Shown here: piece after piece, positions 1 through 64,000 of the stretch | Layout: each line of letters starts with the position of its first letter | How positions within the stretch are numbered: the first letter of the stretch is position 1 | Source: Candidatus Didemnitutus sp. | GTDB lineage: Bacteria; Verrucomicrobiota; Verrucomicrobiia; Opitutales; Opitutaceae | DNA length: 64,000 bases | Reading direction: 5' to 3' | Assembly: GCA_023701285.1 (NCBI GenBank) | Contig: JAMPXH010000006.1 | Coordinates: 1 to 64,000 of the forward strand | Program-made: the position numbers and the translations under genes | The notes under the pieces: generated by a model | What the model saw: only the letters and a program-made list of their open reading frames with translations | What the model was told of the DNA's origin: nothing | Databases searched by the model: none

Positions 1-1039
<1,039 letters not shown>

Positions 1040-1055
1040 GGGGGGAAGAGATTTG

Positions 1056-1150
1056 GGACACAGAGGAAAGACAGGAGGCGGCACAGAGGTCACAGAGTTG
1101 CCTCCATCTCCGGTTTTTCTCTGTGGCTCTCCGTGTCCTCTGTGGCGAAA
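1056..1150. repeat. Intergenic CACAGAGG/CCTCTGTG repeat element (inverted arrangement)
   Basis: gacacagaggaaagacaggaggcggcacagaggtcacagag...ttttctctgtggctctccgtgtcctctgtggcgaaa in the thiolase/CoA-transferase gap. Confidence 0.7.
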
Positions 1151-1151
1151 A

Positions 1152-2330
1152 TCATAAGAGCTCGACACAGGCGGCGAGGCCCTCGCCACCGCCGATGCAG
1201 ATGGCGGCGACGCCGCGCTTCAGGCCGCGTTGCCGGAGCGCGTGGATGAGTGTCACGAGGATGCGCGCTCCGCTGGCGCCGATCGGGTGGCCGAGCGCGA
1301 TGGCGCCGCCGTGCACGTTGAGCTGGTCGTGCGGCACGCCGAGCTCGCGCATGAACGCCATCGGCACGACCGCGAAGGCCTCGTTCACTTCCCAGAGGTC
1401 GACGTCGGAGACTTTCCAACCGGCGGCGGCGAGCGCCTGCTGCGCGGCGGGCACGGGCGCGGTGGTGAACCAGACCGGGTCCTGCGCCGCGGCGCCGAAG
1501 GCGACGAGCTTCGCGATGGGCTTCAGGCTTTGCGCCGCGGCGTGTGTGGCAGTGGTGACGACGAGTGCGGCGGCGCCGTCGTTGATCGAGGAGGCGTTGG
1601 CGGGCGTGATGGTGCCGTCTTTCTGAAAGGCGGGCTTCAGCTGCGGGATCTTGTCGTATTTCACCTTCGCCGGGCCCTCGTCGTGCTCGACCTTCGTCGT
1701 GTTGCCCTTGGCGTCGGCGATTTCCACGGGGGTGATTTCGGCGGCGAAGCGGCCTTCCTTCTGCGCGGCGTTGGCGCGCTGGAACGAGGCGATGGCGAAG
1801 GCATCCTGCTGCTCTCGCGTGAAGGCGTAGTGCGCGGCGCACTTCTCCGCGCAGTTGCCCATGTGGAGATTGTTATACGGGTCCCACAGGCCGTCGTGGA
1901 TCAGCGAGTCGACGAGCTGGCCGTGGCCGAGGCGGTAACCGTCGCGCGCCTTCGGGAGCAGGTAGGGCGACTGCGACATGTTTTCCATGCCGCCGGCGAT
2001 GAAGAGCGTGCCCATGCCGGCGTGGAGCGAGTGCGCGGCTTGCATCACGGCCTGCAGGCCGGAACCGCAGACCTTGTGGATCGTGACGGCGCGCGCCGAT
2101 TGCGGCAGGCCGGCGTGGATCGCGGCTTGGCGCGCGGGCGCCTGGCCTTGGCCGGCCTGGAGCACGTTGCCCAGCAGCACGTCGGTGACGCCGGCGGGCG
2201 CGAGGCCGGCCTGCGCCAGCGCGCCCTTGATGGCCGTCGCGCCGAGACGCGAGGCCGGGACGGATGCGAGGCCGCCTTGGAAGGACGCGAGCGGAGTGCG
2301 CGTTGCGGAAAGAATGACGATGTTGCTCAT
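1152..2330 (-). CDS. Acetyl-CoA acetyltransferase (thiolase)
   Basis: MSNIVILSATRTPLASFQGGLA...VCGSGLQAVMQAAHSL..GGMENMS...; classical thiolase motifs. Confidence 0.93.
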   Translation of the reverse strand: MSNIVILSATRTPLASFQGGLASVPASRLGATAIKGALAQAGLAPAGVTDVLLGNVLQAGQGQAPARQAAIHAGLPQSARAVTIHKVCGSGLQAVMQAAHSLHAGMGTLFIAGGMENMSQSPYLLPKARDGYRLGHGQLVDSLIHDGLWDPYNNLHMGNCAEKCAAHYAFTREQQDAFAIASFQRANAAQKEGRFAAEITPVEIADAKGNTTKVEHDEGPAKVKYDKIPQLKPAFQKDGTITPANASSINDGAAALVVTTATHAAAQSLKPIAKLVAFGAAAQDPVWFTTAPVPAAQQALAAAGWKVSDVDLWEVNEAFAVVPMAFMRELGVPHDQLNVHGGAIALGHPIGASGARILVTLIHALRQRGLKRGVAAICIGGGEGLAACVELL

Positions 2331-2385
2331 GAAAAACTGAAGCCCGCCGCTGGGCCGCGCAGGGAGCCCTGCGGGCGATCCGGTC

Positions 2386-3870
2386 TTATTCCTTCCGCCG
2401 GAAATTGAAGGTGAGTTCCTCCACCTGCTCCGGCGCGGAGTCCCGGCTGAAGCCGCTCCAGACGATGCCGATGAGGATGGTAATCGTCGCCGAGATGGGC
2501 GAAAGCCAGAGGAACGAAACGTCGGTGAAGAAATTGATCACGAAGGCTGCCACCATGCCTGCCAGCATACCCCAGAATCCGGCGGTCGCCGTGATGCGAC
2601 GGCTCAGCATCCCGAGCATGAAGATGCCGGTCACGCTGCCGATGAAGAGACTGATCACCCGCGTCGTCGCTTCGAGCAGGTTGCCGAATTGGTCGCCGAA
2701 GCTGGCCAGCGTCGTGACGCCCACGCCGATCGCCAGCGTCATCCACCGGGCGCCCGTCACCGTGGAAGGCTGCTTCCGCCACAGTGGCACGAAGTCCGCC
2801 ATCGCGACGGTCGCGAGCGAATTCAGCACGACGCTGATGGCCGACATCGACGCGGAGAGCACCGCCGCGATGATCAGACCGCGCAGACCCATCGGCATCT
2901 CCTCGATGATGAATTTCGCATAGACGCGATTCGGATCTAGGGTGAGTCCGCCCTTCTCCGGGAACGCGGAGTAGAACCCGAACAACGTCGTGCCGATGAA
3001 AAACAGCGCGATGCCCACCGCGCTGGCGACGAGCATGGAGGTGATCATCGCCCAATTCGCGTGCCGGATGGACTTGGTCGTGAGGAAGCGCTGGATCTCC
3101 GCCTGATTGGAACCGAATTGGCTGATGAGCAGAAACGTGCCGCCGATGAGGCCGCCCCACACCGTGTAGGTCTCGGTCAGGCTGAAGGACCAATCGACGA
3201 ACTTGAGCCGCTCCGCCGCGTCCGCCGTCTGCATCACTTCCGCGAAACCTCCCGGCACCCGGCTCGCCACGAGGAAGATCGTCACGACGATGCCGGACAT
3301 CAGGATGCCGACCTGCAGCGTATCGGTCCAGATGACGGCCTTGATGCCGCCGATCAAGGTGTAGATCATCGTCCCCAGGCCCGTCGCGAACACGATCAGG
3401 TTGACCGGCAGGCCCGTGGCCTGCGCGACCACCAGCGAAGGCGCGTAGATCACGACCGCGAGGTAGCCGCATTTCGAAAGCAGGAAGAGCGCGCTCGCCA
3501 GCAGACGCACACGGCGGTCGAAGCGGCGCTGCAGGTATTCGTAGATCGAGTAGATGTTCAGCCGGAAAAAAATCGGCAGCATCACCACGGCGATGACCGC
3601 GATCGCAACCGGGATGCCCAACCGAATCTGGTGATAGCTGAAGTCACGGCTGAAGGCCAGGCCCGGCGCCCCGAGGTAGGCGACGCCGCTCACGATGGCT
3701 CCCACGCCGGAGCAGGCCGCCGCCCACCACGGGATGTTGCGATCGCCGAGGAAGTAATCCTTCAGCGATTTCTGTCCGCGCGCGCACGCGATGCCGATGC
3801 CGAAGACCACGGCCAGATAGACGACGATGATGGCGGAGTCGAAGAAGCTCATCGGTTCAGACAAGGGCAA
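2386..3870 (-). CDS. Sodium:solute symporter (SSS family)
   Basis: Multi-TM protein, 'MSFFDSAIIVVYLAVVFGIGIACARGQKSLKDYFLGDRNIPWWAAACSGVGAIVSGVAYLGAPG' typical of SSS. Confidence 0.9.
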   Translation of the reverse strand: MPLSEPMSFFDSAIIVVYLAVVFGIGIACARGQKSLKDYFLGDRNIPWWAAACSGVGAIVSGVAYLGAPGLAFSRDFSYHQIRLGIPVAIAVIAVVMLPIFFRLNIYSIYEYLQRRFDRRVRLLASALFLLSKCGYLAVVIYAPSLVVAQATGLPVNLIVFATGLGTMIYTLIGGIKAVIWTDTLQVGILMSGIVVTIFLVASRVPGGFAEVMQTADAAERLKFVDWSFSLTETYTVWGGLIGGTFLLISQFGSNQAEIQRFLTTKSIRHANWAMITSMLVASAVGIALFFIGTTLFGFYSAFPEKGGLTLDPNRVYAKFIIEEMPMGLRGLIIAAVLSASMSAISVVLNSLATVAMADFVPLWRKQPSTVTGARWMTLAIGVGVTTLASFGDQFGNLLEATTRVISLFIGSVTGIFMLGMLSRRITATAGFWGMLAGMVAAFVINFFTDVSFLWLSPISATITILIGIVWSGFSRDSAPEQVEELTFNFRRKE

Positions 3871-3922
3871 CAGAGGGGGTGACGCATAAAGGGGTGGCCG
3901 CCTTCCGGGCGGACGCGGGAGA

Positions 3923-5161
3923 TCATGGCACGGCGCTCGCGCGGGGGATGAGACGGTCCATCTCGTCCAGGCGGAAACGCACGCTCACCACGGAATTTCG
4001 CTCGGGGCCGGGCCGGTATTTCACGTAGGTCGTGGCGACGACCGTGCCATCCGGGAGCATCTCGACCGCGGGATAGCCGCAATCCGCGCGCTTGTGGCTG
4101 TGCAGGAGTTTGAGCCGGTATTGCCCTTCGCGGCCCGCGATCAGGTCCTCATACGTGCCGACCCAGGCGACGAAGTGATTGCGTGTCGCGCTGCCGTGTC
4201 CCGTATCCCGGAAACACACGACCAACCGGCCATCCGGGGCGAACTTCGCCACATGCCGGTCGCCGTGCAGGCTGGCCGGCAGAGGAGTCGGCTCCGACCA
4301 CGTGCGGCCTTCGTCCACGCTCGTCATCATCAACGACACGCGCTTCACGTTCTCGCGCATCAGGCAGACGAGCGTCTTCCCGTCCGGCGATCGAAACACC
4401 CACGGCTCGCACGGGCGCAGACCCGGGAGATCCAGCACGATGCGCCACGGCGTCCACGTCAGCCCACCGTCGGTGGACAGACTCTGCGCGAGCACGTTGG
4501 ACTTGGGGTCGCTCGCGTCGCCGGGCCGGCGGATGTTCGTGACGCCCAGCAACGCCTTGCCGTCGTCGATTGGCACGATGCACGAGAACGGCATCACGCC
4601 ACTGACCAGATCCATGCGCGCCATCTCCGACCACGTGGCGCCGTCGTCCTCCGAGTAGGCGCGATACATGTGATTGTCCGGTCCCTTGCCCGCATAAAGA
4701 TCGGCCGGTCCGTTGCCGGCGAAAACCACCAGCCGCGCGCGGCCGACCGGATCCGTGAGCCGGTAGAGCGTCGGGCAGTTTTTCACCGAGCGCCAGCTTT
4801 CGGGCACATCCAACAGCCGGCTCCAAGTCAGCCCGCCGTCGTCACTACGCTTCAGCGGACCGCACTGCCCGCCGTGATCATAGGTCCAGACGGCGAACAT
4901 CGTCTTTCCATCGGGCAGCAGCACGGTGGTCGGATGTCCTTGATAAACGATGTCCGTCCCTTGCGCGATGACGACATGGCGCGAGACATCGCCTGACAGA
5001 TCGATCGAAGGGAGAGGACTGGAGGCACGCGCCACGACTGGAGCGACAAAGACGGCTGCGGCGAAACCACAGGCCAGCGCACCTGCAACGCCCATCCAGA
5101 GCCGGCGTGCGATCCGCCCGTTGCATGATGGCGATCCTAGCGTGGAAGTGACGGTGGACAT
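3923..5161 (-). CDS. BNR-repeat/sialidase-fold exported protein
   Basis: Multiple Asp boxes (RSDDGGLTW, YSEDDGATW, LSTDGGLTW, TSVDEGRTW) and N-terminal signal-like segment. The track start (5224) runs through the operator-like site at 5217-5233; ATG at 5159-5161 (MSTVTSTLGSP) is more plausible. Confidence 0.8.
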   Translation of the reverse strand: MSTVTSTLGSPSCNGRIARRLWMGVAGALACGFAAAVFVAPVVARASSPLPSIDLSGDVSRHVVIAQGTDIVYQGHPTTVLLPDGKTMFAVWTYDHGGQCGPLKRSDDGGLTWSRLLDVPESWRSVKNCPTLYRLTDPVGRARLVVFAGNGPADLYAGKGPDNHMYRAYSEDDGATWSEMARMDLVSGVMPFSCIVPIDDGKALLGVTNIRRPGDASDPKSNVLAQSLSTDGGLTWTPWRIVLDLPGLRPCEPWVFRSPDGKTLVCLMRENVKRVSLMMTSVDEGRTWSEPTPLPASLHGDRHVAKFAPDGRLVVCFRDTGHGSATRNHFVAWVGTYEDLIAGREGQYRLKLLHSHKRADCGYPAVEMLPDGTVVATTYVKYRPGPERNSVVSVRFRLDEMDRLIPRASAVP

Positions 5162-5216
5162 GGGGTTGGGATGAAAGGGAGGAAGCATTTCAAGGCTGGC
5201 GCAAATTCCGTGTATC

Positions 5217-5233
5217 GGTCTCATAAGTGGACC
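5217..5233 (-). promoter_or_regulatory. Operator-like site A (GGTCTCATAAGTGGACC)
   Basis: 17-bp partly palindromic motif GGTY-N9-RACC shared with sites at 15266, 21147 and 22319; upstream of the sialidase-fold gene. Confidence 0.65.
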
Positions 5234-5530
5234 AACATCCGGACCCGCGCGTTGCCGTTCCCGATCTCACAGCGGACCACTCTCCAAGGCATCCGCTGCT
5301 CGCGCCCTTTCCGGAAAGAGTCAGCTTGTGACCAGCGGAAGTCCTTGTCGCGTTGATAATCGCAGTCGCGATGCGCGCCCTGCTCGCGGACGCAGGCATC
5401 GACGCTGTTCAGCGTCAGGAACGGATCACCGTAGCCTCCGAATTCCGAGCCGCTGTCCCCGGAGACGATCCAAGGAATGTTCGACCTTTGGTTCGCAATT
5501 TCGCCACCCGCTCCCTGCCGCTACCACAAC

Positions 5531-6721
5531 TCACCGCGCCGAGGGAGCCGCAGCCGCTTCCGATGCGCCCGACAGCATCCGGAGCGCGAGATTGCGCGCA
5601 ATCTCCGCAAAGCCCTCCGGCGAAGGATGCAGCAGGTCCGCACCGAGACCCGTCGGCTCGGTCAGCAGCGAACGTCCGTCGATATGCCGCACTTCCGGCA
5701 ACGCCAGTTCCGCGACGACCTCGCGCACGATGGTGCGAAACTCGGCCTGTTTGGCCGAGCCGTTCAGGTCGCGGAACGAGAGAAATTGATCCACCACCCA
5801 GATCCGCTTCGTCGGATGGGCCGCGGCGATCCGTGTCAGGAAATAACGCACCCGCGACCGGAACTCGTCGGCCGGAACCCGCGAGAGCAGATTCACGCCC
5901 AGCTCGAGCACGGCGAAATCCCAGTCGCTCCGCGCGGCGATCCAATCCGCCATCTGCGGCTCCAGGAAGGCCCCGGAGCCGAAGCCGAGATTGAGCGCAT
6001 CCACGCGCAGCATCCGGGCCAGCCGCGCCGGATAGGGATCGCCCGGGCGCACGCTGTCGTAGCCCTGCGTGATGGATGATCCGTAGGCGAGCAAGCGGCG
6101 CGCCGGCACTTGATCCGCCCGCGGCGGTGCGACGTCGCCCTCGATCGCCTGCACGCGCACTTCGACCCCATGCGGGAACACCACGCGCACCAACCCCGCA
6201 TCGAAGCCCACGCGCTCGCGCGCCGCTCCGGCGACGAGCAGCGCCTCGAGTTTCGGGCGCTCGATCAGGACCTCCGTCCACTCCTCGTGCAGCACCACGG
6301 TGCGCACGAGAAAGTCGCCTTGGCGGACTTCGACAAACACGGGCGCCGTGCGTCGATGCGCGCTACGCGCGTCGACGTAGCATAGGATCACCTTGGCCTG
6401 CGCCCCCACCAGATTGAACCGCAACTCCACGCCGGCCGGACACGCGGAGCCTTTTTGCGCGGCGGGATTCAGATGCTCGCGCACCGCGGCCGGCACCCGT
6501 TGCAAACGGAAGCCGCCGCCGTCGCTGGCCGGCACCGGGACGATCTCCGCGACGTTGTGCCAGGCCACGTTCGCGAAAGGGGCAGCGGCGTCCGGTCGCG
6601 CGGCTTCGTTTCCCAGCAGAAATGAAGTCGTCAGCAGCAGACCGAACCACAGCCAGACGCGACGGCACGCGGCCCCCGCGCTCCGCACCGGACTGCGATG
6701 CGCTGGCGATCGCAGGCTCAT
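5531..6721 (-). CDS. SGNH/GDSL-type esterase
   Basis: 'RRLLAYGSSITQGYDSVRPGDPYPARLARMLRVDALNLGFGSGAF' and 'GADLLHPSPEGFAEIA': SGNH blocks; signal peptide. Confidence 0.85.
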   Translation of the reverse strand: MSLRSPAHRSPVRSAGAACRRVWLWFGLLLTTSFLLGNEAARPDAAAPFANVAWHNVAEIVPVPASDGGGFRLQRVPAAVREHLNPAAQKGSACPAGVELRFNLVGAQAKVILCYVDARSAHRRTAPVFVEVRQGDFLVRTVVLHEEWTEVLIERPKLEALLVAGAARERVGFDAGLVRVVFPHGVEVRVQAIEGDVAPPRADQVPARRLLAYGSSITQGYDSVRPGDPYPARLARMLRVDALNLGFGSGAFLEPQMADWIAARSDWDFAVLELGVNLLSRVPADEFRSRVRYFLTRIAAAHPTKRIWVVDQFLSFRDLNGSAKQAEFRTIVREVVAELALPEVRHIDGRSLLTEPTGLGADLLHPSPEGFAEIARNLALRMLSGASEAAAAPSAR

Positions 6722-8124
6722 GCTTTTTTCAGGGACGGGAGACTGGCGGCCGCGACGGCTTGGCCGTGGCGCTTCTCCTGTTCAGACGGCGTGTGGAAGC
6801 CGATCGCCTCGGCCAGTTCCTGAAATTCCTCCCGCAATACCTGCCGCGCCCGCTCGAGCATGAGCTCACCGCCGGTCCCGGTGGTCACGCGACCGAGCAG
6901 CAGCAGATGACGCATGGCGTAGAAATCCGCGAAGTGCGCGACCGTGTAGCCGAGATAGACGCCGATGGTTTCGTAGATCGCACGCGCGCGCGCATCGCCG
7001 GACTTCATCGCGGACTGCACGGCGACCAACTGCTCGGGCATGCCCAGCTCCGGCGGGAAATCGAAACCAGCCACGCGCGCCAGCCGCGCCACGCCCTGCT
7101 GCGAGAAATACTGCACGCCACAACCGACATCGCCGGACCACTCGTCCCGCGGCGCATCCGGACGATAGTCGACCGGCGCGAAGGCGAGCTCGTTGAGCCA
7201 GGGCGTGATCGAGCCCTCCGGCGTCACATAGCCGGCGGCGAGGCTCGTGCCCATGGCAATGCCCAGCACGGCGTTGTCGCGCAGCCACATCGAACCGGCC
7301 AGCGCTGTGACCTCACCGTCGTTCGCGACGTCGAACGGGATGCCTCCCCAAGCTTTTTGCAGGGTGAAGAACATGCCGCGAATATCGCTCTCGAAGCGAT
7401 CCGGCGGCACGCCGCGGAAGAGCGACGCCGCGCGCACCTCGTTGTTCACATAGGTGCCCGCCGCGCTGCCGCCGATCGCATCCACCCGCGGCAGATGCGC
7501 CGCCGCGCGCCGCAGGCTGTCCTGCACGCCGTCGAGATGGTAGCGCGGATCGCTCTGGAAATACGGGCTCCACGCAATCTCCTCGGAATAGACGACCCGG
7601 CCGTCGATCAACGCCGCCGCCTTGCGGTCGCTGCCGCCAAGGTCGAAGCCGATCCGGCAACCCTCGAGATGACGCCCGAGCGAGAGCTCCATCTCCGTCG
7701 CGACCGGCAAAGCTTCGGGCGCGCAGCCTTTCACTCCGAATGACTGCCGGTAGATCCGGCCGCCGATCAATTCCTGGTCGAAGGCGCGCGCGCCGCCCGC
7801 ACTGTAGATCGCGGCCAGCGACTCCACGAGTTCGTCCGCTCCCGCCACGAAGACGCGCGCCGCACCTTTCTGCCAGAGCAGGAATTTCAGCAGCCGTTCG
7901 ACGTAGGTCAGCGTCAGGACGGCCGCCGGATGACCGGCGGAGAGAACCCGGTCGTGATGCAGGGACACCGAACCGACCTCGCGCACCAGCGCCAGCACGA
8001 GCGGACGCGAGGCGCGGTCGGCGGCGACGAGCTGGCGGTATTGCCGGTTCCAGAGCACTGCCGGCCTGAAATCCGGATCAAGCGGAGGACGCTGGCGCGG
8101 CGCGGAGGACAACAGGGAGTTCAT
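6718..8124 (-). CDS. ROK/ASKHA-fold sugar kinase-like protein
   Basis: In-frame start MNSLLSSAPRQRP at ATG 8122-8124 overlapping upstream stop; 'GCRIGFDLGGSDRKAAALIDG', 'VANDGEVTALAGS', 'IAMGTSLAAGYV'. Confidence 0.75.
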   Translation of the reverse strand: MNSLLSSAPRQRPPLDPDFRPAVLWNRQYRQLVAADRASRPLVLALVREVGSVSLHHDRVLSAGHPAAVLTLTYVERLLKFLLWQKGAARVFVAGADELVESLAAIYSAGGARAFDQELIGGRIYRQSFGVKGCAPEALPVATEMELSLGRHLEGCRIGFDLGGSDRKAAALIDGRVVYSEEIAWSPYFQSDPRYHLDGVQDSLRRAAAHLPRVDAIGGSAAGTYVNNEVRAASLFRGVPPDRFESDIRGMFFTLQKAWGGIPFDVANDGEVTALAGSMWLRDNAVLGIAMGTSLAAGYVTPEGSITPWLNELAFAPVDYRPDAPRDEWSGDVGCGVQYFSQQGVARLARVAGFDFPPELGMPEQLVAVQSAMKSGDARARAIYETIGVYLGYTVAHFADFYAMRHLLLLGRVTTGTGGELMLERARQVLREEFQELAEAIGFHTPSEQEKRHGQAVAAASLPSLKKA

Positions 8125-10031
8125 CGCACCGGCCAGAGTTGGAAGGCTTCGAGCGCCTCGTATTCGGCCAGGCCGAGTTTGTCGTAGGTGTCGGCCAAGG
8201 CGCGGTTGTGCGCCTCCGCCTGCTGCCAGAATTCGCGCGGTTGGCCGCTCGAGATCGGACGCTGGCTGCGTTGCGACTTGTGCCGGTAGATGGCCTGGAG
8301 TTTCTGCGCCAGCTCCACGGGACTGAGCGGCACCGCCATGCGGATCTCCGCCGGGTCCCACGGCCCCTTCATGTCGCGATAAAGCCACACCCGGCAACCT
8401 GCGCGCCAAGACGCATTCGCGGCGTTGGCGAACGCCCGCGTCAGAATCTCGAAGCCCACCGCGGCCACCGAACCTGGATCGCCCGAGTAACCGGTCGCGA
8501 ACACCTGGTGCGGCTGGATCTCCGTCAACACGGCCGCCACGGCGCGGACATCCGCCTCGCCGATGTGAAACTGCCGGTAGCGCCCGTTCTCGTAGAAAGG
8601 CAGGTCGAGGAACCGCGCGCGCCCGGTGGCCACACCGCACACTTGCAGCGCCTCGCGCGCTTCACCGCGACGCAGCAATCCCTTCAAACGCCGAACCTCC
8701 GGCGGGTCGATCTGTCCGGCCTTTTTCGCCTGCAGTTGCTGGCGCACCTGCGCGATGAAACTTTCGCCCGCCGCATCGCCGCCATGAGCTGCCGTCTCGG
8801 CGATCAACTCCGCCGCGGCCGCGGCCTCCTCATCGGAGACGCCGAAACTGCCGGAGGTCAAATAGACGATGGTCACCTCGTGGCCTTGGTCGACCAAGCG
8901 GCGCAAAGATCCACCCATGCCCACCACGTCGTCCGAAGGTTCCGGGCTGAACACAATCACGCGTTTCACGGCCGGCTCGGCCCGCTCCGGGCGGTTCGTG
9001 TCATCGGTCCCCGGCTTGCCTCCGGGCCACCCGGTGATCGTGTGCTGCAAGCGATTGAAAGCCTCGATGTTCACGCCGTAAGCGGAGCCGCGCTCGGTCA
9101 GCAGATCCGCCAGACCGTGCTCGCTGTAGTCGGCATCGACGAGTTTGAGCAACGGCTTGCCGAGCGTGGCCGAGAGCCAAGTCACCGCCCGCAGCGTGGT
9201 GGCGGGCGTCCACTCGACGCGACCGACCAGCCACGGATAACGAAAACGCGTCAGCTCGCCGGCCGCCGCTTCGTCCAAATGAACTTCCACGGCTGCGTGC
9301 CCCTGCAGAAAGCTCGCAGGCAGCGACTCGCGCACCGGACCTTCGATCGCCTCGGCGACGATGGTCGCCTTGGCGCGGCCCCAAGCCATGAGGACGATCC
9401 GGCGCGCTTCCAAGATCGTGCCCACGCCCATCGTGATCGCGTGGCGCGGCACGTTCTCCTCGCCGAGGAAATCGCGCGCCGCGTCGTGCCGCGTCATCGC
9501 ATCGAGTGTGACCAGCCGCGTGCGCGATTCGCGGCCCGAGCCCGGCTCGTTGAAGCCGATGTGCCCCGTGCGGCCGATGCCGAGGATCTGCAAATCAAGC
9601 CCTCCGGCTTGGCGGATCTTCTCCTCGTAGGCCTGGCAGTCCGCGAAGACGCGCTCCCGCGGCACCATACCGTCGGGCACATGCACCCGCTCCGGCGCGA
9701 TGTCGATGTGCGCGAAGAGCTGCTCGTGCATGAAGCGCCAGTAGCTCTCCGGGTGCGTGCGCGGCACGCCGTAATACTCGTCGAGGTTGAAGGTGGTGAC
9801 ATCCCGGAAGCTCAGACCCTCCTCGCGGTGCAACCGGATGAGCTCGCGATAGAGCGGCACCGGCGTCGAGCCGGTCGCCAAGCCCAGCACTGTCGGCCGC
9901 CCCGCCGCGCGATTGCGCTCGATGAGCTGGCGGATCTCGCCGGCGAGTGCGCTGGCCGCAGCCGCCGGGCTGGCATGCACCCGCGTGCGCAGCCGCTCCT
10001 TCTGTTCCTCTTCCTGAATGGGATGTTTCAT
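8121..10031 (-). CDS. Glucosamine-6-phosphate deaminase (NagB-like) fused to PIG-L/LmbE-like domain
   Basis: Start MKHPIQEEEQKERL at 10029-10031; NagB motifs 'VLGLATGSTPVPLYREL', 'FNLDEYYGV', 'LGIGRTGHIGFNEPGS'; C-terminal 'VIVFSPEPSDDVVGMGGSLRRLVDQGHEVTIVYLTSG' is PIG-L-like but with degenerate metal site. Confidence 0.85.
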   Translation of the reverse strand: MKHPIQEEEQKERLRTRVHASPAAAASALAGEIRQLIERNRAAGRPTVLGLATGSTPVPLYRELIRLHREEGLSFRDVTTFNLDEYYGVPRTHPESYWRFMHEQLFAHIDIAPERVHVPDGMVPRERVFADCQAYEEKIRQAGGLDLQILGIGRTGHIGFNEPGSGRESRTRLVTLDAMTRHDAARDFLGEENVPRHAITMGVGTILEARRIVLMAWGRAKATIVAEAIEGPVRESLPASFLQGHAAVEVHLDEAAAGELTRFRYPWLVGRVEWTPATTLRAVTWLSATLGKPLLKLVDADYSEHGLADLLTERGSAYGVNIEAFNRLQHTITGWPGGKPGTDDTNRPERAEPAVKRVIVFSPEPSDDVVGMGGSLRRLVDQGHEVTIVYLTSGSFGVSDEEAAAAAELIAETAAHGGDAAGESFIAQVRQQLQAKKAGQIDPPEVRRLKGLLRRGEAREALQVCGVATGRARFLDLPFYENGRYRQFHIGEADVRAVAAVLTEIQPHQVFATGYSGDPGSVAAVGFEILTRAFANAANASWRAGCRVWLYRDMKGPWDPAEIRMAVPLSPVELAQKLQAIYRHKSQRSQRPISSGQPREFWQQAEAHNRALADTYDKLGLAEYEALEAFQLWPVR

Positions 10032-10050
10032 CGGTAGCGTGACCCGCCGC

Positions 10051-11256
10051 TCAGACGCCTTCAGCCAGCAACTCATCCACGATGCGCCCGCAATTGAGCT
10101 GCATGCGCGGCAAATGGAACGGGCCCTTCCACATGTTGCCCTTGAGACGGGTGGCGATGCGACCGTCGCGATGCGCGTAGCCGAACCATTCGCCGAATTC
10201 CGGATCGGCGAACACCCGGTGCGACCAAGTGTGCACCTCGTGATGCCACGCCGCATACTTCGGATCGCGGGTCAGTTGCCACGCGAGCAAGGTCGCGATC
10301 TCGGTCTCGTTGTGCGGCCACCAGAATTTCATCTCGGCCACGTATTCCTGCACGGGAAGTCCCTTCAGGTCCGTGAAGGAGAAGAGTCCGCCGTGTTCGC
10401 GATCCCAGCCGCGCTCCCACATGCAATCCAGGATGCCGAGCCCGAGTTTCAGCAGGTGCGCGTCGCCACCCCGCAGCTTGGCCTCGTGGAGGATGAACCA
10501 CGCGCATTCGATGGCGTGTCCGGGATTGAGTGTGCGTCCGTCGAAGTGGTCGATGACGGCGCCGTCCGGCGCCACCACTTCCATCAGGACCTTGAGCTCG
10601 GGCTTGTAGAAATACCGCTCGATGCGCGCGACGGCGTAGTCGATCCACGCCGTGCAGGTCCGGCCCTCGACTTCGCGGTCGCCGAGCGCAGCGCGGATTT
10701 CCTGCGCGATCACGATGGTGGTCATCAGCACGGCCACGCCCTGCATCGGCCGTGTGTGGGCGTCGACTTTGGGCACCGTGCCGCCGGGCTCGAGACTGCG
10801 CAGGTAGCGGGCAAAGTGCCCGATCGCCTCCTCCGCCGCGCGTTCCTCGCCCGTCGCCCGGGCATAGACGGCGCAACCCATCGCAGCGAAGCATTCACTG
10901 TAAGTATAGCGGCGCATGCGGAGCGGCTGCCCCTCGCGCGTGACCATGAAGTAAAGTTTGCCGCCGGGGCCGCTCCCCTTGGTGCGGATGAAGTCCAGGC
11001 AATGCCGCGCCGCCTCCAGCCACGCGTCGTCGCGCCGGACCGTATTGTAGAGGGTGGAAAAGGTCCAGACGGCGCGGCCCTGCAGCCACAGCGCCTTGTC
11101 CGTGTCGATGACCGTGCCGTCGCGATCGAGGCCGGTCAGCAGACCGCCGTGCTCGCGGTCGAGGCCATGGCGCAGCCAGAACGGGATCGTCCCTTTGAGC
11201 AGTCCATCCCAGTAGCAACTTTGCAGTTCACGCAGGCGGTCGGCATTCAGGTTCAT
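10051..11256 (-). CDS. N-acylglucosamine 2-epimerase (AGE) family protein
   Basis: 'MNLNADRLRELQSCYWDGLLKGTIPFWLRHGLDREHGGLLTGLDRDGT...KALWLQGRAVWTFSTLYN...NPGHAIECAWF...WPHNET' (alpha6/alpha6 barrel epimerase). Confidence 0.9.
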   Translation of the reverse strand: MNLNADRLRELQSCYWDGLLKGTIPFWLRHGLDREHGGLLTGLDRDGTVIDTDKALWLQGRAVWTFSTLYNTVRRDDAWLEAARHCLDFIRTKGSGPGGKLYFMVTREGQPLRMRRYTYSECFAAMGCAVYARATGEERAAEEAIGHFARYLRSLEPGGTVPKVDAHTRPMQGVAVLMTTIVIAQEIRAALGDREVEGRTCTAWIDYAVARIERYFYKPELKVLMEVVAPDGAVIDHFDGRTLNPGHAIECAWFILHEAKLRGGDAHLLKLGLGILDCMWERGWDREHGGLFSFTDLKGLPVQEYVAEMKFWWPHNETEIATLLAWQLTRDPKYAAWHHEVHTWSHRVFADPEFGEWFGYAHRDGRIATRLKGNMWKGPFHLPRMQLNCGRIVDELLAEGV

Positions 11257-12071
11257 TCGGAGTGGACCGTCGGACGGGAGGCGGGATTCACCACGGGCAA
11301 TCCCAAGGCCTCGTTAAACTTGGCGCCGAACTGCGGCAGCATCGCCGAGACAGAACCGAAATCACTGCCGTGCGCGATGAGGCGCGCGCCTGCTGCGCAG
11401 AGCGCACGGATGTCATCCACCGAACGCGCCGGGCGGCCCCACGCCACGCGGTTGCGGGCGGCGGCCGCGGCCACGCGGGTCTGGGCCTCCAGCATCGCGG
11501 GCACGGTCCAGTCCATCGCGCAGTTGAGCCGCAGCGAAAGATCTCCGGGGCCGATGAACAACCCGTCGATGCCGGGCACCGCCGCGATCTCATCGACGGC
11601 CGCCACGGCCTCGGGCGTCTCGATCTGCACGATCAGGACCGTCTCGCGGTTGGCCGCGGCGAAATAGCCGTCGCGTCCGTTGAGCCCGAAGCCGTTGTCC
11701 AGACCCGCGCCGTCGACGCCGCGCTGTCCGAGCGGCGGGAATTTCACGGCGCGCACCAGGTCCTGGGCATCCTGCCGGCTGTTCACGAGCGGGATGAGCA
11801 GGGCACTGGCACCGTCCTCGAGGAGCCGGTAAAGGTCCGTCGGGTTGCGGCTGCCGGTGCGGACGATGCAATCGATGTCGGCGAGGTGGTGCAGCGAGAG
11901 CATGCGCTGGATCTCGCGGCGATCCCACGCGTTGTGCTCGTTGTCGAGCCACAGCGCGTCGAAGCCGGCCTGGGCCGCGTGGGCCGGCATCATCATCGTG
12001 GGATAATACATGCACGCGATGCGGGCGACCTGGTCGTTACGCAGGCGTTGACGGATACGGGAAGCTCTCAT
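11253..12071 (-). CDS. HpcH/HpaI-family aldolase
   Basis: 'MRASRIRQRLRNDQVARIACMYYPTMMMPAHAAQAGFDALWLDNEHNAWD...IVQIETPEAVAAVDEIAAVPGIDGLFIGPGDLSLRL'. Confidence 0.9.
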   Translation of the reverse strand: MRASRIRQRLRNDQVARIACMYYPTMMMPAHAAQAGFDALWLDNEHNAWDRREIQRMLSLHHLADIDCIVRTGSRNPTDLYRLLEDGASALLIPLVNSRQDAQDLVRAVKFPPLGQRGVDGAGLDNGFGLNGRDGYFAAANRETVLIVQIETPEAVAAVDEIAAVPGIDGLFIGPGDLSLRLNCAMDWTVPAMLEAQTRVAAAAARNRVAWGRPARSVDDIRALCAAGARLIAHGSDFGSVSAMLPQFGAKFNEALGLPVVNPASRPTVHSE

Positions 12072-12119
12072 GGGAAAGGGAGGACAGGCGGTGCAGGGCG
12101 GGCGGGGGGCGCGCGGCGC

Positions 12120-15092
12120 TCAGAACTTGATGGTGTTCGTCCACGCGTAGCTGCGTGGTTGCGCGCTGTAGATCGCGCTGTTGATGCCGGAGTAGCCGGT
12201 GATGCTGTTGGGACGGATCAGCACCTCGTAGCGGTCGAAGACGTTGTCGACGTTCACCTGCGTGCTCCAGGTGACCTTCTTGAACTTCCGCTCGTAACCG
12301 AGCACGAGGTCGAACTGGGCGCGCACCGGCCGCACGAACAGCGTCCGCTCCGCACCGGGCGTGTAGCCGTTGGGATAGTAGTAATAGTCGCCGGTGCGCC
12401 ACGCGACGTTCGCGATCACGCCGACGCGGAAGCCCTTCAGCGGCGCGCTTTGGAAGGAGTAGAAGTTGATCAGGTTGAGGCTGAACTCCGGATAGCCGGT
12501 GGTGCGGTCGCCGTCGCTCGACGTGACGATGGTGCCTGCGGGAGTCACGCCGGTCAGCTGCAGGTCCGTGATGGGCAGGCCGGTGACGCCGGTGCGGATC
12601 GGGCCGTGGGTCGCATGCGTGCGCAGCAGGATCGTGCGGCCGTTGGACGGCAGGATGCGGCCGGTGACGGGATCGGGGTTGGCGTAGTAGGCGTTGCCCG
12701 GCGTGCTGAGCATGGCGATGGTCAGCGGGATGTAGCCGGGATTGGCCGAGGTGCCGGGCGTAGAGGAATAGGTCGGCCGCACGTGGACGACGGTGCCGTC
12801 CGCGTAGGTGACCTGCCCTGCGCCGTTGGTGTAGAACTGGTCGTTGTAGAGCGTGCCGTAGCTGCTGTCGGTGCCGACCGTGCCCTGGATGAAGGCGGCG
12901 GAGAGGCGCACCTTCCAGCCGCGCTTGGGCGTGGCGACCAGGGCGATCTGCGCGCCCTGCGATTTGCGCTCGATCGGGATGACCGTGCCCGTCGCACCAA
13001 GGTGCCGGCCGTTCAAACCGGGAGGATTGATGGCATCGCGCATCTGCGAGGGGATGGCATAGGGCTCGTCCTTGGATTGCAGCGCGTAGAGCGAGATGGA
13101 GCCGGTGAGCTTGCTGCTGTCGGAGCCGATCTTGACGCCGATCTCCTGGCCGACCGAGTGCGAGATGGGCGCGGCATTGCCGTAGGGATCCGCCGGGACC
13201 GTCAGGAGCACGCCCGGCAGGTTGTAGGTGTCGGAGAGCAGCGCGTAGGGCCGCAGCCAGGAATTCAGGACATAGTTGGCGCCGACAGAGAAGCTGAGGT
13301 TCGACCCTGAGGCCTGGATGGCTGGGCTCGCAGTCGAGGGCAGCTGGCGGTTCTCGCCCGAGACGTAGCGCAGGCCGAGCAGCGTCGTCAGACGCTCCTC
13401 CGCCCCCCACTGCGTGAAGTTGACCGCGTAGGCGCCGCGGCTGATCGCGCGGCTGTGAAGATAGAGATCGGTGCCGGTGACGCCCTGGGGATTCTGCGGC
13501 GTGACGAGCGCCGGGTCGGTCTGGTTCATCAACTGCGCGACGTAGTTGACGCCGTTGACGGTGATGCGCTCGGCGCCGGCCCAGTCGAACGGCCGCTTCA
13601 CCGGCCCGTTGCTGACGGACCAGAAGGGATCGGCCATCTGCGTGCGTGTGCCGGTGCCGCTCAGGATGACGTTGAAATCGGCGTCCGCCTGGTAGTAGGC
13701 GAAGTTCTCGTTCGCGTAATTGCCCTCGGTGAAGTCGACACCGATGACGGTCTGGCTGCTGCCCTTGCCGCCGAAGATTTTGTTGGTTAGCAGCGCGGAG
13801 GCGCGGAACGACTTGGAGCGCGAAGGCTGGCTTGACCAGACCGAGCCCGTGCTGCCGCCGGCTTCCATCGTCCATTCGCCGGGGATGGGATTGGCGGCGG
13901 CCGTGGGAGAGAAAAACGAGAACGAACTGCCGTAGCCGAGGCGGCTGCGCTTGCTCTGGTAGCCGGCGGAAATCTGGGTGGAGAGCCAGGGCGTCCACAC
14001 GGTCTCGGCGATCACCGAGCCGAGCTTGGCCGTGGTGTCCTCCGAGCCGATCGTGCCGCCGTAGGAGTCGATGTTGTCCCAGTTCAGGAACCCGTTGCCG
14101 ATCACGCCTGCGCCGCTCGCGCCGGTGGCGCTGGCCTCGATCTGGCCGGAGGCGAGCAGGTAGCGGAGGTTCTGCCCGTGGCGGGCGTCCGCGGTGGTGC
14201 TGCCGGCATTCAACGTCAGGTTGCGGGGCACGTAGCGTTCGAGATCCGTCTGCTTGCCGGTGAAGCGCAGCACCGTGTTGCCGCGCCGGAACGCCAGCTG
14301 CGCGTAGTAGCCCTTCAGCGGGCCGCCCATCCAGTCGCGATTGTCGCCCAGCTCCTGATTGAGCAGCGAGATCGCCACGGCGAAGTTGCGCGTGCCGAAA
14401 CCGTAATCGAGCTGGCCGAGGTAATGGCTCTCGTCGTCGATCTGGAACTTGAGGGAGCCGTTGGGCTTTTTGCCGAAGCGCGCCTGCTTCGAGATGATGT
14501 TCACGACGCCGCCACCGCCACCGTTGCCGTAGAGCAAGGCCTGCGGACCGTTGATGACCTCGACGCGCTCGACGCCGAAGTTGCTGTTCAATCCGGTGCC
14601 CGCGGGCGACGGCAGCATGAAGCTGTCCTGCTTGACCACCGCCGCGCCGAGGCCGCGCAGCTGCACGCCGGCCGAGACGCTGTCGCCGCCACCGCGATCC
14701 ATCGGCTGGTTCACGGGGATGCCGTTGACATCACCGGCCGCGGACCCGGTTCCGGAGCCTGCGGAGAACTCGCGCAGCATGGCTTCGAGGGTCGTGCTGT
14801 TCGTGTCGTCCATCAGGGCGCGCGTGAACACATCCGCCGACATCGGCAGCTTGCGCAGCTCGGCGTTGAAGTTGGTGATCGAGTTCGAATTGACCGTGCT
14901 GTAGCCGTCATCGGCCTCGCCCTTCACCTCGAAGGGCGTCAACTCCACGACCTCCTCCTCCTTGTCCAGCGGCGGCGTGGCGCGCACCGGGGCCGGGTTG
15001 GTCTGCCCCGTGAGCACGGGCGAAAGGCCGCCGGTGCCGAGTAGCAGGGTGCAGGCGAAGAGAGGGAAGGATTGCAGGAAGCGTGGTCTCAT
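12120..15092 (-). CDS. TonB-dependent receptor
   Basis: Signal peptide, 'EEVVELTPFEVKGEADDGYSTVNSNS', plug domain 'VNIISKQARFGKKPNGSLKFQ', C-terminal beta barrel ending AWTNTIKF. Confidence 0.93.
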   Translation of the reverse strand: MRPRFLQSFPLFACTLLLGTGGLSPVLTGQTNPAPVRATPPLDKEEEVVELTPFEVKGEADDGYSTVNSNSITNFNAELRKLPMSADVFTRALMDDTNSTTLEAMLREFSAGSGTGSAAGDVNGIPVNQPMDRGGGDSVSAGVQLRGLGAAVVKQDSFMLPSPAGTGLNSNFGVERVEVINGPQALLYGNGGGGGVVNIISKQARFGKKPNGSLKFQIDDESHYLGQLDYGFGTRNFAVAISLLNQELGDNRDWMGGPLKGYYAQLAFRRGNTVLRFTGKQTDLERYVPRNLTLNAGSTTADARHGQNLRYLLASGQIEASATGASGAGVIGNGFLNWDNIDSYGGTIGSEDTTAKLGSVIAETVWTPWLSTQISAGYQSKRSRLGYGSSFSFFSPTAAANPIPGEWTMEAGGSTGSVWSSQPSRSKSFRASALLTNKIFGGKGSSQTVIGVDFTEGNYANENFAYYQADADFNVILSGTGTRTQMADPFWSVSNGPVKRPFDWAGAERITVNGVNYVAQLMNQTDPALVTPQNPQGVTGTDLYLHSRAISRGAYAVNFTQWGAEERLTTLLGLRYVSGENRQLPSTASPAIQASGSNLSFSVGANYVLNSWLRPYALLSDTYNLPGVLLTVPADPYGNAAPISHSVGQEIGVKIGSDSSKLTGSISLYALQSKDEPYAIPSQMRDAINPPGLNGRHLGATGTVIPIERKSQGAQIALVATPKRGWKVRLSAAFIQGTVGTDSSYGTLYNDQFYTNGAGQVTYADGTVVHVRPTYSSTPGTSANPGYIPLTIAMLSTPGNAYYANPDPVTGRILPSNGRTILLRTHATHGPIRTGVTGLPITDLQLTGVTPAGTIVTSSDGDRTTGYPEFSLNLINFYSFQSAPLKGFRVGVIANVAWRTGDYYYYPNGYTPGAERTLFVRPVRAQFDLVLGYERKFKKVTWSTQVNVDNVFDRYEVLIRPNSITGYSGINSAIYSAQPRSYAWTNTIKF

Positions 15093-15121
15093 TGGGGGTA
15101 GTTCGGGAGGGTGGTTTCTGT

Positions 15122-15138
15122 GATGCGGTCACCGCATC
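15122..15138. promoter_or_regulatory. Perfect 17-bp palindrome GATGCGGT-C-ACCGCATC
   Basis: 8-bp arms with a 1-nt centre, about 30 bp upstream of the TonB receptor start codon; function unknown. Confidence 0.6.
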
Positions 15139-15265
15139 GGGTTGCAGGAAGGGATTCCATCCGCGTCGGACGGGACGACGTTCGCCAGCGGGGTGGAAAA
15201 CGATTCTCGCGCGAGCACACTGGCGTTGCATCACAGGCAGCGTGGCCCGCCAACGCCATCCTCTT

Positions 15266-15282
15266 GGTTACAATATGTGACC
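15266..15282 (-). promoter_or_regulatory. Operator-like site B (GGTTACAATATGTGACC)
   Basis: 17-bp motif, near-perfect dyad GGTYACA-N3-TGTRACC, upstream of the TonB receptor operon. Confidence 0.65.
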
Positions 15283-15324
15283 ATGGACGGAATGTCGGTT
15301 CGGGCAGCAGGGAGCGCATGAGTT

Positions 15325-18300
15325 TCAGCGGGAGACCTTCAACCGGAGGAAACGCGCGCCGATCCCAGTGAAGGGCGTGTTCATGGTCACGATCACGTGT
15401 TCGAAACCGGGAGCGCGCGGCAGCGCCGCGGTCTCCCGGGTGAGCGATCCGTCCGTCTGCCAAGACCGCAGATCGTCGGACACCTCGACCGCATACGTCA
15501 CACCCGCCACGCGGCGTCGATCGAACGCCAGTCCCAGCGCCCCGTCCCACAGCATCGGTTCGGGATGGACCAACGCGCTCCACGGACCATAGCCCAACGC
15601 GTAGGCCATGAGATTGCTCGCACCGTCGCCGTTCGCGTCCGCCGCGGCGCCGCTGACCGCCGTGTCGATGAGATGAGCCGGAGAGAACGCCATCTGCCGG
15701 TAGGTCTCGTAGTCGCCGGCCGGCGTCGCGGCGGTCCAGCGCGCGTCCATCTCGGCGAGCGTAAAGCGCGTGCTCACCACGGAATTCAATTCGGCGCCTT
15801 CGCGATACTTCACGTAGGTGGTGGCGACGAACGTGCCGTCGGGCAGCCGCTCCAGCCCCGGATAGCCGCAATCGTTGCCGGCGTAGCTATGCAGGAGTTT
15901 CACACGGTAAAGCCCTTCGCGACTCTCCAGAAGGTCGCCGTAGTAACCGACCCACGCGACGAAATGCGTCGTGGTCGGGCTGTCCGCACCCGTGTCGCGA
16001 AAGCAGATCACGAGGCGGCCATCGTCCGCGTATCTCGCCTTGTGCCGGTCGCCGTTGAGGCTGCGCGGCAGCGGACGCGGCGCGGACCACGTCACGCCTT
16101 CGTCGTCGCTCGTCATGTAGAGGGAGACGCGGCGCACGTTCTCGCGGAGCAGGCAGAGCAGCTGACGGCCGTCCGGTGAACGCACGATCTCCGGCTCGCA
16201 CGGTTTCAGGCCCGGCAGATCGAGGATCACGCGCCACGGCGTCCAGGTCAGCCCGCCGTCGGCGGAGAGACTTTGCGCGATCACATTCGACTTCTCCTCC
16301 ACGGTCTCTCCCGGGCGCCTGATGTTCGTCAAACCCAGCAGCCGCCGCCCGCCCTCGATCGGCTCGATGGTGCAGAACGGCATCGCCGTCCCTGCCAACC
16401 CGGTGGACGCCATCGCGGTCCAGTTCGCCCCGTCGTTTTCCGAATACGCCACCTGCATCGTCCTTTTCGCATCCGAGCCCAGTCCGCCGAAAACCACCAG
16501 TCGGGCCACGCCCTCCGGATCGGACAGGCGGTAGATGACGGGACAGTTGCTCACCGTGGACCAGTTGTCCGGCACCGGGAGCAAGGGGCTCCATGTGCGC
16601 CCGCCGTCATCGCTCCGCTTCAGCGGACCGAGCGTTCCGCCGTGCCCGAGGGACCACACGCAATAGAGCGTGCGTCCATCGGGCAGCAATACGGTCGTCG
16701 GCTGTCCCTGGTAATCGGTTGCCGTGCCCTGTGCCACGATAACATGGCGCGAGGTCTCGGTGGACAGGTCGATCACCGGCAGCGGAAAGCTCCGGCGCAC
16801 TTCGATCAGATCTCCGGATGCGAACGTGGTGGCGATTCGCACGCGCTGCAGCGTCAGCGCCCGCGCCGCCGGCTGTCCGGCGGGCCCCGCCAGCGCGAAT
16901 GCCAGCGTGTCGAAACGAAATCCCACCGCACCATTGTCCGCCGTCTCGACGCGGTGTCCCGACAGCTCTCCGCCCGTGAATTCCGCCGAAATAGACAACT
17001 CCTCTGCGCCTGTCCGGGTGAGCACCAAGGTGCCGCGGCAAGTGGTGTCAGCCGCGAAATCGGGCGCGCCCAAACCCCCGCCGCCCCCGAGCAACGCGTA
17101 GGTTTCCGCCGCCGGCGTCGGCGCCGCGAGCAGCGAACCCGCCGCGCCGGTGCGCTTGCGCACGGTCAACGGGCGCGCGTCGATGCCTGCAGGAGCGAGG
17201 TCGGCGAAGACCGCGTAGCCGGTGAACGTGTTGTCGGAAGGATCGCCATCCGCCGCGAGCGGACGCTCCGCGCTATCGAAGACGCCGAAGCGGAACCCGC
17301 CCTCATCCGCATGAAAGGCCGCCGGCGCCGCGGTGGGCGCCGCCTCGAGTTCGAAACTGAAATCCACGACCAAGCTCTGTCCGAGGAGCAGAGTTTGCGG
17401 CGGAAAATGGGCCGCGATCTGCCGGGCGCCGCCTCCGGCCGTATCGATCCGCAGACCCTGCGCATTGACCGTCACCGCGCTGGCGTGGGACGCGAACCAA
17501 GCCAGCGACTCCGGCGACCGCTGCTCCGTGCGCTCGGCGTCGGCAAAACCGTCCTCCGCCAGGACCGCTTCCCGCACGGGCTCGGGCAGGAATCCGATCG
17601 ACCGCAGGAAGGCACGGATCGGCGGCAGCACGTCGGTCTTCCACGGCTCCAAGGTCCAGAACGAGTGCGAGCCACCGGCCGCGCTCCACAACTCGGCGCG
17701 ATTGCCCGCGGCAGTCATGCCCGCGACAAATTGCTGCGCCTGCGTGATCGGCACGCGCGGATCGGCCGTGCCGTGCAACACGAACGATGGCGGCAGACCC
17801 GGACGGAGGTGATGATTGGGCGAGATCGCGGTGGCGAGTTCGATGCTGCCCACGCGCCCATCGCGCTCCTCTTCATAGACCGCATCGAGCACCGGATTCA
17901 GCAACACGAGTGCATTCGCCGCCGAGGAGATCGCGGTGCCCTCGCCGGCCGCCTCGAAGCCCGGGACGATCGCCGTGCTGGCGGCCACGTGACCGCCCGC
18001 CGAGTCGCCCGCGGCCACGATGCGCCGCGGATCGATGCCCAGCTCCGCTGCGTGGCCGCGCAGCCAGCGCACCGCGCTCTTCCCATCCTCCACACACGCC
18101 TCGGGCCCCGTGCCGAAACGCGACTTGACCCGGTAGTCGGCGCACACCGCCACCAGCCCCAGCGTCGCGAAATGCCGGGCATAGGGCATCAGGCGCGTGA
18201 TGTCGCCGCTGCCCCACCCGCCGCCATAGAAAAAAACGATGGCCGGACGCGTGTCGCTCGCGCGCCAGCCCGCCGGTTTGAAAACGAAGAGTTCCAGTCC

Positions 18301-19122
18301 CGCCTCGCCCACCTGCTTGTAGACGAACGAGGCATCCGGCGCCTCCTCGCTGCGCACGCGCGTCAGCGTGAGATTGTCGATGGCCAGGCCGTGATCGGCC
18401 CCGGTGTCGTTCGCGTCGCTCCAACGCAGGACCAGTTGCTCGCCCGGGCGCCAGGTGAGCGCGATCCGCGCCGTGATCGTGGTGCGGTTCGCGGCGGCGT
18501 TGCCGTTGAGCGCACCCACGGTGCCGGTGGTGACCGGCGTGACCGCATTCAGCGCCGGCACGCGCACGAAGGAGCCGGTTGCGATGTCCGTCCCCGCGCC
18601 CACCGCGTAGGCGAAGGTCAGCGTGCCGGACGTGCCGTCGCTGCGGCCCAGCCGCCATTGCTCCACATCCGCGGTCAACTCGAGTTCGAGGATCGGGGTT
18701 GCCGAGGTGTTTTGCAGCACGACCCCGAAGGCCATCACGCGGCTGCTGCCGGCCAGGGCGCCGAGCGCGCGTTCCGCGCTTCCGTCGGCACCGTAGCTGA
18801 GGACGGCGGAGGCCGCGCCGTTGCCGTAGTTGGCGTTCAACCCGGCCGCCTTGTCGACCGTCTCGGCACCGGCGACGGTATCAAGGATCTGCCAGCCGGT
18901 GAGCCCGGTGGTCACCAGCGGGGGCGAGGACCAGCCGGGGTCGTCGAGCCCGTAGGGGCCGTCGGTGCTCCCGTTGTAGATGCCCGAGACCGGCAGGCCG
19001 TCGAAGCTTTGGACGTAGCGCGTGCCGTTGAACGGCACCACGCCTGCGAGACACGAGTTGAAGCAGCTCAGGCTGAAGGCGAGCCAAGCCACGCCCCACC
19101 CACCGGACTTACGATTCGACAT
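15325..19122 (-). CDS. Multidomain exported protein: FDGLP-type N-terminal domain + alpha/beta-hydrolase (esterase-like) + beta-sandwich linker + BNR/sialidase-fold domain + C-terminal 'DANGDGASN' segment
   Basis: '[30 protein letters not shown]...'; '[15 protein letters not shown]...[11 protein letters not shown]'; Asp boxes [36 protein letters not shown]; '[19 protein letters not shown]'. Confidence 0.85.
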   Translation of the reverse strand: [1265 protein letters not shown]

Positions 19123-19186
19123 AGGAAAAACGCGCGGGACGCCGGACTCCCGCCCGCCCCCGCTTGGTCGCTGAAATTGCAGGCAA

Positions 19187-19222
19187 AACTGATCCGAGCC
19201 GCGACGTGCACTCGGATCAGTT
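19187..19222 (-). terminator. Putative intrinsic terminator: 12-bp perfect inverted repeat
   Basis: AACTGATCCGAG-(12 nt)-CTCGGATCAGTT; on the minus strand the stem is followed by TTTTGCC; lies between PEP-CTERM gene (stop 19293) and the 15325-19122 gene start. Confidence 0.6.
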
Positions 19223-19292
19223 CATCCGGACAAGGTCCGAATCTACCGCCTTCACCCCAAGACGCGCAATCCCTCACGCGTCGGCGCCGCGC

Positions 19293-20186
19293 TCAGGCGC
19301 GCTGACGCCGGCGATAGGCCACCCACCCCAAAGCCAGCGCGCCCGCGAGCAACGCATACGTGCTGGGTTCGGGAATCGCCGTAAGCGAGAAATTGTCCAT
19401 GGCCACGCCGTGGTCGTTGCCCGCGAGATCGTTGATGTCGACCCAGCGCAGGACGAGGTAATCGCCCGGGTTCCACGCCAGCGAGATGCTGCCGGACACG
19501 CCGGTGGCGTTGCTGTTGCCGTTCAGCGCTCCGACGGTGCCGGACGTGATCTGGCTGACCGCGTTGAAGGTGGCGTTCGGCGTGAAGGTGGCGGTAGCGA
19601 TGTTCGTCGCTGTGCCGACTGCATATTCGAAGCTGAGCGTGTCGGTGCCCAAGTTGTTGCGTCCCAAGCGCCATTGCTCGACCTCGAACGCCAGCGTCAC
19701 GCTGTCGATCAGCATTCCACTGGTGTTCTGGAACACGACGCCGAAGGCCATGGCGCGCGTGCTGCCCGCCAGAGCGCCCAAAGCGCGCTCGCTCGAGCCG
19801 TCGCTGCCGTAGCTGATGGCCGCCGCCGCGGAGCCCTGGCCGTAGTTGCTGTTCAAGCCGGCGGCTGTCCCGCCCGCAATCGTATCGTAGATCTGCCAGC
19901 CCGTCATGCCGGTGGTGGTGAAACTGGTGGTCGACCACGAGGTGTCGCTCAGGCTGTAGGGGCCATCGGTCGTGCCGGCGTATACACCAGGGGTATAAGT
20001 CGTGCCATTGAACACCGGCGCCGGCAGGCCGTCGAAGGTCTGCGTGTAGGTGCCGCCGCTGAAGGCGACGCTTTGCGCCAGCACGGCAACAGGCAGCAGC
20101 GCTGCGAGAACGAGCGCGAGGATGGTGCCGGCGCGGACAGGCATGGGCGGACTGTGCCGCCGGAAAAGTTGGACCGCTTGATTCAT
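19293..20186 (-). CDS. FDGLP-domain protein with PEP-CTERM sorting signal
   Basis: 'VAFSGGTYTQTFDGLPAPVFNGTTY...' and C-terminus IPEPSTYALLAGALALGWVAYRRRQRA. Confidence 0.88.
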   Translation of the reverse strand: MNQAVQLFRRHSPPMPVRAGTILALVLAALLPVAVLAQSVAFSGGTYTQTFDGLPAPVFNGTTYTPGVYAGTTDGPYSLSDTSWSTTSFTTTGMTGWQIYDTIAGGTAAGLNSNYGQGSAAAAISYGSDGSSERALGALAGSTRAMAFGVVFQNTSGMLIDSVTLAFEVEQWRLGRNNLGTDTLSFEYAVGTATNIATATFTPNATFNAVSQITSGTVGALNGNSNATGVSGSISLAWNPGDYLVLRWVDINDLAGNDHGVAMDNFSLTAIPEPSTYALLAGALALGWVAYRRRQRA

Positions 20187-20249
20187 GATGATTTCTTGGT
20201 TGGGGGTTGAGGGGATGCCGAAAAATCAGGGGGCGCGCGGAGCCGGGAT

Positions 20250-21065
20250 CTAGGGCGCGGCGGTGAGCGAAAAATCGTCGATGGCGAGACCGTGGTCCGC
20301 ACCCGCCGGGTCGTTCACATCGGACCAGCGCAGGATCAGATGCTCGCCGGGCTTCCAACCGAGGCCCGAAAGCGCCGCGGCCACGGGCACCGCATGGGCG
20401 TTGCCATCCAACGCGCCGACCGTGCCCCGCGTGACGGGGGTGACCGCGTTCAGCAGCGGCACCGAGACGAACAACCCGCTCGCAATGTCGGAGCCCGCGC
20501 CAACCTGGTAGGAAAACGTGAGCGTGTCCGCCCCGGCACCGCTGCGGCCGAGGCGCCACTGCTCCGCGCGGTAGGCGATGGTCACCGTGTCGATGACGCG
20601 CCCCGAAGTGTTGCGGAGCACGACCCCGAAGGCCATCACGCGCGCGCTGCCCGCCACCGAGCCGAGCGCACGTTCCCGCGAGCGCGGGGCGCCGAAGCTC
20701 ATGGCGGCTGACGCACTGCCCTCTCCATGGTGGGCGTTCAATCCGGCCGGCGAACCTTCCGCCAGCGTGTCGAAAATCTGCCAGCCTTCCATTCCCTTGG
20801 TCCGCAACGAGCGGTCGGACCAGGTCGTGTCACTGAGGCTGAAGGGGCCGTCACCTTTGGCATTGTAGATGCCGACCGTCTTGGTGTGCACCGGCAATCC
20901 ATCGAAGTCCTGCCGGTAGGTGCCGCCGGCGAACGACACCGCCGCGACCTCGGCCCCGCCGAGCGGACCCGCGCCCAGCAGCAGACCGAGCGAACCGGCG
21001 AAAAAAGCCCGACGCCAAGCGGGTGGCCGGCTGGCTCTCGGTGGCGCGAACGCGAGGAACGTCAT
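20250..21065 (-). CDS. FDGLP-domain exported protein lacking the PEP-CTERM tail
   Basis: Start MTFLAFAPPRASRPPAWRRAFFAG at 21063-21065; 'VSFAGGTYRQDFDGLPVHTK...' paralogous to 19293-20186; ends IDDFSLTAAP-stop. Confidence 0.8.
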   Translation of the reverse strand: MTFLAFAPPRASRPPAWRRAFFAGSLGLLLGAGPLGGAEVAAVSFAGGTYRQDFDGLPVHTKTVGIYNAKGDGPFSLSDTTWSDRSLRTKGMEGWQIFDTLAEGSPAGLNAHHGEGSASAAMSFGAPRSRERALGSVAGSARVMAFGVVLRNTSGRVIDTVTIAYRAEQWRLGRSGAGADTLTFSYQVGAGSDIASGLFVSVPLLNAVTPVTRGTVGALDGNAHAVPVAAALSGLGWKPGEHLILRWSDVNDPAGADHGLAIDDFSLTAAP

Positions 21066-21146
21066 GGGAAAACGGAGGGGGTTGGAAAGACGCGGGGTCA
21101 CCTTCGTTGCTGTCCGCGTTCCGCCAATTGCCAACGCCATCATATC

Positions 21147-21163
21147 GGTTTCATAAAGAGACC
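21147..21163. promoter_or_regulatory. Operator-like site C (GGTTTCATAAAGAGACC)
   Basis: In the divergent promoter between the FDGLP gene (21065, minus) and the GntR/LacI regulator (21229, plus); shares TATCGGTYTCATAA with site A. Confidence 0.7.
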
Positions 21164-21228
21164 AAAAGAACGCGCCGGCCCGCCAGAGCACGCTTGCGCC
21201 GCCGCCGCCGCCGGGGCTAACACCGTGC

Positions 21229-22305
21229 ATGCACACGCGGTTCCATTCGATTGCGGCGCAGGTGGCCGCCAGCCTGCGCGAGGAGATCGGCAACGGCAAC
21301 GGAAGCGCCCTCGCGAGCGAGCGCGAGCTGACGCAGCGCCTGCAGGTCAGCCGGCGCACCGTGCGCAAGGCCCTGGCGATCCTGCGCACGGAAGGTCTGG
21401 TGAAGACCGTCGGCCGCCGCACGCTGCCCGCGCCCGCCGCCCGCCGGAAAAGCCCGGCGAACCAGCCGGCGCAGATCAACCTCCTGCTCCCCGAGCCGCT
21501 GGTGCGCGCCCGCCCGTTCACCGCGCTCTGGATCAGCCAGCTCACCGAGCTGCTCCAGGCCAACGGCTGCCGCCTCGGCGTCATCACCGGGCACAAATAC
21601 TACGGCCTGCGCTCGGGGCGCTCGCTCGCCAAGCTCGTCGCCACGCACCCGGCCCGCTGCTGGATCCTCGCGCGCTCCAATCTCCCGCTGCAACAGTGGT
21701 TCAACGACCGCGGCATCCCCGCCATCGTGGCCGGTTCCACCTATCCGGGCATCATCCTGCCGAGTGTCGACACCGACCACGCCGCACTCAGCCGGCACGC
21801 CGCCGCGCATTTCCAACGCCAGGGGCACACCCGCCTCGCCCTGTTCCTGGAAAAAATCCTGCACGCCGGCGACATCGAGACCGAACTGGGCTTCAAGGCG
21901 GGGCTGGCCGACTGGAAGCAGGCCGTGGAACCGCTGATCTGCCGCGTGGAGCGCACCCCGGAGGCGGTCGTGCGCGAATTGAAACGCCTGCTCGCCCTGC
22001 GCCAGCCGCCGACCGGGTTCCTGCTCTGCAATTCGTTCTCCTACCTGACCGTGCTCAGCTACCTCGCCGCGCAGGGCCGCCGCATCCCCCGGGACTTCTC
22101 CCTCATCTCGCAGGACGAAGGTCCGTTCCTCGCCCATGTTTACCCCAATCCCGCGCGCTACCTGACCAACCCCACGAAATTTGCCTCGGCCCTCAACCGG
22201 GCGGTCAAGCGTCTCCTCGACAACGACCTGCCCCGGGAATTCAAGATCCGCATCATGCCCGACTTCATCGCCGGCGCCTCCGTGGCACCGCCGCCCGGCG
22301 AGTGA
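21229..22305 (+). CDS. GntR-type HTH + LacI-type sensor domain transcriptional regulator
   Basis: 'SIAAQVAASLREEIGNGNGSALASERELTQRLQVSRRTVRKALAILRTEGLVKTVGRRTL' GntR wHTH; 'GRRIPRDFSLISQDEGPFLAHVYPNPARY' LacI-like sensor. Confidence 0.88.
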   Translation: MHTRFHSIAAQVAASLREEIGNGNGSALASERELTQRLQVSRRTVRKALAILRTEGLVKTVGRRTLPAPAARRKSPANQPAQINLLLPEPLVRARPFTALWISQLTELLQANGCRLGVITGHKYYGLRSGRSLAKLVATHPARCWILARSNLPLQQWFNDRGIPAIVAGSTYPGIILPSVDTDHAALSRHAAAHFQRQGHTRLALFLEKILHAGDIETELGFKAGLADWKQAVEPLICRVERTPEAVVRELKRLLALRQPPTGFLLCNSFSYLTVLSYLAAQGRRIPRDFSLISQDEGPFLAHVYPNPARYLTNPTKFASALNRAVKRLLDNDLPREFKIRIMPDFIAGASVAPPPGE

Positions 22306-22318
22306 GCGTCCGCGCCTT

Positions 22319-22335
22319 GGTCCCTTTTTGTGACT
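22319..22335 (+). promoter_or_regulatory. Operator-like site D (GGTCCCTTTTTGTGACT; reverse complement AGTCACAAAAAGGGACC)
   Basis: Reverse complement GTATCAGTCACAAAAAGGGACCAAG aligns with site A GTATCGGTCTCATAAGTGGACCAAC; upstream of FAD oxidoreductase. Confidence 0.6.
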
Positions 22336-22381
22336 GATACGTGCACCTTGCGCGGCGCGGCCGGCCGGATGCGATGAGCCG

Positions 22382-24055
22382 ATGCACCACCGAGCGGACG
22401 CGCACGAGGCGGACATATTGGTAATCGGCGGCGGCCTCGGCGGCTGCGCCGCCGCCCTCGCCGCACTCGAAAGCGGCGCCCGCGTCATCCTCACCGAGGA
22501 GACGGACTGGATTGGCGGCCAGATGACGAGCCAACTGGTGCCGCCCGACGAGCACGGCTGGATCGAACGCTTCGGCCGCACGGCCTCATACCAACGTTTC
22601 CGCGAGGGCGTGCGCACCCATTATCGCGAACAGCGCGCGCTGACCGCAGCGGCGCGGCGCGATCCACTTCTCAACCCCGGCACAGCGTGGGTCTCCCCCC
22701 TCGCCTTCGAGCCCAAGGTCGGCTTGGCCGTCCTGCACGCGATGCTCGAACCCCACCGCGCCTCCGGCCGGCTCTGGCTGCTGCTCGATCACCGGCCCGT
22801 CGGCATCCGCCAGGAGGCCGCGGATCGAATCGCAGCCGTCGTGGTCGAGGACCGACAGACGGGAAAGCAAAAGAGTTTGTCCGGAAAATTCGTGATCGAT
22901 GCCACGGAGTTGGGCGACCTGCTCGCACTGGCTGCCGTCGAACACGTCACCGGGCAGGAAGCGCAGGCGGAAACCGGCGAGCCGAGCGCTCCCGCCGTGG
23001 CCCGGCCGGAAAACCAGCAGGCGTTCACCTGGTGTTTCGCGCTGGAGCACGAGGCCGGCGCCGATCACGTCGGGGCTCCGCCGGAGAACTACGCGGCTTG
23101 GCGGGACTACACGTTCCCCATCCGCCCCGCGTGGCCCGGGCCGATTTTCTCCTTCACCGGCCTGAATCCCCGCACCATGGAGCCGGTCCATTATCGCTTC
23201 GCCCCTCCGGCCGCAGCCGCCGAAGCGCCGGCGCACGACGCATCCCGCCGTCCGCCCATCGATCGCACGCTCTGGAACTACCGGCGGATTCTCGATCGCC
23301 GGCAATTCCTGCCCGATCCCTCCGTGCGCGACGTCACGGTCGTCAACTGGCCGATGAACGACTACCTCGCCAAAAGTCTTCTCGATCCCCGGACGGAAAT
23401 CCGATCCGCCGCCCTGACGGAGGCGCGCGCGCTCAGCCTCGCCCTGCTCCATTGGCTGCAAACCGAGGCGCCGCGGCCCGAAGGCGGTTGCGGTTGGCCG
23501 GGGCTGCGCCTCCGTCCGGACATCGCCGGCACGCCGGATGGCCTGGCCAAGGCGGCCTACATCCGCGAGGCGCGCCGCATCCGGGCGCTCTACACGATCC
23601 GCGAGCAGGACGTCGCCAGCTCATGCTACGGAGCCACCGCCGACCGGGCGCGAGAATTCGAGGACAGCGTGGGAGTCGGCAGTTACCGCATCGACCTGCA
23701 TCCCACGACCGGCGGCGACAACTTCGTCGACGTCGCCACGCTGCCGTTCCAGATCCCGCTCGGAGCGCTGATCCCCGTTCGCCTGACCAATCTGCTGCCC
23801 GCTGCCAAGAACATCGGGACCACGCACATCACCAACGGCTGCTATCGCCTGCATCCGGTGGAGTGGAACATCGGCGAGGCCGTCGGCGCGCTCGCGGCCT
23901 TCTGTCTGGAACACCAGATCCCGCCGCAGAGAGTGCACGCGGATTCAGTCTGGCGAGAACGTTACCAGAGAATCCTGCAAGGCCGCGGCGTGGAACTCCG
24001 ATGGCCCCCAGCACTTATAATGGCCGAGGGCGATCCCCACGCCCACGCCGATTAG
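22382..24055 (+). CDS. FAD-dependent oxidoreductase
   Basis: 'ADILVIGGGLGGCAAALAALESGARVILTEETDWIGGQMTSQ' Rossmann GxGxxG; C-terminal 'NIGTTHITNGCYRLHPVEWNIGEAVGALAAF'. Confidence 0.88.
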   Translation: MHHRADAHEADILVIGGGLGGCAAALAALESGARVILTEETDWIGGQMTSQLVPPDEHGWIERFGRTASYQRFREGVRTHYREQRALTAAARRDPLLNPGTAWVSPLAFEPKVGLAVLHAMLEPHRASGRLWLLLDHRPVGIRQEAADRIAAVVVEDRQTGKQKSLSGKFVIDATELGDLLALAAVEHVTGQEAQAETGEPSAPAVARPENQQAFTWCFALEHEAGADHVGAPPENYAAWRDYTFPIRPAWPGPIFSFTGLNPRTMEPVHYRFAPPAAAAEAPAHDASRRPPIDRTLWNYRRILDRRQFLPDPSVRDVTVVNWPMNDYLAKSLLDPRTEIRSAALTEARALSLALLHWLQTEAPRPEGGCGWPGLRLRPDIAGTPDGLAKAAYIREARRIRALYTIREQDVASSCYGATADRAREFEDSVGVGSYRIDLHPTTGGDNFVDVATLPFQIPLGALIPVRLTNLLPAAKNIGTTHITNGCYRLHPVEWNIGEAVGALAAFCLEHQIPPQRVHADSVWRERYQRILQGRGVELRWPPALIMAEGDPHAHAD

Positions 24056-24060
24056 TGCAA

Positions 24061-24078
24061 GCCTGTGACATCACAGGC
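24061..24078. repeat. Short perfect inverted repeat (GCCTGTG-ACAT-CACAGGC)
   Basis: 7-bp arms, 4-nt loop directly after the FAD oxidoreductase stop codon; no T-tract. Confidence 0.5.
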
Positions 24079-24402
24079 AACCCACACTGTATACTCCATC
24101 CGCTGTCGAATCGCAGGCTCTCCCATTTGCGAAGGTGCCCACTGAGGCGCAACTATTCAACTGAGTGAAGCCGCCCCCCAGACAGACAGTCTGAATCGAG
24201 AAAGGACCGGACTGACTCTCAAAGTGGCTCTAGAACTTGAGGCCGGTCTAGTCTTCAGGCTCTGGATTGCCTCCTTAGTGCTGCATTAGCCGGAGTATAA
24301 TTAGCGCATAGTTCGTCGCTCGAAACGGCAGGGTTGTAAAAATTGACTTTCACAAACATCTGACTATCAACATTCGAATGCCGCGCAATAAACCGATTTC
24401 TC

Positions 24403-24428
24403 TGGTTCAAATCCAACCCCTGCACCCA
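24403..24428 (+). other. Apparent tRNA (or tmRNA) 3'-end remnant (T-arm + acceptor 3' strand + CCA)
   Basis: TGGTTCAAATCCAACCCCTGCACCCA matches the layout G53-TTCAAAT-C61, 3' T-stem, 7-nt acceptor strand, discriminator and CCA, but no D-arm/anticodon arm is present upstream. Confidence 0.5.
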
Positions 24429-24433
24429 ATTTG

Positions 24434-24467
24434 AGGCCCTCCCACTGCTCGGGAGGGCCTTTTGTTT
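24434..24467 (+). terminator. Rho-independent terminator
   Basis: Perfect 10-bp stem AGGCCCTCCC-actgctc-GGGAGGGCCT followed by TTTGTTT. Confidence 0.85.
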
Positions 24468-24623
24468 AACGGGTTACGAATATTTTGCTCACCCTAGGTG
24501 GGCGGCAGCGGCTTGAGGCGATCGAACCCTGCAAGCCTTTGGGACACACAAGCAGTGAGCGCCTCACCCCAAAACCCTGCGACGTTGTCGGACGGCAACG
24601 CACGAACCACGACTCTGCGCCGC

Positions 24624-25868
24624 TCAACCGACCGGCACCGCCGCGGTCGGCGGGCGTTCGCGGCGCACGCAGGTCCACAGAATCAGCACCGCGATCGGGT
24701 GCAACAGCGCCATCGCGGCGAAGACGAGCGTCGGTCCGAGCGAGGACATCATTTCACCCACGAAGGCGTTGAACACCACCGCGCCGGCCGCGCCGAAGCC
24801 ACCCGCGATGCCGAGCACGCTCGCCGCATTGCGCAACGGGAACGCCTCCGCGATCACCACACTCAGGCTGAAGAGCCAGCTCAGGCACGCCACGGCCACC
24901 AGGCTGAAGATCGCCAGCGTCGCCGCGGGATGCGGCAGATGCGGCGTGAGCACGCACAACGGCGCCAGGCACGCCACTGCCGTCAGCATGCGCTTCCGCG
25001 CGCGCAGTGGCTCCATCCCGCGCCGCACCATCGAGTCGGACCATGCCGCCGTGCCGATGCCGCCGAGGTCGGCCGCGAGGAACGGGATCCAGCCCACCAT
25101 GCCCACCTGCGCGAGGGTGAGCCCGGAGTTTTCCTGCAGGTAACCCGGCAGCCAGAACAGGCAGAAATACCACACCGGATCGCTGACGAAGCGGATGCAC
25201 AGGATCGCCCACAACGTGCGCGTGCCCCACAGTTGCCGCCACGTGAAGGCCGGCGTGGGCACGCCCGCGGCATCCGTCTGTCCCGTCTGCGCGGCGATCT
25301 CCGCGGGCGGATCGCGGTAGATCATGATCCAGAGCACCGCGACCACGATGCCCAGCAGGCCGGGCACGAGGAACGCCATGTGCCAGTTGAACGAAAGCGC
25401 CAGCCACGCCACCAGCGGCGGCGCGATGATGGCGCCGAACGTGCCGCCGGCCACGCACACGCTGTTCGCCGTCGCTCGCAGCGTGCCGGGGAACCACATC
25501 GTCACGGTGCGCAGCTGCGCCGGAAAGGCCGTGGGCTCCGCGACGCCGAGCATGCCGCGGAAAAACGAGAAGGCCGCGAGCGAGCGCGTGAGCCCCGCGC
25601 CGACGCACGCCACCGACCACGTCAACACGCCGGCAAACATCACGCGCTTCGCGCCGAACCGGTCCACCAGCCAGCCGGACACGGGATACATCAGCGCGTA
25701 GCAAACCGTGAACACGTTCACGAGCAGCGCGTAACCGCGGTCATCGAAACCGAATTCCCCCTTCAGCACCGGCTTCAGCACCGAGAGGATCTGCCGATCG
25801 ATGTAGTTGAGCACGATCGCGAAGAAGATGATGCCGAGAATGAGCCAGCGACGGCGGAGAGGATTCAT
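24624..25868 (-). CDS. MFS transporter
   Basis: 'MNPLRRRWLILGIIFFAIVLNYIDRQILSVLKPVLKGEFGFDDRGYALLVNVFTVCYALMYPVSGWLVDRFGAKRVM', ACS-like MFS. Confidence 0.88.
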   Translation of the reverse strand: MNPLRRRWLILGIIFFAIVLNYIDRQILSVLKPVLKGEFGFDDRGYALLVNVFTVCYALMYPVSGWLVDRFGAKRVMFAGVLTWSVACVGAGLTRSLAAFSFFRGMLGVAEPTAFPAQLRTVTMWFPGTLRATANSVCVAGGTFGAIIAPPLVAWLALSFNWHMAFLVPGLLGIVVAVLWIMIYRDPPAEIAAQTGQTDAAGVPTPAFTWRQLWGTRTLWAILCIRFVSDPVWYFCLFWLPGYLQENSGLTLAQVGMVGWIPFLAADLGGIGTAAWSDSMVRRGMEPLRARKRMLTAVACLAPLCVLTPHLPHPAATLAIFSLVAVACLSWLFSLSVVIAEAFPLRNAASVLGIAGGFGAAGAVVFNAFVGEMMSSLGPTLVFAAMALLHPIAVLILWTCVRRERPPTAAVPVG

Positions 25869-25909
25869 GAGAGCACGGGGAGGTAGGACGCGGCTTGCAG
25901 AGTGAAAAT

Positions 25910-27505
25910 TCAGGGAGAGAAACGCGGCAGCGCCGCGGCTTCGCCCGCGAGGCGGCGAAGCTCCGGCAGGACTCCACCGATCGGCAAAGCCGCGGAGGCG
26001 GGATCGCCCAGCGTGAAATAGAGCCGCCGATACAATGCGAACAGCCGCGCGTAGAACGCCGCCGCTTCCGGTCGCGGGTGCACGGTGCGGTAACCCGGCC
26101 CGAGCGCCTCCTGCGCCTCGCGCACCGAGCCGAACGCACCGACCGCCAGCAGCGCGAAGAGCGCGGAGCCGAGGCTCGTGATCTCGCTCGCCGGCACCAG
26201 CACGGGCATGTTGAAGACGTCGGCGTAGATCTGGTTCAGCACCGCATTGCGCTGCGGGATGCCGCCGCTGTTGATCACGCGCCGGATCGGCACGCCGTGC
26301 TCCGCCAGACGCTCCAGGACGATCCGCGTGTGCAGAGCCGTGCCCTCGATCGCCGCCAGCAATTCATCCTCCGCGCCGTGCGTGAGGTTCCAGCCCAGCG
26401 TGACGCCGCCGAGCGCCGGATTCGCCAACACGGTGCGATCGCCGTTGTCCCAGACGAGACGCAGCAGCCCGGTCTGGCCGGGACGCATCGCCCCGAGTCC
26501 CCGCGCCAGCTCCGCGACCGGACGTCCGCTGCGGCGTGCGATCGCATCGAAGATGTCTCCCGCCGCCGACAAACCTGCCTCGATGCCGGCCAGCCGCGGA
26601 TGGATCGAGCCCTCCACCACCCCGCACACGCCCGCGATGGGGGCGGGTTGCGGCACGACCGCCATGATGCACGTCGAGGTGCCGACCACGTTGACGATGT
26701 CGCCTTCCGTGATGCCGGCGCCGATGGCATCCCAATGCGCATCCAGCGCCGGGAACGGGATCGGGATGCCCGCGCGCAATCCCAGCCGCGCAGCCCACTC
26801 GGGCGAGAGCACGCCGGCCACCTGATCGGAGCGACCGTAGCGTCCCGCGAGCCAGCGATGGGCGCCAGCGAGCAGCGGATCGACCGCCGTCAGGAATTCC
26901 AGCGGCGGCAAGCCGCCGAGCTGTTCGCTCCACAGCCACTTGTGCCCCATCGCGCAGACGCCGCGCGGCAGGGCCGCCACGTCGCGGCAACCGATCAGCG
27001 TGGCGACGATCATGTCGCAGTTTTCCAGCACGGCGGCGAGGCGGTCGCGTCGGCCCGGATTCGCCCTCAGCCAATGGAGCAGCTTGGCAAAGCCCATCTC
27101 TGAGGAATACTCGCCGCCCGACCACGCCAGCGCCGGCAGGGCGAGGCGGCGCGCCGCCGCGGTGATCTCCGCGGCTTCGCGGTGCGCCCGATGATCGCAC
27201 CACAGATAATAATCGTCGAGCGGCTCAAGCCGCTCATCCACCGGAATGATCGTCGAACCGGTGGTCGCGACCGCGAGCGCGGCGACATCCCGGCCATCGA
27301 TACCCGCGGCCGCGAGCGCGGCGCGCATCGCCTGCTCGAGCGCCCGCAACTGATCCGCGTGCCGCTGCGTCGCGTGGTCGGGATCTTCCTTCTTGCGGCA
27401 AAGCGGATAACCCTCGGTGGCGGTGCCGAGACGGCCGCGCGCGTGGTCGACGAGGGAAACGCGGACGCTGAGGGTGCCAAAATCGATGCCGGCGACGATG
27501 GGCAT
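25910..27505 (-). CDS. FGGY-family carbohydrate kinase, ribulokinase-like
   Basis: 'MPIVAGIDFGTLSVRVSLVDHARGRLGTATEGYPLCRKKEDPDHATQRHADQLRALE...GGEYSSEMGFAKLLHWLR'. Confidence 0.85.
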   Translation of the reverse strand: MPIVAGIDFGTLSVRVSLVDHARGRLGTATEGYPLCRKKEDPDHATQRHADQLRALEQAMRAALAAAGIDGRDVAALAVATTGSTIIPVDERLEPLDDYYLWCDHRAHREAAEITAAARRLALPALAWSGGEYSSEMGFAKLLHWLRANPGRRDRLAAVLENCDMIVATLIGCRDVAALPRGVCAMGHKWLWSEQLGGLPPLEFLTAVDPLLAGAHRWLAGRYGRSDQVAGVLSPEWAARLGLRAGIPIPFPALDAHWDAIGAGITEGDIVNVVGTSTCIMAVVPQPAPIAGVCGVVEGSIHPRLAGIEAGLSAAGDIFDAIARRSGRPVAELARGLGAMRPGQTGLLRLVWDNGDRTVLANPALGGVTLGWNLTHGAEDELLAAIEGTALHTRIVLERLAEHGVPIRRVINSGGIPQRNAVLNQIYADVFNMPVLVPASEITSLGSALFALLAVGAFGSVREAQEALGPGYRTVHPRPEAAAFYARLFALYRRLYFTLGDPASAALPIGGVLPELRRLAGEAAALPRFSP

Positions 27506-27514
27506 GGCGGGAAG

Positions 27515-28222
27515 TCAGGGCGTGACGCCGTCGCGGGCGCGGGCCTGCCACGCCGCCACCTCGGCGCGCATCTCCTCGATCGCCGCGGGCATCTCCGCGG
27601 AGGACAGCATCGCGCGGGCGATCTCTTCGCCGAACAGGCGGCCGGCCTCGGTATCGGAAGGGAAGTGCGCACCGCCGAGCACCCGCGCCCACATCGTCTC
27701 GCGCGCCTGCGCGGCGAAATCGGCGGCGCGCTCAGGGAAAGCCGCGCTGAAAATCGCAGCCCAGACCGTGGCGTTGGTCGAGTGCCCGCTCGGATAGGAG
27801 GAGTTTTCGGGGACCTTCACGCAGGGGTGCACGCGCGCATCGAAGGCCGAGGGGCGCTCGCGCATCCACTTTTTCTTCAGGCCGGTGGCCACGCGGTTGG
27901 TCTCCTTCCACACGGCCTGCATGACCTCGGCCGTGCGCGGCAGGTTCTCGGCCGTGAACCACGGTCCCATGACCGCCGTGCCCATCAGAAAAGGCGTGTG
28001 CTGCTCGACGCGCCGGGCGCGGGCCACCTGCTCCGCCGTGCGATCCGCCTGCACTTGCAGCACCGTCGACAGATCGGCCAGGCCGGCGGGCGAATCCGCT
28101 GCCGGCGGCGGCGGAAGAGCCGCGCCCCAGTCGGCCCGGGACAAATCGAGAAAAGTGCGCGCCGGCGCCAGGGGCGACAGCAACCACAGCGCGACCAGCA
28201 GGGAGAGAAACAATCGGATCAT
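27515..28222 (-). CDS. PAP2-family (class A acid) phosphatase, exported
   Basis: Start MIRLFLSLLVALWLL at 28220-28222; KKKWMRERPSAFD, PSGHSTNATVWA and ARVLGGAHFPSD phosphatase motifs. Confidence 0.85.
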   Translation of the reverse strand: MIRLFLSLLVALWLLSPLAPARTFLDLSRADWGAALPPPPAADSPAGLADLSTVLQVQADRTAEQVARARRVEQHTPFLMGTAVMGPWFTAENLPRTAEVMQAVWKETNRVATGLKKKWMRERPSAFDARVHPCVKVPENSSYPSGHSTNATVWAAIFSAAFPERAADFAAQARETMWARVLGGAHFPSDTEAGRLFGEEIARAMLSSAEMPAAIEEMRAEVAAWQARARDGVTP

Positions 28223-28329
28223 GGGACGAAAAAAGGACGGCGCCGGAGCGCGCCGGGCCGGTTGCCCGCCGCGGACCGGACGGACCGCGCGGGCGGAGGG
28301 AACAATGAGAGGACGGCGGCCAAGGCGGA

Positions 28330-29733
28330 TCAAGCGCCAGCCTCGGCCGGGCGCAGGTAAGCGCCGCGCGCAAGGAGCTCGGCTTGGAGCTTCGCCACAT
28401 CGACCTGCGCGGGAGTCACACCGGTGTGCACGGCCTGCTTGGCGGCGCGTCCGGCCGCTTCGCCCATCGCCATGCATGTGGCCATGACGCGGATCGCGCC
28501 CATCGCCTCGTGCGTCGTCGAGATCGAGCGGCCGGCCACGAGAAGGTTTTGGATCTTCTGCGGCACGAGCGAGCGATACGGGATGTCGTAGCAGTCGCCG
28601 CACCAGATGAGCGTGCAGCCTTCGTCGCCCGGGCGGTGGATGTCGATCGGGTAGCTGGCGACGGCGATCGAGTCCTCGAACCGGCGGCAGCCGAGCACGT
28701 CCTCCTGCGTCATCGTGTATGCACCGACGATGCGGCGCGTCTCCCGGATGCCGAGGAACGGGGCGGTCTTGGTGAAGAAACATTTCTCGAAGCCCGGGAC
28801 GTAGTTCTTCAGGTAGACGAAGATGTCGTCGATCTGTTTGCGGGCTTCGATTTCACCGTCGGAAAGACTGCGCACGTCGGTGCCGTCCGTGCCGGCGACG
28901 CGCGTCATGTTGATCCAGACCTCGCCTTCGCGCAGGCCGGTGATGATGATCGTGCGTTCGTTCGGGATGTTGAGTTTACGCTCGGCGCGCGCCTTGGCGA
29001 TGAGCTCGCGCAGGCCGACGACGATGAACTGGTTGTTCTGGCCGAAATACTCGGCGGGGATGAAATCGGTGAGGTAGGTGCGCGTCTGCGTGGCGATGCT
29101 CATGCGCAACTTGTCCGTATCCACGCCGCCGATGCAGAACATGAGCGTGGGCGGCTGCATGCCGCCGGTCTCCTTGCTGCCTTTCTCGCAGGGGACGCCG
29201 GCGCGGTAGGCGACGTCGGCATCGCCGGTGCAATCGATCACGATCTTGCCGAGCACGGCCTCGCGGCCGCTCTTGCTCTCGATGACGATGCCGCGGATGG
29301 TGTCGCCGTCCATCACGACGCCGGCACAGAAGGCGTAGAAGGTGACGTCGACACCGGCCTCGAGCAGCATCTGGAGCGCGACACTCTTCACGGCCTCGGG
29401 CTCGACGAGCGTGATGCCCATGTGGAGCGGGCACCAACGGTGCTCGCTCGCGCCCTGCACGGCGCGGAGGCGGTCGATGAACTTCTGCGGGAGACCGTTG
29501 ATGATCTGGTTTTTCTTTTGCCCGAGGAAACCGAGGACCGGCAGGCCGATGGTCATGTTGCCGCCGACGAAGCTGCGGCTTTCGATGAGGCCGACCTTGA
29601 GGCCGTCCTCGGCCGCGGCGAGCGCGGCGGTGAGGCCGGAGGGGCCGCCGCCGACGACGAGCACATCATAGCTGGCGCGCACGGGCAGCGTGCGCGCGGG
29701 TTCCTGGATCGGAGGGAGATTGGACGCGGTCAT
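28330..29733 (-). CDS. FAD-dependent oxidoreductase
   Basis: Start MTASNLPPIQEPAR at 29731-29733; 'SYDVLVVGGGPSGLTAALAAAEDGLKVGLIESRSFVGGNMTIGLPVLGF'. Confidence 0.88.
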   Translation of the reverse strand: MTASNLPPIQEPARTLPVRASYDVLVVGGGPSGLTAALAAAEDGLKVGLIESRSFVGGNMTIGLPVLGFLGQKKNQIINGLPQKFIDRLRAVQGASEHRWCPLHMGITLVEPEAVKSVALQMLLEAGVDVTFYAFCAGVVMDGDTIRGIVIESKSGREAVLGKIVIDCTGDADVAYRAGVPCEKGSKETGGMQPPTLMFCIGGVDTDKLRMSIATQTRTYLTDFIPAEYFGQNNQFIVVGLRELIAKARAERKLNIPNERTIIITGLREGEVWINMTRVAGTDGTDVRSLSDGEIEARKQIDDIFVYLKNYVPGFEKCFFTKTAPFLGIRETRRIVGAYTMTQEDVLGCRRFEDSIAVASYPIDIHRPGDEGCTLIWCGDCYDIPYRSLVPQKIQNLLVAGRSISTTHEAMGAIRVMATCMAMGEAAGRAAKQAVHTGVTPAQVDVAKLQAELLARGAYLRPAEAGA

Positions 29734-29779
29734 GGGAGAGAAAAAAACGAGGATGAAAACGGATGGGTGCGCCGCGGGC

Positions 29780-30736
29780 TCAAGCGGTGAGCTCGACTTG
29801 GGCGGAGAGGAAATAGTGGTCGCTCGGGTAACGGCCATCGCGGCTGTCTTTCACGATGCGGGAGGCGAGCGTCTTCACGGGGCCGCGCGAAAAGATGAAA
29901 TCGATCCGCCCGGGCGGCTGGCGCGGGGCGAGCGAAGCGGGATAGGCCTCGCCGAGAAACCTGTGCGTCGTGAAACCCGGATCGCCGGGGCCGTGCACTT
30001 CCTCGTAGGTGTCCTTCCAGCCGCCGCTGCGGATGATCTCCATCAGGGGGTTGGCGAGGCGGGCGTTGAAGTCGCCGGCCAGCAGTTGCGGGAAAGTGTC
30101 CGCGTAGAGCGCGGCCTCGTCGACGATGAGGCGGGTCTGGCGTTCGCGGGCCGGCTGCGATTTGTGGTCGAGGTGCGTGGTGAGCACGCGGAACTCGCGG
30201 CCGGTGGCGCGCTCCTTGAGCCGCACCCAATTGACGTGGCGGGCGCGGGCGGTCTCCCACGACATGCTGCCGGGCAGATGCGGCGTCTCGGAAAGCCAGA
30301 AACCGCCGCACGTCACCGGCTCGAAGCGGTCGCAGGCGAACATGAGGACGTTCTTCGCGATGCCGTGGTAGCCGTCGAGTTTTCCGTCCATCTCCGGGCC
30401 TTCGAAACCGAAGAAGGCATAGTCGCGGAAACGCGCCTTCAGATCCTCGACCTGCCCCCAGAGCGTCTCCTGGTAGCAGACGATGTCGGGTTGCTGGGCG
30501 GCGATGACATCGAGGCAGAGTTCGCGGCGCTGGCTCCAGCCGATGCCCGCGGCCTCATCCTCGGGCAGAGCGACGCGGATGTTCGCCGTGAGGAGGTTGA
30601 TCCGTCCCGGCGGGAGAGCGGTCCGGGGCACAGCCGGCCGCGGTTGCGCCGGGGCGGCGGCCGGAGCCAGCGGGAGGAGGCTGGCGGCGGCGAGGCCCTT
30701 GACGAAGGTGCGACGGGAGACGGAGGTGGAAGGCAT
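29780..30736 (-). CDS. Tat-exported endonuclease/exonuclease/phosphatase (EEP) family hydrolase
   Basis: Tat-like 'SRRTFVKGLAAASLLPLA', 'LLTANIRV', 'YQETLWG', 'LAGDFNARL', 'YPSDHYFLSA'. Confidence 0.88.
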   Translation of the reverse strand: MPSTSVSRRTFVKGLAAASLLPLAPAAAPAQPRPAVPRTALPPGRINLLTANIRVALPEDEAAGIGWSQRRELCLDVIAAQQPDIVCYQETLWGQVEDLKARFRDYAFFGFEGPEMDGKLDGYHGIAKNVLMFACDRFEPVTCGGFWLSETPHLPGSMSWETARARHVNWVRLKERATGREFRVLTTHLDHKSQPARERQTRLIVDEAALYADTFPQLLAGDFNARLANPLMEIIRSGGWKDTYEEVHGPGDPGFTTHRFLGEAYPASLAPRQPPGRIDFIFSRGPVKTLASRIVKDSRDGRYPSDHYFLSAQVELTA

Positions 30737-30889
30737 GCGAAGGTGACCGGGAGGAGAGTTAAGCGGCGACCGGCGGGACGGCGAACAAATGCACCGGCGA
30801 AAACACCCTCGCGGCGAACGGGGCCGCGAGGGCGGGACAAGGCGATGAGGGGTCGGCGGCGTGCATCCCGGGCGCAGGCCGTGACCGGC

Positions 30890-33223
30890 TCAGCGGAACG
30901 AGAGCTCGTAGCCGAGGTTGACCTGGCGACCGAGGCCGAGCTTGCCGTTGGTGCCGATGTAGAGCTTGTCGGCGAGGTTGCTGCCGGTGAGGCGGAGCGA
31001 GTGGGTGTATTTCTTGTGGGTCTTCCAGCGATACTTCACGAACGCCCCGTAGTTGGCGAGCGAGGGAGACTCGACGAAGAGGTAGGTGATGTTGTTGCCG
31101 CTGCGCGAATAGTGCTGGTTCACGTAATCGCCGGTGTAGCGGACGCTGGCGCCCATGCTGAGGCCGCGGAGGCGGCCGGTGAAATTGTAGCGCAGCGACA
31201 CGGCGCTGGTCAGGCGCGGGACGAGCAGCTTGCGCTGCCCGCGCAGGTAGGAGTTGTTCGACTCGGTGATGATGGCGTCGTTGTAGCTGATGTTGCCGAG
31301 GAGGGTAAGGCTGTCCGTGACCTTCCAGTTGATGTCGCCCTCGACGCCTTTCACGCGCTCGGTGCCGATGCCGAGGTATTCGGGTTCGCCGTTGTCGATG
31401 CCCGTCTGGTAATCGGGATTCTCGGTGCCGATGTTGGTCTTCTCGATCTCGAAGAGCGAGATGGTGTAGCTGAGACGGCCGTCGGAGGACATGGACTTGA
31501 CGCCGACCTCGGTGCCCGAGCCGCGCTCGTTCGGAAGCAGGTCGGCGGTGCCGGCATCGTAGGTGGGGTTGCCGTTGAAGGAGGTGCTGCGGTTGGCGAA
31601 GAGCACGACGGAGTTGTTGCCGCGCACGCGCCAGTTCACGCCGTAACTGTAAGTGACGGCCTCGTCGTCGCCTTCGAGCCAGAGATCCTGCGTGTTGCTG
31701 GAGTCGACTTTGAACTCGGATTGGTCGTAGCGGACGTTGCCCATGAGCATGACGTTGCCGTTGGCGAGGGAGACGCGGTCGCTGACGGAGATGCCGCGGG
31801 TCACCACTTCCTCGTTTTCCTTCGAGACGCGGCGGCTCATGGTGTTCGGGTCGTAGGCACGCCAATCGGGATTGAACGGATCGAGGTAGCGGAAGCTGCG
31901 CGGCACGATGTTGACATCGGCTTCCTCGGCGGCCGTGAGGCGCCAGTAGGCGTCGCGGGTGCTCTCCTTGGCGTAGTCGGCGGAGAAGAGCAGGGAGTGA
32001 TCGAGCGATCCGGTGCGCACGCGGCCGACGAGATCGGTCTGGAAGGAGTAAGGCGAATCGATGTCCTGGACGCGGTTGCGCGGATAGATGTTCACGTAGC
32101 CGTAGCGGTTCTGCATCGGCAGCCAGGTGACGTCGTAGGTGGTCAGCAGATGCTGCCAGAAACTCTTGTCGTGCCAGCGATAGGAGAAGCGCTGCTTCCA
32201 GTTGCGGCTGAAGTTGTGCTCCAGCAGCACGCCGATGCCGTCATAGGCGCGGTCATACCACTCGTTCGGACCCATGCGGTTGTGGCCGATCTCCGCGAGC
32301 GGCCAGAAGTAGTCGCCGACGAAGCCGTTGTCGCGGTTCCAGTGGCCGGTGTTGGCGGCGGAGATGTTGGCATTGGTGACCAAGCGCGCGAACGACGCCG
32401 CGCGCCGGCCCTCAAGCCGCTGCGCTTCGTAGGTGACGTAGAGGCTGGTCTTCTCGGTGAACTTGTAGAGCAGGCCGAAGAACAGCGTGTCGTTGAGACT
32501 CTCGACGAAGTCGTAGTTGCCCTCGCGGTAATAGCGCTCGACCGAGGCCATGTAGAACAGCTTGTCCTTCACCACCGGACCGGAGGCGAGCAGGCTGCCG
32601 CGCAGGTAATCGTAGCTGCCGCCGACGGCGGAGATCTTGTATTGCGGCCGGTTCGTCGGGCGCTTGGAGACGTAGTTGATGACGCCGCCCGGCTGGGTCA
32701 TGCCGTAGAGCGTGGACATGGGGCCCTTGATCGCCTCGACCTGGTAGGTGTTGCCGATCTGCGGCGGCGGCGTGCGCTTGAAGCCGTCGCGCAGGATGGT
32801 GACCGGAAAGCCGCGCAACCGCGCCGCACTCGCCGTCGCGCTGATGGCGGCGTCCGACTCGTTCGGCTGTGCGCTGTAGCCGCTGAACATGGACATCTGG
32901 TCGCCCAGCGACAGCATCTCGAAATCCTCGATGAACTCCTGCGTCACGATCTGGATCTGATACGGCAGCTCGATCACGGGCGCCGCCGTGCGCGTGCCGC
33001 TCATCGCCTGCGTCGAGAACCATTCATCCTGCGCGCGCGTGGTCTCGACGCGGAACTCCTCGATCGTGATGACCTCATCCGTGGCCGCCTCCACGGCCGG
33101 CGGCGTTTGTCCGTGGGCCAGCCCGGCGAATGCCAGCGCCAGGCCCGCGGCGACAGGCGGAAGGATCGGTCGGAGGCCGGCCGCGAGGCCACCGGAATGG
33201 GAGTGCGGGGTGGGAGTAGGCAT
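30890..33223 (-). CDS. TonB-dependent receptor (siderophore-receptor-like)
   Basis: 'ITIEEFRVETTRAQDEWFSTQAMSGTRTAAPVIELPYQIQIVTQEFIEDF' plug; 'QPGGVINYVSKRPT'; C-term LGRQVNLGYELSFR. Confidence 0.93.
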   Translation of the reverse strand: MPTPTPHSHSGGLAAGLRPILPPVAAGLALAFAGLAHGQTPPAVEAATDEVITIEEFRVETTRAQDEWFSTQAMSGTRTAAPVIELPYQIQIVTQEFIEDFEMLSLGDQMSMFSGYSAQPNESDAAISATASAARLRGFPVTILRDGFKRTPPPQIGNTYQVEAIKGPMSTLYGMTQPGGVINYVSKRPTNRPQYKISAVGGSYDYLRGSLLASGPVVKDKLFYMASVERYYREGNYDFVESLNDTLFFGLLYKFTEKTSLYVTYEAQRLEGRRAASFARLVTNANISAANTGHWNRDNGFVGDYFWPLAEIGHNRMGPNEWYDRAYDGIGVLLEHNFSRNWKQRFSYRWHDKSFWQHLLTTYDVTWLPMQNRYGYVNIYPRNRVQDIDSPYSFQTDLVGRVRTGSLDHSLLFSADYAKESTRDAYWRLTAAEEADVNIVPRSFRYLDPFNPDWRAYDPNTMSRRVSKENEEVVTRGISVSDRVSLANGNVMLMGNVRYDQSEFKVDSSNTQDLWLEGDDEAVTYSYGVNWRVRGNNSVVLFANRSTSFNGNPTYDAGTADLLPNERGSGTEVGVKSMSSDGRLSYTISLFEIEKTNIGTENPDYQTGIDNGEPEYLGIGTERVKGVEGDINWKVTDSLTLLGNISYNDAIITESNNSYLRGQRKLLVPRLTSAVSLRYNFTGRLRGLSMGASVRYTGDYVNQHYSRSGNNITYLFVESPSLANYGAFVKYRWKTHKKYTHSLRLTGSNLADKLYIGTNGKLGLGRQVNLGYELSFR

Positions 33224-33234
33224 GGGATGGGGAG

Positions 33235-33246
33235 TAATATCTATTC
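33235..33246 (-). promoter_or_regulatory. SorC-regulon-like site S1 (TAATATCTATTC / GAATAGATATTA)
   Basis: Variant of GAATA-NN-TAT(G/T)C motif immediately upstream of TonB receptor start. Confidence 0.45.
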
Positions 33247-33360
33247 AGCTGAATCGTCCGCCGGACTTTGGAGGCGCGCAAGCCCCTTCAGGCGAACGAC
33301 GGTTACGGAGACGTTAACAATGGGGAGGAAGGGAGAAGGAGAAGGGGAAAGCACTAATTC

Positions 33361-33372
33361 GAATATTTATTC
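33361..33372. promoter_or_regulatory. SorC-regulon-like site S2 (GAATATTTATTC, perfect dyad)
   Basis: GAATA-TT-TATTC perfect palindrome; ATATTTATTCCG is shared exactly with site S4. Confidence 0.6.
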
Positions 33373-33545
33373 CGCATTCGAATTCGCTTTCATTGAGTTC
33401 AGCTCTCCCGGGGGTGTCAAGCGCTTTCCCGGCGCCCGGCCGGGAGCCAGCGCGACGCGCCCCGCCTATCCGTTCGGGCGCCCCCGCCCTGCCTTGCGCA
33501 GGCGGACACGCCTTCATCAGGCACCGCCGCAACCACCTGCCCGAC

Positions 33546-36092
33546 TCATTCCGGCGAGCACAGCACGAGACGCCAAAAGAACGCCGGCGCCGATACCTCG
33601 AGCGGCAGCGTCACCCGTTCGAACCCGCCACCGACATCCTCCACCACTTCCGCCTGCGCCACCCATTCCACGTCCGGGCGGTCCCAATGGGTCAGATCGG
33701 AGGAGAATTCGTGCGCGACATGGAAGCCGCTCGCCTGCCGCCGCACGTAGAGCCCCCACCAACCGCCCGCTCCGGCAAGGATCGCGGGTTCGCCCAAGGC
33801 CGGACGCCCGTCGAGCGGATGCCCGCCGAGGTGAAACTCGAGCAGGTTCGCCTGCCCGTCCCCATCGGCATCCGCCATGGGAACGCCGCGGGGATCGTCC
33901 GGCGAAAAATACTGCAGTCGCCACGTCTGATACGTGACGCCGGCAGTGCGAAACGTCCGCTCCGGCGTGCGCCCGCTCTTGCGCCCGTCGCTCACCACGG
34001 CGAACCACTCGTAGTCGCGCTCCGCCTCGAGTCCCCACCACGGTTGCCGGACGCGGCCGCCCGCGCCGGACTGGCGGCCGATCTCGGCATACTCCGCGAT
34101 CGGCGTGCCGAAATCGTAGGGCAACGCGAACTCGCTGGCGTAATCGCGGCGCCAGGCATCGAGCCAAGGCGAGTAAGTGCGCACCTGGATCTCGTTCCGC
34201 TGCGCCGAAAACGTCAGCAACCGCAGCCAGCCGTCGCCGCCATTCGCATCGTATTGGAAATCCTGCACCAGCGAGTAGACCGTGCTGCCCTCGTGCCGGT
34301 CGACGCGCCACCCTTCGCCGGTGATATGGCCGCCGAGGATGAGCATCAGCTGCGGGTGATGCCGCAGGGCCTGATAGATCGCGGCTCCATCCGAGCTGAA
34401 TTCCCCGTCCGTGCCCGGATTCATGGTGTAATGTGCGAGCACGATGGCCTTGCGCTGCGGGTGGTTCGCCAGCAGCCAATCCGCCCACGCGAGCACATCC
34501 GCATCCACGCTCGGACGCCCGAACTCCAGGCTGATGACGATGAACTGCAGCGCGCCGGCGGAGAACAACTGGAAGTGATTGTCGTTGTTCGCGCCATAGT
34601 AGCCGCCGAAGGAGGGCTTGCTGCCGAAACGCGCCAGGCCGAAATATTTGTTGAACAAAGCGGTCGTGCCCTGCGGATCGCCGTTGTCGGACTGGTCGTG
34701 ATTGCCGATGCACACGGCGAACGGGATGCCGCGCGGCAGTCCGGTCGTCTGTGGATTCTCGAGGCGCGCGAAACTGTTGCTGACATTCACCCACTGCGAC
34801 TCCGCCGCATCGCCGCTGTCCACGAGATCGCCGACGTGGAGCACGAACGGGATGTTCCACGCGGTGCGGTTGGCGACGATCCAATCCATCTGCGCATCGA
34901 GCATCGCCGGCTTCCCTCCGTGTTTGCCCGCCGCGTAATACTGCGTGTCTGGCAACACCACGATCGTGAAGTCCTCCGGTGCGGTAGCGCGGGGCCGCCC
35001 GTGGAAGATCACTTCCAAGGGCTGCGCGTCCGGGTCCGTGGCGTCGACTTTCAACGCCGCCGGCTCCGCCACGGCGATCGCTCCGTCAACCGGAGCGGCG
35101 ACCGCCAAACTCGGGGCGCGATTGGCGGGATCGGAATCAAACGTCACCAACAGCTCCGGCCGGGCCGCGAGCGTCGTTGCATGCGACGTGGAATAGGCGT
35201 AGCCATCCGTCAACCGGCTCCGCAGCAGCCAGCCATGATTCGGCGCGCCGTCCCGCCAGGCGCGCACGGTGGCGGTGACATCCACGTCGTAGTAACGTCC
35301 GCGCCGGTTGAAGACCATCTGCGTGACCGGCTCGCTTTGAGCCTCGATACCGTCCGCCTGCACGCCGTTGCCCCCCCACTCCACCGAGCTCCAGGTGGCG
35401 CCCGCGCCCCAGCCCACCAGCATCGGGTGGAAGAAAATCCGGTTGATGCTCTGCGCATTCGCATTCGTGGGGAGGTAAATGCGCAGCACCGCCCGCGAGA
35501 TGTGCGCATCGGCCGGCACCTGATCGCGCCGCGCCCCGAAGATGCCATCGAAACGCACGAGCGCCTGCGATTCGCTCGTGCTCGTCAACGTGGTGCTCCC
35601 GAAGACGACCCAGACATAGGTCGCCGTGTCGCTGATCTCCGGCGCGGTCTGGCTGATGCCGAGATCGACCGTGCCGGCGTAATCGTTCACTCCGCGCTGG
35701 AAGCGCAGCGTGCGTTCGCCAAATGGACGGTCGTCGGTCGTGGCGCGCGCAATCGCCCCGGGGGCCAGTGTCGCGCCGGAAAATGCACTCACGCGGTAGA
35801 AGCGGTCCTCGCCTGCGGCGAGACCGGCATGGACATGCGAGGTCGCGTCCGGCGGGAGCACGGCCGCCAGTTCCCACGCGCCGTCCCAGCCCGTGCGCCG
35901 TTCGACGCGGTAGCCTTCCTCCCCTTGCGCGCGGTCCGACCAAGTGAGCTCGACCGCGTGGGCCGAGAGCGGAGCCGCCCGCACTGCATCTGGCGGCAAC
36001 AAATCCTGCGCCACCACAGCGGCGGCGAACAGAAGCCCCGCGCCGGACGCCAGCGCGCGCCAAGTGGAGCGGCGCACCGGAGCAGCCGGCAT
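33546..36092 (-). CDS. Exported calcineurin-like metallophosphoesterase with FN3-like and DNRLRE/CBM96-like N-terminal domains
   Basis: Start MPAAPVRRSTWRALASGAG at 36090-36092; 'FTIVVLPDTQYYAAGKHGGKPAMLDAQMDWIV', 'FVLHVGDLVDSGD', 'CIGNHDQ', 'VLAHYTM', 'GGHITGEG'. Confidence 0.88.
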   Translation of the reverse strand: MPAAPVRRSTWRALASGAGLLFAAAVVAQDLLPPDAVRAAPLSAHAVELTWSDRAQGEEGYRVERRTGWDGAWELAAVLPPDATSHVHAGLAAGEDRFYRVSAFSGATLAPGAIARATTDDRPFGERTLRFQRGVNDYAGTVDLGISQTAPEISDTATYVWVVFGSTTLTSTSESQALVRFDGIFGARRDQVPADAHISRAVLRIYLPTNANAQSINRIFFHPMLVGWGAGATWSSVEWGGNGVQADGIEAQSEPVTQMVFNRRGRYYDVDVTATVRAWRDGAPNHGWLLRSRLTDGYAYSTSHATTLAARPELLVTFDSDPANRAPSLAVAAPVDGAIAVAEPAALKVDATDPDAQPLEVIFHGRPRATAPEDFTIVVLPDTQYYAAGKHGGKPAMLDAQMDWIVANRTAWNIPFVLHVGDLVDSGDAAESQWVNVSNSFARLENPQTTGLPRGIPFAVCIGNHDQSDNGDPQGTTALFNKYFGLARFGSKPSFGGYYGANNDNHFQLFSAGALQFIVISLEFGRPSVDADVLAWADWLLANHPQRKAIVLAHYTMNPGTDGEFSSDGAAIYQALRHHPQLMLILGGHITGEGWRVDRHEGSTVYSLVQDFQYDANGGDGWLRLLTFSAQRNEIQVRTYSPWLDAWRRDYASEFALPYDFGTPIAEYAEIGRQSGAGGRVRQPWWGLEAERDYEWFAVVSDGRKSGRTPERTFRTAGVTYQTWRLQYFSPDDPRGVPMADADGDGQANLLEFHLGGHPLDGRPALGEPAILAGAGGWWGLYVRRQASGFHVAHEFSSDLTHWDRPDVEWVAQAEVVEDVGGGFERVTLPLEVSAPAFFWRLVLCSPE

Positions 36093-37057
36093 CAGCGGGC
36101 TCCTTCGAAGTCGTAATAGACCGATCCGTGCTCGTAACGCAGCGTGCCTTGATAGCGGGGATTGACCTGCGTCCATCCCGCGACGCCCGGATCGGCATCG
36201 AGCCCGCGGATGAGTTCGTAGCGTGTCCCCGCGCGAGCCGCGCCGCGGTCGGCGACCTCGATCTGTTGCTGCGGGCCGAAAGTCCACTCGCCGGCGCGTC
36301 GCACCAAAATGGCCGGCGCACTCTCGGAGAGCACGAAACGCAACACCGCGGTGCCGGCCTGCAAATCGCCGGCCACATTCAGTTCCCCACCCTCGCCGGT
36401 GAGGAAGCGTCCGAGTTGCAGGCGGGTGCCGTGCTTGAGCGTGATCGTGCCGGGGCTCGGCCCCCGGAAGCTGAGCTCGTCGATCTCGGCCGCGCCACCT
36501 TGCGCGACGTGCGCGTGCAGCTTCGCCCGGCCGGAGAGCGTGACGCGCAGGACCTTCAACTGCTGCACCGAAACCGGATTGCTGCGGCTCTCCAAGCCGA
36601 ACTCGAGCTTGCCGCCCGCAAGATCGATCGCGCTGGCGAGGAAACCGAGCGTGTGGCCCTCGCGCGAGGAATTGCGGATGCGCAACGTGCCGCCCGTCTG
36701 GCGCAGCGTGCCCTCGACGGCGAGGGTGACGTTGCCGGGCTGGCCACTCGTCGCCTTGTAGACATCCCAGCTGCGCGCGCTGCCGGTGAAGGTCCAGTCC
36801 TTCACCACCACGCTCTTCACGAGACCGGCGGCGCCGGGGTCCTTTCCCAGCGGATCGACGATCGCATCCTGCCGCCCGGGCGCGCCGCCCGCCGGCTCTC
36901 CGCCGATACGCCAGTTCTTCGCGGCGCCCCATTGCCCGTTGCCCGTGGCGGCCCATTGGAACTCAGCCGCAGTCGCGCGGCTCGCCACCAACAGCAGCGC
37001 GCCGACCCAGGCGCAGCGGAAAACGAAACGAAAGGAAGCAGAACGGAGACGGAGCAT
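36092..37057 (-). CDS. Exported protein of unknown function (beta-rich), paralogous to N-terminal domain of 38163-41528 product
   Basis: Start MLRLRSASFRFVF at 37055-37057; 'AAEFQWAATGNGQWGAAKNWRIGG'; 'LDADPGVAGWTQVNPRYQGTLRYEHGSVYYDFE'. Confidence 0.75.
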   Translation of the reverse strand: MLRLRSASFRFVFRCAWVGALLLVASRATAAEFQWAATGNGQWGAAKNWRIGGEPAGGAPGRQDAIVDPLGKDPGAAGLVKSVVVKDWTFTGSARSWDVYKATSGQPGNVTLAVEGTLRQTGGTLRIRNSSREGHTLGFLASAIDLAGGKLEFGLESRSNPVSVQQLKVLRVTLSGRAKLHAHVAQGGAAEIDELSFRGPSPGTITLKHGTRLQLGRFLTGEGGELNVAGDLQAGTAVLRFVLSESAPAILVRRAGEWTFGPQQQIEVADRGAARAGTRYELIRGLDADPGVAGWTQVNPRYQGTLRYEHGSVYYDFEGAR

Positions 37058-37173
37058 CGGAGACGGGGAAGGATTGGGGCTGGAAGGCGTGGCGGAGGCG
37101 CTGGCGCCCGCCACGCCGATGGCATGCGAACAGCCAGCAGCGCGCGAGGCTGCGCGCGGCTGGCGGAGAGACC

Positions 37174-38097
37174 TCAGCGCTTCACCGCGCGACGCCGGCG
37201 CAGCACGCTGACGGCGAGCAACGCGACGATGCCGCCGCACAGCGCATAGGTCGACGGCTCGGGGATCGCTGTGTGCGTCACGATCACGTTGTCCAAGGTG
37301 AAGGAATCGGCGATCGTGTTGACGACACCGAAAGCGAGCGTGTCGAAGGTGTAATGCAACGTGCCCGAGAGCGTGTGGGCGCGCGCGTGACCGGAGCCCT
37401 CGACGGCGGGATTCCAGAACGCGTAGGTGAGGATGAGCTGATCGTCCAGGGTGCGCTCGAGCGAATACGAGGTCATGTAGGTGACATCCGACTGGATGCC
37501 ATAGTAGCCGCCAAAGGTCGCCGGCTGGCTCGAGGTCGTGCCATACGCGGTCGCGTCGATGATGAGCGACGGACCGGTGCCGCTGCGCGAGGTGAAGCGG
37601 ATCGGATTGCTCGTGCTGTTGGTGGTCAGGTTCAGGAAGTGGTCGGTGCGGTAGCCGTCATAGTCGTTGAAGGTGCTCAACGACTGCCCGAGCCCCGACT
37701 CGCTGATCTGCGCGCCACCGGAATCGAACAGACCGATGCGGAAGGAGCGGCTGTTGCCCGCCGGCACATTGGCGAAGGAAATGCTGTAGGTGATCTCGAG
37801 CTTGCTGCCGAGGGAAAGCGTGACGGGATCGAAATAGCCCAACAGGTGCGTGTTCACCGCGCTGGTGGCGGGTGGCACCGGCGTGGTGTTGTAGCGCAGC
37901 GAGCCGCCGGCGTTCCACGTGATGTCGCTCGCGGCCGACGAATACCAGCCGGCGGTGCCGCTGGTGAAATCCGCCGTGTAGATGGTGCTGGTGACTTGCG
38001 CGCGGGCGCCGAGCGCGGCGAGCGCGAAGGCACCGAGGGAGAGAAACAGCGAGCGGACGCGCGGGCGCCGCGAAGGGGAGGTGTGTGAGGTATTCAT
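37174..38097 (-). CDS. PEP-CTERM sorting-domain protein
   Basis: Start MNTSHTSPSRRPRVRSLFLSLGAFALAALGARAQ; C-term IPEPSTYALCGGIVALLAVSVLRRRRAVKR. Confidence 0.88.
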   Translation of the reverse strand: MNTSHTSPSRRPRVRSLFLSLGAFALAALGARAQVTSTIYTADFTSGTAGWYSSAASDITWNAGGSLRYNTTPVPPATSAVNTHLLGYFDPVTLSLGSKLEITYSISFANVPAGNSRSFRIGLFDSGGAQISESGLGQSLSTFNDYDGYRTDHFLNLTTNSTSNPIRFTSRSGTGPSLIIDATAYGTTSSQPATFGGYYGIQSDVTYMTSYSLERTLDDQLILTYAFWNPAVEGSGHARAHTLSGTLHYTFDTLAFGVVNTIADSFTLDNVIVTHTAIPEPSTYALCGGIVALLAVSVLRRRRAVKR

Positions 38098-38162
38098 GCT
38101 GGGGAAAAAGGACGGGCCATGCCTGCCCGGCCAGGGCGGCCGGGTGGGCGGAGGATGCGGGC

Positions 38163-41100
38163 TCAGCGACGCAGCAGCGTGCGACGCAGCAGAGCGGCGG
38201 AGGCGAGGAGGGCGAAGAACCAGAGGCTCGGCGCACCGCCGCCGCCGCTGGGCACGTTGCCCTCGTGCGTCGCCTGCGGAGGCGGCGGCGCGATGACCGT
38301 GAGGGTGGCGTTGGCGCTGGTGACGCTGCCCATCGCGTTCGCGACGACGACGCTGTAGGTGCCGCTGTGGGCGATCTGCGCGTTGTTGAACGTGTAGGTG
38401 CTCGCGGTGGCGCCGGGGATGTCGGTGCCGTTGAAACGCCACTGATAGGTGGGCGCGGGCAGGCCGGAGGCGACGACCGTGAACGTGACGGTCGAACCGA
38501 GGTTAACCGTCTGCGTCAGCGGCTGCGTCTGGATGGTGGGCGTGAGCGGGAGCCGACCGAGGCGCAGCGTGTGGTTGGCGGTGTCGGCGATGCGCAACTC
38601 GCCCGTCGCGCTCATGGCGAGACCGGCCGGGAAGTTGAAACGGGCGGTGGCACCGGCGCCATCGGCGCTGCCGGCCGTGCCGGCAAGACCGGCGAGGGTC
38701 GTCACGGCTCCCGTGGAAACCGCGACGCGGCGGAGCGTGTGGTTCTCGGAGTCGAGGATGTAGAGGTTCGTGCCGGCGCTATCGAGAGCAAGGGTGGCCG
38801 GCTCGTTGAAGCGCGCCGCCGCACCCGTGCCATCGGCGGCACCGGCGCTGCGCGCGAGGCCGGCGAGGGTCGTCACGGCTCCCGTGGTGGAGATCTGGCG
38901 GATGGTGTTGTTCTCGGTGTCGGAGACGAAAACTCGGCCCTGCGCATCGGCGGCGATGCCGGTGGGCGAATGGAAGCGGGCCGCGGTGCCGGCACCGTCG
39001 AGGCTGCCGGCTTCACCGGCCGCGCCGGCGAGAGTCGTCACGGCTCCGGTCGCAAGCGTGAGGCGGCGGACGGTGTGGTTGCCTGTGTCGGCGATGAAGA
39101 GCTGCGTGCCGGCGGTGTTCAACGCGACGGCTTGCGGAGCGCTGAATTGCGCAGCGGCACCGGTGCCGTCCGCGCTGCCGGCTGTGCCGTTGCCGGCGAC
39201 CGTCGTGACTTCCCCGGCCGCGGTGATCTTGCGGATGGCGTGGTTGAGGGTGTCGGCAACGTAAAGGTTGCCGTCGGCATCGCTGGCGACCGCCGAAGGA
39301 GAATGGAAGCGCGCGGCGGCCCCAGTGCCATCGGTGAAGCCGGAGGCTCCGGCCGTGCCGGCGATGGTGGTGACGACACCGGCCGCGGTGACGCGACGGA
39401 TCACGTGATTCTGCTCGTCGGCGACGAGCGTGTCGCCGGCGGCGTTGACCGCGACGCCGAGCGGGAAGCGGAAGCGCGCGGCGGTGCCCGTGGCATCGGT
39501 GGCTCCGGCGGTGCCGGCGAGGCCGGCGACCGTGGTGATGGTGACGGGCGCGGCGATGGCGGGAATCGCCTGCAAGTTGAGAGTGAAGGTTTGCGTGGCG
39601 TCCGGCGGAGCGCCGTTGGTGGCGGTCAGGGCCAGCGTCAGCGAGCCGGGGGCCGTGCCGGCGGGAGGCGTGCCGGTGAGCAAACCGGTGTTGGCATCGA
39701 GCGCAGCCCAGGCAGGGAGCCCGGTGGCGGCGAACGTCGGGGCCGGCGTGCCGAGCGCCGTGAATCGGAAGCGATTCGCCACGCCGATGGTGAACGTGGT
39801 GGCGGACGCGCTCGTGATCTCCGGCCACGGCGTGGAGTTCACCGTGACGGTGAAGTTCGTGCTGGTCGTGCGCACGCCGTCCGTGACGGTGAGCGTGATG
39901 ATCGCGATGCCGAGTTGGCCGGTCGCGGGTGTGACCGTGACCGTGCGCTCCGCGCCGCTGCCGGCGAGCGCGATGGCCGCGGTGGTGTTGGGCACGAGCG
40001 CGGTGTTGGAGGAACTGCCGGTGACGACGAGATTGCCGGCGGCGGTGGTGGCATCGCCCACGGTGAAGGCGAGCGCGCCGGTGTTGCCGTTGACGGTGAT
40101 GGTCTGGTCGGCGATGGCGGTGATCGTCGGCGGCGCGTTGAACTCCGTGGTCGTCGTGGTGACCGTGTTGGAATAAGCCTCGCTCACGCCGGCGAGGTTC
40201 TGGGCGCGGACACGATAGTAGTAGGTCGTGGTCGGGCTGAGCTCGGTGACGCTCCAATCGAGACGATTGCCGAGGTCGCGCGCTTCGTAACCCGGGAGGA
40301 AGCTGGTGAAATCGGCGGCGGTGGAGACATCGAGCAGGTAGCCGAGCGCATCCTGGGCGCTGTTCCAGTTGGCGAGGAAGCTGGTGTCCGTGACGAGCAG
40401 GGCCGCATTGGCAACCGGCGCGGCGGGGAGCGTCGTGGGCGGCACCTCGGTGACGACGAGGTTGACCGAGCCGAATTGGTAGGTGAAGGAACCGGTCCAA
40501 CCCGGAGTGACGATGCTCCAGGTCGCGACGCCGGGGTCGGCGGCGAGACCCGTGATGATGCCCGCGTAGGTGCCGGCGGTAGCGGCGGAGCCGCGCAGGC
40601 TGACTTTCTGGTTGGCGGCGAAGGCCCAGTCGCCGCCGAGGCGGTTGAGGACGGCGTGCGCACCGCCGGCGCCGAGTTCGAAGTCGAGGATCGAGTCGGC
40701 CTTGAATTCGACCTTGCCACTGATACGCAGTGTGCCGCTCTCGGCGATGAGGCCGCCGAGGGACAGCGTGGTCGTGCTCTGGAGGTCGATGTTGGCGATG
40801 TCGCCGCCGCGGAAGCGCAGGCTGTCCACATTCGCCTTGCCGGGACTCGTGATGGCGTAGGAGGTGGCGCTCACCGAGGTGAGGTTGTAGCTGTCGAGAT
40901 TGAGGACGTGGAAACTGATGCGCGCGTTGGAGGGCTGCTCGCTCGTGCCGCTGTCGATGACGATGGAGTTGGCGGTGAAGCCGTAGATCGAGCCGTGCGA
41001 GCCGGCGTTGCCGTTGTCGGGCCAGACGTAGTAATCGTAGACGCCGAAATCGAGGCGCCCGCCGCGCAGGTCAACGGTCTGGATGTTGAGGCTGGTGGAC

Positions 41101-41528
41101 TTGAGATTGTGGACGATGCTCGTCGAGGGATTGCCGCGGAAGATGAGCTGGCCGGAGCCGGTCTTGAGCAAGGTGCCCAGGATGTTCACGGTCGTGGGGA
41201 TGGCGGTCGTGCTGGTGGCCGCGTAGGTTGTCCAGGTGTCCGCGCGGCTGTAGGTCCAGTTGCGCACCGAGTGCGTGCCGGGGGCGCCGAAGCCGGCCGG
41301 CGAGATGGAATTCAGCGGCACGAGGTCGGCGCTCGGATCGATGATGTTGGCGCTGGCGTTCGGCGAGACGGCCGCACCGCCGGTGATGATCCAGTTGCCG
41401 ACCGTGGCCCAGTTGCTGGCGCCGGTGACGTTGCGGTTCCAGCTGTAGGTGTAGTCGTCTTGCGCCGCAAGCGGGGTGGTTGCCGCGAGGGTAAGCGCAG
41501 CCAGGAGGCAGGGGAAGAAAGCTTTCAT
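38163..41528 (-). CDS. Large exported NHL-repeat protein with FN3, Ig-like domains and a Gly-rich C-terminal sorting-like tail
   Basis: About six NHL repeats (e.g. 'GVAVNAAGDTLVADEQNHVIRRVTAAGVVTTIAG'); Ig-like 'VNLGSTVTFTVVASGLPAPTYQWRFNG'; C-term SGGGGAPSLWFFALLASAALLRRTLLRR. Confidence 0.88.
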   Translation of the reverse strand: MKAFFPCLLAALTLAATTPLAAQDDYTYSWNRNVTGASNWATVGNWIITGGAAVSPNASANIIDPSADLVPLNSISPAGFGAPGTHSVRNWTYSRADTWTTYAATSTTAIPTTVNILGTLLKTGSGQLIFRGNPSTSIVHNLKSTSLNIQTVDLRGGRLDFGVYDYYVWPDNGNAGSHGSIYGFTANSIVIDSGTSEQPSNARISFHVLNLDSYNLTSVSATSYAITSPGKANVDSLRFRGGDIANIDLQSTTTLSLGGLIAESGTLRISGKVEFKADSILDFELGAGGAHAVLNRLGGDWAFAANQKVSLRGSAATAGTYAGIITGLAADPGVATWSIVTPGWTGSFTYQFGSVNLVVTEVPPTTLPAAPVANAALLVTDTSFLANWNSAQDALGYLLDVSTAADFTSFLPGYEARDLGNRLDWSVTELSPTTTYYYRVRAQNLAGVSEAYSNTVTTTTTEFNAPPTITAIADQTITVNGNTGALAFTVGDATTAAGNLVVTGSSSNTALVPNTTAAIALAGSGAERTVTVTPATGQLGIAIITLTVTDGVRTTSTNFTVTVNSTPWPEITSASATTFTIGVANRFRFTALGTPAPTFAATGLPAWAALDANTGLLTGTPPAGTAPGSLTLALTATNGAPPDATQTFTLNLQAIPAIAAPVTITTVAGLAGTAGATDATGTAARFRFPLGVAVNAAGDTLVADEQNHVIRRVTAAGVVTTIAGTAGASGFTDGTGAAARFHSPSAVASDADGNLYVADTLNHAIRKITAAGEVTTVAGNGTAGSADGTGAAAQFSAPQAVALNTAGTQLFIADTGNHTVRRLTLATGAVTTLAGAAGEAGSLDGAGTAARFHSPTGIAADAQGRVFVSDTENNTIRQISTTGAVTTLAGLARSAGAADGTGAAARFNEPATLALDSAGTNLYILDSENHTLRRVAVSTGAVTTLAGLAGTAGSADGAGATARFNFPAGLAMSATGELRIADTANHTLRLGRLPLTPTIQTQPLTQTVNLGSTVTFTVVASGLPAPTYQWRFNGTDIPGATASTYTFNNAQIAHSGTYSVVVANAMGSVTSANATLTVIAPPPPQATHEGNVPSGGGGAPSLWFFALLASAALLRRTLLRR

Positions 41529-41569
41529 TCGGCGGTCAAGTTGAGGTTTTTAGTATGAATTGCAAGTCG

Positions 41570-41581
41570 GCATATTTATTC
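41570..41581 (-). promoter_or_regulatory. SorC-regulon-like site S3 (GCATATTTATTC)
   Basis: CGGCATATTTATTC is identical over 14 bp to site S4; about 42 bp upstream of the NHL-repeat gene start. Confidence 0.65.
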
Positions 41582-41619
41582 ATTTAAGACCCGGTGCTTC
41601 CCGTCTCCTTCGCTGTTGC

Positions 41620-43773
41620 TCAGCGCGCCGGTGCGGCCGGCACGATCACCGGCTCGCCGCGGTGCTTCTTCGCGCCATCGTCGACGACGGCAAACCACTC
41701 GTATTCGACATCGCCATGCAGGGGCACCCAGGAAAATTTCGCGGTGCCACCCGCGGGGATGCGCACGCGGCCCAGCTCGGCGAACGCTTCGACCTGGGTG
41801 CCGAGGTCGCACTCGAGCGTGTAGTCGCTGGCCGGATCGCGGCGCCATTGGTCGAGCCAGGGCGAATAGGTCTGCACCCGGAGCTCGTTGCGGCGCGGGG
41901 AGAAGGTGAGGAGCGCGAGGAAACCCGCGCCGCCGTCGCCGTCGAATTGGAAATCGTGCACGAACGAGTGCACCGCGCGCCCCTCATGCACGTCGGTGCG
42001 GCGCCCCTCGCCGGTGATGTGACCACCGAACATCATCATGAGATTCGGGTTGGCGCGCAGGCTTTGGTAGACCGCCCCCCCGTCGGGGCTGAACGGCCCC
42101 TGCGGGCCCGGCTCCATCGTGTAGTGGGTGAGCACGATCGCCCGGTGGTCGGGATGCGCCTTCAGCAATCCGTCGGCCCACTGCAGGAGCTGCGGATCGC
42201 GGCGCGGGCGCCCATACTCCAGGCTGAGCACGAGGAATTTCTGCGTGCCGACCTCGAAGCGCAGGAAGTGATTGTCGTTGTTGTCGCCGTAATTGCCGCC
42301 GTAGGCGCGCTTGCCGCGGAAATAATCGGTGCCGAAGTAGCGGTTGAACATGCCCGTCGTGCCGAGGATTTCGCCGTTCGGGGTCTGGTCGTGGTTGCCC
42401 AGACAAACCGCATACGGAATGCCCTCCGGGCGCCCCGTCGCCTGCGGATCATCGAGCCGGCGCAGGGCCGCGGTCACATGCTTCCACTCCGCGTGGTATC
42501 GGTCGCCATGATCCACGAGATCGCCGACGTGGAGCACGAACCCGAGGTTCAGTCGTTGTGCGTTCTTCACGATCCAATCGATCTGCGCGTCGAACATCGC
42601 CACGCGCCCGCCGTGCTTCTCGGCCACATAGTATTGCGTGTCCGGCAGCACCACGACCGTGAAATCCTCGTCCGCCTGCGCGCGACGCCGTCCGTGAAAC
42701 ATCACCTCCAACTCATCCCCATCCTCGTCCTGCGCGACGGCTTCGAGCCGGAGCGACGGGCCCGCACCGACCGTCCGTTGGTCCGCGATGCGCGGCGCGC
42801 GATTCGCCGGATCGCTGTCGAACGTGACGATCAACTCGGGACGCTCATGCAGCGCCGCGGCCTGCGGCGTGGTGAACCCGAAATTATTGCCCATGCGGTT
42901 GCGCAGGAGCCAACCCTGGTTGGCCTCGCCCGCCGCCCATGCCCGCACCGCCGCGGTCACGTCGAGGTTGTAGTAAAACCCCGCATTCGAAAAGGACACT
43001 TGGGCGGAAGGCTCCGTCCCGGCCTCGCGACCATCGACCTGCACCCCGTCCCCGCCCCACCCCGCGAAAGTCCACGCCGCTCCGCGCTCCCACGCCACGC
43101 GCAGCGGATGGAAGGTGACCCGGTTGCGTGTCCACGCCTCGGGCTCCTTGCTCACGAAAATCCTGAGCACGGCACTCTCGATCCTCGCTCCGGGCGGCAC
43201 CTGCGCCGGATCGGCCCCAAAAATATCGTCGAAGCGCAGTAAAGCCTGGCTCTCGGCTCCGCCATTATCCTGCGTCACCACCCAGACGAGACCCGAGGCA
43301 TCGCTGAATCCGGGTCGGCGTTGATCGATCCCGATCCCGAGCGATCGCTCGTAGCCGTTCATGCCCTGCTGGAACCGCAGGGTGCGCGCCCCGCGCGGCC
43401 GGTCGTCCGGCTGCGCCCGTGCCAGCACCGCCGGCGAACCGGCCGGGGCCCCGGCCGCGCTCAGCCGGTAATAATACGCCTCGCCCGCCACCACCTCCGG
43501 GTCGGAGTAGCCGGTGCCGCTCACCTCGGCCGCCACGACCTGCCAGACCCGTGATTTGGCCGTGCGGCGCTCGACACGCACCGCCCCCGCCTCCGCCGGC
43601 TGCTCCCAGACGACGCGGATCTCCCGGTCGGAGACCGGGGCCGCGGTCGCACGCCGCGGAGCCGCCTCCGCACAGGCAAAACCAGCCGCGACGGTGACGG
43701 CGGCCAACACAGCCCGTCCCCAGCGCCGTGCGCGAAGATCCGGGGACGGGGGAAGGAAGACGGAGAGGGGCAT
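41620..43773 (-). CDS. Exported calcineurin-like metallophosphoesterase, paralog of 33546-36092 product
   Basis: 'FTVVVLPDTQYYVAEKHGGRVAMFDAQIDWIV', 'FVLHVGDLVDHGD', 'CLGNHDQTPNG', 'VLTHYTMEPG', 'GGHITGEG'. Confidence 0.88.
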   Translation of the reverse strand: MPLSVFLPPSPDLRARRWGRAVLAAVTVAAGFACAEAAPRRATAAPVSDREIRVVWEQPAEAGAVRVERRTAKSRVWQVVAAEVSGTGYSDPEVVAGEAYYYRLSAAGAPAGSPAVLARAQPDDRPRGARTLRFQQGMNGYERSLGIGIDQRRPGFSDASGLVWVVTQDNGGAESQALLRFDDIFGADPAQVPPGARIESAVLRIFVSKEPEAWTRNRVTFHPLRVAWERGAAWTFAGWGGDGVQVDGREAGTEPSAQVSFSNAGFYYNLDVTAAVRAWAAGEANQGWLLRNRMGNNFGFTTPQAAALHERPELIVTFDSDPANRAPRIADQRTVGAGPSLRLEAVAQDEDGDELEVMFHGRRRAQADEDFTVVVLPDTQYYVAEKHGGRVAMFDAQIDWIVKNAQRLNLGFVLHVGDLVDHGDRYHAEWKHVTAALRRLDDPQATGRPEGIPYAVCLGNHDQTPNGEILGTTGMFNRYFGTDYFRGKRAYGGNYGDNNDNHFLRFEVGTQKFLVLSLEYGRPRRDPQLLQWADGLLKAHPDHRAIVLTHYTMEPGPQGPFSPDGGAVYQSLRANPNLMMMFGGHITGEGRRTDVHEGRAVHSFVHDFQFDGDGGAGFLALLTFSPRRNELRVQTYSPWLDQWRRDPASDYTLECDLGTQVEAFAELGRVRIPAGGTAKFSWVPLHGDVEYEWFAVVDDGAKKHRGEPVIVPAAPAR

Positions 43774-43815
43774 GGTGAACCGCTGGAAGGGGTGGCGCGC
43801 CGCGCGAAGGCGACT

Positions 43816-43827
43816 GCATAACTATTC
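43816..43827 (-). promoter_or_regulatory. SorC-regulon-like site S6 (GCATAACTATTC / GAATAGTTATGC)
   Basis: GAATA-GT-TATGC; same arms as S3/S4, about 43 bp upstream of the metallophosphoesterase start. Confidence 0.5.
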
Positions 43828-43985
43828 TAACAATTAATGTCATTTCCTCCGCGCAAGGTCGGGATTGTCAAGACCCTTCCCCTCGCCGAATCTCCCGCCA
43901 TCACATTTCACTGCCCCGCCTCCGAGTCTTCACCGACTCGTCGCTTGACAGGAAAATCGAATCACCCATAAACCATCTCATACCG

Positions 43986-44978
43986 ATGCGGCATATTTAT
44001 TCCGATGACCGACTGCGCCTGGCGGCCCGACTCTACTACGTCGACGGCCTCGGCCAGAACGAGGTCGCGAAATTCGTCAAGGTATCCCAGGCGAAAGTCT
44101 CCCGCCTGCTCGCTCTCGCCCGTGAGCGGGGCATCGTCCGCATCACCGTTGCGGACTACGAGCCGCGCCGCAAGGACCTCGAGTTGGAGCTGCGCGACCG
44201 GCTCGGTCTCGAGACCGCCATCGTCGTCAAGGCGATCGACGGCCTCGCCCAGGTCGACCTCCGGCGCGCGGTCGGCCATTTCGCCGCCGCCGCGATCAAC
44301 GCACTCATCAACCCCAAGGACATCGTCGCGCTCGCCGGCGGCCGCACGATCCACGAACTCGTCCACAACCTGCCCGACCCGCGCAACAAGGCCCTCACCG
44401 TCGTCCAGGCCATGGGCAGCGTCGACTCGAACGTCAGCGCCTTCGACGCCCAGGAAGTCGGCCGCGAGATGGCCCGCCGCCTCGGCGGATCCTTCCTCTC
44501 CCTCAACACGCCCGCCTACATGCCGGACAAGCGCACGCGCGACGCCTTGCTCAACCTCGAGCAGGTCCGCGGCGTGCTCGATCACATCAGCCGCGCCAAC
44601 TTCGCCCTCGTCGGCGTCGGCACGCTGCAAAATTCCGTTTTCGTCGAGCGCGGCGTGCTCACCGCCGCCGACGTGCAGGATCTGCGCGACGCCGGCGCCG
44701 TCGGCGAGATCTGCGGCCGCTTCATCGACGCCCAGGGCAACGAATGTGCCACCGCCTGGCGCGACCGCGTGATGAGCGCCGAGATCGATCACCTGCGCAA
44801 GATCCGCCAGATCTGCGGCGTCGTCTCCGGCAGCGACCGCTCCGAGGCGATCCGCGCCGCCATCCAGGGCAAATTGCTCAAGGGCCTCCTCATCGACGAG
44901 GCCGGCGCCACCGCCCTCCTCGCCACGCACAGCCAGCCGCCGGCCGCGAAGGCCAAACCCAAGCGATCGAAAAAATGA
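43986..44978 (+). CDS. SorC-family transcriptional regulator
   Basis: 'MRHIYSDDRLRLAARLYYVDGLGQNEVAKFVKVSQAKVSRLLALARERGIVRITV' HTH plus sugar-binding domain 'DIVALAGGRTIHELVHNLP'. Confidence 0.88.
   Translation: MRHIYSDDRLRLAARLYYVDGLGQNEVAKFVKVSQAKVSRLLALARERGIVRITVADYEPRRKDLELELRDRLGLETAIVVKAIDGLAQVDLRRAVGHFAAAAINALINPKDIVALAGGRTIHELVHNLPDPRNKALTVVQAMGSVDSNVSAFDAQEVGREMARRLGGSFLSLNTPAYMPDKRTRDALLNLEQVRGVLDHISRANFALVGVGTLQNSVFVERGVLTAADVQDLRDAGAVGEICGRFIDAQGNECATAWRDRVMSAEIDHLRKIRQICGVVSGSDRSEAIRAAIQGKLLKGLLIDEAGATALLATHSQPPAAKAKPKRSKK
43991..44002 (+). promoter_or_regulatory. SorC-regulon-like site S4 (GCATATTTATTC), overlapping the first codons of the regulator
   Basis: 14-bp identity with S3 (CGGCATATTTATTC), 12-bp identity with S2 (ATATTTATTCCG). 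Confidence 0.55.
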
Positions 44979-45898
44979 ACGCCCGCCGCTCCCTCCTGCC
45001 TCTCGTCAGCCTGTTCGTCACGGCCGCCGCCGCATGGGGGAGCGAGTGGAATGTCGCGGATCACGTCCCGCGCGAGCGCGTGGTCGTGCAGAGCCACCGG
45101 GGCGCAGGGCTCCTCGCGGAGGAGAACACGATCCCGGCCTTCGAGGTCGGCTGGTCGTTCGGCACCATCCCTGAGGCGGACGTGCGCACGACGCAGGACG
45201 GCGCCCTCGTCGCCTTCCACGATGCGGATTTCAAGCGCATCCTGCCGCAGGCCGATCCCGCCTTCCAGGCCCGGGGTATCGAGACATGCCGGCTGGACGA
45301 ACTCGCCGCGCTCGACGTCGGCGCATGGAAGGGCCCCGCCTTCACGGGCCGCCGCATCCCGCGCCTGACGGAGGTCTTCGCCGTCATGCAAGGACGCCCC
45401 GAACGCCGCCTTTACCTCGACATCAAGCGCGCCGACCTCGCCCAGCTGGCCGCGGAAGTCCGCGCGCACGGCGTCGCCGCCCAAGTCATCCTCGCCAGCC
45501 GCCGTCCCGCGCAGCTGCGCGAATGGAAGGCCCTCCTGCCCGACTCGCAGACGCTGCTCTGGATGCGCGGCACCGAGAGCTCGCTTGAGGAACAACTGGC
45601 CAAGCTCCGCACGGACGGCTTTGCCGGCATCACCCAGCTGCAAGTGCACATCCACCCGGCCGAGCGGCCCACGGATGACGAGCCCTTCGCCGTCTCGCGC
45701 CGCTTCCTGCGCGCGCTCGGCGAGGAGTTGCGCACCCACGGGATCCTCTTCCAAGCTCTACCCTTCACGTCCGACGCCTCCGTCTACGCGCGCCTGCTGG
45801 ACCTCGGCGTGGCGTCGTTCGCCACCGATTACCCCGACGTCACCGCGCGCGAAATCGACGCCTACTACGCGGCACGCCGCACCGCCCCCACCCGCTGA
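44975..45898 (+). CDS. Glycerophosphodiester phosphodiesterase (GDPD) family, exported
   Basis: Start overlaps SorC stop (ATGA); signal peptide; 'VVVQSHRGAGLLAEENTIPAFEVGWSFGTIPEADVRTTQDGALVAFHDADFKR'. Confidence 0.9.
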   Translation: MNARRSLLPLVSLFVTAAAAWGSEWNVADHVPRERVVVQSHRGAGLLAEENTIPAFEVGWSFGTIPEADVRTTQDGALVAFHDADFKRILPQADPAFQARGIETCRLDELAALDVGAWKGPAFTGRRIPRLTEVFAVMQGRPERRLYLDIKRADLAQLAAEVRAHGVAAQVILASRRPAQLREWKALLPDSQTLLWMRGTESSLEEQLAKLRTDGFAGITQLQVHIHPAERPTDDEPFAVSRRFLRALGEELRTHGILFQALPFTSDASVYARLLDLGVASFATDYPDVTAREIDAYYAARRTAPTR

Positions 45899-45942
45899 AT
45901 CGCCCGGCCCCCTTTTTTTGCCCCTGAGTGAATTTTTTTGCC

Positions 45943-45954
45943 CGATAAATATGA
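45943..45954 (+). promoter_or_regulatory. SorC-regulon-like site S5 (CGATAAATATGA), overlapping a start codon
   Basis: GATAAATATGATGCC resembles GAATAAATATGCCG; overlaps ATG 45951. Confidence 0.4.
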
Positions 45955-47399
45955 TGCCCTCCTCGGTCCGCTCCTCCCTTGATCCCGCCCTTACCGGTGC
46001 GTCCGCGCCGGTCCCGGTCGGCGCGCCGCCTGCCGCGCGCCAGGGCGACACGCCGCGCCGGCTCAGCGTCCAGGAAGCACTGGCCTGCGCGCGCGAGACG
46101 CAGCGACTGGAAATCGGACCCGGGGCCATCGCCCATGTGCCGGCGGTCTTCGCCGCCCAATTCCCGCAGCGCACCGCCGTCGTCATCGCCGATCGCAACA
46201 CCTGGGCCATCGCGGGCGCCCGCGTGCACGCCGCACTCGGCGCCGCCGGCATCGCCGTGCACGAGTCCTTCATTTTCGACGACCCGGCGCTCTACGCGGA
46301 ATTCGGCTACGTCGAACGCCTCCTCGCCTTTCTCCAACCTCGCGACGTCATCCCCGTCGCGGTCGGCTCCGGCACGATCAACGATCTGGTCAAGCTTGCC
46401 GCGGGCCGCCTGACGCGCCCCTATCTCGCCGTCGCCACCGCGGCCTCGATGGACGGCTACACCGCGTTCGGCGCCTCGATCACCTTCCAAGGCGCGAAGC
46501 AGACCTTCGATTGCCCCGCGCCGCAGGCCGTGGTCGCGGACACCGAGGTGCTGCGCACGGCGCCGCGCGAAATGACCGCCGCGGGCTACGCGGACCTGCA
46601 GGCCAAGATCACCGCCGGCGCGGACTGGATCGTCGCGGACGCACTGGCCGTCGAACCCATCGACTGGCGCGCTTGGGACATCGTGCAAGGCGGCCTCGCC
46701 GTCGCGCTCGCCGATCCGGCCGGGGCCCGCGAGGGCAAGACCGAGGCCATCGCGCCGCTCACGGAAGGTCTCATGCTGGGCGGCTTCGCGATGCAGTGGA
46801 CGAAGTCGAGCCGGCCCGCCTCCGGCGCCGAGCATCAATTCAGCCATCTCTGGGACATGGAGCATCACGTGCACGGCGACGCCGCGCCCGCGCACGGCTT
46901 CAAGGTCGGCATCGCCACGCTCGCCATCACCTCGCTCTACGAATACCTGCTGCGCCAGCCCATCGAGAGCCTCGATGTCGCGGCCTGCGCCGAACGCTGG
47001 CCCGAACCCGCCGCGATGGAGGAGCAGGTCCGCCGCCTGTTCGCGACCAGCGATTTCCTCGCGACGGCGCTCACCGAGACGCGCGCCAAGCATCCCTCGC
47101 GGGCCGCGCTGCGCAGCCAGTTGGAATTGTTGCAGCGCAATTGGCCCGGGCTGCGCCGGCGCCTGCAGGCGCAACTGGTGCCGTTCGGCGAGCTCAAGTC
47201 CCGGCTCCGCGCGGTCGGCGCGCCGGCCGAACCCGAGGAGATCGGCATCAGCCGCGCGCGCCTGCGCGACAGCTTTGTCCGCGCGCTACACATCCGCCGC
47301 CGCTTCACCGTGCTGGATTTCGCCGCACGCACGGGCCTGCTCGAACCCGCCCTCCGCTCGCTCTTCGGCCCGGGAGGCATGTGGGCCGTCCACGCCTGA
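45951..47399 (+). CDS. sn-glycerol-1-phosphate dehydrogenase (AraM/EgsA-like)
   Basis: True start MMPSSVRSSLDP; 'VIPVAVGSGTINDLVKLAAGRLTRPYLAVATAASMDGYTAFGASITFQGAKQTF', 'ASGAEHQFSHLWDMEHHVHGDAAPAHGFKVGIA'. Confidence 0.88.
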   Translation: MMPSSVRSSLDPALTGASAPVPVGAPPAARQGDTPRRLSVQEALACARETQRLEIGPGAIAHVPAVFAAQFPQRTAVVIADRNTWAIAGARVHAALGAAGIAVHESFIFDDPALYAEFGYVERLLAFLQPRDVIPVAVGSGTINDLVKLAAGRLTRPYLAVATAASMDGYTAFGASITFQGAKQTFDCPAPQAVVADTEVLRTAPREMTAAGYADLQAKITAGADWIVADALAVEPIDWRAWDIVQGGLAVALADPAGAREGKTEAIAPLTEGLMLGGFAMQWTKSSRPASGAEHQFSHLWDMEHHVHGDAAPAHGFKVGIATLAITSLYEYLLRQPIESLDVAACAERWPEPAAMEEQVRRLFATSDFLATALTETRAKHPSRAALRSQLELLQRNWPGLRRRLQAQLVPFGELKSRLRAVGAPAEPEEIGISRARLRDSFVRALHIRRRFTVLDFAARTGLLEPALRSLFGPGGMWAVHA

Positions 47400-47403
47400 G
47401 ACG

Positions 47404-48714
47404 ATGGCCCCGCCGACCCAGGACCCGCGCCACGCTGCACCCGGCGGCTCCGCCGCGACGGATGTCCTGTTCCGGCGGTGGCAGCGCCGCACCCTGATCG
47501 CCTCGATCGTCGGCTACGCGGGCTATTATTTCGTCCGCAAGAATCTCAGCCTCGCCATGCCGGCGATGGAGCAGGATCTCGGCATCACGAAGTCCGACCT
47601 CGGCCTGTTCCTGACGCTGCACGGGCTGCTCTACGGCCTCTCGAAATTCGCCAACGGTTTCCTCGGCGACCGCGCCAACGCCCGCCACTTCATGGTCGCG
47701 GGCCTGCTGCTCTCCGCAGTCGCGAACGTCGTCTTCGGCTTCAGTTCCGCGGTGTTCCTGCTCGGGTTCGTCTGGGTGGTGAACGGCTGGGTGCAAGGCA
47801 TGGGCTTCCCGCCCTGCGCGCGGCTGATGACGCACTGGTTCCACCCGCGCGAACTCGCCACGAAGATGTCCATCTGGAACACCTCGCACTCGATCGGCGC
47901 CGCGCTCGTCGTGGTGCTGTGCGGCTATCTCGTGACCTTCGGCTGGCGCTGGTGCTTCTTCGGCCCGGCGCTGGTCGCCAGCGCGATCGCCGCGTATCTG
48001 TGGTTCGCGCTGCGCGACACGCCGAGTTCGGTCGGCTTGCCCGAGATCCGCGTCGCCACGGCCGATGGCGCTTCGCACGACGCGCCGCCGGCGGATTTCC
48101 GGCGCTTCGTGCGCCAGCAGGTTTTTGCCAATCCTTACATCTGGGTTTTGGCGTTCGCCAATTTCTTCGTCTACACGTTCCGCTACGGCGTCCTCGACTG
48201 GGGCCCGACACTGCTCACGCAGTGGAAGGGCGTCTCGCTGCAGCACGCGGGCTGGATGGTGGCGGCGTTCGAGGTCGCGGGCATCGTCGGCATGCTCGTC
48301 ACCGGCTGGCTGACCGACCGGGTGTTCGGCGGCCGCGGGGCGCGCATGTGCCTTTGCGCGATGGCACTCGCCGGCGTGTGCCTGCTGGCGTTCTGGAAAC
48401 TCCACACCGGCTCGACCGCGCTCTCGACGCTCCTGCTCGGCGGCGCCGGGTTCTTCATCTACGGCCCGCAGGCGCTGATCGGCATCACCGCAGCCAACCT
48501 CGCCACCAAGCACGCGGCGGGCACGGCCGTCGGCTTCACGGGCCTGTTCGGCTACCTGAGCACGATCGTCTCCGGCTGGGGCCTCGGCACCTTGGTGCAA
48601 TACCACGGCTGGAACGTCGCGCTGGCCGGCCTCGTCGGCGTCGCCGCAGTCGGCACGGCGCTATTCGCCCTCGCCTGGCGGGCCAAGGCCCACGGCTACG
48701 GCACCCTCTCCTGA
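47404..48714 (+). CDS. MFS transporter, organophosphate:phosphate antiporter type (GlpT/UhpC-like)
   Basis: 'IASIVGYAGYYFVRKNLSLAMPAMEQDLGITKSDLGLFLTLHGLLYGLSKFANGFLGDRANARHFMVAGL...RYGVLDWGPTLLTQWKG'. Confidence 0.9.
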   Translation: MAPPTQDPRHAAPGGSAATDVLFRRWQRRTLIASIVGYAGYYFVRKNLSLAMPAMEQDLGITKSDLGLFLTLHGLLYGLSKFANGFLGDRANARHFMVAGLLLSAVANVVFGFSSAVFLLGFVWVVNGWVQGMGFPPCARLMTHWFHPRELATKMSIWNTSHSIGAALVVVLCGYLVTFGWRWCFFGPALVASAIAAYLWFALRDTPSSVGLPEIRVATADGASHDAPPADFRRFVRQQVFANPYIWVLAFANFFVYTFRYGVLDWGPTLLTQWKGVSLQHAGWMVAAFEVAGIVGMLVTGWLTDRVFGGRGARMCLCAMALAGVCLLAFWKLHTGSTALSTLLLGGAGFFIYGPQALIGITAANLATKHAAGTAVGFTGLFGYLSTIVSGWGLGTLVQYHGWNVALAGLVGVAAVGTALFALAWRAKAHGYGTLS

Positions 48715-48724
48715 GCTTCTTTCC

Positions 48725-49609
48725 ATGTCCGCCTCCGCTTCCCCTTCCGCCTCCCTCACCTCCTTGCTCACGCCCGCGCTGGCCGAGCGGCTCCGCCGCA
48801 TCCGCCATGTCGCGCTCGACATGGACGGCACGCTCTACAAGGGCGGCACGCTCTTCCCGTGCACGCCGCCGTTCCTCGCGCAGATGCGGCAGGCGGGCAT
48901 CGGCTACACGTTCCTGACGAACAACCCGTCGAAAAGCATCGCCGACTACGTGGCGCATCTCGGACGCCTGGGCCTCGCCGCCCAACCCGGCGATCTCTAC
49001 ACCACCGTGCAGGCGACCCTCGAGCACCTGCGCACCCACCGGCCCGGGGCGCGACACCTCTTCGTGCTCGGCACCGCGAGCATGTTGGCGGAGTTCACCG
49101 CGGCCGGTTACACGCTCGCCACCGACTCGCCCGAAGATGAACCCGACGCCGTGGTCGTCGGCTTCGACCTCACGCTCACCTACCCGCGCGCCTGCCGCGC
49201 CGCGTGGTGGATCAGCCGCGGAAAACCCTTCATCGCCACCAACCCCGACCGCGTCTGCCCCACGGATCAACCGACCGTGCTCATCGACTGCGGCTCGATC
49301 TGCGCCATGATCGAGCAGGCGAGCGGCCGCGCCCCCGACATTGTGCTCGGCAAACCCGACCCGACGATGCTCGCCGGCATCCTCCGCCACCACCGCCTCG
49401 AGCCCGGACAGGTCGCGATGGTCGGCGACCGCATCTACACCGACATGCTCATGGCGCGCCGCGCCGGTGCGCTCGGCGTGCTCGTGCTCAGCGGCGAAGC
49501 CACCGCGGAGGATGCCCGCCAAGCCAACCCGCCGCCCGACCTCGTCGTGCCGAGCCTCGCCGAGTTCGGCGCCCTGCTCGCCCAAGCCCGCCAAGGCGCC
49601 TCCGCCTGA
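48725..49609 (+). CDS. HAD-IIA (NagD/AraL-type) phosphatase
   Basis: 'IRHVALDMDGTLYKGGTLFPCTPPFLAQMRQAGIGYTFLTNNPSKS', 'KPDPTMLAGILRHHRLEPGQVAMVGDRIYTDMLMARRAGA'. Confidence 0.9.
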   Translation: MSASASPSASLTSLLTPALAERLRRIRHVALDMDGTLYKGGTLFPCTPPFLAQMRQAGIGYTFLTNNPSKSIADYVAHLGRLGLAAQPGDLYTTVQATLEHLRTHRPGARHLFVLGTASMLAEFTAAGYTLATDSPEDEPDAVVVGFDLTLTYPRACRAAWWISRGKPFIATNPDRVCPTDQPTVLIDCGSICAMIEQASGRAPDIVLGKPDPTMLAGILRHHRLEPGQVAMVGDRIYTDMLMARRAGALGVLVLSGEATAEDARQANPPPDLVVPSLAEFGALLAQARQGASA

Positions 49610-49647
49610 AACGACTCACCCGCTCACCTGTTTCCCTCCCTTTTGCC

Positions 49648-51126
49648 ATGAAAGCCTCAACTCCTCGTCAACGTTCAGAAGTATTGCAGCGCCTCGCTGC
49701 CGAGCCGCTCGACCTGCTGGTCGTCGGTGGCGGCATCGTCGGCAGCGGCATCGCCCGCGACGCCGCCATGCGGGGCCTGCGCACGGGGCTCGTCGACCGC
49801 TACGACTTCGCCTTCGGCACCAGCAGCCGCTCCAGCCGCCTGCTCCACGGCGGCCTGCGCTACCTCGAGCAGGGCCGCGTCGGCCTCGTGCGCGAGGCGA
49901 GCCTCGAGAAGAAGGTCGTCCGCCACATCGCGCCGCACCTCGCCCAGCCGCTCGGCTTCGTCTTCCCCGCCTACCAACGCGCCGGGCGCCCGCTCTGGCA
50001 GTTGCGCATCGGCGTGAAACTCTACGACCTGCTCTGCAGCGGCCGGAATTTCCAACCCTCGCGCGGCTTCAACACCCGGGAGACGCTCGGCATGCTCCCG
50101 CAACTCAGCCCCGAAGGCCTGCTCGGCGCCGTCCGCTACTCGGACGCGCTGACCAATGACGCCCGCCTCGTGATCGACACGATCCGCTCCGCCGCCCTCC
50201 ACGGCGCCGACGTGGCCAACCGCGTGGAATTCATCACCGCCGAACGGCACGGCGACACCTGGGTCTGCCAGCTGCGCGACCACCTCACCGCGACGCCGTT
50301 CATGGTCCGCACGCGCACCATCATCAACGCCACCGGCCCGTGGGCCCCGCAGATCCCGCACAGCACCGTGAAGCTGCGCCTCAGCAAGGGCATCCACCTC
50401 GTCGTCGAGCGCTCGCGCCTCCCTGTCGGCGAGGACGCCGTCGTCATCACCGAGGGAAAGCGCATCCTCTTCGTCATCCCCTGGGGCGAGCGCGTCATCG
50501 TCGGCACGACCGACACCGACTACACCGCGCGCCCCGAGGACGTCGCGGTGAACCCCGAGGACATCGCCTATGTGCTGCGCACGGTGAACGAGGCCTTCCC
50601 GTCCCTGCGGCTCGGCCGCGCCGACATCCTCAGTTCCTGGGCCGGGTTGCGCGCGCTCATCGCCAACCCCGACGGCACGCCCTCCGACATCTCGCGCGCC
50701 CACGAGATCCGCCTCAACGAGCCGGGCTGGTGGGATGTCTCCGGCGGCAAGCTCACGACCTACCGCCTCATGGCCGAGCAAACCGTCGACCGCATCCTCC
50801 GCTACCTCGGCCGCCCGAAGGGCGTGTGCCGCACCGCCGCCGAGCCGCTCCTGCCGACCGAGGCCGACGCGTGCTACAGCAACATCGTGCCGCCCGACTT
50901 CTCGCGCGACGCCGTCGTCCACTACGTCCAGCACGAGTGGGCCCTCTCGCTCACCGACGTGTTCGTGCGCCGCACCTCGTGGCATTACTACCACCGCGAC
51001 GCCGCCGCGAAGGCCGAACAGGTCGCCACCTGGATGGCCGAGCTCTGCGGCTGGTCCGACCAACGCCGCCGCGAGGAACTTGCCGCGTATCACCGCGCCA
51101 CCGAGATCGTCGCCAGCGCCGCCTGA
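49648..51126 (+). CDS. glpD: Glycerol-3-phosphate dehydrogenase
   Basis: 'LLVVGGGIVGSGIARDAAMRGLRTGLVDRYDFAFGTSSRSSRLLHGGLRYLEQGRVGLVREASLEKKVVRHIAPHL...GTTDTDY...GGKLTTYRLMAEQTVD'. Confidence 0.93.
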   Translation: MKASTPRQRSEVLQRLAAEPLDLLVVGGGIVGSGIARDAAMRGLRTGLVDRYDFAFGTSSRSSRLLHGGLRYLEQGRVGLVREASLEKKVVRHIAPHLAQPLGFVFPAYQRAGRPLWQLRIGVKLYDLLCSGRNFQPSRGFNTRETLGMLPQLSPEGLLGAVRYSDALTNDARLVIDTIRSAALHGADVANRVEFITAERHGDTWVCQLRDHLTATPFMVRTRTIINATGPWAPQIPHSTVKLRLSKGIHLVVERSRLPVGEDAVVITEGKRILFVIPWGERVIVGTTDTDYTARPEDVAVNPEDIAYVLRTVNEAFPSLRLGRADILSSWAGLRALIANPDGTPSDISRAHEIRLNEPGWWDVSGGKLTTYRLMAEQTVDRILRYLGRPKGVCRTAAEPLLPTEADACYSNIVPPDFSRDAVVHYVQHEWALSLTDVFVRRTSWHYYHRDAAAKAEQVATWMAELCGWSDQRRREELAAYHRATEIVASAA

Positions 51127-51170
51127 CCGGCACCTTGCCCGCCCACCCACCGCCGCGAACGCCACCGCCC

Positions 51171-52832
51171 ATGAAAACCTCCGCCCTCCTCTGTGTGCTC
51201 GCGCTCGGCGCCGCACCGGCGTTCGCGGCGACTCCGCCCGCTGCACCTCCGCGCCTCGCCGTCGTCATCACCGTCGACCAGCTGCGTGCCGATTACCTGA
51301 CCCGCTTCCGGCCCTTCTTCGGGCCGGACGGCTTCAACCGCCTGCTCGCCGGCGGCGCGGTCTTCACGGATGCGCACTACCGCCACTCCGTCACGCTCAC
51401 CGCGCCGGGCCATGCGTCGATCCTCTCCGGCGTCTTCGCCGAGACGCACGGCGTCATCGCCAACTCGTGGCTCGATCGCAGCAGCTGGCAGGTGATCAAC
51501 TCCGTCGAAGACACCGCATCGCCGCTCGTGGGCACGACGGCGCCGTATTCGCCGGGCAACATCATCGCCCGCAAGGCCGGACGTTCGCCGAAGAACTTCC
51601 GCGCCACCACGGTCGGCGATCAGCTGAAGCTGCGCCGGGGCGCGACCTCGCGCGTCGTCTCCGTCTCGAACAAGGACCGCGCCGCGATCCTGCTCGGCGG
51701 CAAACTCGCCGACCAAGCCTATTGGGTGGAGAAGGGCGTCTTCGTGACCTCGCGCCATTACCGCGAGCAGCTCCCGGATTGGGCCGCCGCCTTCAACGAG
51801 CGCCACGCCGCCGCCAAGCTCCACGGCGCCACCTGGGAGCGCCTGCTCGACGCCTCGCTCTACGACGCCGTGCAGGGCCCCGACGACGCCCCGGGCGAGA
51901 GCGATGCCCACGGTCTCGCGCGAACCTTCCCGAAGACGGTCGACGGCGGCCGCCGCGAACTCTCGAACCGCTTCTTCAACGCCTTCGACGTGACGCCATT
52001 CGCCACCGAGATGCTCGGCGCCTTCGCCGAGCTCGCCCTGCAGGAGGAGAAACTCGGCCACCATGCCACCACCGATCTCTTCTGCGTCAGCTTCTCGCAG
52101 ATCGACACCGCCGGCCACGCCTACGGCCCCGACAGCCACGAGATCATGGACTCGATGGTCCGCCTCGACCGCGTCCTCGCGCGTTTGCTCGCTGCGCTCG
52201 ATCGCGCGGTCGGCCTTTCGAATTGCCTGATCGTGCTCACCGCCGACCACGGCGTGTGCCCGCTGCCGGAGCGCGTGCAAGCCGCACATCCCGGCCTGCC
52301 GGCGGCCCGCTATTCCCTCACGGAGCTGGAAGGCGCCGTGCAGCGCACGCTCGACGCCACCTTCGGCCCCCTGCCCGACGGCGAGATCTGGTTCACGCGC
52401 AACAACACGAATTTTCACCTGCGCGCCTCCGCGCTGAAGCTGAAACAACTCGCCGCCGCGGACGTCGCCCGGGTCGTGCGCGATGCGCTGCTCCAGACCG
52501 AGCCGGTCGCACGGGCCTTCACGGCGGAGGAGATCCGCGCCTTCCCCGCCGAGGGCGATTCGCTCGAGGCCATGGTCCGCCGCAGCCATCACCCGGAGAT
52601 CAGCGGCGAGGTTTTCTACACGACGAAACCGTATTACTTCGTCCGCGAGGACGGCGCCGCCCACGGCAGCCCGCACAATTACGACACGCACGTGCCGCTC
52701 ATCTGGTTCGGCGCCGGCATCGCGCCCGGGGAGCATCCCCGCCGCGTCGGCATCGACGACATCGCCCCGACCTTGTCCGCTCTCCTGCAAATCCCGGCAC
52801 CGCCCGAAGCCCGCGGACGCCGGCTCTTCTGA
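51171..52832 (+). CDS. Alkaline phosphatase family protein (PafA-like), exported
   Basis: 'LAVVITVDQLRADYLTRFRPFFGPDGFNRLLAGGAVFTDAHYRHSVTLTAPGHASILSGVFAETHGVIANSWLDR', 'SFSQIDTAGHAYGPDSHEIMD', 'VLTADHGVCPLPE'. Confidence 0.92.
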   Translation: MKTSALLCVLALGAAPAFAATPPAAPPRLAVVITVDQLRADYLTRFRPFFGPDGFNRLLAGGAVFTDAHYRHSVTLTAPGHASILSGVFAETHGVIANSWLDRSSWQVINSVEDTASPLVGTTAPYSPGNIIARKAGRSPKNFRATTVGDQLKLRRGATSRVVSVSNKDRAAILLGGKLADQAYWVEKGVFVTSRHYREQLPDWAAAFNERHAAAKLHGATWERLLDASLYDAVQGPDDAPGESDAHGLARTFPKTVDGGRRELSNRFFNAFDVTPFATEMLGAFAELALQEEKLGHHATTDLFCVSFSQIDTAGHAYGPDSHEIMDSMVRLDRVLARLLAALDRAVGLSNCLIVLTADHGVCPLPERVQAAHPGLPAARYSLTELEGAVQRTLDATFGPLPDGEIWFTRNNTNFHLRASALKLKQLAAADVARVVRDALLQTEPVARAFTAEEIRAFPAEGDSLEAMVRRSHHPEISGEVFYTTKPYYFVREDGAAHGSPHNYDTHVPLIWFGAGIAPGEHPRRVGIDDIAPTLSALLQIPAPPEARGRRLF

Positions 52833-52882
52833 GCGCGCCTTCACCCCGCGCACCGGCCGCGCTCCCGTCCCCTTCGGTTACC

Positions 52883-53914
52883 ATGTCGCACGCTGCTCCC
52901 GCTCTCGCTTCGCGCTCGCGGCGCCGTTTCCTCCGGCAACTCGGGGCGCTCGCCGGACTGCCTCTGTTGTCGCGTCCGGCCTGGGCGGCCGACCCCGCCC
53001 CGATCCGGCCGCGCCCGCTGCGCTCGCCCGATTCGCTCAAGATCGTCACCGCCAACCTGCGCGAAACGAAGGACGAGGATTACGAAACCGGCAACGGTTG
53101 GACGCAGCGCCGCGAACTCTGCCGCGACATCCTGCTCGCGCAACACGCCCAGCTCTTCTGCTTCCAGGAGTGCCGTCTCGCGCAGCTCGCCTACTTCAAG
53201 CGCTTCTTCGCGGACCACGAGTGGTTCGGCCTCGCCAACCTGCGTCCCGGCAAGACCGAGGAGCCTTCCAACGCGATCCTCTACTCGACCGCACGCTTCG
53301 CCCGCATCGACGCCGGCGGCTTCTGGCTGTCGGAGACGCCGCAGGTGCGCAGCTCGCGCTCGTGGGACACCGCCGCCCCGCGCTTCGTCAATTGGGTGCG
53401 CCTGCGCGACCGCCGCGCCGACCGCGAACTGCTCGTGTGGAACACGCACCTCGACTACCACAGTCGCATCGCGCGCGAGAATTCCTGCCTCCTGCTCGCC
53501 CAAGCCGCGCAGAAATTCCCCGCCGACCTGCCGCAACTCCTCACCGGCGACATGAACGCCCGCGGCACGCCGATGCGCACGCGTCGCATCATTGAGAACG
53601 GCAAGACCGTCCGCACCGAACCGATCGAAAACCCGCCGCCGCGCTCGCGCGCAATCCAGAACCTCCTTGATGGCGGCTGGATCGACACCTACGCCGAACG
53701 CCACGGCGACGGCGAACCGGGCCTGACCGCGCATCAATTCCGCGGCGAGGAATTCGCCGCCACCGAACAGGGTCAGGCGCGCACCAAGATCGACTACATC
53801 TTCCGCCGCGGCCCGCTGGAGACGCTCGACGCCGAAATCATCCGCGATCACCGGGCCGGGCGCTACCCGAGCGACCACTACTTCGTCTCCGCGGAGCTGG
53901 CCTACCGGACGTAG
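52883..53914 (+). CDS. Tat-exported EEP-family hydrolase, paralog of 29780-30736 product
   Basis: 'SRSRRRFLRQLGALAGLPLLS', 'KIVTANLRETKDEDYETGNGWTQRRELCRDILLAQ', 'FQECRLAQ', 'LTGDMNARGTP', 'YPSDHYFVSAEL'. Confidence 0.88.
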   Translation: MSHAAPALASRSRRRFLRQLGALAGLPLLSRPAWAADPAPIRPRPLRSPDSLKIVTANLRETKDEDYETGNGWTQRRELCRDILLAQHAQLFCFQECRLAQLAYFKRFFADHEWFGLANLRPGKTEEPSNAILYSTARFARIDAGGFWLSETPQVRSSRSWDTAAPRFVNWVRLRDRRADRELLVWNTHLDYHSRIARENSCLLLAQAAQKFPADLPQLLTGDMNARGTPMRTRRIIENGKTVRTEPIENPPPRSRAIQNLLDGGWIDTYAERHGDGEPGLTAHQFRGEEFAATEQGQARTKIDYIFRRGPLETLDAEIIRDHRAGRYPSDHYFVSAELAYRT

Positions 53915-54363
53915 CCTCGGCATCGCGCGCCGCCGCGGCGAATCAGAATCTCCACGCGCGCGGGCCCGGCGAGAGGCCAGGCGAGTCCTCCGCATGGGAG
54001 GAATGACCAGCGGCTCGGCGGGGACGACTCGCCCCACCTGCGGGCCGCCGGTGGTGGTTTCACTCGGCGATTCGCCACCATCGGCTCTTGGCCGCGTCGC
54101 GCCTTACCCTCGACCTCTCGCATCGCGGGAGCACTCAGGCGCGGCTTGCCACCGCGGCCCGGCATGGCCAACTAACCGAACATTTCGGTCTTTTTCTCCA
54201 ATCATCCACGCTTCTGCTTCGGGACGTTTTGGAACTCGATGGTCCGGCTGCCCTTTCCCCTTTCGCCTTCCCCTTGATGCCTTGAGCGACACCGCGCCTC
54301 CGCGCGAGCTCCGCTCATTCCCCATTCCTTTCATCGCTGCCTGCACTGGCCCGCTTTCTCCCC

Positions 54364-56397
54364 ATGAAATCCCTTCCTCCCCTGCCGCGCATCTTGCTCT
54401 GGATCGCCGTCGCCTTGCTCGGCGCCGGCTCGCTCGCGGTGCTGGCGCTGTCGCGCGGCGAACCGGTGAGCGCGCTGTGGATGGTCGTCGCCTCCGTGTG
54501 CGTCTTCGCCATCGCGTATCGCTTTCACTCGGCCTGGCTCATGGCGAAGGTCCTCACGCTCGACGACCTCCGCGCCACGCCGGCCGTGGTGAAGGAGGAC
54601 GGCAAGGACTTCGTGCAGACGAACCGCTGGGTCGTCTTCGGCCACCACTTCGCCGCCATCGCCGGGCCCGGCCCGCTGGTCGGCCCCGTGCTCGCCGCGC
54701 AATTCGGTTTCCTGCCCGGCCTGCTCTGGATCCTCATCGGCGCCACGCTAGGCGGCGCCGTGCACGACTCGATCATCCTGTTCTGCTCCACGCGCCGCGG
54801 CGGCCGCTCGCTCGGGCAGATGGTGCGCGAGGAAGTGGGCCCGTTCGCCGGCATCCTCGCCCTCGTGAGCACGACGGCGATCATGATCATCATCCTCGCC
54901 GTGCTGGCGCTGGTCGTCGTGCGCGCGCTGGCCGAGAGTCCGTGGGGGCTGTTCACCATCCTCGCGACGATCCCGGTGGCGATGGTCATGGGCTCCGCGA
55001 TGCGCTTCACCAAGGTCCACATCGGCATCGTCTCGGCCTTCGGCGTCGGCGGCCTGCTGCTCTCCGTCGTCGGCGGGCAATGGATCCACGGCACCGCGCT
55101 CGAGCATTGGCTCACGCTCGACGGGCGCACGCTCGCGTTCGGCCTCATGGGCTACGGCCTGCTGGCCAGCGTCCTGCCGGTCTGGCTGCTGCTGGCCCCG
55201 CGCGATTACCTCAGCACGTTCATGAAGATCGGCGCCGTCGCGCTGCTCGGCATCGCCATCGTCGTGCTCGCCCCGGAGCTGAAGATGCCCGCGCTGACCC
55301 GCTTCATCGACGGCACGGGCCCGGTCTTCGCCGGGGCGGTGTTCCCCTTCTGCTTCATCACCATCGCGTGCGCGGCGGTGTCGGGCTTCCACGCCATCAT
55401 CTCCTCGGGCACCACGCCCAAGATCATCGCGCGCGAACGAGACATCCGTATCGTCGGCTACGGCGGCATGGTCACGGAGATGCTCGTCGGCGTCATGGCG
55501 CTCATCGCGGCCTGCGTGATGGAGCCGGGCGAGTATTTCGCGATCAACCTCCGCGGCGAGACCGCGGCCGTCACCGCGCAGGTCACCGCCATGGGCTTCC
55601 CCGTCACGGTGGAGCAGATGGACCAGCTCGCCGCCGACGTCGGCGAGAAGACCATGGTCGGCCGCACCGGCGGCGCGCCGACCTTCGCGGTCGGCATGGC
55701 GCACATGTTCGCCGGCGTGCTCGGCAGCAAGGCCGCGCTCGCGCTGTGGTATCACTTCGCGATCATGTTCGAGGCCTTGTTCATCCTCACCACGATTGAT
55801 GCCGGCACGCGCGTCGGGCGCTTCCTGATGCAGGATCTGCTCGGCCTCGCATGGAAGCCGCTCGGCCGCACCGATTCGACGCTGGGCAACTGGGTGGCGA
55901 GCCTCGTCTTCGTCGCGGCGTGGGGCTACTTCCTCTACCAGGGCGTGGTCGACCCGCTCGGCGGCATCAACTCGCTCTGGCCCATCTTCGGCGTCGCGAA
56001 CCAGCTGCTCGCCGTCATCGCCCTCGCGCTCGGCACCACCGTGCTGCTCAAGATGGGCCGTCAGCGTTACCTCTGGGTGCCGCTGCTGCCGCTCACCTGG
56101 CTGCTCGCCGTCACCATGACCGCCGGCTGGCAGAAGATCTTCAGCGCCGACCCGCGCCTCGGCTTCCTCAGCGCCGCCGCACAATACCGGGAGAAGATCA
56201 CCGCCGGCGGCTCGCCCGAGCAACTCGCGCAGTGGCAGCACCTCGCCGCCAACCAATACGTGAACACCGCCGTCACCGCGACGTTCCTCGTGCTCGTGCT
56301 GCTCATCGTGCTCACCTCGGTGCGCAAGTGGTGGCAACTCCTCTCCGGCCGCACCACCGCCACGCTCCACGAGGACGCCTACGTGCCGGTGCGGTAG
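54364..56397 (+). CDS. cstA: Carbon starvation protein CstA family transporter
   Basis: 'TPAVVKEDGKDFVQTNRWVVFGHHFAAIAGPGPLVGPVLAAQFGFLPGLLWILIGATLGGAVHDSIILFCSTRRGGRSLGQMV'. Confidence 0.93.
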   Translation: MKSLPPLPRILLWIAVALLGAGSLAVLALSRGEPVSALWMVVASVCVFAIAYRFHSAWLMAKVLTLDDLRATPAVVKEDGKDFVQTNRWVVFGHHFAAIAGPGPLVGPVLAAQFGFLPGLLWILIGATLGGAVHDSIILFCSTRRGGRSLGQMVREEVGPFAGILALVSTTAIMIIILAVLALVVVRALAESPWGLFTILATIPVAMVMGSAMRFTKVHIGIVSAFGVGGLLLSVVGGQWIHGTALEHWLTLDGRTLAFGLMGYGLLASVLPVWLLLAPRDYLSTFMKIGAVALLGIAIVVLAPELKMPALTRFIDGTGPVFAGAVFPFCFITIACAAVSGFHAIISSGTTPKIIARERDIRIVGYGGMVTEMLVGVMALIAACVMEPGEYFAINLRGETAAVTAQVTAMGFPVTVEQMDQLAADVGEKTMVGRTGGAPTFAVGMAHMFAGVLGSKAALALWYHFAIMFEALFILTTIDAGTRVGRFLMQDLLGLAWKPLGRTDSTLGNWVASLVFVAAWGYFLYQGVVDPLGGINSLWPIFGVANQLLAVIALALGTTVLLKMGRQRYLWVPLLPLTWLLAVTMTAGWQKIFSADPRLGFLSAAAQYREKITAGGSPEQLAQWQHLAANQYVNTAVTATFLVLVLLIVLTSVRKWWQLLSGRTTATLHEDAYVPVR

Positions 56398-56408
56398 GAT
56401 ACTTTGGT

Positions 56409-56903
56409 TCAACCAAGCCGGTTTATAACCTGCGTGGCAATAAGACCGCAGTTTGCGGGATATTTCGCTTTTCGCCTTAACTCAGCGATTATCTGCGACC
56501 ATTTGTCGGCATTGTGGTTTTCATGAGATACTTTTTCATCAAAAGTTCCTACCACGAAAAATAGCATCGGCTCTTCAGTAAGATAGGCCACTGGCCAGAG
56601 GCTTATTTCACTGCCAGTTCTGAGTATTGAATTACCCAGCACCTTTCCGTCTGGGTAGCGTGCCTTGAGCTTGTCAGGTGAAATTTCTGCCAAACTGGCC
56701 ACGTCCTTCACCCAAGCGATGCCGGATTCTGCAACGACAATCTCCCCGTTCCGCCAATCTTGACCTGCTGCGTCATCCTGAAGCACGAATACCTCGCCCT
56801 TAAAATTATTGGGTAGAACCAGAACTGGGAGCCCTTTGCTAAGTATAGAATTTGAGCAGGCAGTTGCCAGAAAGGTAAACCAGATGATGAGTAGGAGTCG
56901 CAT
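56409..56903 (-). CDS. Hypothetical lipoprotein
   Basis: MRLLLIIWFTFLATACSNSIL: signal with lipobox LATAC; start 56901-56903. Confidence 0.6.
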   Translation of the reverse strand: MRLLLIIWFTFLATACSNSILSKGLPVLVLPNNFKGEVFVLQDDAAGQDWRNGEIVVAESGIAWVKDVASLAEISPDKLKARYPDGKVLGNSILRTGSEISLWPVAYLTEEPMLFFVVGTFDEKVSHENHNADKWSQIIAELRRKAKYPANCGLIATQVINRLG

Positions 56904-57042
56904 AATTAGAACTGAGTAGAGGGGAAAGGGCACGAGCTAGCAAGACGCGGGGCTTTTGAAGTCTTCAGGCAACCCGAGCGCAAGCGGCGCGGCAGGTGGG
57001 ACTCTCGCGTGGGCTGGATAAAAACTTCCTCAGCGATTCTTT

Positions 57043-57540
57043 TCATTTCCTTCCGAAACGAACGGGAATCGGTCCGAACCAAAGCCACGTCTTCTTGTCA
57101 GGGAAACGCTTCCTAAGAAAAGACTGGAAGGCCGCCCAGTCTTTCGCGGGGAAGCAGACAGGAACAATCTGATATGACTGCATGCCCTCAAGCTTGAGCA
57201 GAAAGGTGCCAAATCGACCGCCCCAAGTGCTGTAGGCTTCAAGCTGCCGCCACGAATAGTATCCTGACTTCGGGAAATTCACGCGGAGAGATATCTTTTC
57301 GTCATCCCAAGAAATCTCCCTCGGCGTGAACATGACGCAGATACCGATGCCGAGAAAGGCACCACCGAAGGCAGCCATGCTGGCAATCTCAGACCAATCA
57401 ACTGGCAGACCCCGAAAATACGGCATGACGCCGGACACGAGAACGATGAGGCTGAAGAACCAGCCCGCAGACTTTAAGAATCCGATAAGATAATTGGGCT
57501 TCAGTTTCATTCTTTCAGCCAACGTCCGGTGCTGAGCCAT
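57043..57540 (-). CDS. Hypothetical membrane protein
   Basis: MAQHRTLAERMKLKPNYLIGFLKSAGWFFSLIVLVSGVMPYF...; two TM segments; alternative start at 57510. Confidence 0.5.
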   Translation of the reverse strand: MAQHRTLAERMKLKPNYLIGFLKSAGWFFSLIVLVSGVMPYFRGLPVDWSEIASMAAFGGAFLGIGICVMFTPREISWDDEKISLRVNFPKSGYYSWRQLEAYSTWGGRFGTFLLKLEGMQSYQIVPVCFPAKDWAAFQSFLRKRFPDKKTWLWFGPIPVRFGRK

Positions 57541-57562
57541 GTCGCTGGGTGGCAATTCGAAT

Positions 57563-58003
57563 TCATTTTGCGAGGTCCTCGGCGGCAACGAGCGCAAGTG
57601 CGTGCGCACCGACCGGAACGATCGCGACGCCATGCTTGACCAACGCCTTTCGAAACGCCGCTTGCGCCTCCTCCCCTGTGACAGGCCCAAGATTCAACGT
57701 AATCTCCTTCTTCACGACGCGAGCACTCACCATCACTTCCTTTTGGATAAGCGTAGCAAAAGTCTGACCGCAAAGTCCGAGTGACACTTCGTCGATCTTC
57801 AACTCTCGCTTCTCACGAAGCCACTCGTCTGAAACCTCCGCAGGAGCAAACACGATGCCTCTGGCATCAAGGGCTTGCTGACGCAGTTTTCGGCGACTGG
57901 CGACTTCTTCCTGGATACGCTTCAGCGCAGCATCGTCATCTGACGCCTGAACTACGGGAAGGCAGAGGACTACCGTCGCGAGGAATACAAACAGCCTGAT
58001 CAT
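57563..58003 (-). CDS. Hypothetical secreted protein
   Basis: Signal peptide MIRLFVFLATVVLCLPVVQA; 'VMVSARVVKKEITLNLGPVTGEEAQAAFRKALVKHGVAIVPVGAHALALV', vaguely secretin-N-like. Confidence 0.55.
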   Translation of the reverse strand: MIRLFVFLATVVLCLPVVQASDDDAALKRIQEEVASRRKLRQQALDARGIVFAPAEVSDEWLREKRELKIDEVSLGLCGQTFATLIQKEVMVSARVVKKEITLNLGPVTGEEAQAAFRKALVKHGVAIVPVGAHALALVAAEDLAK

Positions 58004-58026
58004 ATCACTTTCTGGTTAATGCTATC

Positions 58027-58152
58027 GATGAGGCCCGCGTGGGCGAGGGTGCCGTGAGCCCTTGGGAAGGCCGAAAATGCCAAGCGGAGCTGGGCCATGC
58101 GAATCAGGGTCATTTCCTGCGCGCTGTATCTGACGGTTGGGCCGGCTCTTTC
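58027..58152. repeat. Direct repeat copy A (about 125 bp, imperfect)
   Basis: 'cccgcgtgggcgagggtgccgtgagccc...aagcggagctgggccatgcgaatcagggtcatttcctgcgcgctgtatctgacggttgggccggctctt' closely matches 58898-59024. Confidence 0.8.
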
Positions 58153-58478
58153 GATTTTTCCTTCAACTCGCGCATGAGTTCTTCCGTGGAATGATTCTCT
58201 TGCCACTCGATGTGCCCGCTGGTGGTCACGCTCGTCGTGACTTCGCGCGGAGACAAAGCGAACACCAATGCGAACATCGCAAATGGGAATAGCACGGCGC
58301 CGTATCCCAGAAGCAGGCTCTTCCTCGACAAGACCGGCACACAGAGAAAGCACGCGAACGAGCTCACCAGGAACGCAACTCCGCTGATCGTCTCGACTCG
58401 GGAGCCATGCGCAATGAGCAAGGCCAACGCCGAGGCAGCCGAGACGATAAATGGCGCAGCGAGCAGGAGCTTCTTCAT
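58110..58478 (-). CDS. Hypothetical membrane protein
   Basis: MKKLLLAAPFIVSAASALALLIAHGSRVETISGVAFLVSSFACFLCVPVL; ends ...AQPSDTARRK. Confidence 0.5.
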   Translation of the reverse strand: MKKLLLAAPFIVSAASALALLIAHGSRVETISGVAFLVSSFACFLCVPVLSRKSLLLGYGAVLFPFAMFALVFALSPREVTTSVTTSGHIEWQENHSTEELMRELKEKSKEPAQPSDTARRK

Positions 58479-58559
58479 CTTTCTTCCACCCATCGCTTGA
58501 GTTCAGCCACGAGGGCCGAAGGCTCAAGTTGCCCTGAGGTGTTGGTTCGCCCTTCTTCC
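58479..58559 (-). repeat. Cassette-like intergenic module (degenerate attC-like) copy 2
   Basis: minus strand ...CAACTTGAGCCTTCGGCCCTCGTGGCTGAACTCAAGCGATGGGTGGAAGAAAGATG, closely matches module at 59303-59368. Confidence 0.45.
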
Positions 58560-58853
58560 TCAAGGGCATTCATCGCGAGTCTCTGCATACGGATTCACCT
58601 TGATGACGAGGCCATCCACTACGGCGCCGTCTTTCAGCTCAACGACGGTCACTCTCCGCTTCCCACCGCGGAAAGCTAGGAAAACCGTCCCTGACTTCTT
58701 CGTTAGGGCTTCCGCCCACGAAAGGGCAACGGACTCTTCACCCTCTTCGCGCAACTCGCCGTCGAGCACATGGAAACGGTCTCGAAGGACCCCCGGAACA
58801 CATGCCGATGGGTGAAACGAATCATATCCGGTTTCCGCAACCGACCTCGTCAT
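58560..58853 (-). CDS. Hypothetical protein
   Basis: ORF MTRSVAETGYDSF...YAETRDECP in same-strand small-gene array. Confidence 0.4.
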   Translation of the reverse strand: MTRSVAETGYDSFHPSACVPGVLRDRFHVLDGELREEGEESVALSWAEALTKKSGTVFLAFRGGKRRVTVVELKDGAVVDGLVIKVNPYAETRDECP

Positions 58854-58897
58854 GAGTGAGCATTAGTCGCGAAACTTCATTTCCGTCGATCATCACC

Positions 58898-59024
58898 GAT
58901 GAGACACGCGCGGGCGAGCGTGCAGTGAGCCCTTCTGAAAAGCTGGAGATGCTAAGCGGAGCCGGACCATGCGAATCAGGGTCATTTCCTGCACGTTGTA
59001 TCTGACGGCTGGACCGGCTCTTCT
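58898..59024. repeat. Direct repeat copy B (about 125 bp, imperfect)
   Basis: 'gacacgcgcgggcgagcgtgcagtgagccc...aagcggagccggaccatgcgaatcagggtcatttcctgcacgttgtatctgacggctggaccggctctt' matches copy A. Confidence 0.8.
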
Positions 59025-59302
59025 TCTGCGCGCGTGATGCGAAATTCACCTTCGAGATTATCGACTATGACCACCGAGCCGGGACGAACCCCAAGCTTCT
59101 CCGCCAACCAAGGCAATATCTCGACCTTCAAGTAACCGTCTTCGATACGACCGATCCTGCCGGCAAAAGACGCTAAGTCACGGCCACCGGAATCGAGCGG
59201 GATTTGGAGAAGCATCTTTCCGTCCACGCTTTCCAAAGGCCCACGAACCGAAATCTTCCGGGCCGGAAATATCCCACGTATGATCTCGAGAAACGATTCC
59301 AT
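58982..59302 (-). CDS. Hypothetical protein
   Basis: MESFLEIIRGIFPARKISVRGPLESVDGKMLLQIPL...; ends VQPSDTTCRK, like the 58110 product tail. Confidence 0.5.
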   Translation of the reverse strand: MESFLEIIRGIFPARKISVRGPLESVDGKMLLQIPLDSGGRDLASFAGRIGRIEDGYLKVEILPWLAEKLGVRPGSVVIVDNLEGEFRITRAEEEPVQPSDTTCRK

Positions 59303-59368
59303 CTTCTTCCCCCGATCGTTTGAACTCAGACACGAGGGCCAAAGGCCCGAGTTGTCTGTGGCGATTTG
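59303..59368 (-). repeat. Cassette-like intergenic module (attC-like) copy 1
   Basis: minus strand (gene stop)GCCTAACAAATCGCCACAGACAACTCGGGCCTTTGGCCCTCGTGTCTGAGTTCAAACGATCGGGGGAAGAAG-ATG: R''-like RYYYAAC box plus imperfect hairpin. Confidence 0.45.
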
Positions 59369-59950
59369 TTAGGCTTTTTCTTCATGAGCTTCAATTTTCT
59401 CGGCGATCACAAAATGATCATCCAGAAACACGGCTTGGACCGCAGTCTTATTCTTGATTTCGTGTTTAACTAGCGAGGTCTTGAGGATCGTGCCGACGGC
59501 TTCTTGATAGGCGCTCATCACGCAATACGGACCTTGAGCTAACATGCCAAATCCTCCTCGAACCAAAGAAACGAGACCGTCTCGTGTGTGGTGGTTCGCG
59601 TATCGAGAGAATGGTCTCCAATCAGAGCAAATCTTTTGATGCGCTTCGTAAAGACGGGCAACTACCACTTCCGCCACCGATGGTGCGGATGAGAAGGCGA
59701 GATACCCGAGATCATCGATGTAGTCGAACAACACTGGATGCTCTGCTGCCAATGATAGACCGCCAAATGAGTCCGGCGATATCTTCACTTCCTTTACGCC
59801 AGCGCATGTAATGACGAAATGTCTCCTTCTGTCTTCTTTCGGGTCGTCGCAGCCAATTCGAATTTCGAAACTTCCCTTTCGTGAACTCACGTCTGTAATC
59901 TGCGCTTCTAAATCTTCGTAGATGAAGGCAGATAGCGCAGCGAAATTCAT
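59369..59950 (-). CDS. Hypothetical protein
   Basis: 193-aa ORF MNFAALSAFIYEDLEAQITDVSSRKGSFEIRIGCDDPKEDRRRHFVITCAGVKEVKISPDSFGG... Confidence 0.55.
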   Translation of the reverse strand: MNFAALSAFIYEDLEAQITDVSSRKGSFEIRIGCDDPKEDRRRHFVITCAGVKEVKISPDSFGGLSLAAEHPVLFDYIDDLGYLAFSSAPSVAEVVVARLYEAHQKICSDWRPFSRYANHHTRDGLVSLVRGGFGMLAQGPYCVMSAYQEAVGTILKTSLVKHEIKNKTAVQAVFLDDHFVIAEKIEAHEEKA

Positions 59951-60092
59951 ATTGCCTAAAAACTCAGATTAGCCACGCCCGCCGAGCGGGCGAGCCGACT
60001 CTTTTGAATGACTGGGCCATGTTGAACGGAGATGAAATCGGCGATTGAAGTGAGAGCAAGGGCGTTGCGGCTGTGGCGCCTAGATCGGCTCT

Positions 60093-60332
60093 TTACTCAC
60101 GACCAGCATCGAACGTCAGAACTCTTGCGAGCCGACCGGCGAAGATGACGGTGACGAGACCGAGCAGTAGGCCTGCGATGGCATACATCCTGATATCCCC
60201 GACAATCTGCTGCTGCGCGAGTCCCATGCTTCGATTCATGGCCGCGACTTTCTGCGCCTGGACCAAGGCGAGCGAATTGTGGGCAACTAGGTAGAGGCCG
60301 ACGAGCCTGACAATAAGTGTAGGAGTCTTCAT
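60093..60332 (-). CDS. Hypothetical small membrane protein
   Basis: MKTPTLIVRLVGLYLVAHNSLALVQAQKVAAMNRSMGLAQQQIVGDIRMYAIAGLLLGLVTVIFAGRL; preceded by GATCGGCGGAAGAAAG like the other array genes. Confidence 0.5.
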   Translation of the reverse strand: MKTPTLIVRLVGLYLVAHNSLALVQAQKVAAMNRSMGLAQQQIVGDIRMYAIAGLLLGLVTVIFAGRLARVLTFDAGRE

Positions 60333-60651
60333 CTTTCTTCCGCCGATCAGTGTTATTCAGTAACAGGAAGAAACCACAGAAGTCGCGGGCCCGCACGCGG
60401 TGGTTTCGCTTCAAGTATCTGTCCGCCACGGGGAGCGTTGTAAAGTGTGGCTTTAGACGGGCGCGGCGGCGGCGCTCGTCGGGGCGATGCATGTTGGCGC
60501 GAGGCGCTGGCCCGGCGGTGCACGCGAAGGGCGGCGGCGGCGCCAAGGTGGCGCGCGGCGGGCGCGCGGAAATGGGATGACGGTCGGATGGCGGTCGGGA
60601 CGACCGCCGCTACCTGGGATGGCGAAGCGCCGGCAAGGCGGGCGCGGCGGC

Positions 60652-61530
60652 TTATTGCTGCAGGAGGCGGAGGACGCTCTGGGGCGTCTGGTTGGCCTGC
60701 GCGAGCATGGCGGTGCCGGATTGCACGAGGATGTTATACTTCGCGTATTGGGTCGATTCTTCGGCGACGTCGACGTCGCGGATGCGGGAGATGGCGGCGC
60801 CGAGATTCTCGTATTCGACCTGCAGGGTCTTGGCGGCGAGTTCGAGGCGGGATTGGGAGGCGCCGAGGCTGGCGCGCTCGGTGGCGATGTCCTGGATGGC
60901 GGCGGTGATGTTGCCGATGGCGTCGGCGTCGGTGACGCTGAGGGAATAGACGCCGGTGCCGTCCTGGTTGATGATGTCGAGCATCGCGCCGTCGCGGAGG
61001 TTGGACTCGGGGATGGTCATGTCCTGCCCGACGGCCTGGCCGATGGTGACGGTGAGGCCGGCGGCGTTGGCGCCGAAGAGGGTGATGCCGTTGAAGGCGC
61101 CGAGCGGGGTGTCGATGTCGGCGGTGCCGCCGATCTCGGTCGCGGTGCCGCCGATGGTGGCGCGGAGCTGGTCCTGGAGCGCGGTGAATTCCTCCTGGTA
61201 GAGGGCGACGTCGGAGGCGTTCTTGGTGACGTCCTTCGCGAGGATGGCGAGTTCGCTCATGCGCGAGAGGATGTTGGTCATGCCGGACATGAAGCCGTCG
61301 GCGGTCTGGACGAAGGAGATGGCGTTCTGGACGTTCGTCGTGGCGGCCTTCACGCGGCGGTTCTGCGCGTCGAGCTTCTCGGAGACGGCGAGGCCGGCGG
61401 CATCGTCGGAGGGGTTGACGATCTTGCTGCCGGAGGAGAGGCGGGTGAGGGAGCGCCCGAGCATCTCCTGGCTGTGGTTGAGATTGCGGGCGGCGGTGAT
61501 GGCCTGGGTGTTGGTATTGATGACGCTCAT
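60652..61530 (-). CDS. Flagellin
   Basis: MSVINTNTQAITAARNLNHSQEMLGRSLTRLSSGSKIVNPSDDAAGLAVSEKL...; C-term AQANQTPQSVLRLLQQ. Confidence 0.96.
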   Translation of the reverse strand: MSVINTNTQAITAARNLNHSQEMLGRSLTRLSSGSKIVNPSDDAAGLAVSEKLDAQNRRVKAATTNVQNAISFVQTADGFMSGMTNILSRMSELAILAKDVTKNASDVALYQEEFTALQDQLRATIGGTATEIGGTADIDTPLGAFNGITLFGANAAGLTVTIGQAVGQDMTIPESNLRDGAMLDIINQDGTGVYSLSVTDADAIGNITAAIQDIATERASLGASQSRLELAAKTLQVEYENLGAAISRIRDVDVAEESTQYAKYNILVQSGTAMLAQANQTPQSVLRLLQQ

Positions 61531-61607
61531 GGTGCGGGGTGCGCGGCGCGCGTTGAGAGGGTGGGTTTAAAGGGTGAGGAGTTGGGGCAAACGGAGGCGG
61601 CGGAGAA

Positions 61608-61910
61608 TCAGGCGGCGGGATGCGCGGCGCTGCGGGGAGCGACGCTTCCCGGGGCGGGGCGCGCGGGTGCGGAGTCGGGGGCGCGGGCGATCTTGGGCAG
61701 GGAGGGGAAGCCTTGGGCACCGGCGGGCTTGAGGGCGGCGGCCTGGTTCGTGGCGGCGATGGCGGTCTGCACTTCCTTGCGGAAGATGGGGACCTCGCGC
61801 GGGGCGATGATGCCGATCTTCACGACGTCGCCATCGATCCGGTTGATGCGGATCTCGATGCCGTCGCCGATGAGGATCGATTCGTTGGTTCTGCGGGAAA
61901 GGACGAGCAT
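61608..61910 (-). CDS. csrA: Carbon storage regulator CsrA with Ala/Pro-rich C-terminal extension
   Basis: [47 protein letters not shown]. Confidence 0.95.
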
Positions 61911-62024
61911 GCGGAGGGGCGCTTCGCGCCGGTTGAGGTTCTGAGTTTAAGTCGAAGGGACCGGAGGCGGTGGGCGGAAGGTGCGGGCTTCAACTTTTTC
62001 GTCTGCGACACGCGCGGGGCGCGT

Positions 62025-62489
62025 TCAGGCGGTGGCGGCCGCGACGGCGGGCGCTTCCACGAGCGGGTGGTGCGCGCTGTAGCGGGAGTAGTTGGAGATG
62101 ACGAGCTGGCGGCCGGTGCGGGTGCGGCGGTTGACGAGGATGGGGCCGATGAGGTTGACCTTGGCGTCGAGGGGAGATTGCTGCTCGAGGGTGACGATGT
62201 TGAGCACCATGGCGTCGCCGGGAGCGGTGAGGCCGAGGCCGTCGGCATCGTCGTCGAAGATCTCGGGCTCGTAGCCGGGGATGACACCGCCGGGCTCGAG
62301 GACGATGAAGTGGACGGTGTCGGTGGAGCTGGAGAGCTTCATCCAGAGGAACGGCAGGTGATCGGGCAGCGAGAGGAGCTCCGCGCGGGTGTAGTCGCGG
62401 AAACCGATGAGGCCGGCGGGGAGCGTGAAGCCGTTGTCGAGGGGCTCGGTGCCGGGGGCGAGGGGCAGGGTGTCGGTGAGAACTTTCAT
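62025..62489 (-). CDS. fliW: Flagellar assembly factor FliW
   Basis: 'FTLPAGLIGFRDYTRAELLSLPDHLPFLWMKLSSSTDTVHFIVLEPGGVIPGYEPEIFDDDADGLGL'. Confidence 0.92.
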   Translation of the reverse strand: MKVLTDTLPLAPGTEPLDNGFTLPAGLIGFRDYTRAELLSLPDHLPFLWMKLSSSTDTVHFIVLEPGGVIPGYEPEIFDDDADGLGLTAPGDAMVLNIVTLEQQSPLDAKVNLIGPILVNRRTRTGRQLVISNYSRYSAHHPLVEAPAVAAATA

Positions 62490-62519
62490 GGCGGAGGGGA
62501 AGCGGGAGGTGAGGCGGGG

Positions 62520-63416
62520 TTACTTGAGGTAATCGAGGAGCGAGAGGCGCATGATGTTGGCGGAGGACTGGAGCGCGGCCTGGTAGGCGACTTGGGACTG
62601 GTTGAGGCGCACGATGGTGGTGGCGAGGTCGTCGTCGGTGTCGGCGGAGACGAGTTGCTCGAGGTTGTCGGCGCGGTCCTTCTGGAGGTCCTGGTTGACC
62701 TCAATGCGCATCTGCACGGCGCCTTGCTCGGCGAGGGCGTCGACGAAGACGTCCTCGGTGGCGATGAGTTGCTCGCGCGTGGCGGTGATGGCGGCGCCGT
62801 CGCCGGCGCGGAGGGCGTCGCGCAGGGCGGCGAGCTGGTTGACGAAGTCGCCGATGCTCTGGTTCGTGGCGCCGGTGGTGCCGGGCGTGACGGCGGCGGA
62901 CTCGGAGAGCGGGATGGAGGCTTGGTCGGCGTTGCCGGCGTAGGTGGCGCCGGTGATGCGTCCGTCGGCGTCGCGCGCGAGCGTGAACGGCGGGGCGTCG
63001 ACGGCGGTGCCCGCGAAAAGATAATCGTTACGGAAGCGGGTATTGCCGAGCTGCGCGGCTTGCTCGAGGAGCTGGTCGAGCTCGGCGGCGTAGGCGTCGC
63101 GCGCATCGTCGCTGGTGGCGCCGGCGGCAAGGGTGCCGATCTCGGTGGCGCGATCGGAGAGGGCCTTGAGTTGCTGGAGTCCGGAGAAGGAAGCCTGGCT
63201 GATCTCGAGGGCGCGATCGGCGTTGCGGGCAAACTGCGTGAGGCCGCGGCGCTCGCTCTCGAGGTTGATGACGCGGCCGACGGCAGCGGCATCGTCGGAA
63301 GGATTGGTGATGCGCTGGCCGGTGGAGACGCGCGTCTGGAGCTTGGCCTGCTGGGCGCCGAGCTGCTGAATCTGCCGGACGACGTTGTCGGAGACGGTGC
63401 TGGAGGCGATGCGCAT
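62520..63416 (-). CDS. flgL: Flagellar hook-associated protein FlgL
   Basis: MRIASSTVSDNVVRQIQQLGAQQAKLQTRVSTGQRITNPSDDAAAVGRVINLESERRGLTQFARNADRAL; flagellin-like N-term. Confidence 0.92.
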   Translation of the reverse strand: MRIASSTVSDNVVRQIQQLGAQQAKLQTRVSTGQRITNPSDDAAAVGRVINLESERRGLTQFARNADRALEISQASFSGLQQLKALSDRATEIGTLAAGATSDDARDAYAAELDQLLEQAAQLGNTRFRNDYLFAGTAVDAPPFTLARDADGRITGATYAGNADQASIPLSESAAVTPGTTGATNQSIGDFVNQLAALRDALRAGDGAAITATREQLIATEDVFVDALAEQGAVQMRIEVNQDLQKDRADNLEQLVSADTDDDLATTIVRLNQSQVAYQAALQSSANIMRLSLLDYLK

Positions 63417-63459
63417 GCGAGGGGCGAAGGGTAAAAGGCGGAGGGCGAAGGGCGGGGCG

Positions 63460-64000
63460 TCAGCGGCCGAGGCGGTTGACGACGGTGTCGAGCAGTTCGT
63501 CGACGACGGAGAAGACGCGGGAGGAGGCTTGGAAGGCGCGTTGGTAACGGACGAGGTCGGCCATTTCCTCGTCGAGCGAGACGCCGCTGACGCTGTCGCG
63601 CTGCGTGCGGACGAGGCGCTCGATGTTGCCCTGATCCTCGGCGCGCGCGCTGGCGCTGGCGAGGGCCTGGCCGAGGTTGCTGACGGCGCGCGCGTAGTGC
63701 TGGCCGAGCGTGCCGTCGATCACGTCGCCGCCCGCGGTGGCGAAGGACTTGGTGGCGAGGCCGGCGACGGCGAGGGCGAGGGAGTTGTCGCCGGCGCTGC
63801 CGGTGCCGGCGCGCAGGCTGAGAGAATCGAGCCCGCTCTCGAGGCGGAGGCTGCCGGCGGTGAGGCTGGTGGCAGCGAAGAAATTGCTGCCGGCGCCGGC
63901 GGGGTTGTAGGCGGCGTTGACGGACGTCGCGAGCTGGCGGGCGAGCAGGTCGAGGTCGGAGCGGAGCGTCTGGATGGCGCCGTCGCGGGCGTTGAGCGCG
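63460..64000 (-). CDS. flgK: Flagellar hook-associated protein FlgK, C-terminal part (partial at right edge)
   Basis: 'DQGNIERLVRTQRDSVSGVSLDEEMADLVRYQRAFQASSRVFSVVDELLDTVVNRLGR' FlgK C-terminus; frame continues beyond the window. Confidence 0.85.
   Translation of the reverse strand, partial: ALNARDGAIQTLRSDLDLLARQLATSVNAAYNPAGAGSNFFAATSLTAGSLRLESGLDSLSLRAGTGSAGDNSLALAVAGLATKSFATAGGDVIDGTLGQHYARAVSNLGQALASASARAEDQGNIERLVRTQRDSVSGVSLDEEMADLVRYQRAFQASSRVFSVVDELLDTVVNRLGR

Follow-up and report, generated by a model that had tools for sequence, protein, structure and literature searches.

A probable SorC-controlled, PUL-like regulon for polyol-phosphate esters in an Opitutaceae bacterium, with a glycerol-1-phosphate dehydrogenase of likely catabolic role

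Glycerol-1-phosphate dehydrogenase (G1PDH) is usually regarded as the enzyme that opens archaeal lipid synthesis; it gives lipids their "archaeal" stereochemistry, and bacterial G1PDHs have been invoked in arguments over the lipid divide. What, then, would such an enzyme be doing among exported phosphoesterases in an Opitutaceae bacterium (genome of 4.02 Mb)? We analysed a stretch of 64,000 nucleotides (the window), in which the locus spans positions 24624–53914 (Table 1). All of the genes named there by a first-pass annotation were recovered through profile matches, among them seven phosphohydrolases (EEP1, EEP2, MPE1, MPE2, GDPD, PafA-like and PAP2), and its claim that most of the hydrolases carry export signals agrees with the Sec- or Tat-like N-termini, judged by eye, of all seven. 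The genes from SorC to EEP2 form a single run of eight, neighbours being −4 to 52 bp apart. Three genes in the span had gone unmentioned, those for an ACS-family MFS transporter, an AraB-type ribulokinase and a PF12831 FAD oxidoreductase (FADox), and the longest open frame at the PafA-like gene proved to be a shadow ORF. We consider it probable, at roughly two chances in three, that the locus is a SorC-controlled, PUL-like regulon harvesting polyol-phosphate esters; no description of such a system was met in the open-access literature searched.

Table 1. Features of the locus, in window coordinates, with the profile matches or remarks on which each call is based.
Feature	Coordinates	Strand	Basis or remark
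ACS-family MFS transporter	24624..25868	-	PF07690; TIGR00893 216 bits
AraB-type ribulokinase (FGGY)	25910..27505	-	NF003154 490.9 bits (above cut-off 428)
PAP2 acid phosphatase, exported	27515..28222	-	PF01569 4.5e-14
Cytoplasmic FAD-dependent oxidoreductase, FADox	28330..29733	-	PF12831 1.8e-127
EEP1, Tat-exported EEP-family phosphatase	29780..30736	-	PF03372 2.8e-17
TonB-dependent receptor	30890..33223	-	PF00593, PF07715
Degenerate operator copy TAATATCTATTC	33235..33246	.	12 bp upstream of TonB
Operator GAATATTTATTC	33361..33372	.	upstream of TonB
MPE1, calcineurin-like phosphoesterase with DNRLRE (CBM96) domain	33546..36092	-	PF00149 2.5e-10, PF24517
Exported repeat/adhesin-like protein	36092..37057	-	open frame, signal peptide MLRLRSASFRFVFRCAW...; start estimated from that Met
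PEP-CTERM exported protein	37174..38097	-	NF038129, weak
Secreted NHL/Ig-domain protein	38163..41528	-	PF01436, PF13927; operator ~42 bp upstream
Operator GCATATTTATTC	41570..41581	.	upstream of NHL gene
MPE2, calcineurin-like phosphoesterase with DNRLRE (CBM96-like) domain	41620..43773	-	PF00149, PF24517
Operator GCATAACTATTC	43816..43827	.	MPE2/SorC divergent promoter
SorC-family transcriptional regulator	43986..44978	+	PF04198 1.5e-63
Operator GCATATTTATTC	43991..44002	.	overlaps SorC codons 2-6
Exported GDPD	44975..45898	+	PF03009 1.2e-16; 4-bp overlap with SorC stop
Glycerol-1-phosphate dehydrogenase family (AraM/EgsA), G1PDH	45951..47399	+	PF13685 3.8e-35
GlpT/UhpC-type organophosphate antiporter (MFS)	47404..48714	+	TIGR00881 359 bits, GlpT 323 bits
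HAD-IIA (NagD/AraL/PGP-type) phosphatase	48725..49609	+	TIGR01460 125.7 bits (above cut-off 100.2)
FAD glycerol-3-phosphate dehydrogenase GlpD	49648..51126	+	PF01266, PF16901
PafA-like exported phosphatase/phosphodiesterase	51171..52832	+	PF01663 1.7e-34
EEP2, Tat-exported endonuclease/exonuclease/phosphatase-family hydrolase	52883..53914	+	PF03372 5.7e-10; Tat-like N-terminus

The ligand residues of G1PDH, GlpT, HAD and GDPD are conserved across relatives. G1PDH matches the structure of a G1PDH (9h4x, 6e-44); its Fe-ADH_2 metal ligands (D215, H295, H315) are kept in 76/76 relatives, and the SRPASGxEH signature common to archaeal G1PDH, aligned with 4rgq and 9h4x, in 75/76. Its family membership stands, although it falls under the NCBIfam equivalog cut-off (NF002022, 162 bits against 413), so that another polyol phosphate is possible as substrate. 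The transporter, called GlpT-like because it scores below the GlpT equivalog cut-off (TIGR00712, 323 bits against 633), matches 1pw4 (GlpT) at 9.5e-80 and aligns at all of the substrate residues R45, K80, H165, R269 and D274 (E. coli numbering); among relatives both arginines are found in 61/61, the histidine in 60/61 and the aspartate in 59/61, with K or R at position 80. Structural kin of the HAD phosphatase include the glycerol-3-phosphate phosphatases 4i9f and 7po7, and GlpD lies slightly under its cut-off (NF008899, 334 bits against 360). The locus GDPD has the catalytic His, Arg, Glu, Glu/Asp and His, and H, R, E, E, D and H are kept in 33–34 of the 34 GDPDs of neighbours. Because characterised GlpQ-type GDPDs release sn-G3P as sole product and leave intact LTA uncut (PMC7086022), the GDPD by itself does not explain release of G1P. 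As for the other hydrolases, EEP1 has the mannosyl-6-phosphatase 4c1r as PDB kin (1.1e-21), the PafA-like protein is under its cut-off (NF042991, 399.5 bits against 650), and the sequence of MPE2 had no match in PDB.

The first-pass annotation had staked its proposal on co-localisation in relatives, and this is what we found in 80 loci from Verrucomicrobiota and Bacteroidota chosen by G1PDH sequence alone: GlpT is present in 66, GDPD in 39 and GlpD in 23, in 33/74 loci G1PDH has a GDPD less than 700 bp upstream, against a background of only ~4.3 GDPDs per genome, and HAD lies downstream in 54/66. EEP and MPE occur near G1PDH in few clades only (6/57 and 7/57 loci, respectively). The Bacteroidota loci are PUL-like, with SusCD, EEP, calcineurin esterase, GDPD and DeoR; the window holds a TonB receptor alone, with no SusD.

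These frequencies also bear on whether the G1PDH homologue is a dehydrogenase of some other polyol or polyol phosphate, such as a pentitol phosphate, working with RbtT and ribulokinase in a pentitol pathway to which glycerol phosphate is one of several inputs. In B. subtilis AraB, AraL (a HAD protein) and AraM share one operon, and in some relatives RbtT and an AraB-type kinase stand beside G1PDH-HAD; in three loci with RbtT (L050, L051 and L084) GlpT is absent, which means that import of glycerol phosphate does not supply G1PDH in every case. The shortfall against the equivalog cut-off points the same way, but the match to true G1PDHs at the signature and metal ligands and the frequency of GlpT, GDPD and GlpD at these loci make this explanation rather unlikely.

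A biosynthetic enzyme, turning DHAP into sn-G1P for archaeal-type or heptaprenyl ether lipids (cf. B. subtilis AraM with PcrB), is far less probable still. The family does include archaeal EgsA and Bacillus AraM, and such lipids have been proposed for FCB bacteria (PMC7852524), but the operon partners are catabolic, and a PF01884 search of 40 genomes carrying the G1PDH operon, which as a control recovered GGGPS/PcrB in B. subtilis, Thermotoga and archaea, gave no convincing GGGP synthase, just partial matches of ~40–50 positions. Lipid synthesis is thus unlikely and a catabolic G1PDH likely, in keeping with the role first predicted for it. The AraM of B. thetaiotaomicron was considered as a precedent and rejected, the "araM" of that organism being an unrelated mutarotase (PMC5061871, PMC4666351).

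The operator-like motif that had been said to tie the locus together is real: GNATANNTATTC, allowing at most one mismatch, has 13 matches in the window against 1.2 expected (the palindrome being counted on both strands), and of the five sites at which the exact 12-bp palindrome occurs in the whole genome, four are inside this locus, at the TonB, NHL, MPE2 and SorC promoters. The fifth (C23:10525), near which no related gene was found, may be a chance copy. SorC orthologues of 53–75% identity precede G1PDH in Verrucomicrobiota, and the palindrome is present in 14/22 SorC upstream regions (7/22 for non-coding sites alone) against 0.02 in shuffles, many orthologues carrying it at the position equivalent to codons 2–6. 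Relatives also have it ahead of TonB receptors and of an MFS-FADox operon that stands by itself at another genomic location; in two of these relatives (G042 and G035) it lies ~80–90 bp before the MFS of that distant operon and again ahead of TonB-GDPD and TonB-sulfatase-FADox-MPE runs. Both arms therefore look like one SorC regulon. The earlier proposal of a single regulon under SorC, in which the catabolism of glycerophosphates is coupled to TonB uptake and to exported phosphoesterases, is supported, the operator sites being predicted targets of SorC. That a glp-type operon merely adjoins an unrelated phosphate-scavenging or sugar locus, as the separation of the MFS-FADox operon from the G1PDH operon in most genomes might suggest, is hard to credit, given that one rare palindrome marks both arms here and, in other genomes, the module that stands apart, and that Opitutus WM.026 and Maribellus CM-23 again have the two modules together.

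A new finding is that the left arm, with its MFS, FADox and ribulokinase, appears to belong to the phosphoester system. Orthologues of its MFS (55–80% identity) adjoin FADox, whose own orthologues (59–90% identical) are paired with this MFS; MPE2 homologues (568–624 bits) adjoin FADox-MFS in three loci (L130, L131, L132) and PAP2 kin adjoin FADox in three (L123, L124, L130). Only the FAD-binding region of FADox was matched in PDB, and a Foldseek search with its predicted structure (mean pLDDT 75.6) returned generic FAD-oxidoreductase folds and no substrate clue. The kinase matches the ribulokinase 3qdk (7e-61). Ribulokinase and ribitol-type transporters recur at relatives' loci; the window's own genome has the ribulokinase and no RbtT, the latter being found in Bacteroidota loci, and of 11 genomes with an RbtT-type (ribitol/arabitol-type) transporter, nine have it at the G1PDH locus, suggesting a pentitol-like second product besides glycerol phosphate that the first reading lacked.

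Under the preferred reading, a regulon for polyol-phosphate esters, one could envision the exported GDPD, EEP, calcineurin-type, PafA-like and PAP2 hydrolases freeing glycerol phosphate and a sugar or polyol, with larger fragments taken up through the TonB receptor. Glycerol phosphate would be imported by GlpT and either enantiomer carried to DHAP, sn-G3P by GlpD and sn-G1P by G1PDH, while polyol phosphates present in excess or formed as side products would be dephosphorylated by the HAD phosphatase. Import and catabolism of the other moiety, which is probably a pentitol or pentulose, would fall to the MFS-FADox-ribulokinase set. SorC would act through the palindrome CTGAATA-NN-TATTCAG, one site of which lies on its own start codon, and its inducer is likely to be an intracellular phosphorylated product.

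Phospholipid head groups or LTA, the source first proposed, are only one option. A pentitol as second product would suggest a teichoic-acid-like polymer, and we tentatively entertain, as a minority view, that the regulon serves the utilization of teichoic acid or a similar glycerol/ribitol-phosphate polymer, its G1PDH being catabolic. Exported teichoicase-like esterases would then cut the polymer and TonB/SusCD import the pieces; GlpT, GlpD and G1PDH would handle G3P from wall polymers and G1P from lipoteichoic acid, and MFS/RbtT, FADox and ribulokinase the ribitol. Were this so, G1PDH would be widespread among bacteria as an enzyme of catabolism and not of lipid synthesis, and Gram-negative bacteria would have one way to eat Gram-positive wall polymers. 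Whatever the source, an operon conserved in two phyla, joining G1PDH to GDPD, GlpT and GlpD in genomes with no convincing GGGP synthase, offers a testable catabolic explanation for bacterial G1PDH.

One bacterium, Phaeobacter sp. MED193, is described as using G1P for carbon, which it takes up by GpxB/UgpB; in the parts of that account available to us, the transporters are of the periplasmic binding-protein kind, no phosphoester PUL is involved, and no catabolic enzyme oxidising G1P is named (PMC12718374). With the glp regulon of E. coli and B. subtilis (GlpQ/GlpT/GlpD) the locus shares an exported GDPD, a GlpT antiporter and GlpD leading to DHAP, but G1PDH, HAD, a TonB receptor and another six exported phosphoesterases come in addition, and SorC replaces GlpR. 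Like Bacteroidota PULs it combines outer-membrane TonB import, exported hydrolases and a dedicated regulator, although its hydrolases are phosphoesterases rather than glycosidases and SusD is missing from the window. The araABDLMNPQ operon of B. subtilis likewise brings together G1PDH (AraM), HAD-IIA (AraL) and ribulokinase (AraB), but without GDPD, GlpT, GlpD or phosphoesterases. Finally, the combination of SorC, GlpD and FGGY recalls polyol operons of the eryABCD type, from which the locus differs in that its GlpD is nearer to true G3P dehydrogenase and its kinase is AraB-type and lies in the other arm.

Every gene named in the first-pass annotation is present, and the set is split over two arms. 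The plus-strand arm comprises eight genes in the order SorC, GDPD, sn-glycerol-1-phosphate dehydrogenase of AraM/EgsA type (G1PDH), GlpT-like MFS, HAD-IIA phosphatase (HAD), GlpD, PafA-like and EEP2, with successive gaps from SorC through EEP2 of -4, 52, 4, 10, 38, 44 and 50 bp; CstA lies 449 bp beyond its end. The minus-strand arm contains the calcineurin-like esterase MPE2, an NHL/Ig protein, a PEP-CTERM protein, an exported adhesin-like protein, the esterase MPE1 and a TonB receptor, followed by EEP1, an FAD oxidoreductase (FADox), PAP2, ribulokinase and an ACS-family MFS. Judged by eye, all seven hydrolases appear to carry the proposed export signals, Sec-like in GDPD, PafA, PAP2, MPE1 and MPE2 and Tat-like in EEP1 and EEP2. 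GlpK is encoded elsewhere in the genome, so free glycerol should also be usable. Just after CstA, positions 56400-60000 have short frames only and a GC content of 54-56%, versus 64-72% elsewhere, and are likely a foreign island. A separate minus-strand cluster (3923-15092) resembles a locus for amino-sugar utilization: it encodes a TonB receptor, a BNR-repeat (sialidase-like) protein, a GlcNAc 2-epimerase family protein, a glucosamine-6-phosphate isomerase/PIG-L fusion and an HpcH/HpaI aldolase.

The shared operator-like motif noticed in the first reading proved to be a palindrome, GNATA-NN-TATTC, with the fuller consensus CTGAATA-NN-TATTCAG.

Copies of the palindrome in the window
Location	Position	Remark
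Upstream of TonB	33235	degenerate
Upstream of TonB	33361	
Upstream of NHL gene	41570	
MPE2/SorC divergent promoter	43816	
SorC codons 2-6	43991	

In the 4.02-Mb genome the exact palindrome has five occurrences, four within the window, and the reversed control pattern has none; at the only exact site outside (G000:C23:10525-10536; 10525-10536 of fetched locus L120), no related gene was recognised adjoining. It is found in 14 of 22 SorC upstream regions (21 from relatives and the window's own), compared to an average of 0.02 in Markov resamples, and in 7 of 22 when sites inside the SorC start are left out because the same bases encode conserved residues. In relatives, TonB receptors transcribed divergently from SorC are also preceded by it. 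At a distance from the SorC locus, it stands ∼80-90 bp before the MFS of an MFS-FADox operon (genome:contig G042:C6, G035:C138), ahead of a TonB-sulfatase-FADox-sulfatase-MPE run (G035:C54) and on the flanks of TonB-GDPD runs (G042:C43, G035:C102). Lower-GC genomes have further matches unconnected with such genes, many of GGATA type. This distribution is the best evidence that both arms would act as one system.

The left arm is, on gene neighbourhoods, a real part of that system, though usually encoded elsewhere than the G1PDH operon. In both phyla FADox occurs as a conserved pair with the ACS MFS (59-90% and 55-80% identity, respectively). The neighbourhoods of 12 such pairs, in whose choice hydrolases played no part, repeatedly contain EEP1/EEP2, MPE2-type esterases (at 568-624 bits in three neighbourhoods), PAP2, ribulokinase and TonB/SusCD; one (L123) has a PafA-type phosphodiesterase. 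In Opitutus WM.026 the module adjoins the SorC-G1PDH operon with the palindrome between them, and in Maribellus CM-23 MFS, FADox and esterases lie upstream of G1PDH-HAD-ribulokinase; together with the recurrent partners, these arrangements underlie the assignment. At L125 (430-12154, minus strand) MFS-EEP1-FADox adjoins a rhamnose-type pathway (RhaT, aldolase-SDR fusion, isomerase-like, LutB). Other loci have rhamnosidases nearby; rhamnose may be a component of some substrates.

Co-localisation is likewise conserved in relatives. Of 80 loci sampled by G1PDH sequence only, 74 could be tested for a same-strand GDPD ≤700 bp before G1PDH, and 33 have one; HAD follows G1PDH by no more than 3.5 kb in 54 of 66. 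A GlpT-like gene is present in 66/80 loci and GlpD in 23/80. With ∼4.3 GDPDs per genome (165 across 38 such genomes), chance would give well below one adjacent GDPD-G1PDH pair. The loci are not mutually independent: on the G1PDH tree, the GDPD label requires 8 changes, SorC 4 and the RbtT/DalT/CsbX-family transporter (RbtT) 4, all below shuffled values; the window groups with Opitutus WM.026 (L079) and L040 at modest support. G1PDH is patchy in relatives (5 of 29 genomes searched). Bacteroidota loci have a DeoR regulator in place of SorC; some of these loci also encode SusC/SusD, a GDPD of a different clade, an EEP enzyme and a calcineurin-type esterase. The clearest, from Prolixibacteraceae, encodes on one strand G1PDH, GlpT, HAD, an Ig protein, SusC, SusD, a sulfatase/phosphodiesterase, a calcineurin esterase and RbtT, with GDPD just upstream of G1PDH. 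Among individual loci, L008 (6674-8897) has two tandem SorC paralogues before GDPD-G1PDH and a GH106 rhamnosidase nearby on the opposite strand; one of three G1PDH copies in another genome (L166, G014:C7:14000-33999) adjoins an AraD-type class II aldolase and tandem GDPDs; and a Pedobacter-centred clade (L049, L057, L058, L062, L069, L072, L074, L076) has G1PDH-GlpT-HAD without GDPD or GlpD, preceded immediately or almost immediately by a PRK/uridine-kinase-like gene.

G1PDH keeps its metal ligands in 76/76 and RPASGxEH in 75/76 relatives; GlpT R45, H165, R269 and D274 and the catalytic residues of HAD and GDPD are conserved, and glycerol-3-phosphate phosphatases are among the HAD relatives. 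G1PDH could in principle serve archaeal-type ether-lipid synthesis, where its partner is GGGP synthase. The 40 operon-bearing genomes gave no convincing match to that synthase (one partial match above cut-off, 51 positions, in G037), and the identical search recovers it in Bacillus, Thermotoga and archaea, which makes ether-lipid synthesis unlikely and catabolic conversion of G1P to DHAP the simplest reading. Lipoteichoic acid and the phosphatidylglycerol headgroup contain sn-G1P (PMC7086022), as do archaeal lipids (PMC12718374, PMC7852524). Because GlpQ-type GDPDs act on sn-G3P ends only (PMC7086022), G1P release would need other esterases or a differently specific GDPD.

Candidate pentitol genes accompany several loci. 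Beside G1PDH-HAD lie, at L087, an L-ribulokinase that exceeds both NCBIfam cut-offs and, at L059, an RbtT (ribitol/arabitol family) that exceeds its own. Eleven of the 30 genomes searched have a single RbtT gene, which in nine of them lies at the G1PDH locus. The kinase in the window scores above the ribulokinase cut-off; the window's genome has no RbtT, whose role the ACS MFS may take. Class-II aldolase/AraD gave no match at E ≤1e-20 in G061, G037 and G056, where assembly gaps are possible, so the product of their AraB-type kinases may be D-ribulose-5-phosphate. DNRLRE/CBM-like domains and TonB/SusCD import fit a polymer. Teichoic acids are made up of glycerol phosphate and pentitol, and a polymer of this kind is a conceivable, if rather improbable, substrate.

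Within FCB, the G1PDH listing of Coleman et al. (PMC6431249) covers only Fibrobacteres and Cloacimonetes, so the clade from Bacteroidota appears to lie outside their sample. We found no description of such a locus in the open-access literature searched, an absence that is weak evidence given this scope. Its parts are known families; what is new is their combination and regulation, making the locus a variant of both PUL-like and glp systems.
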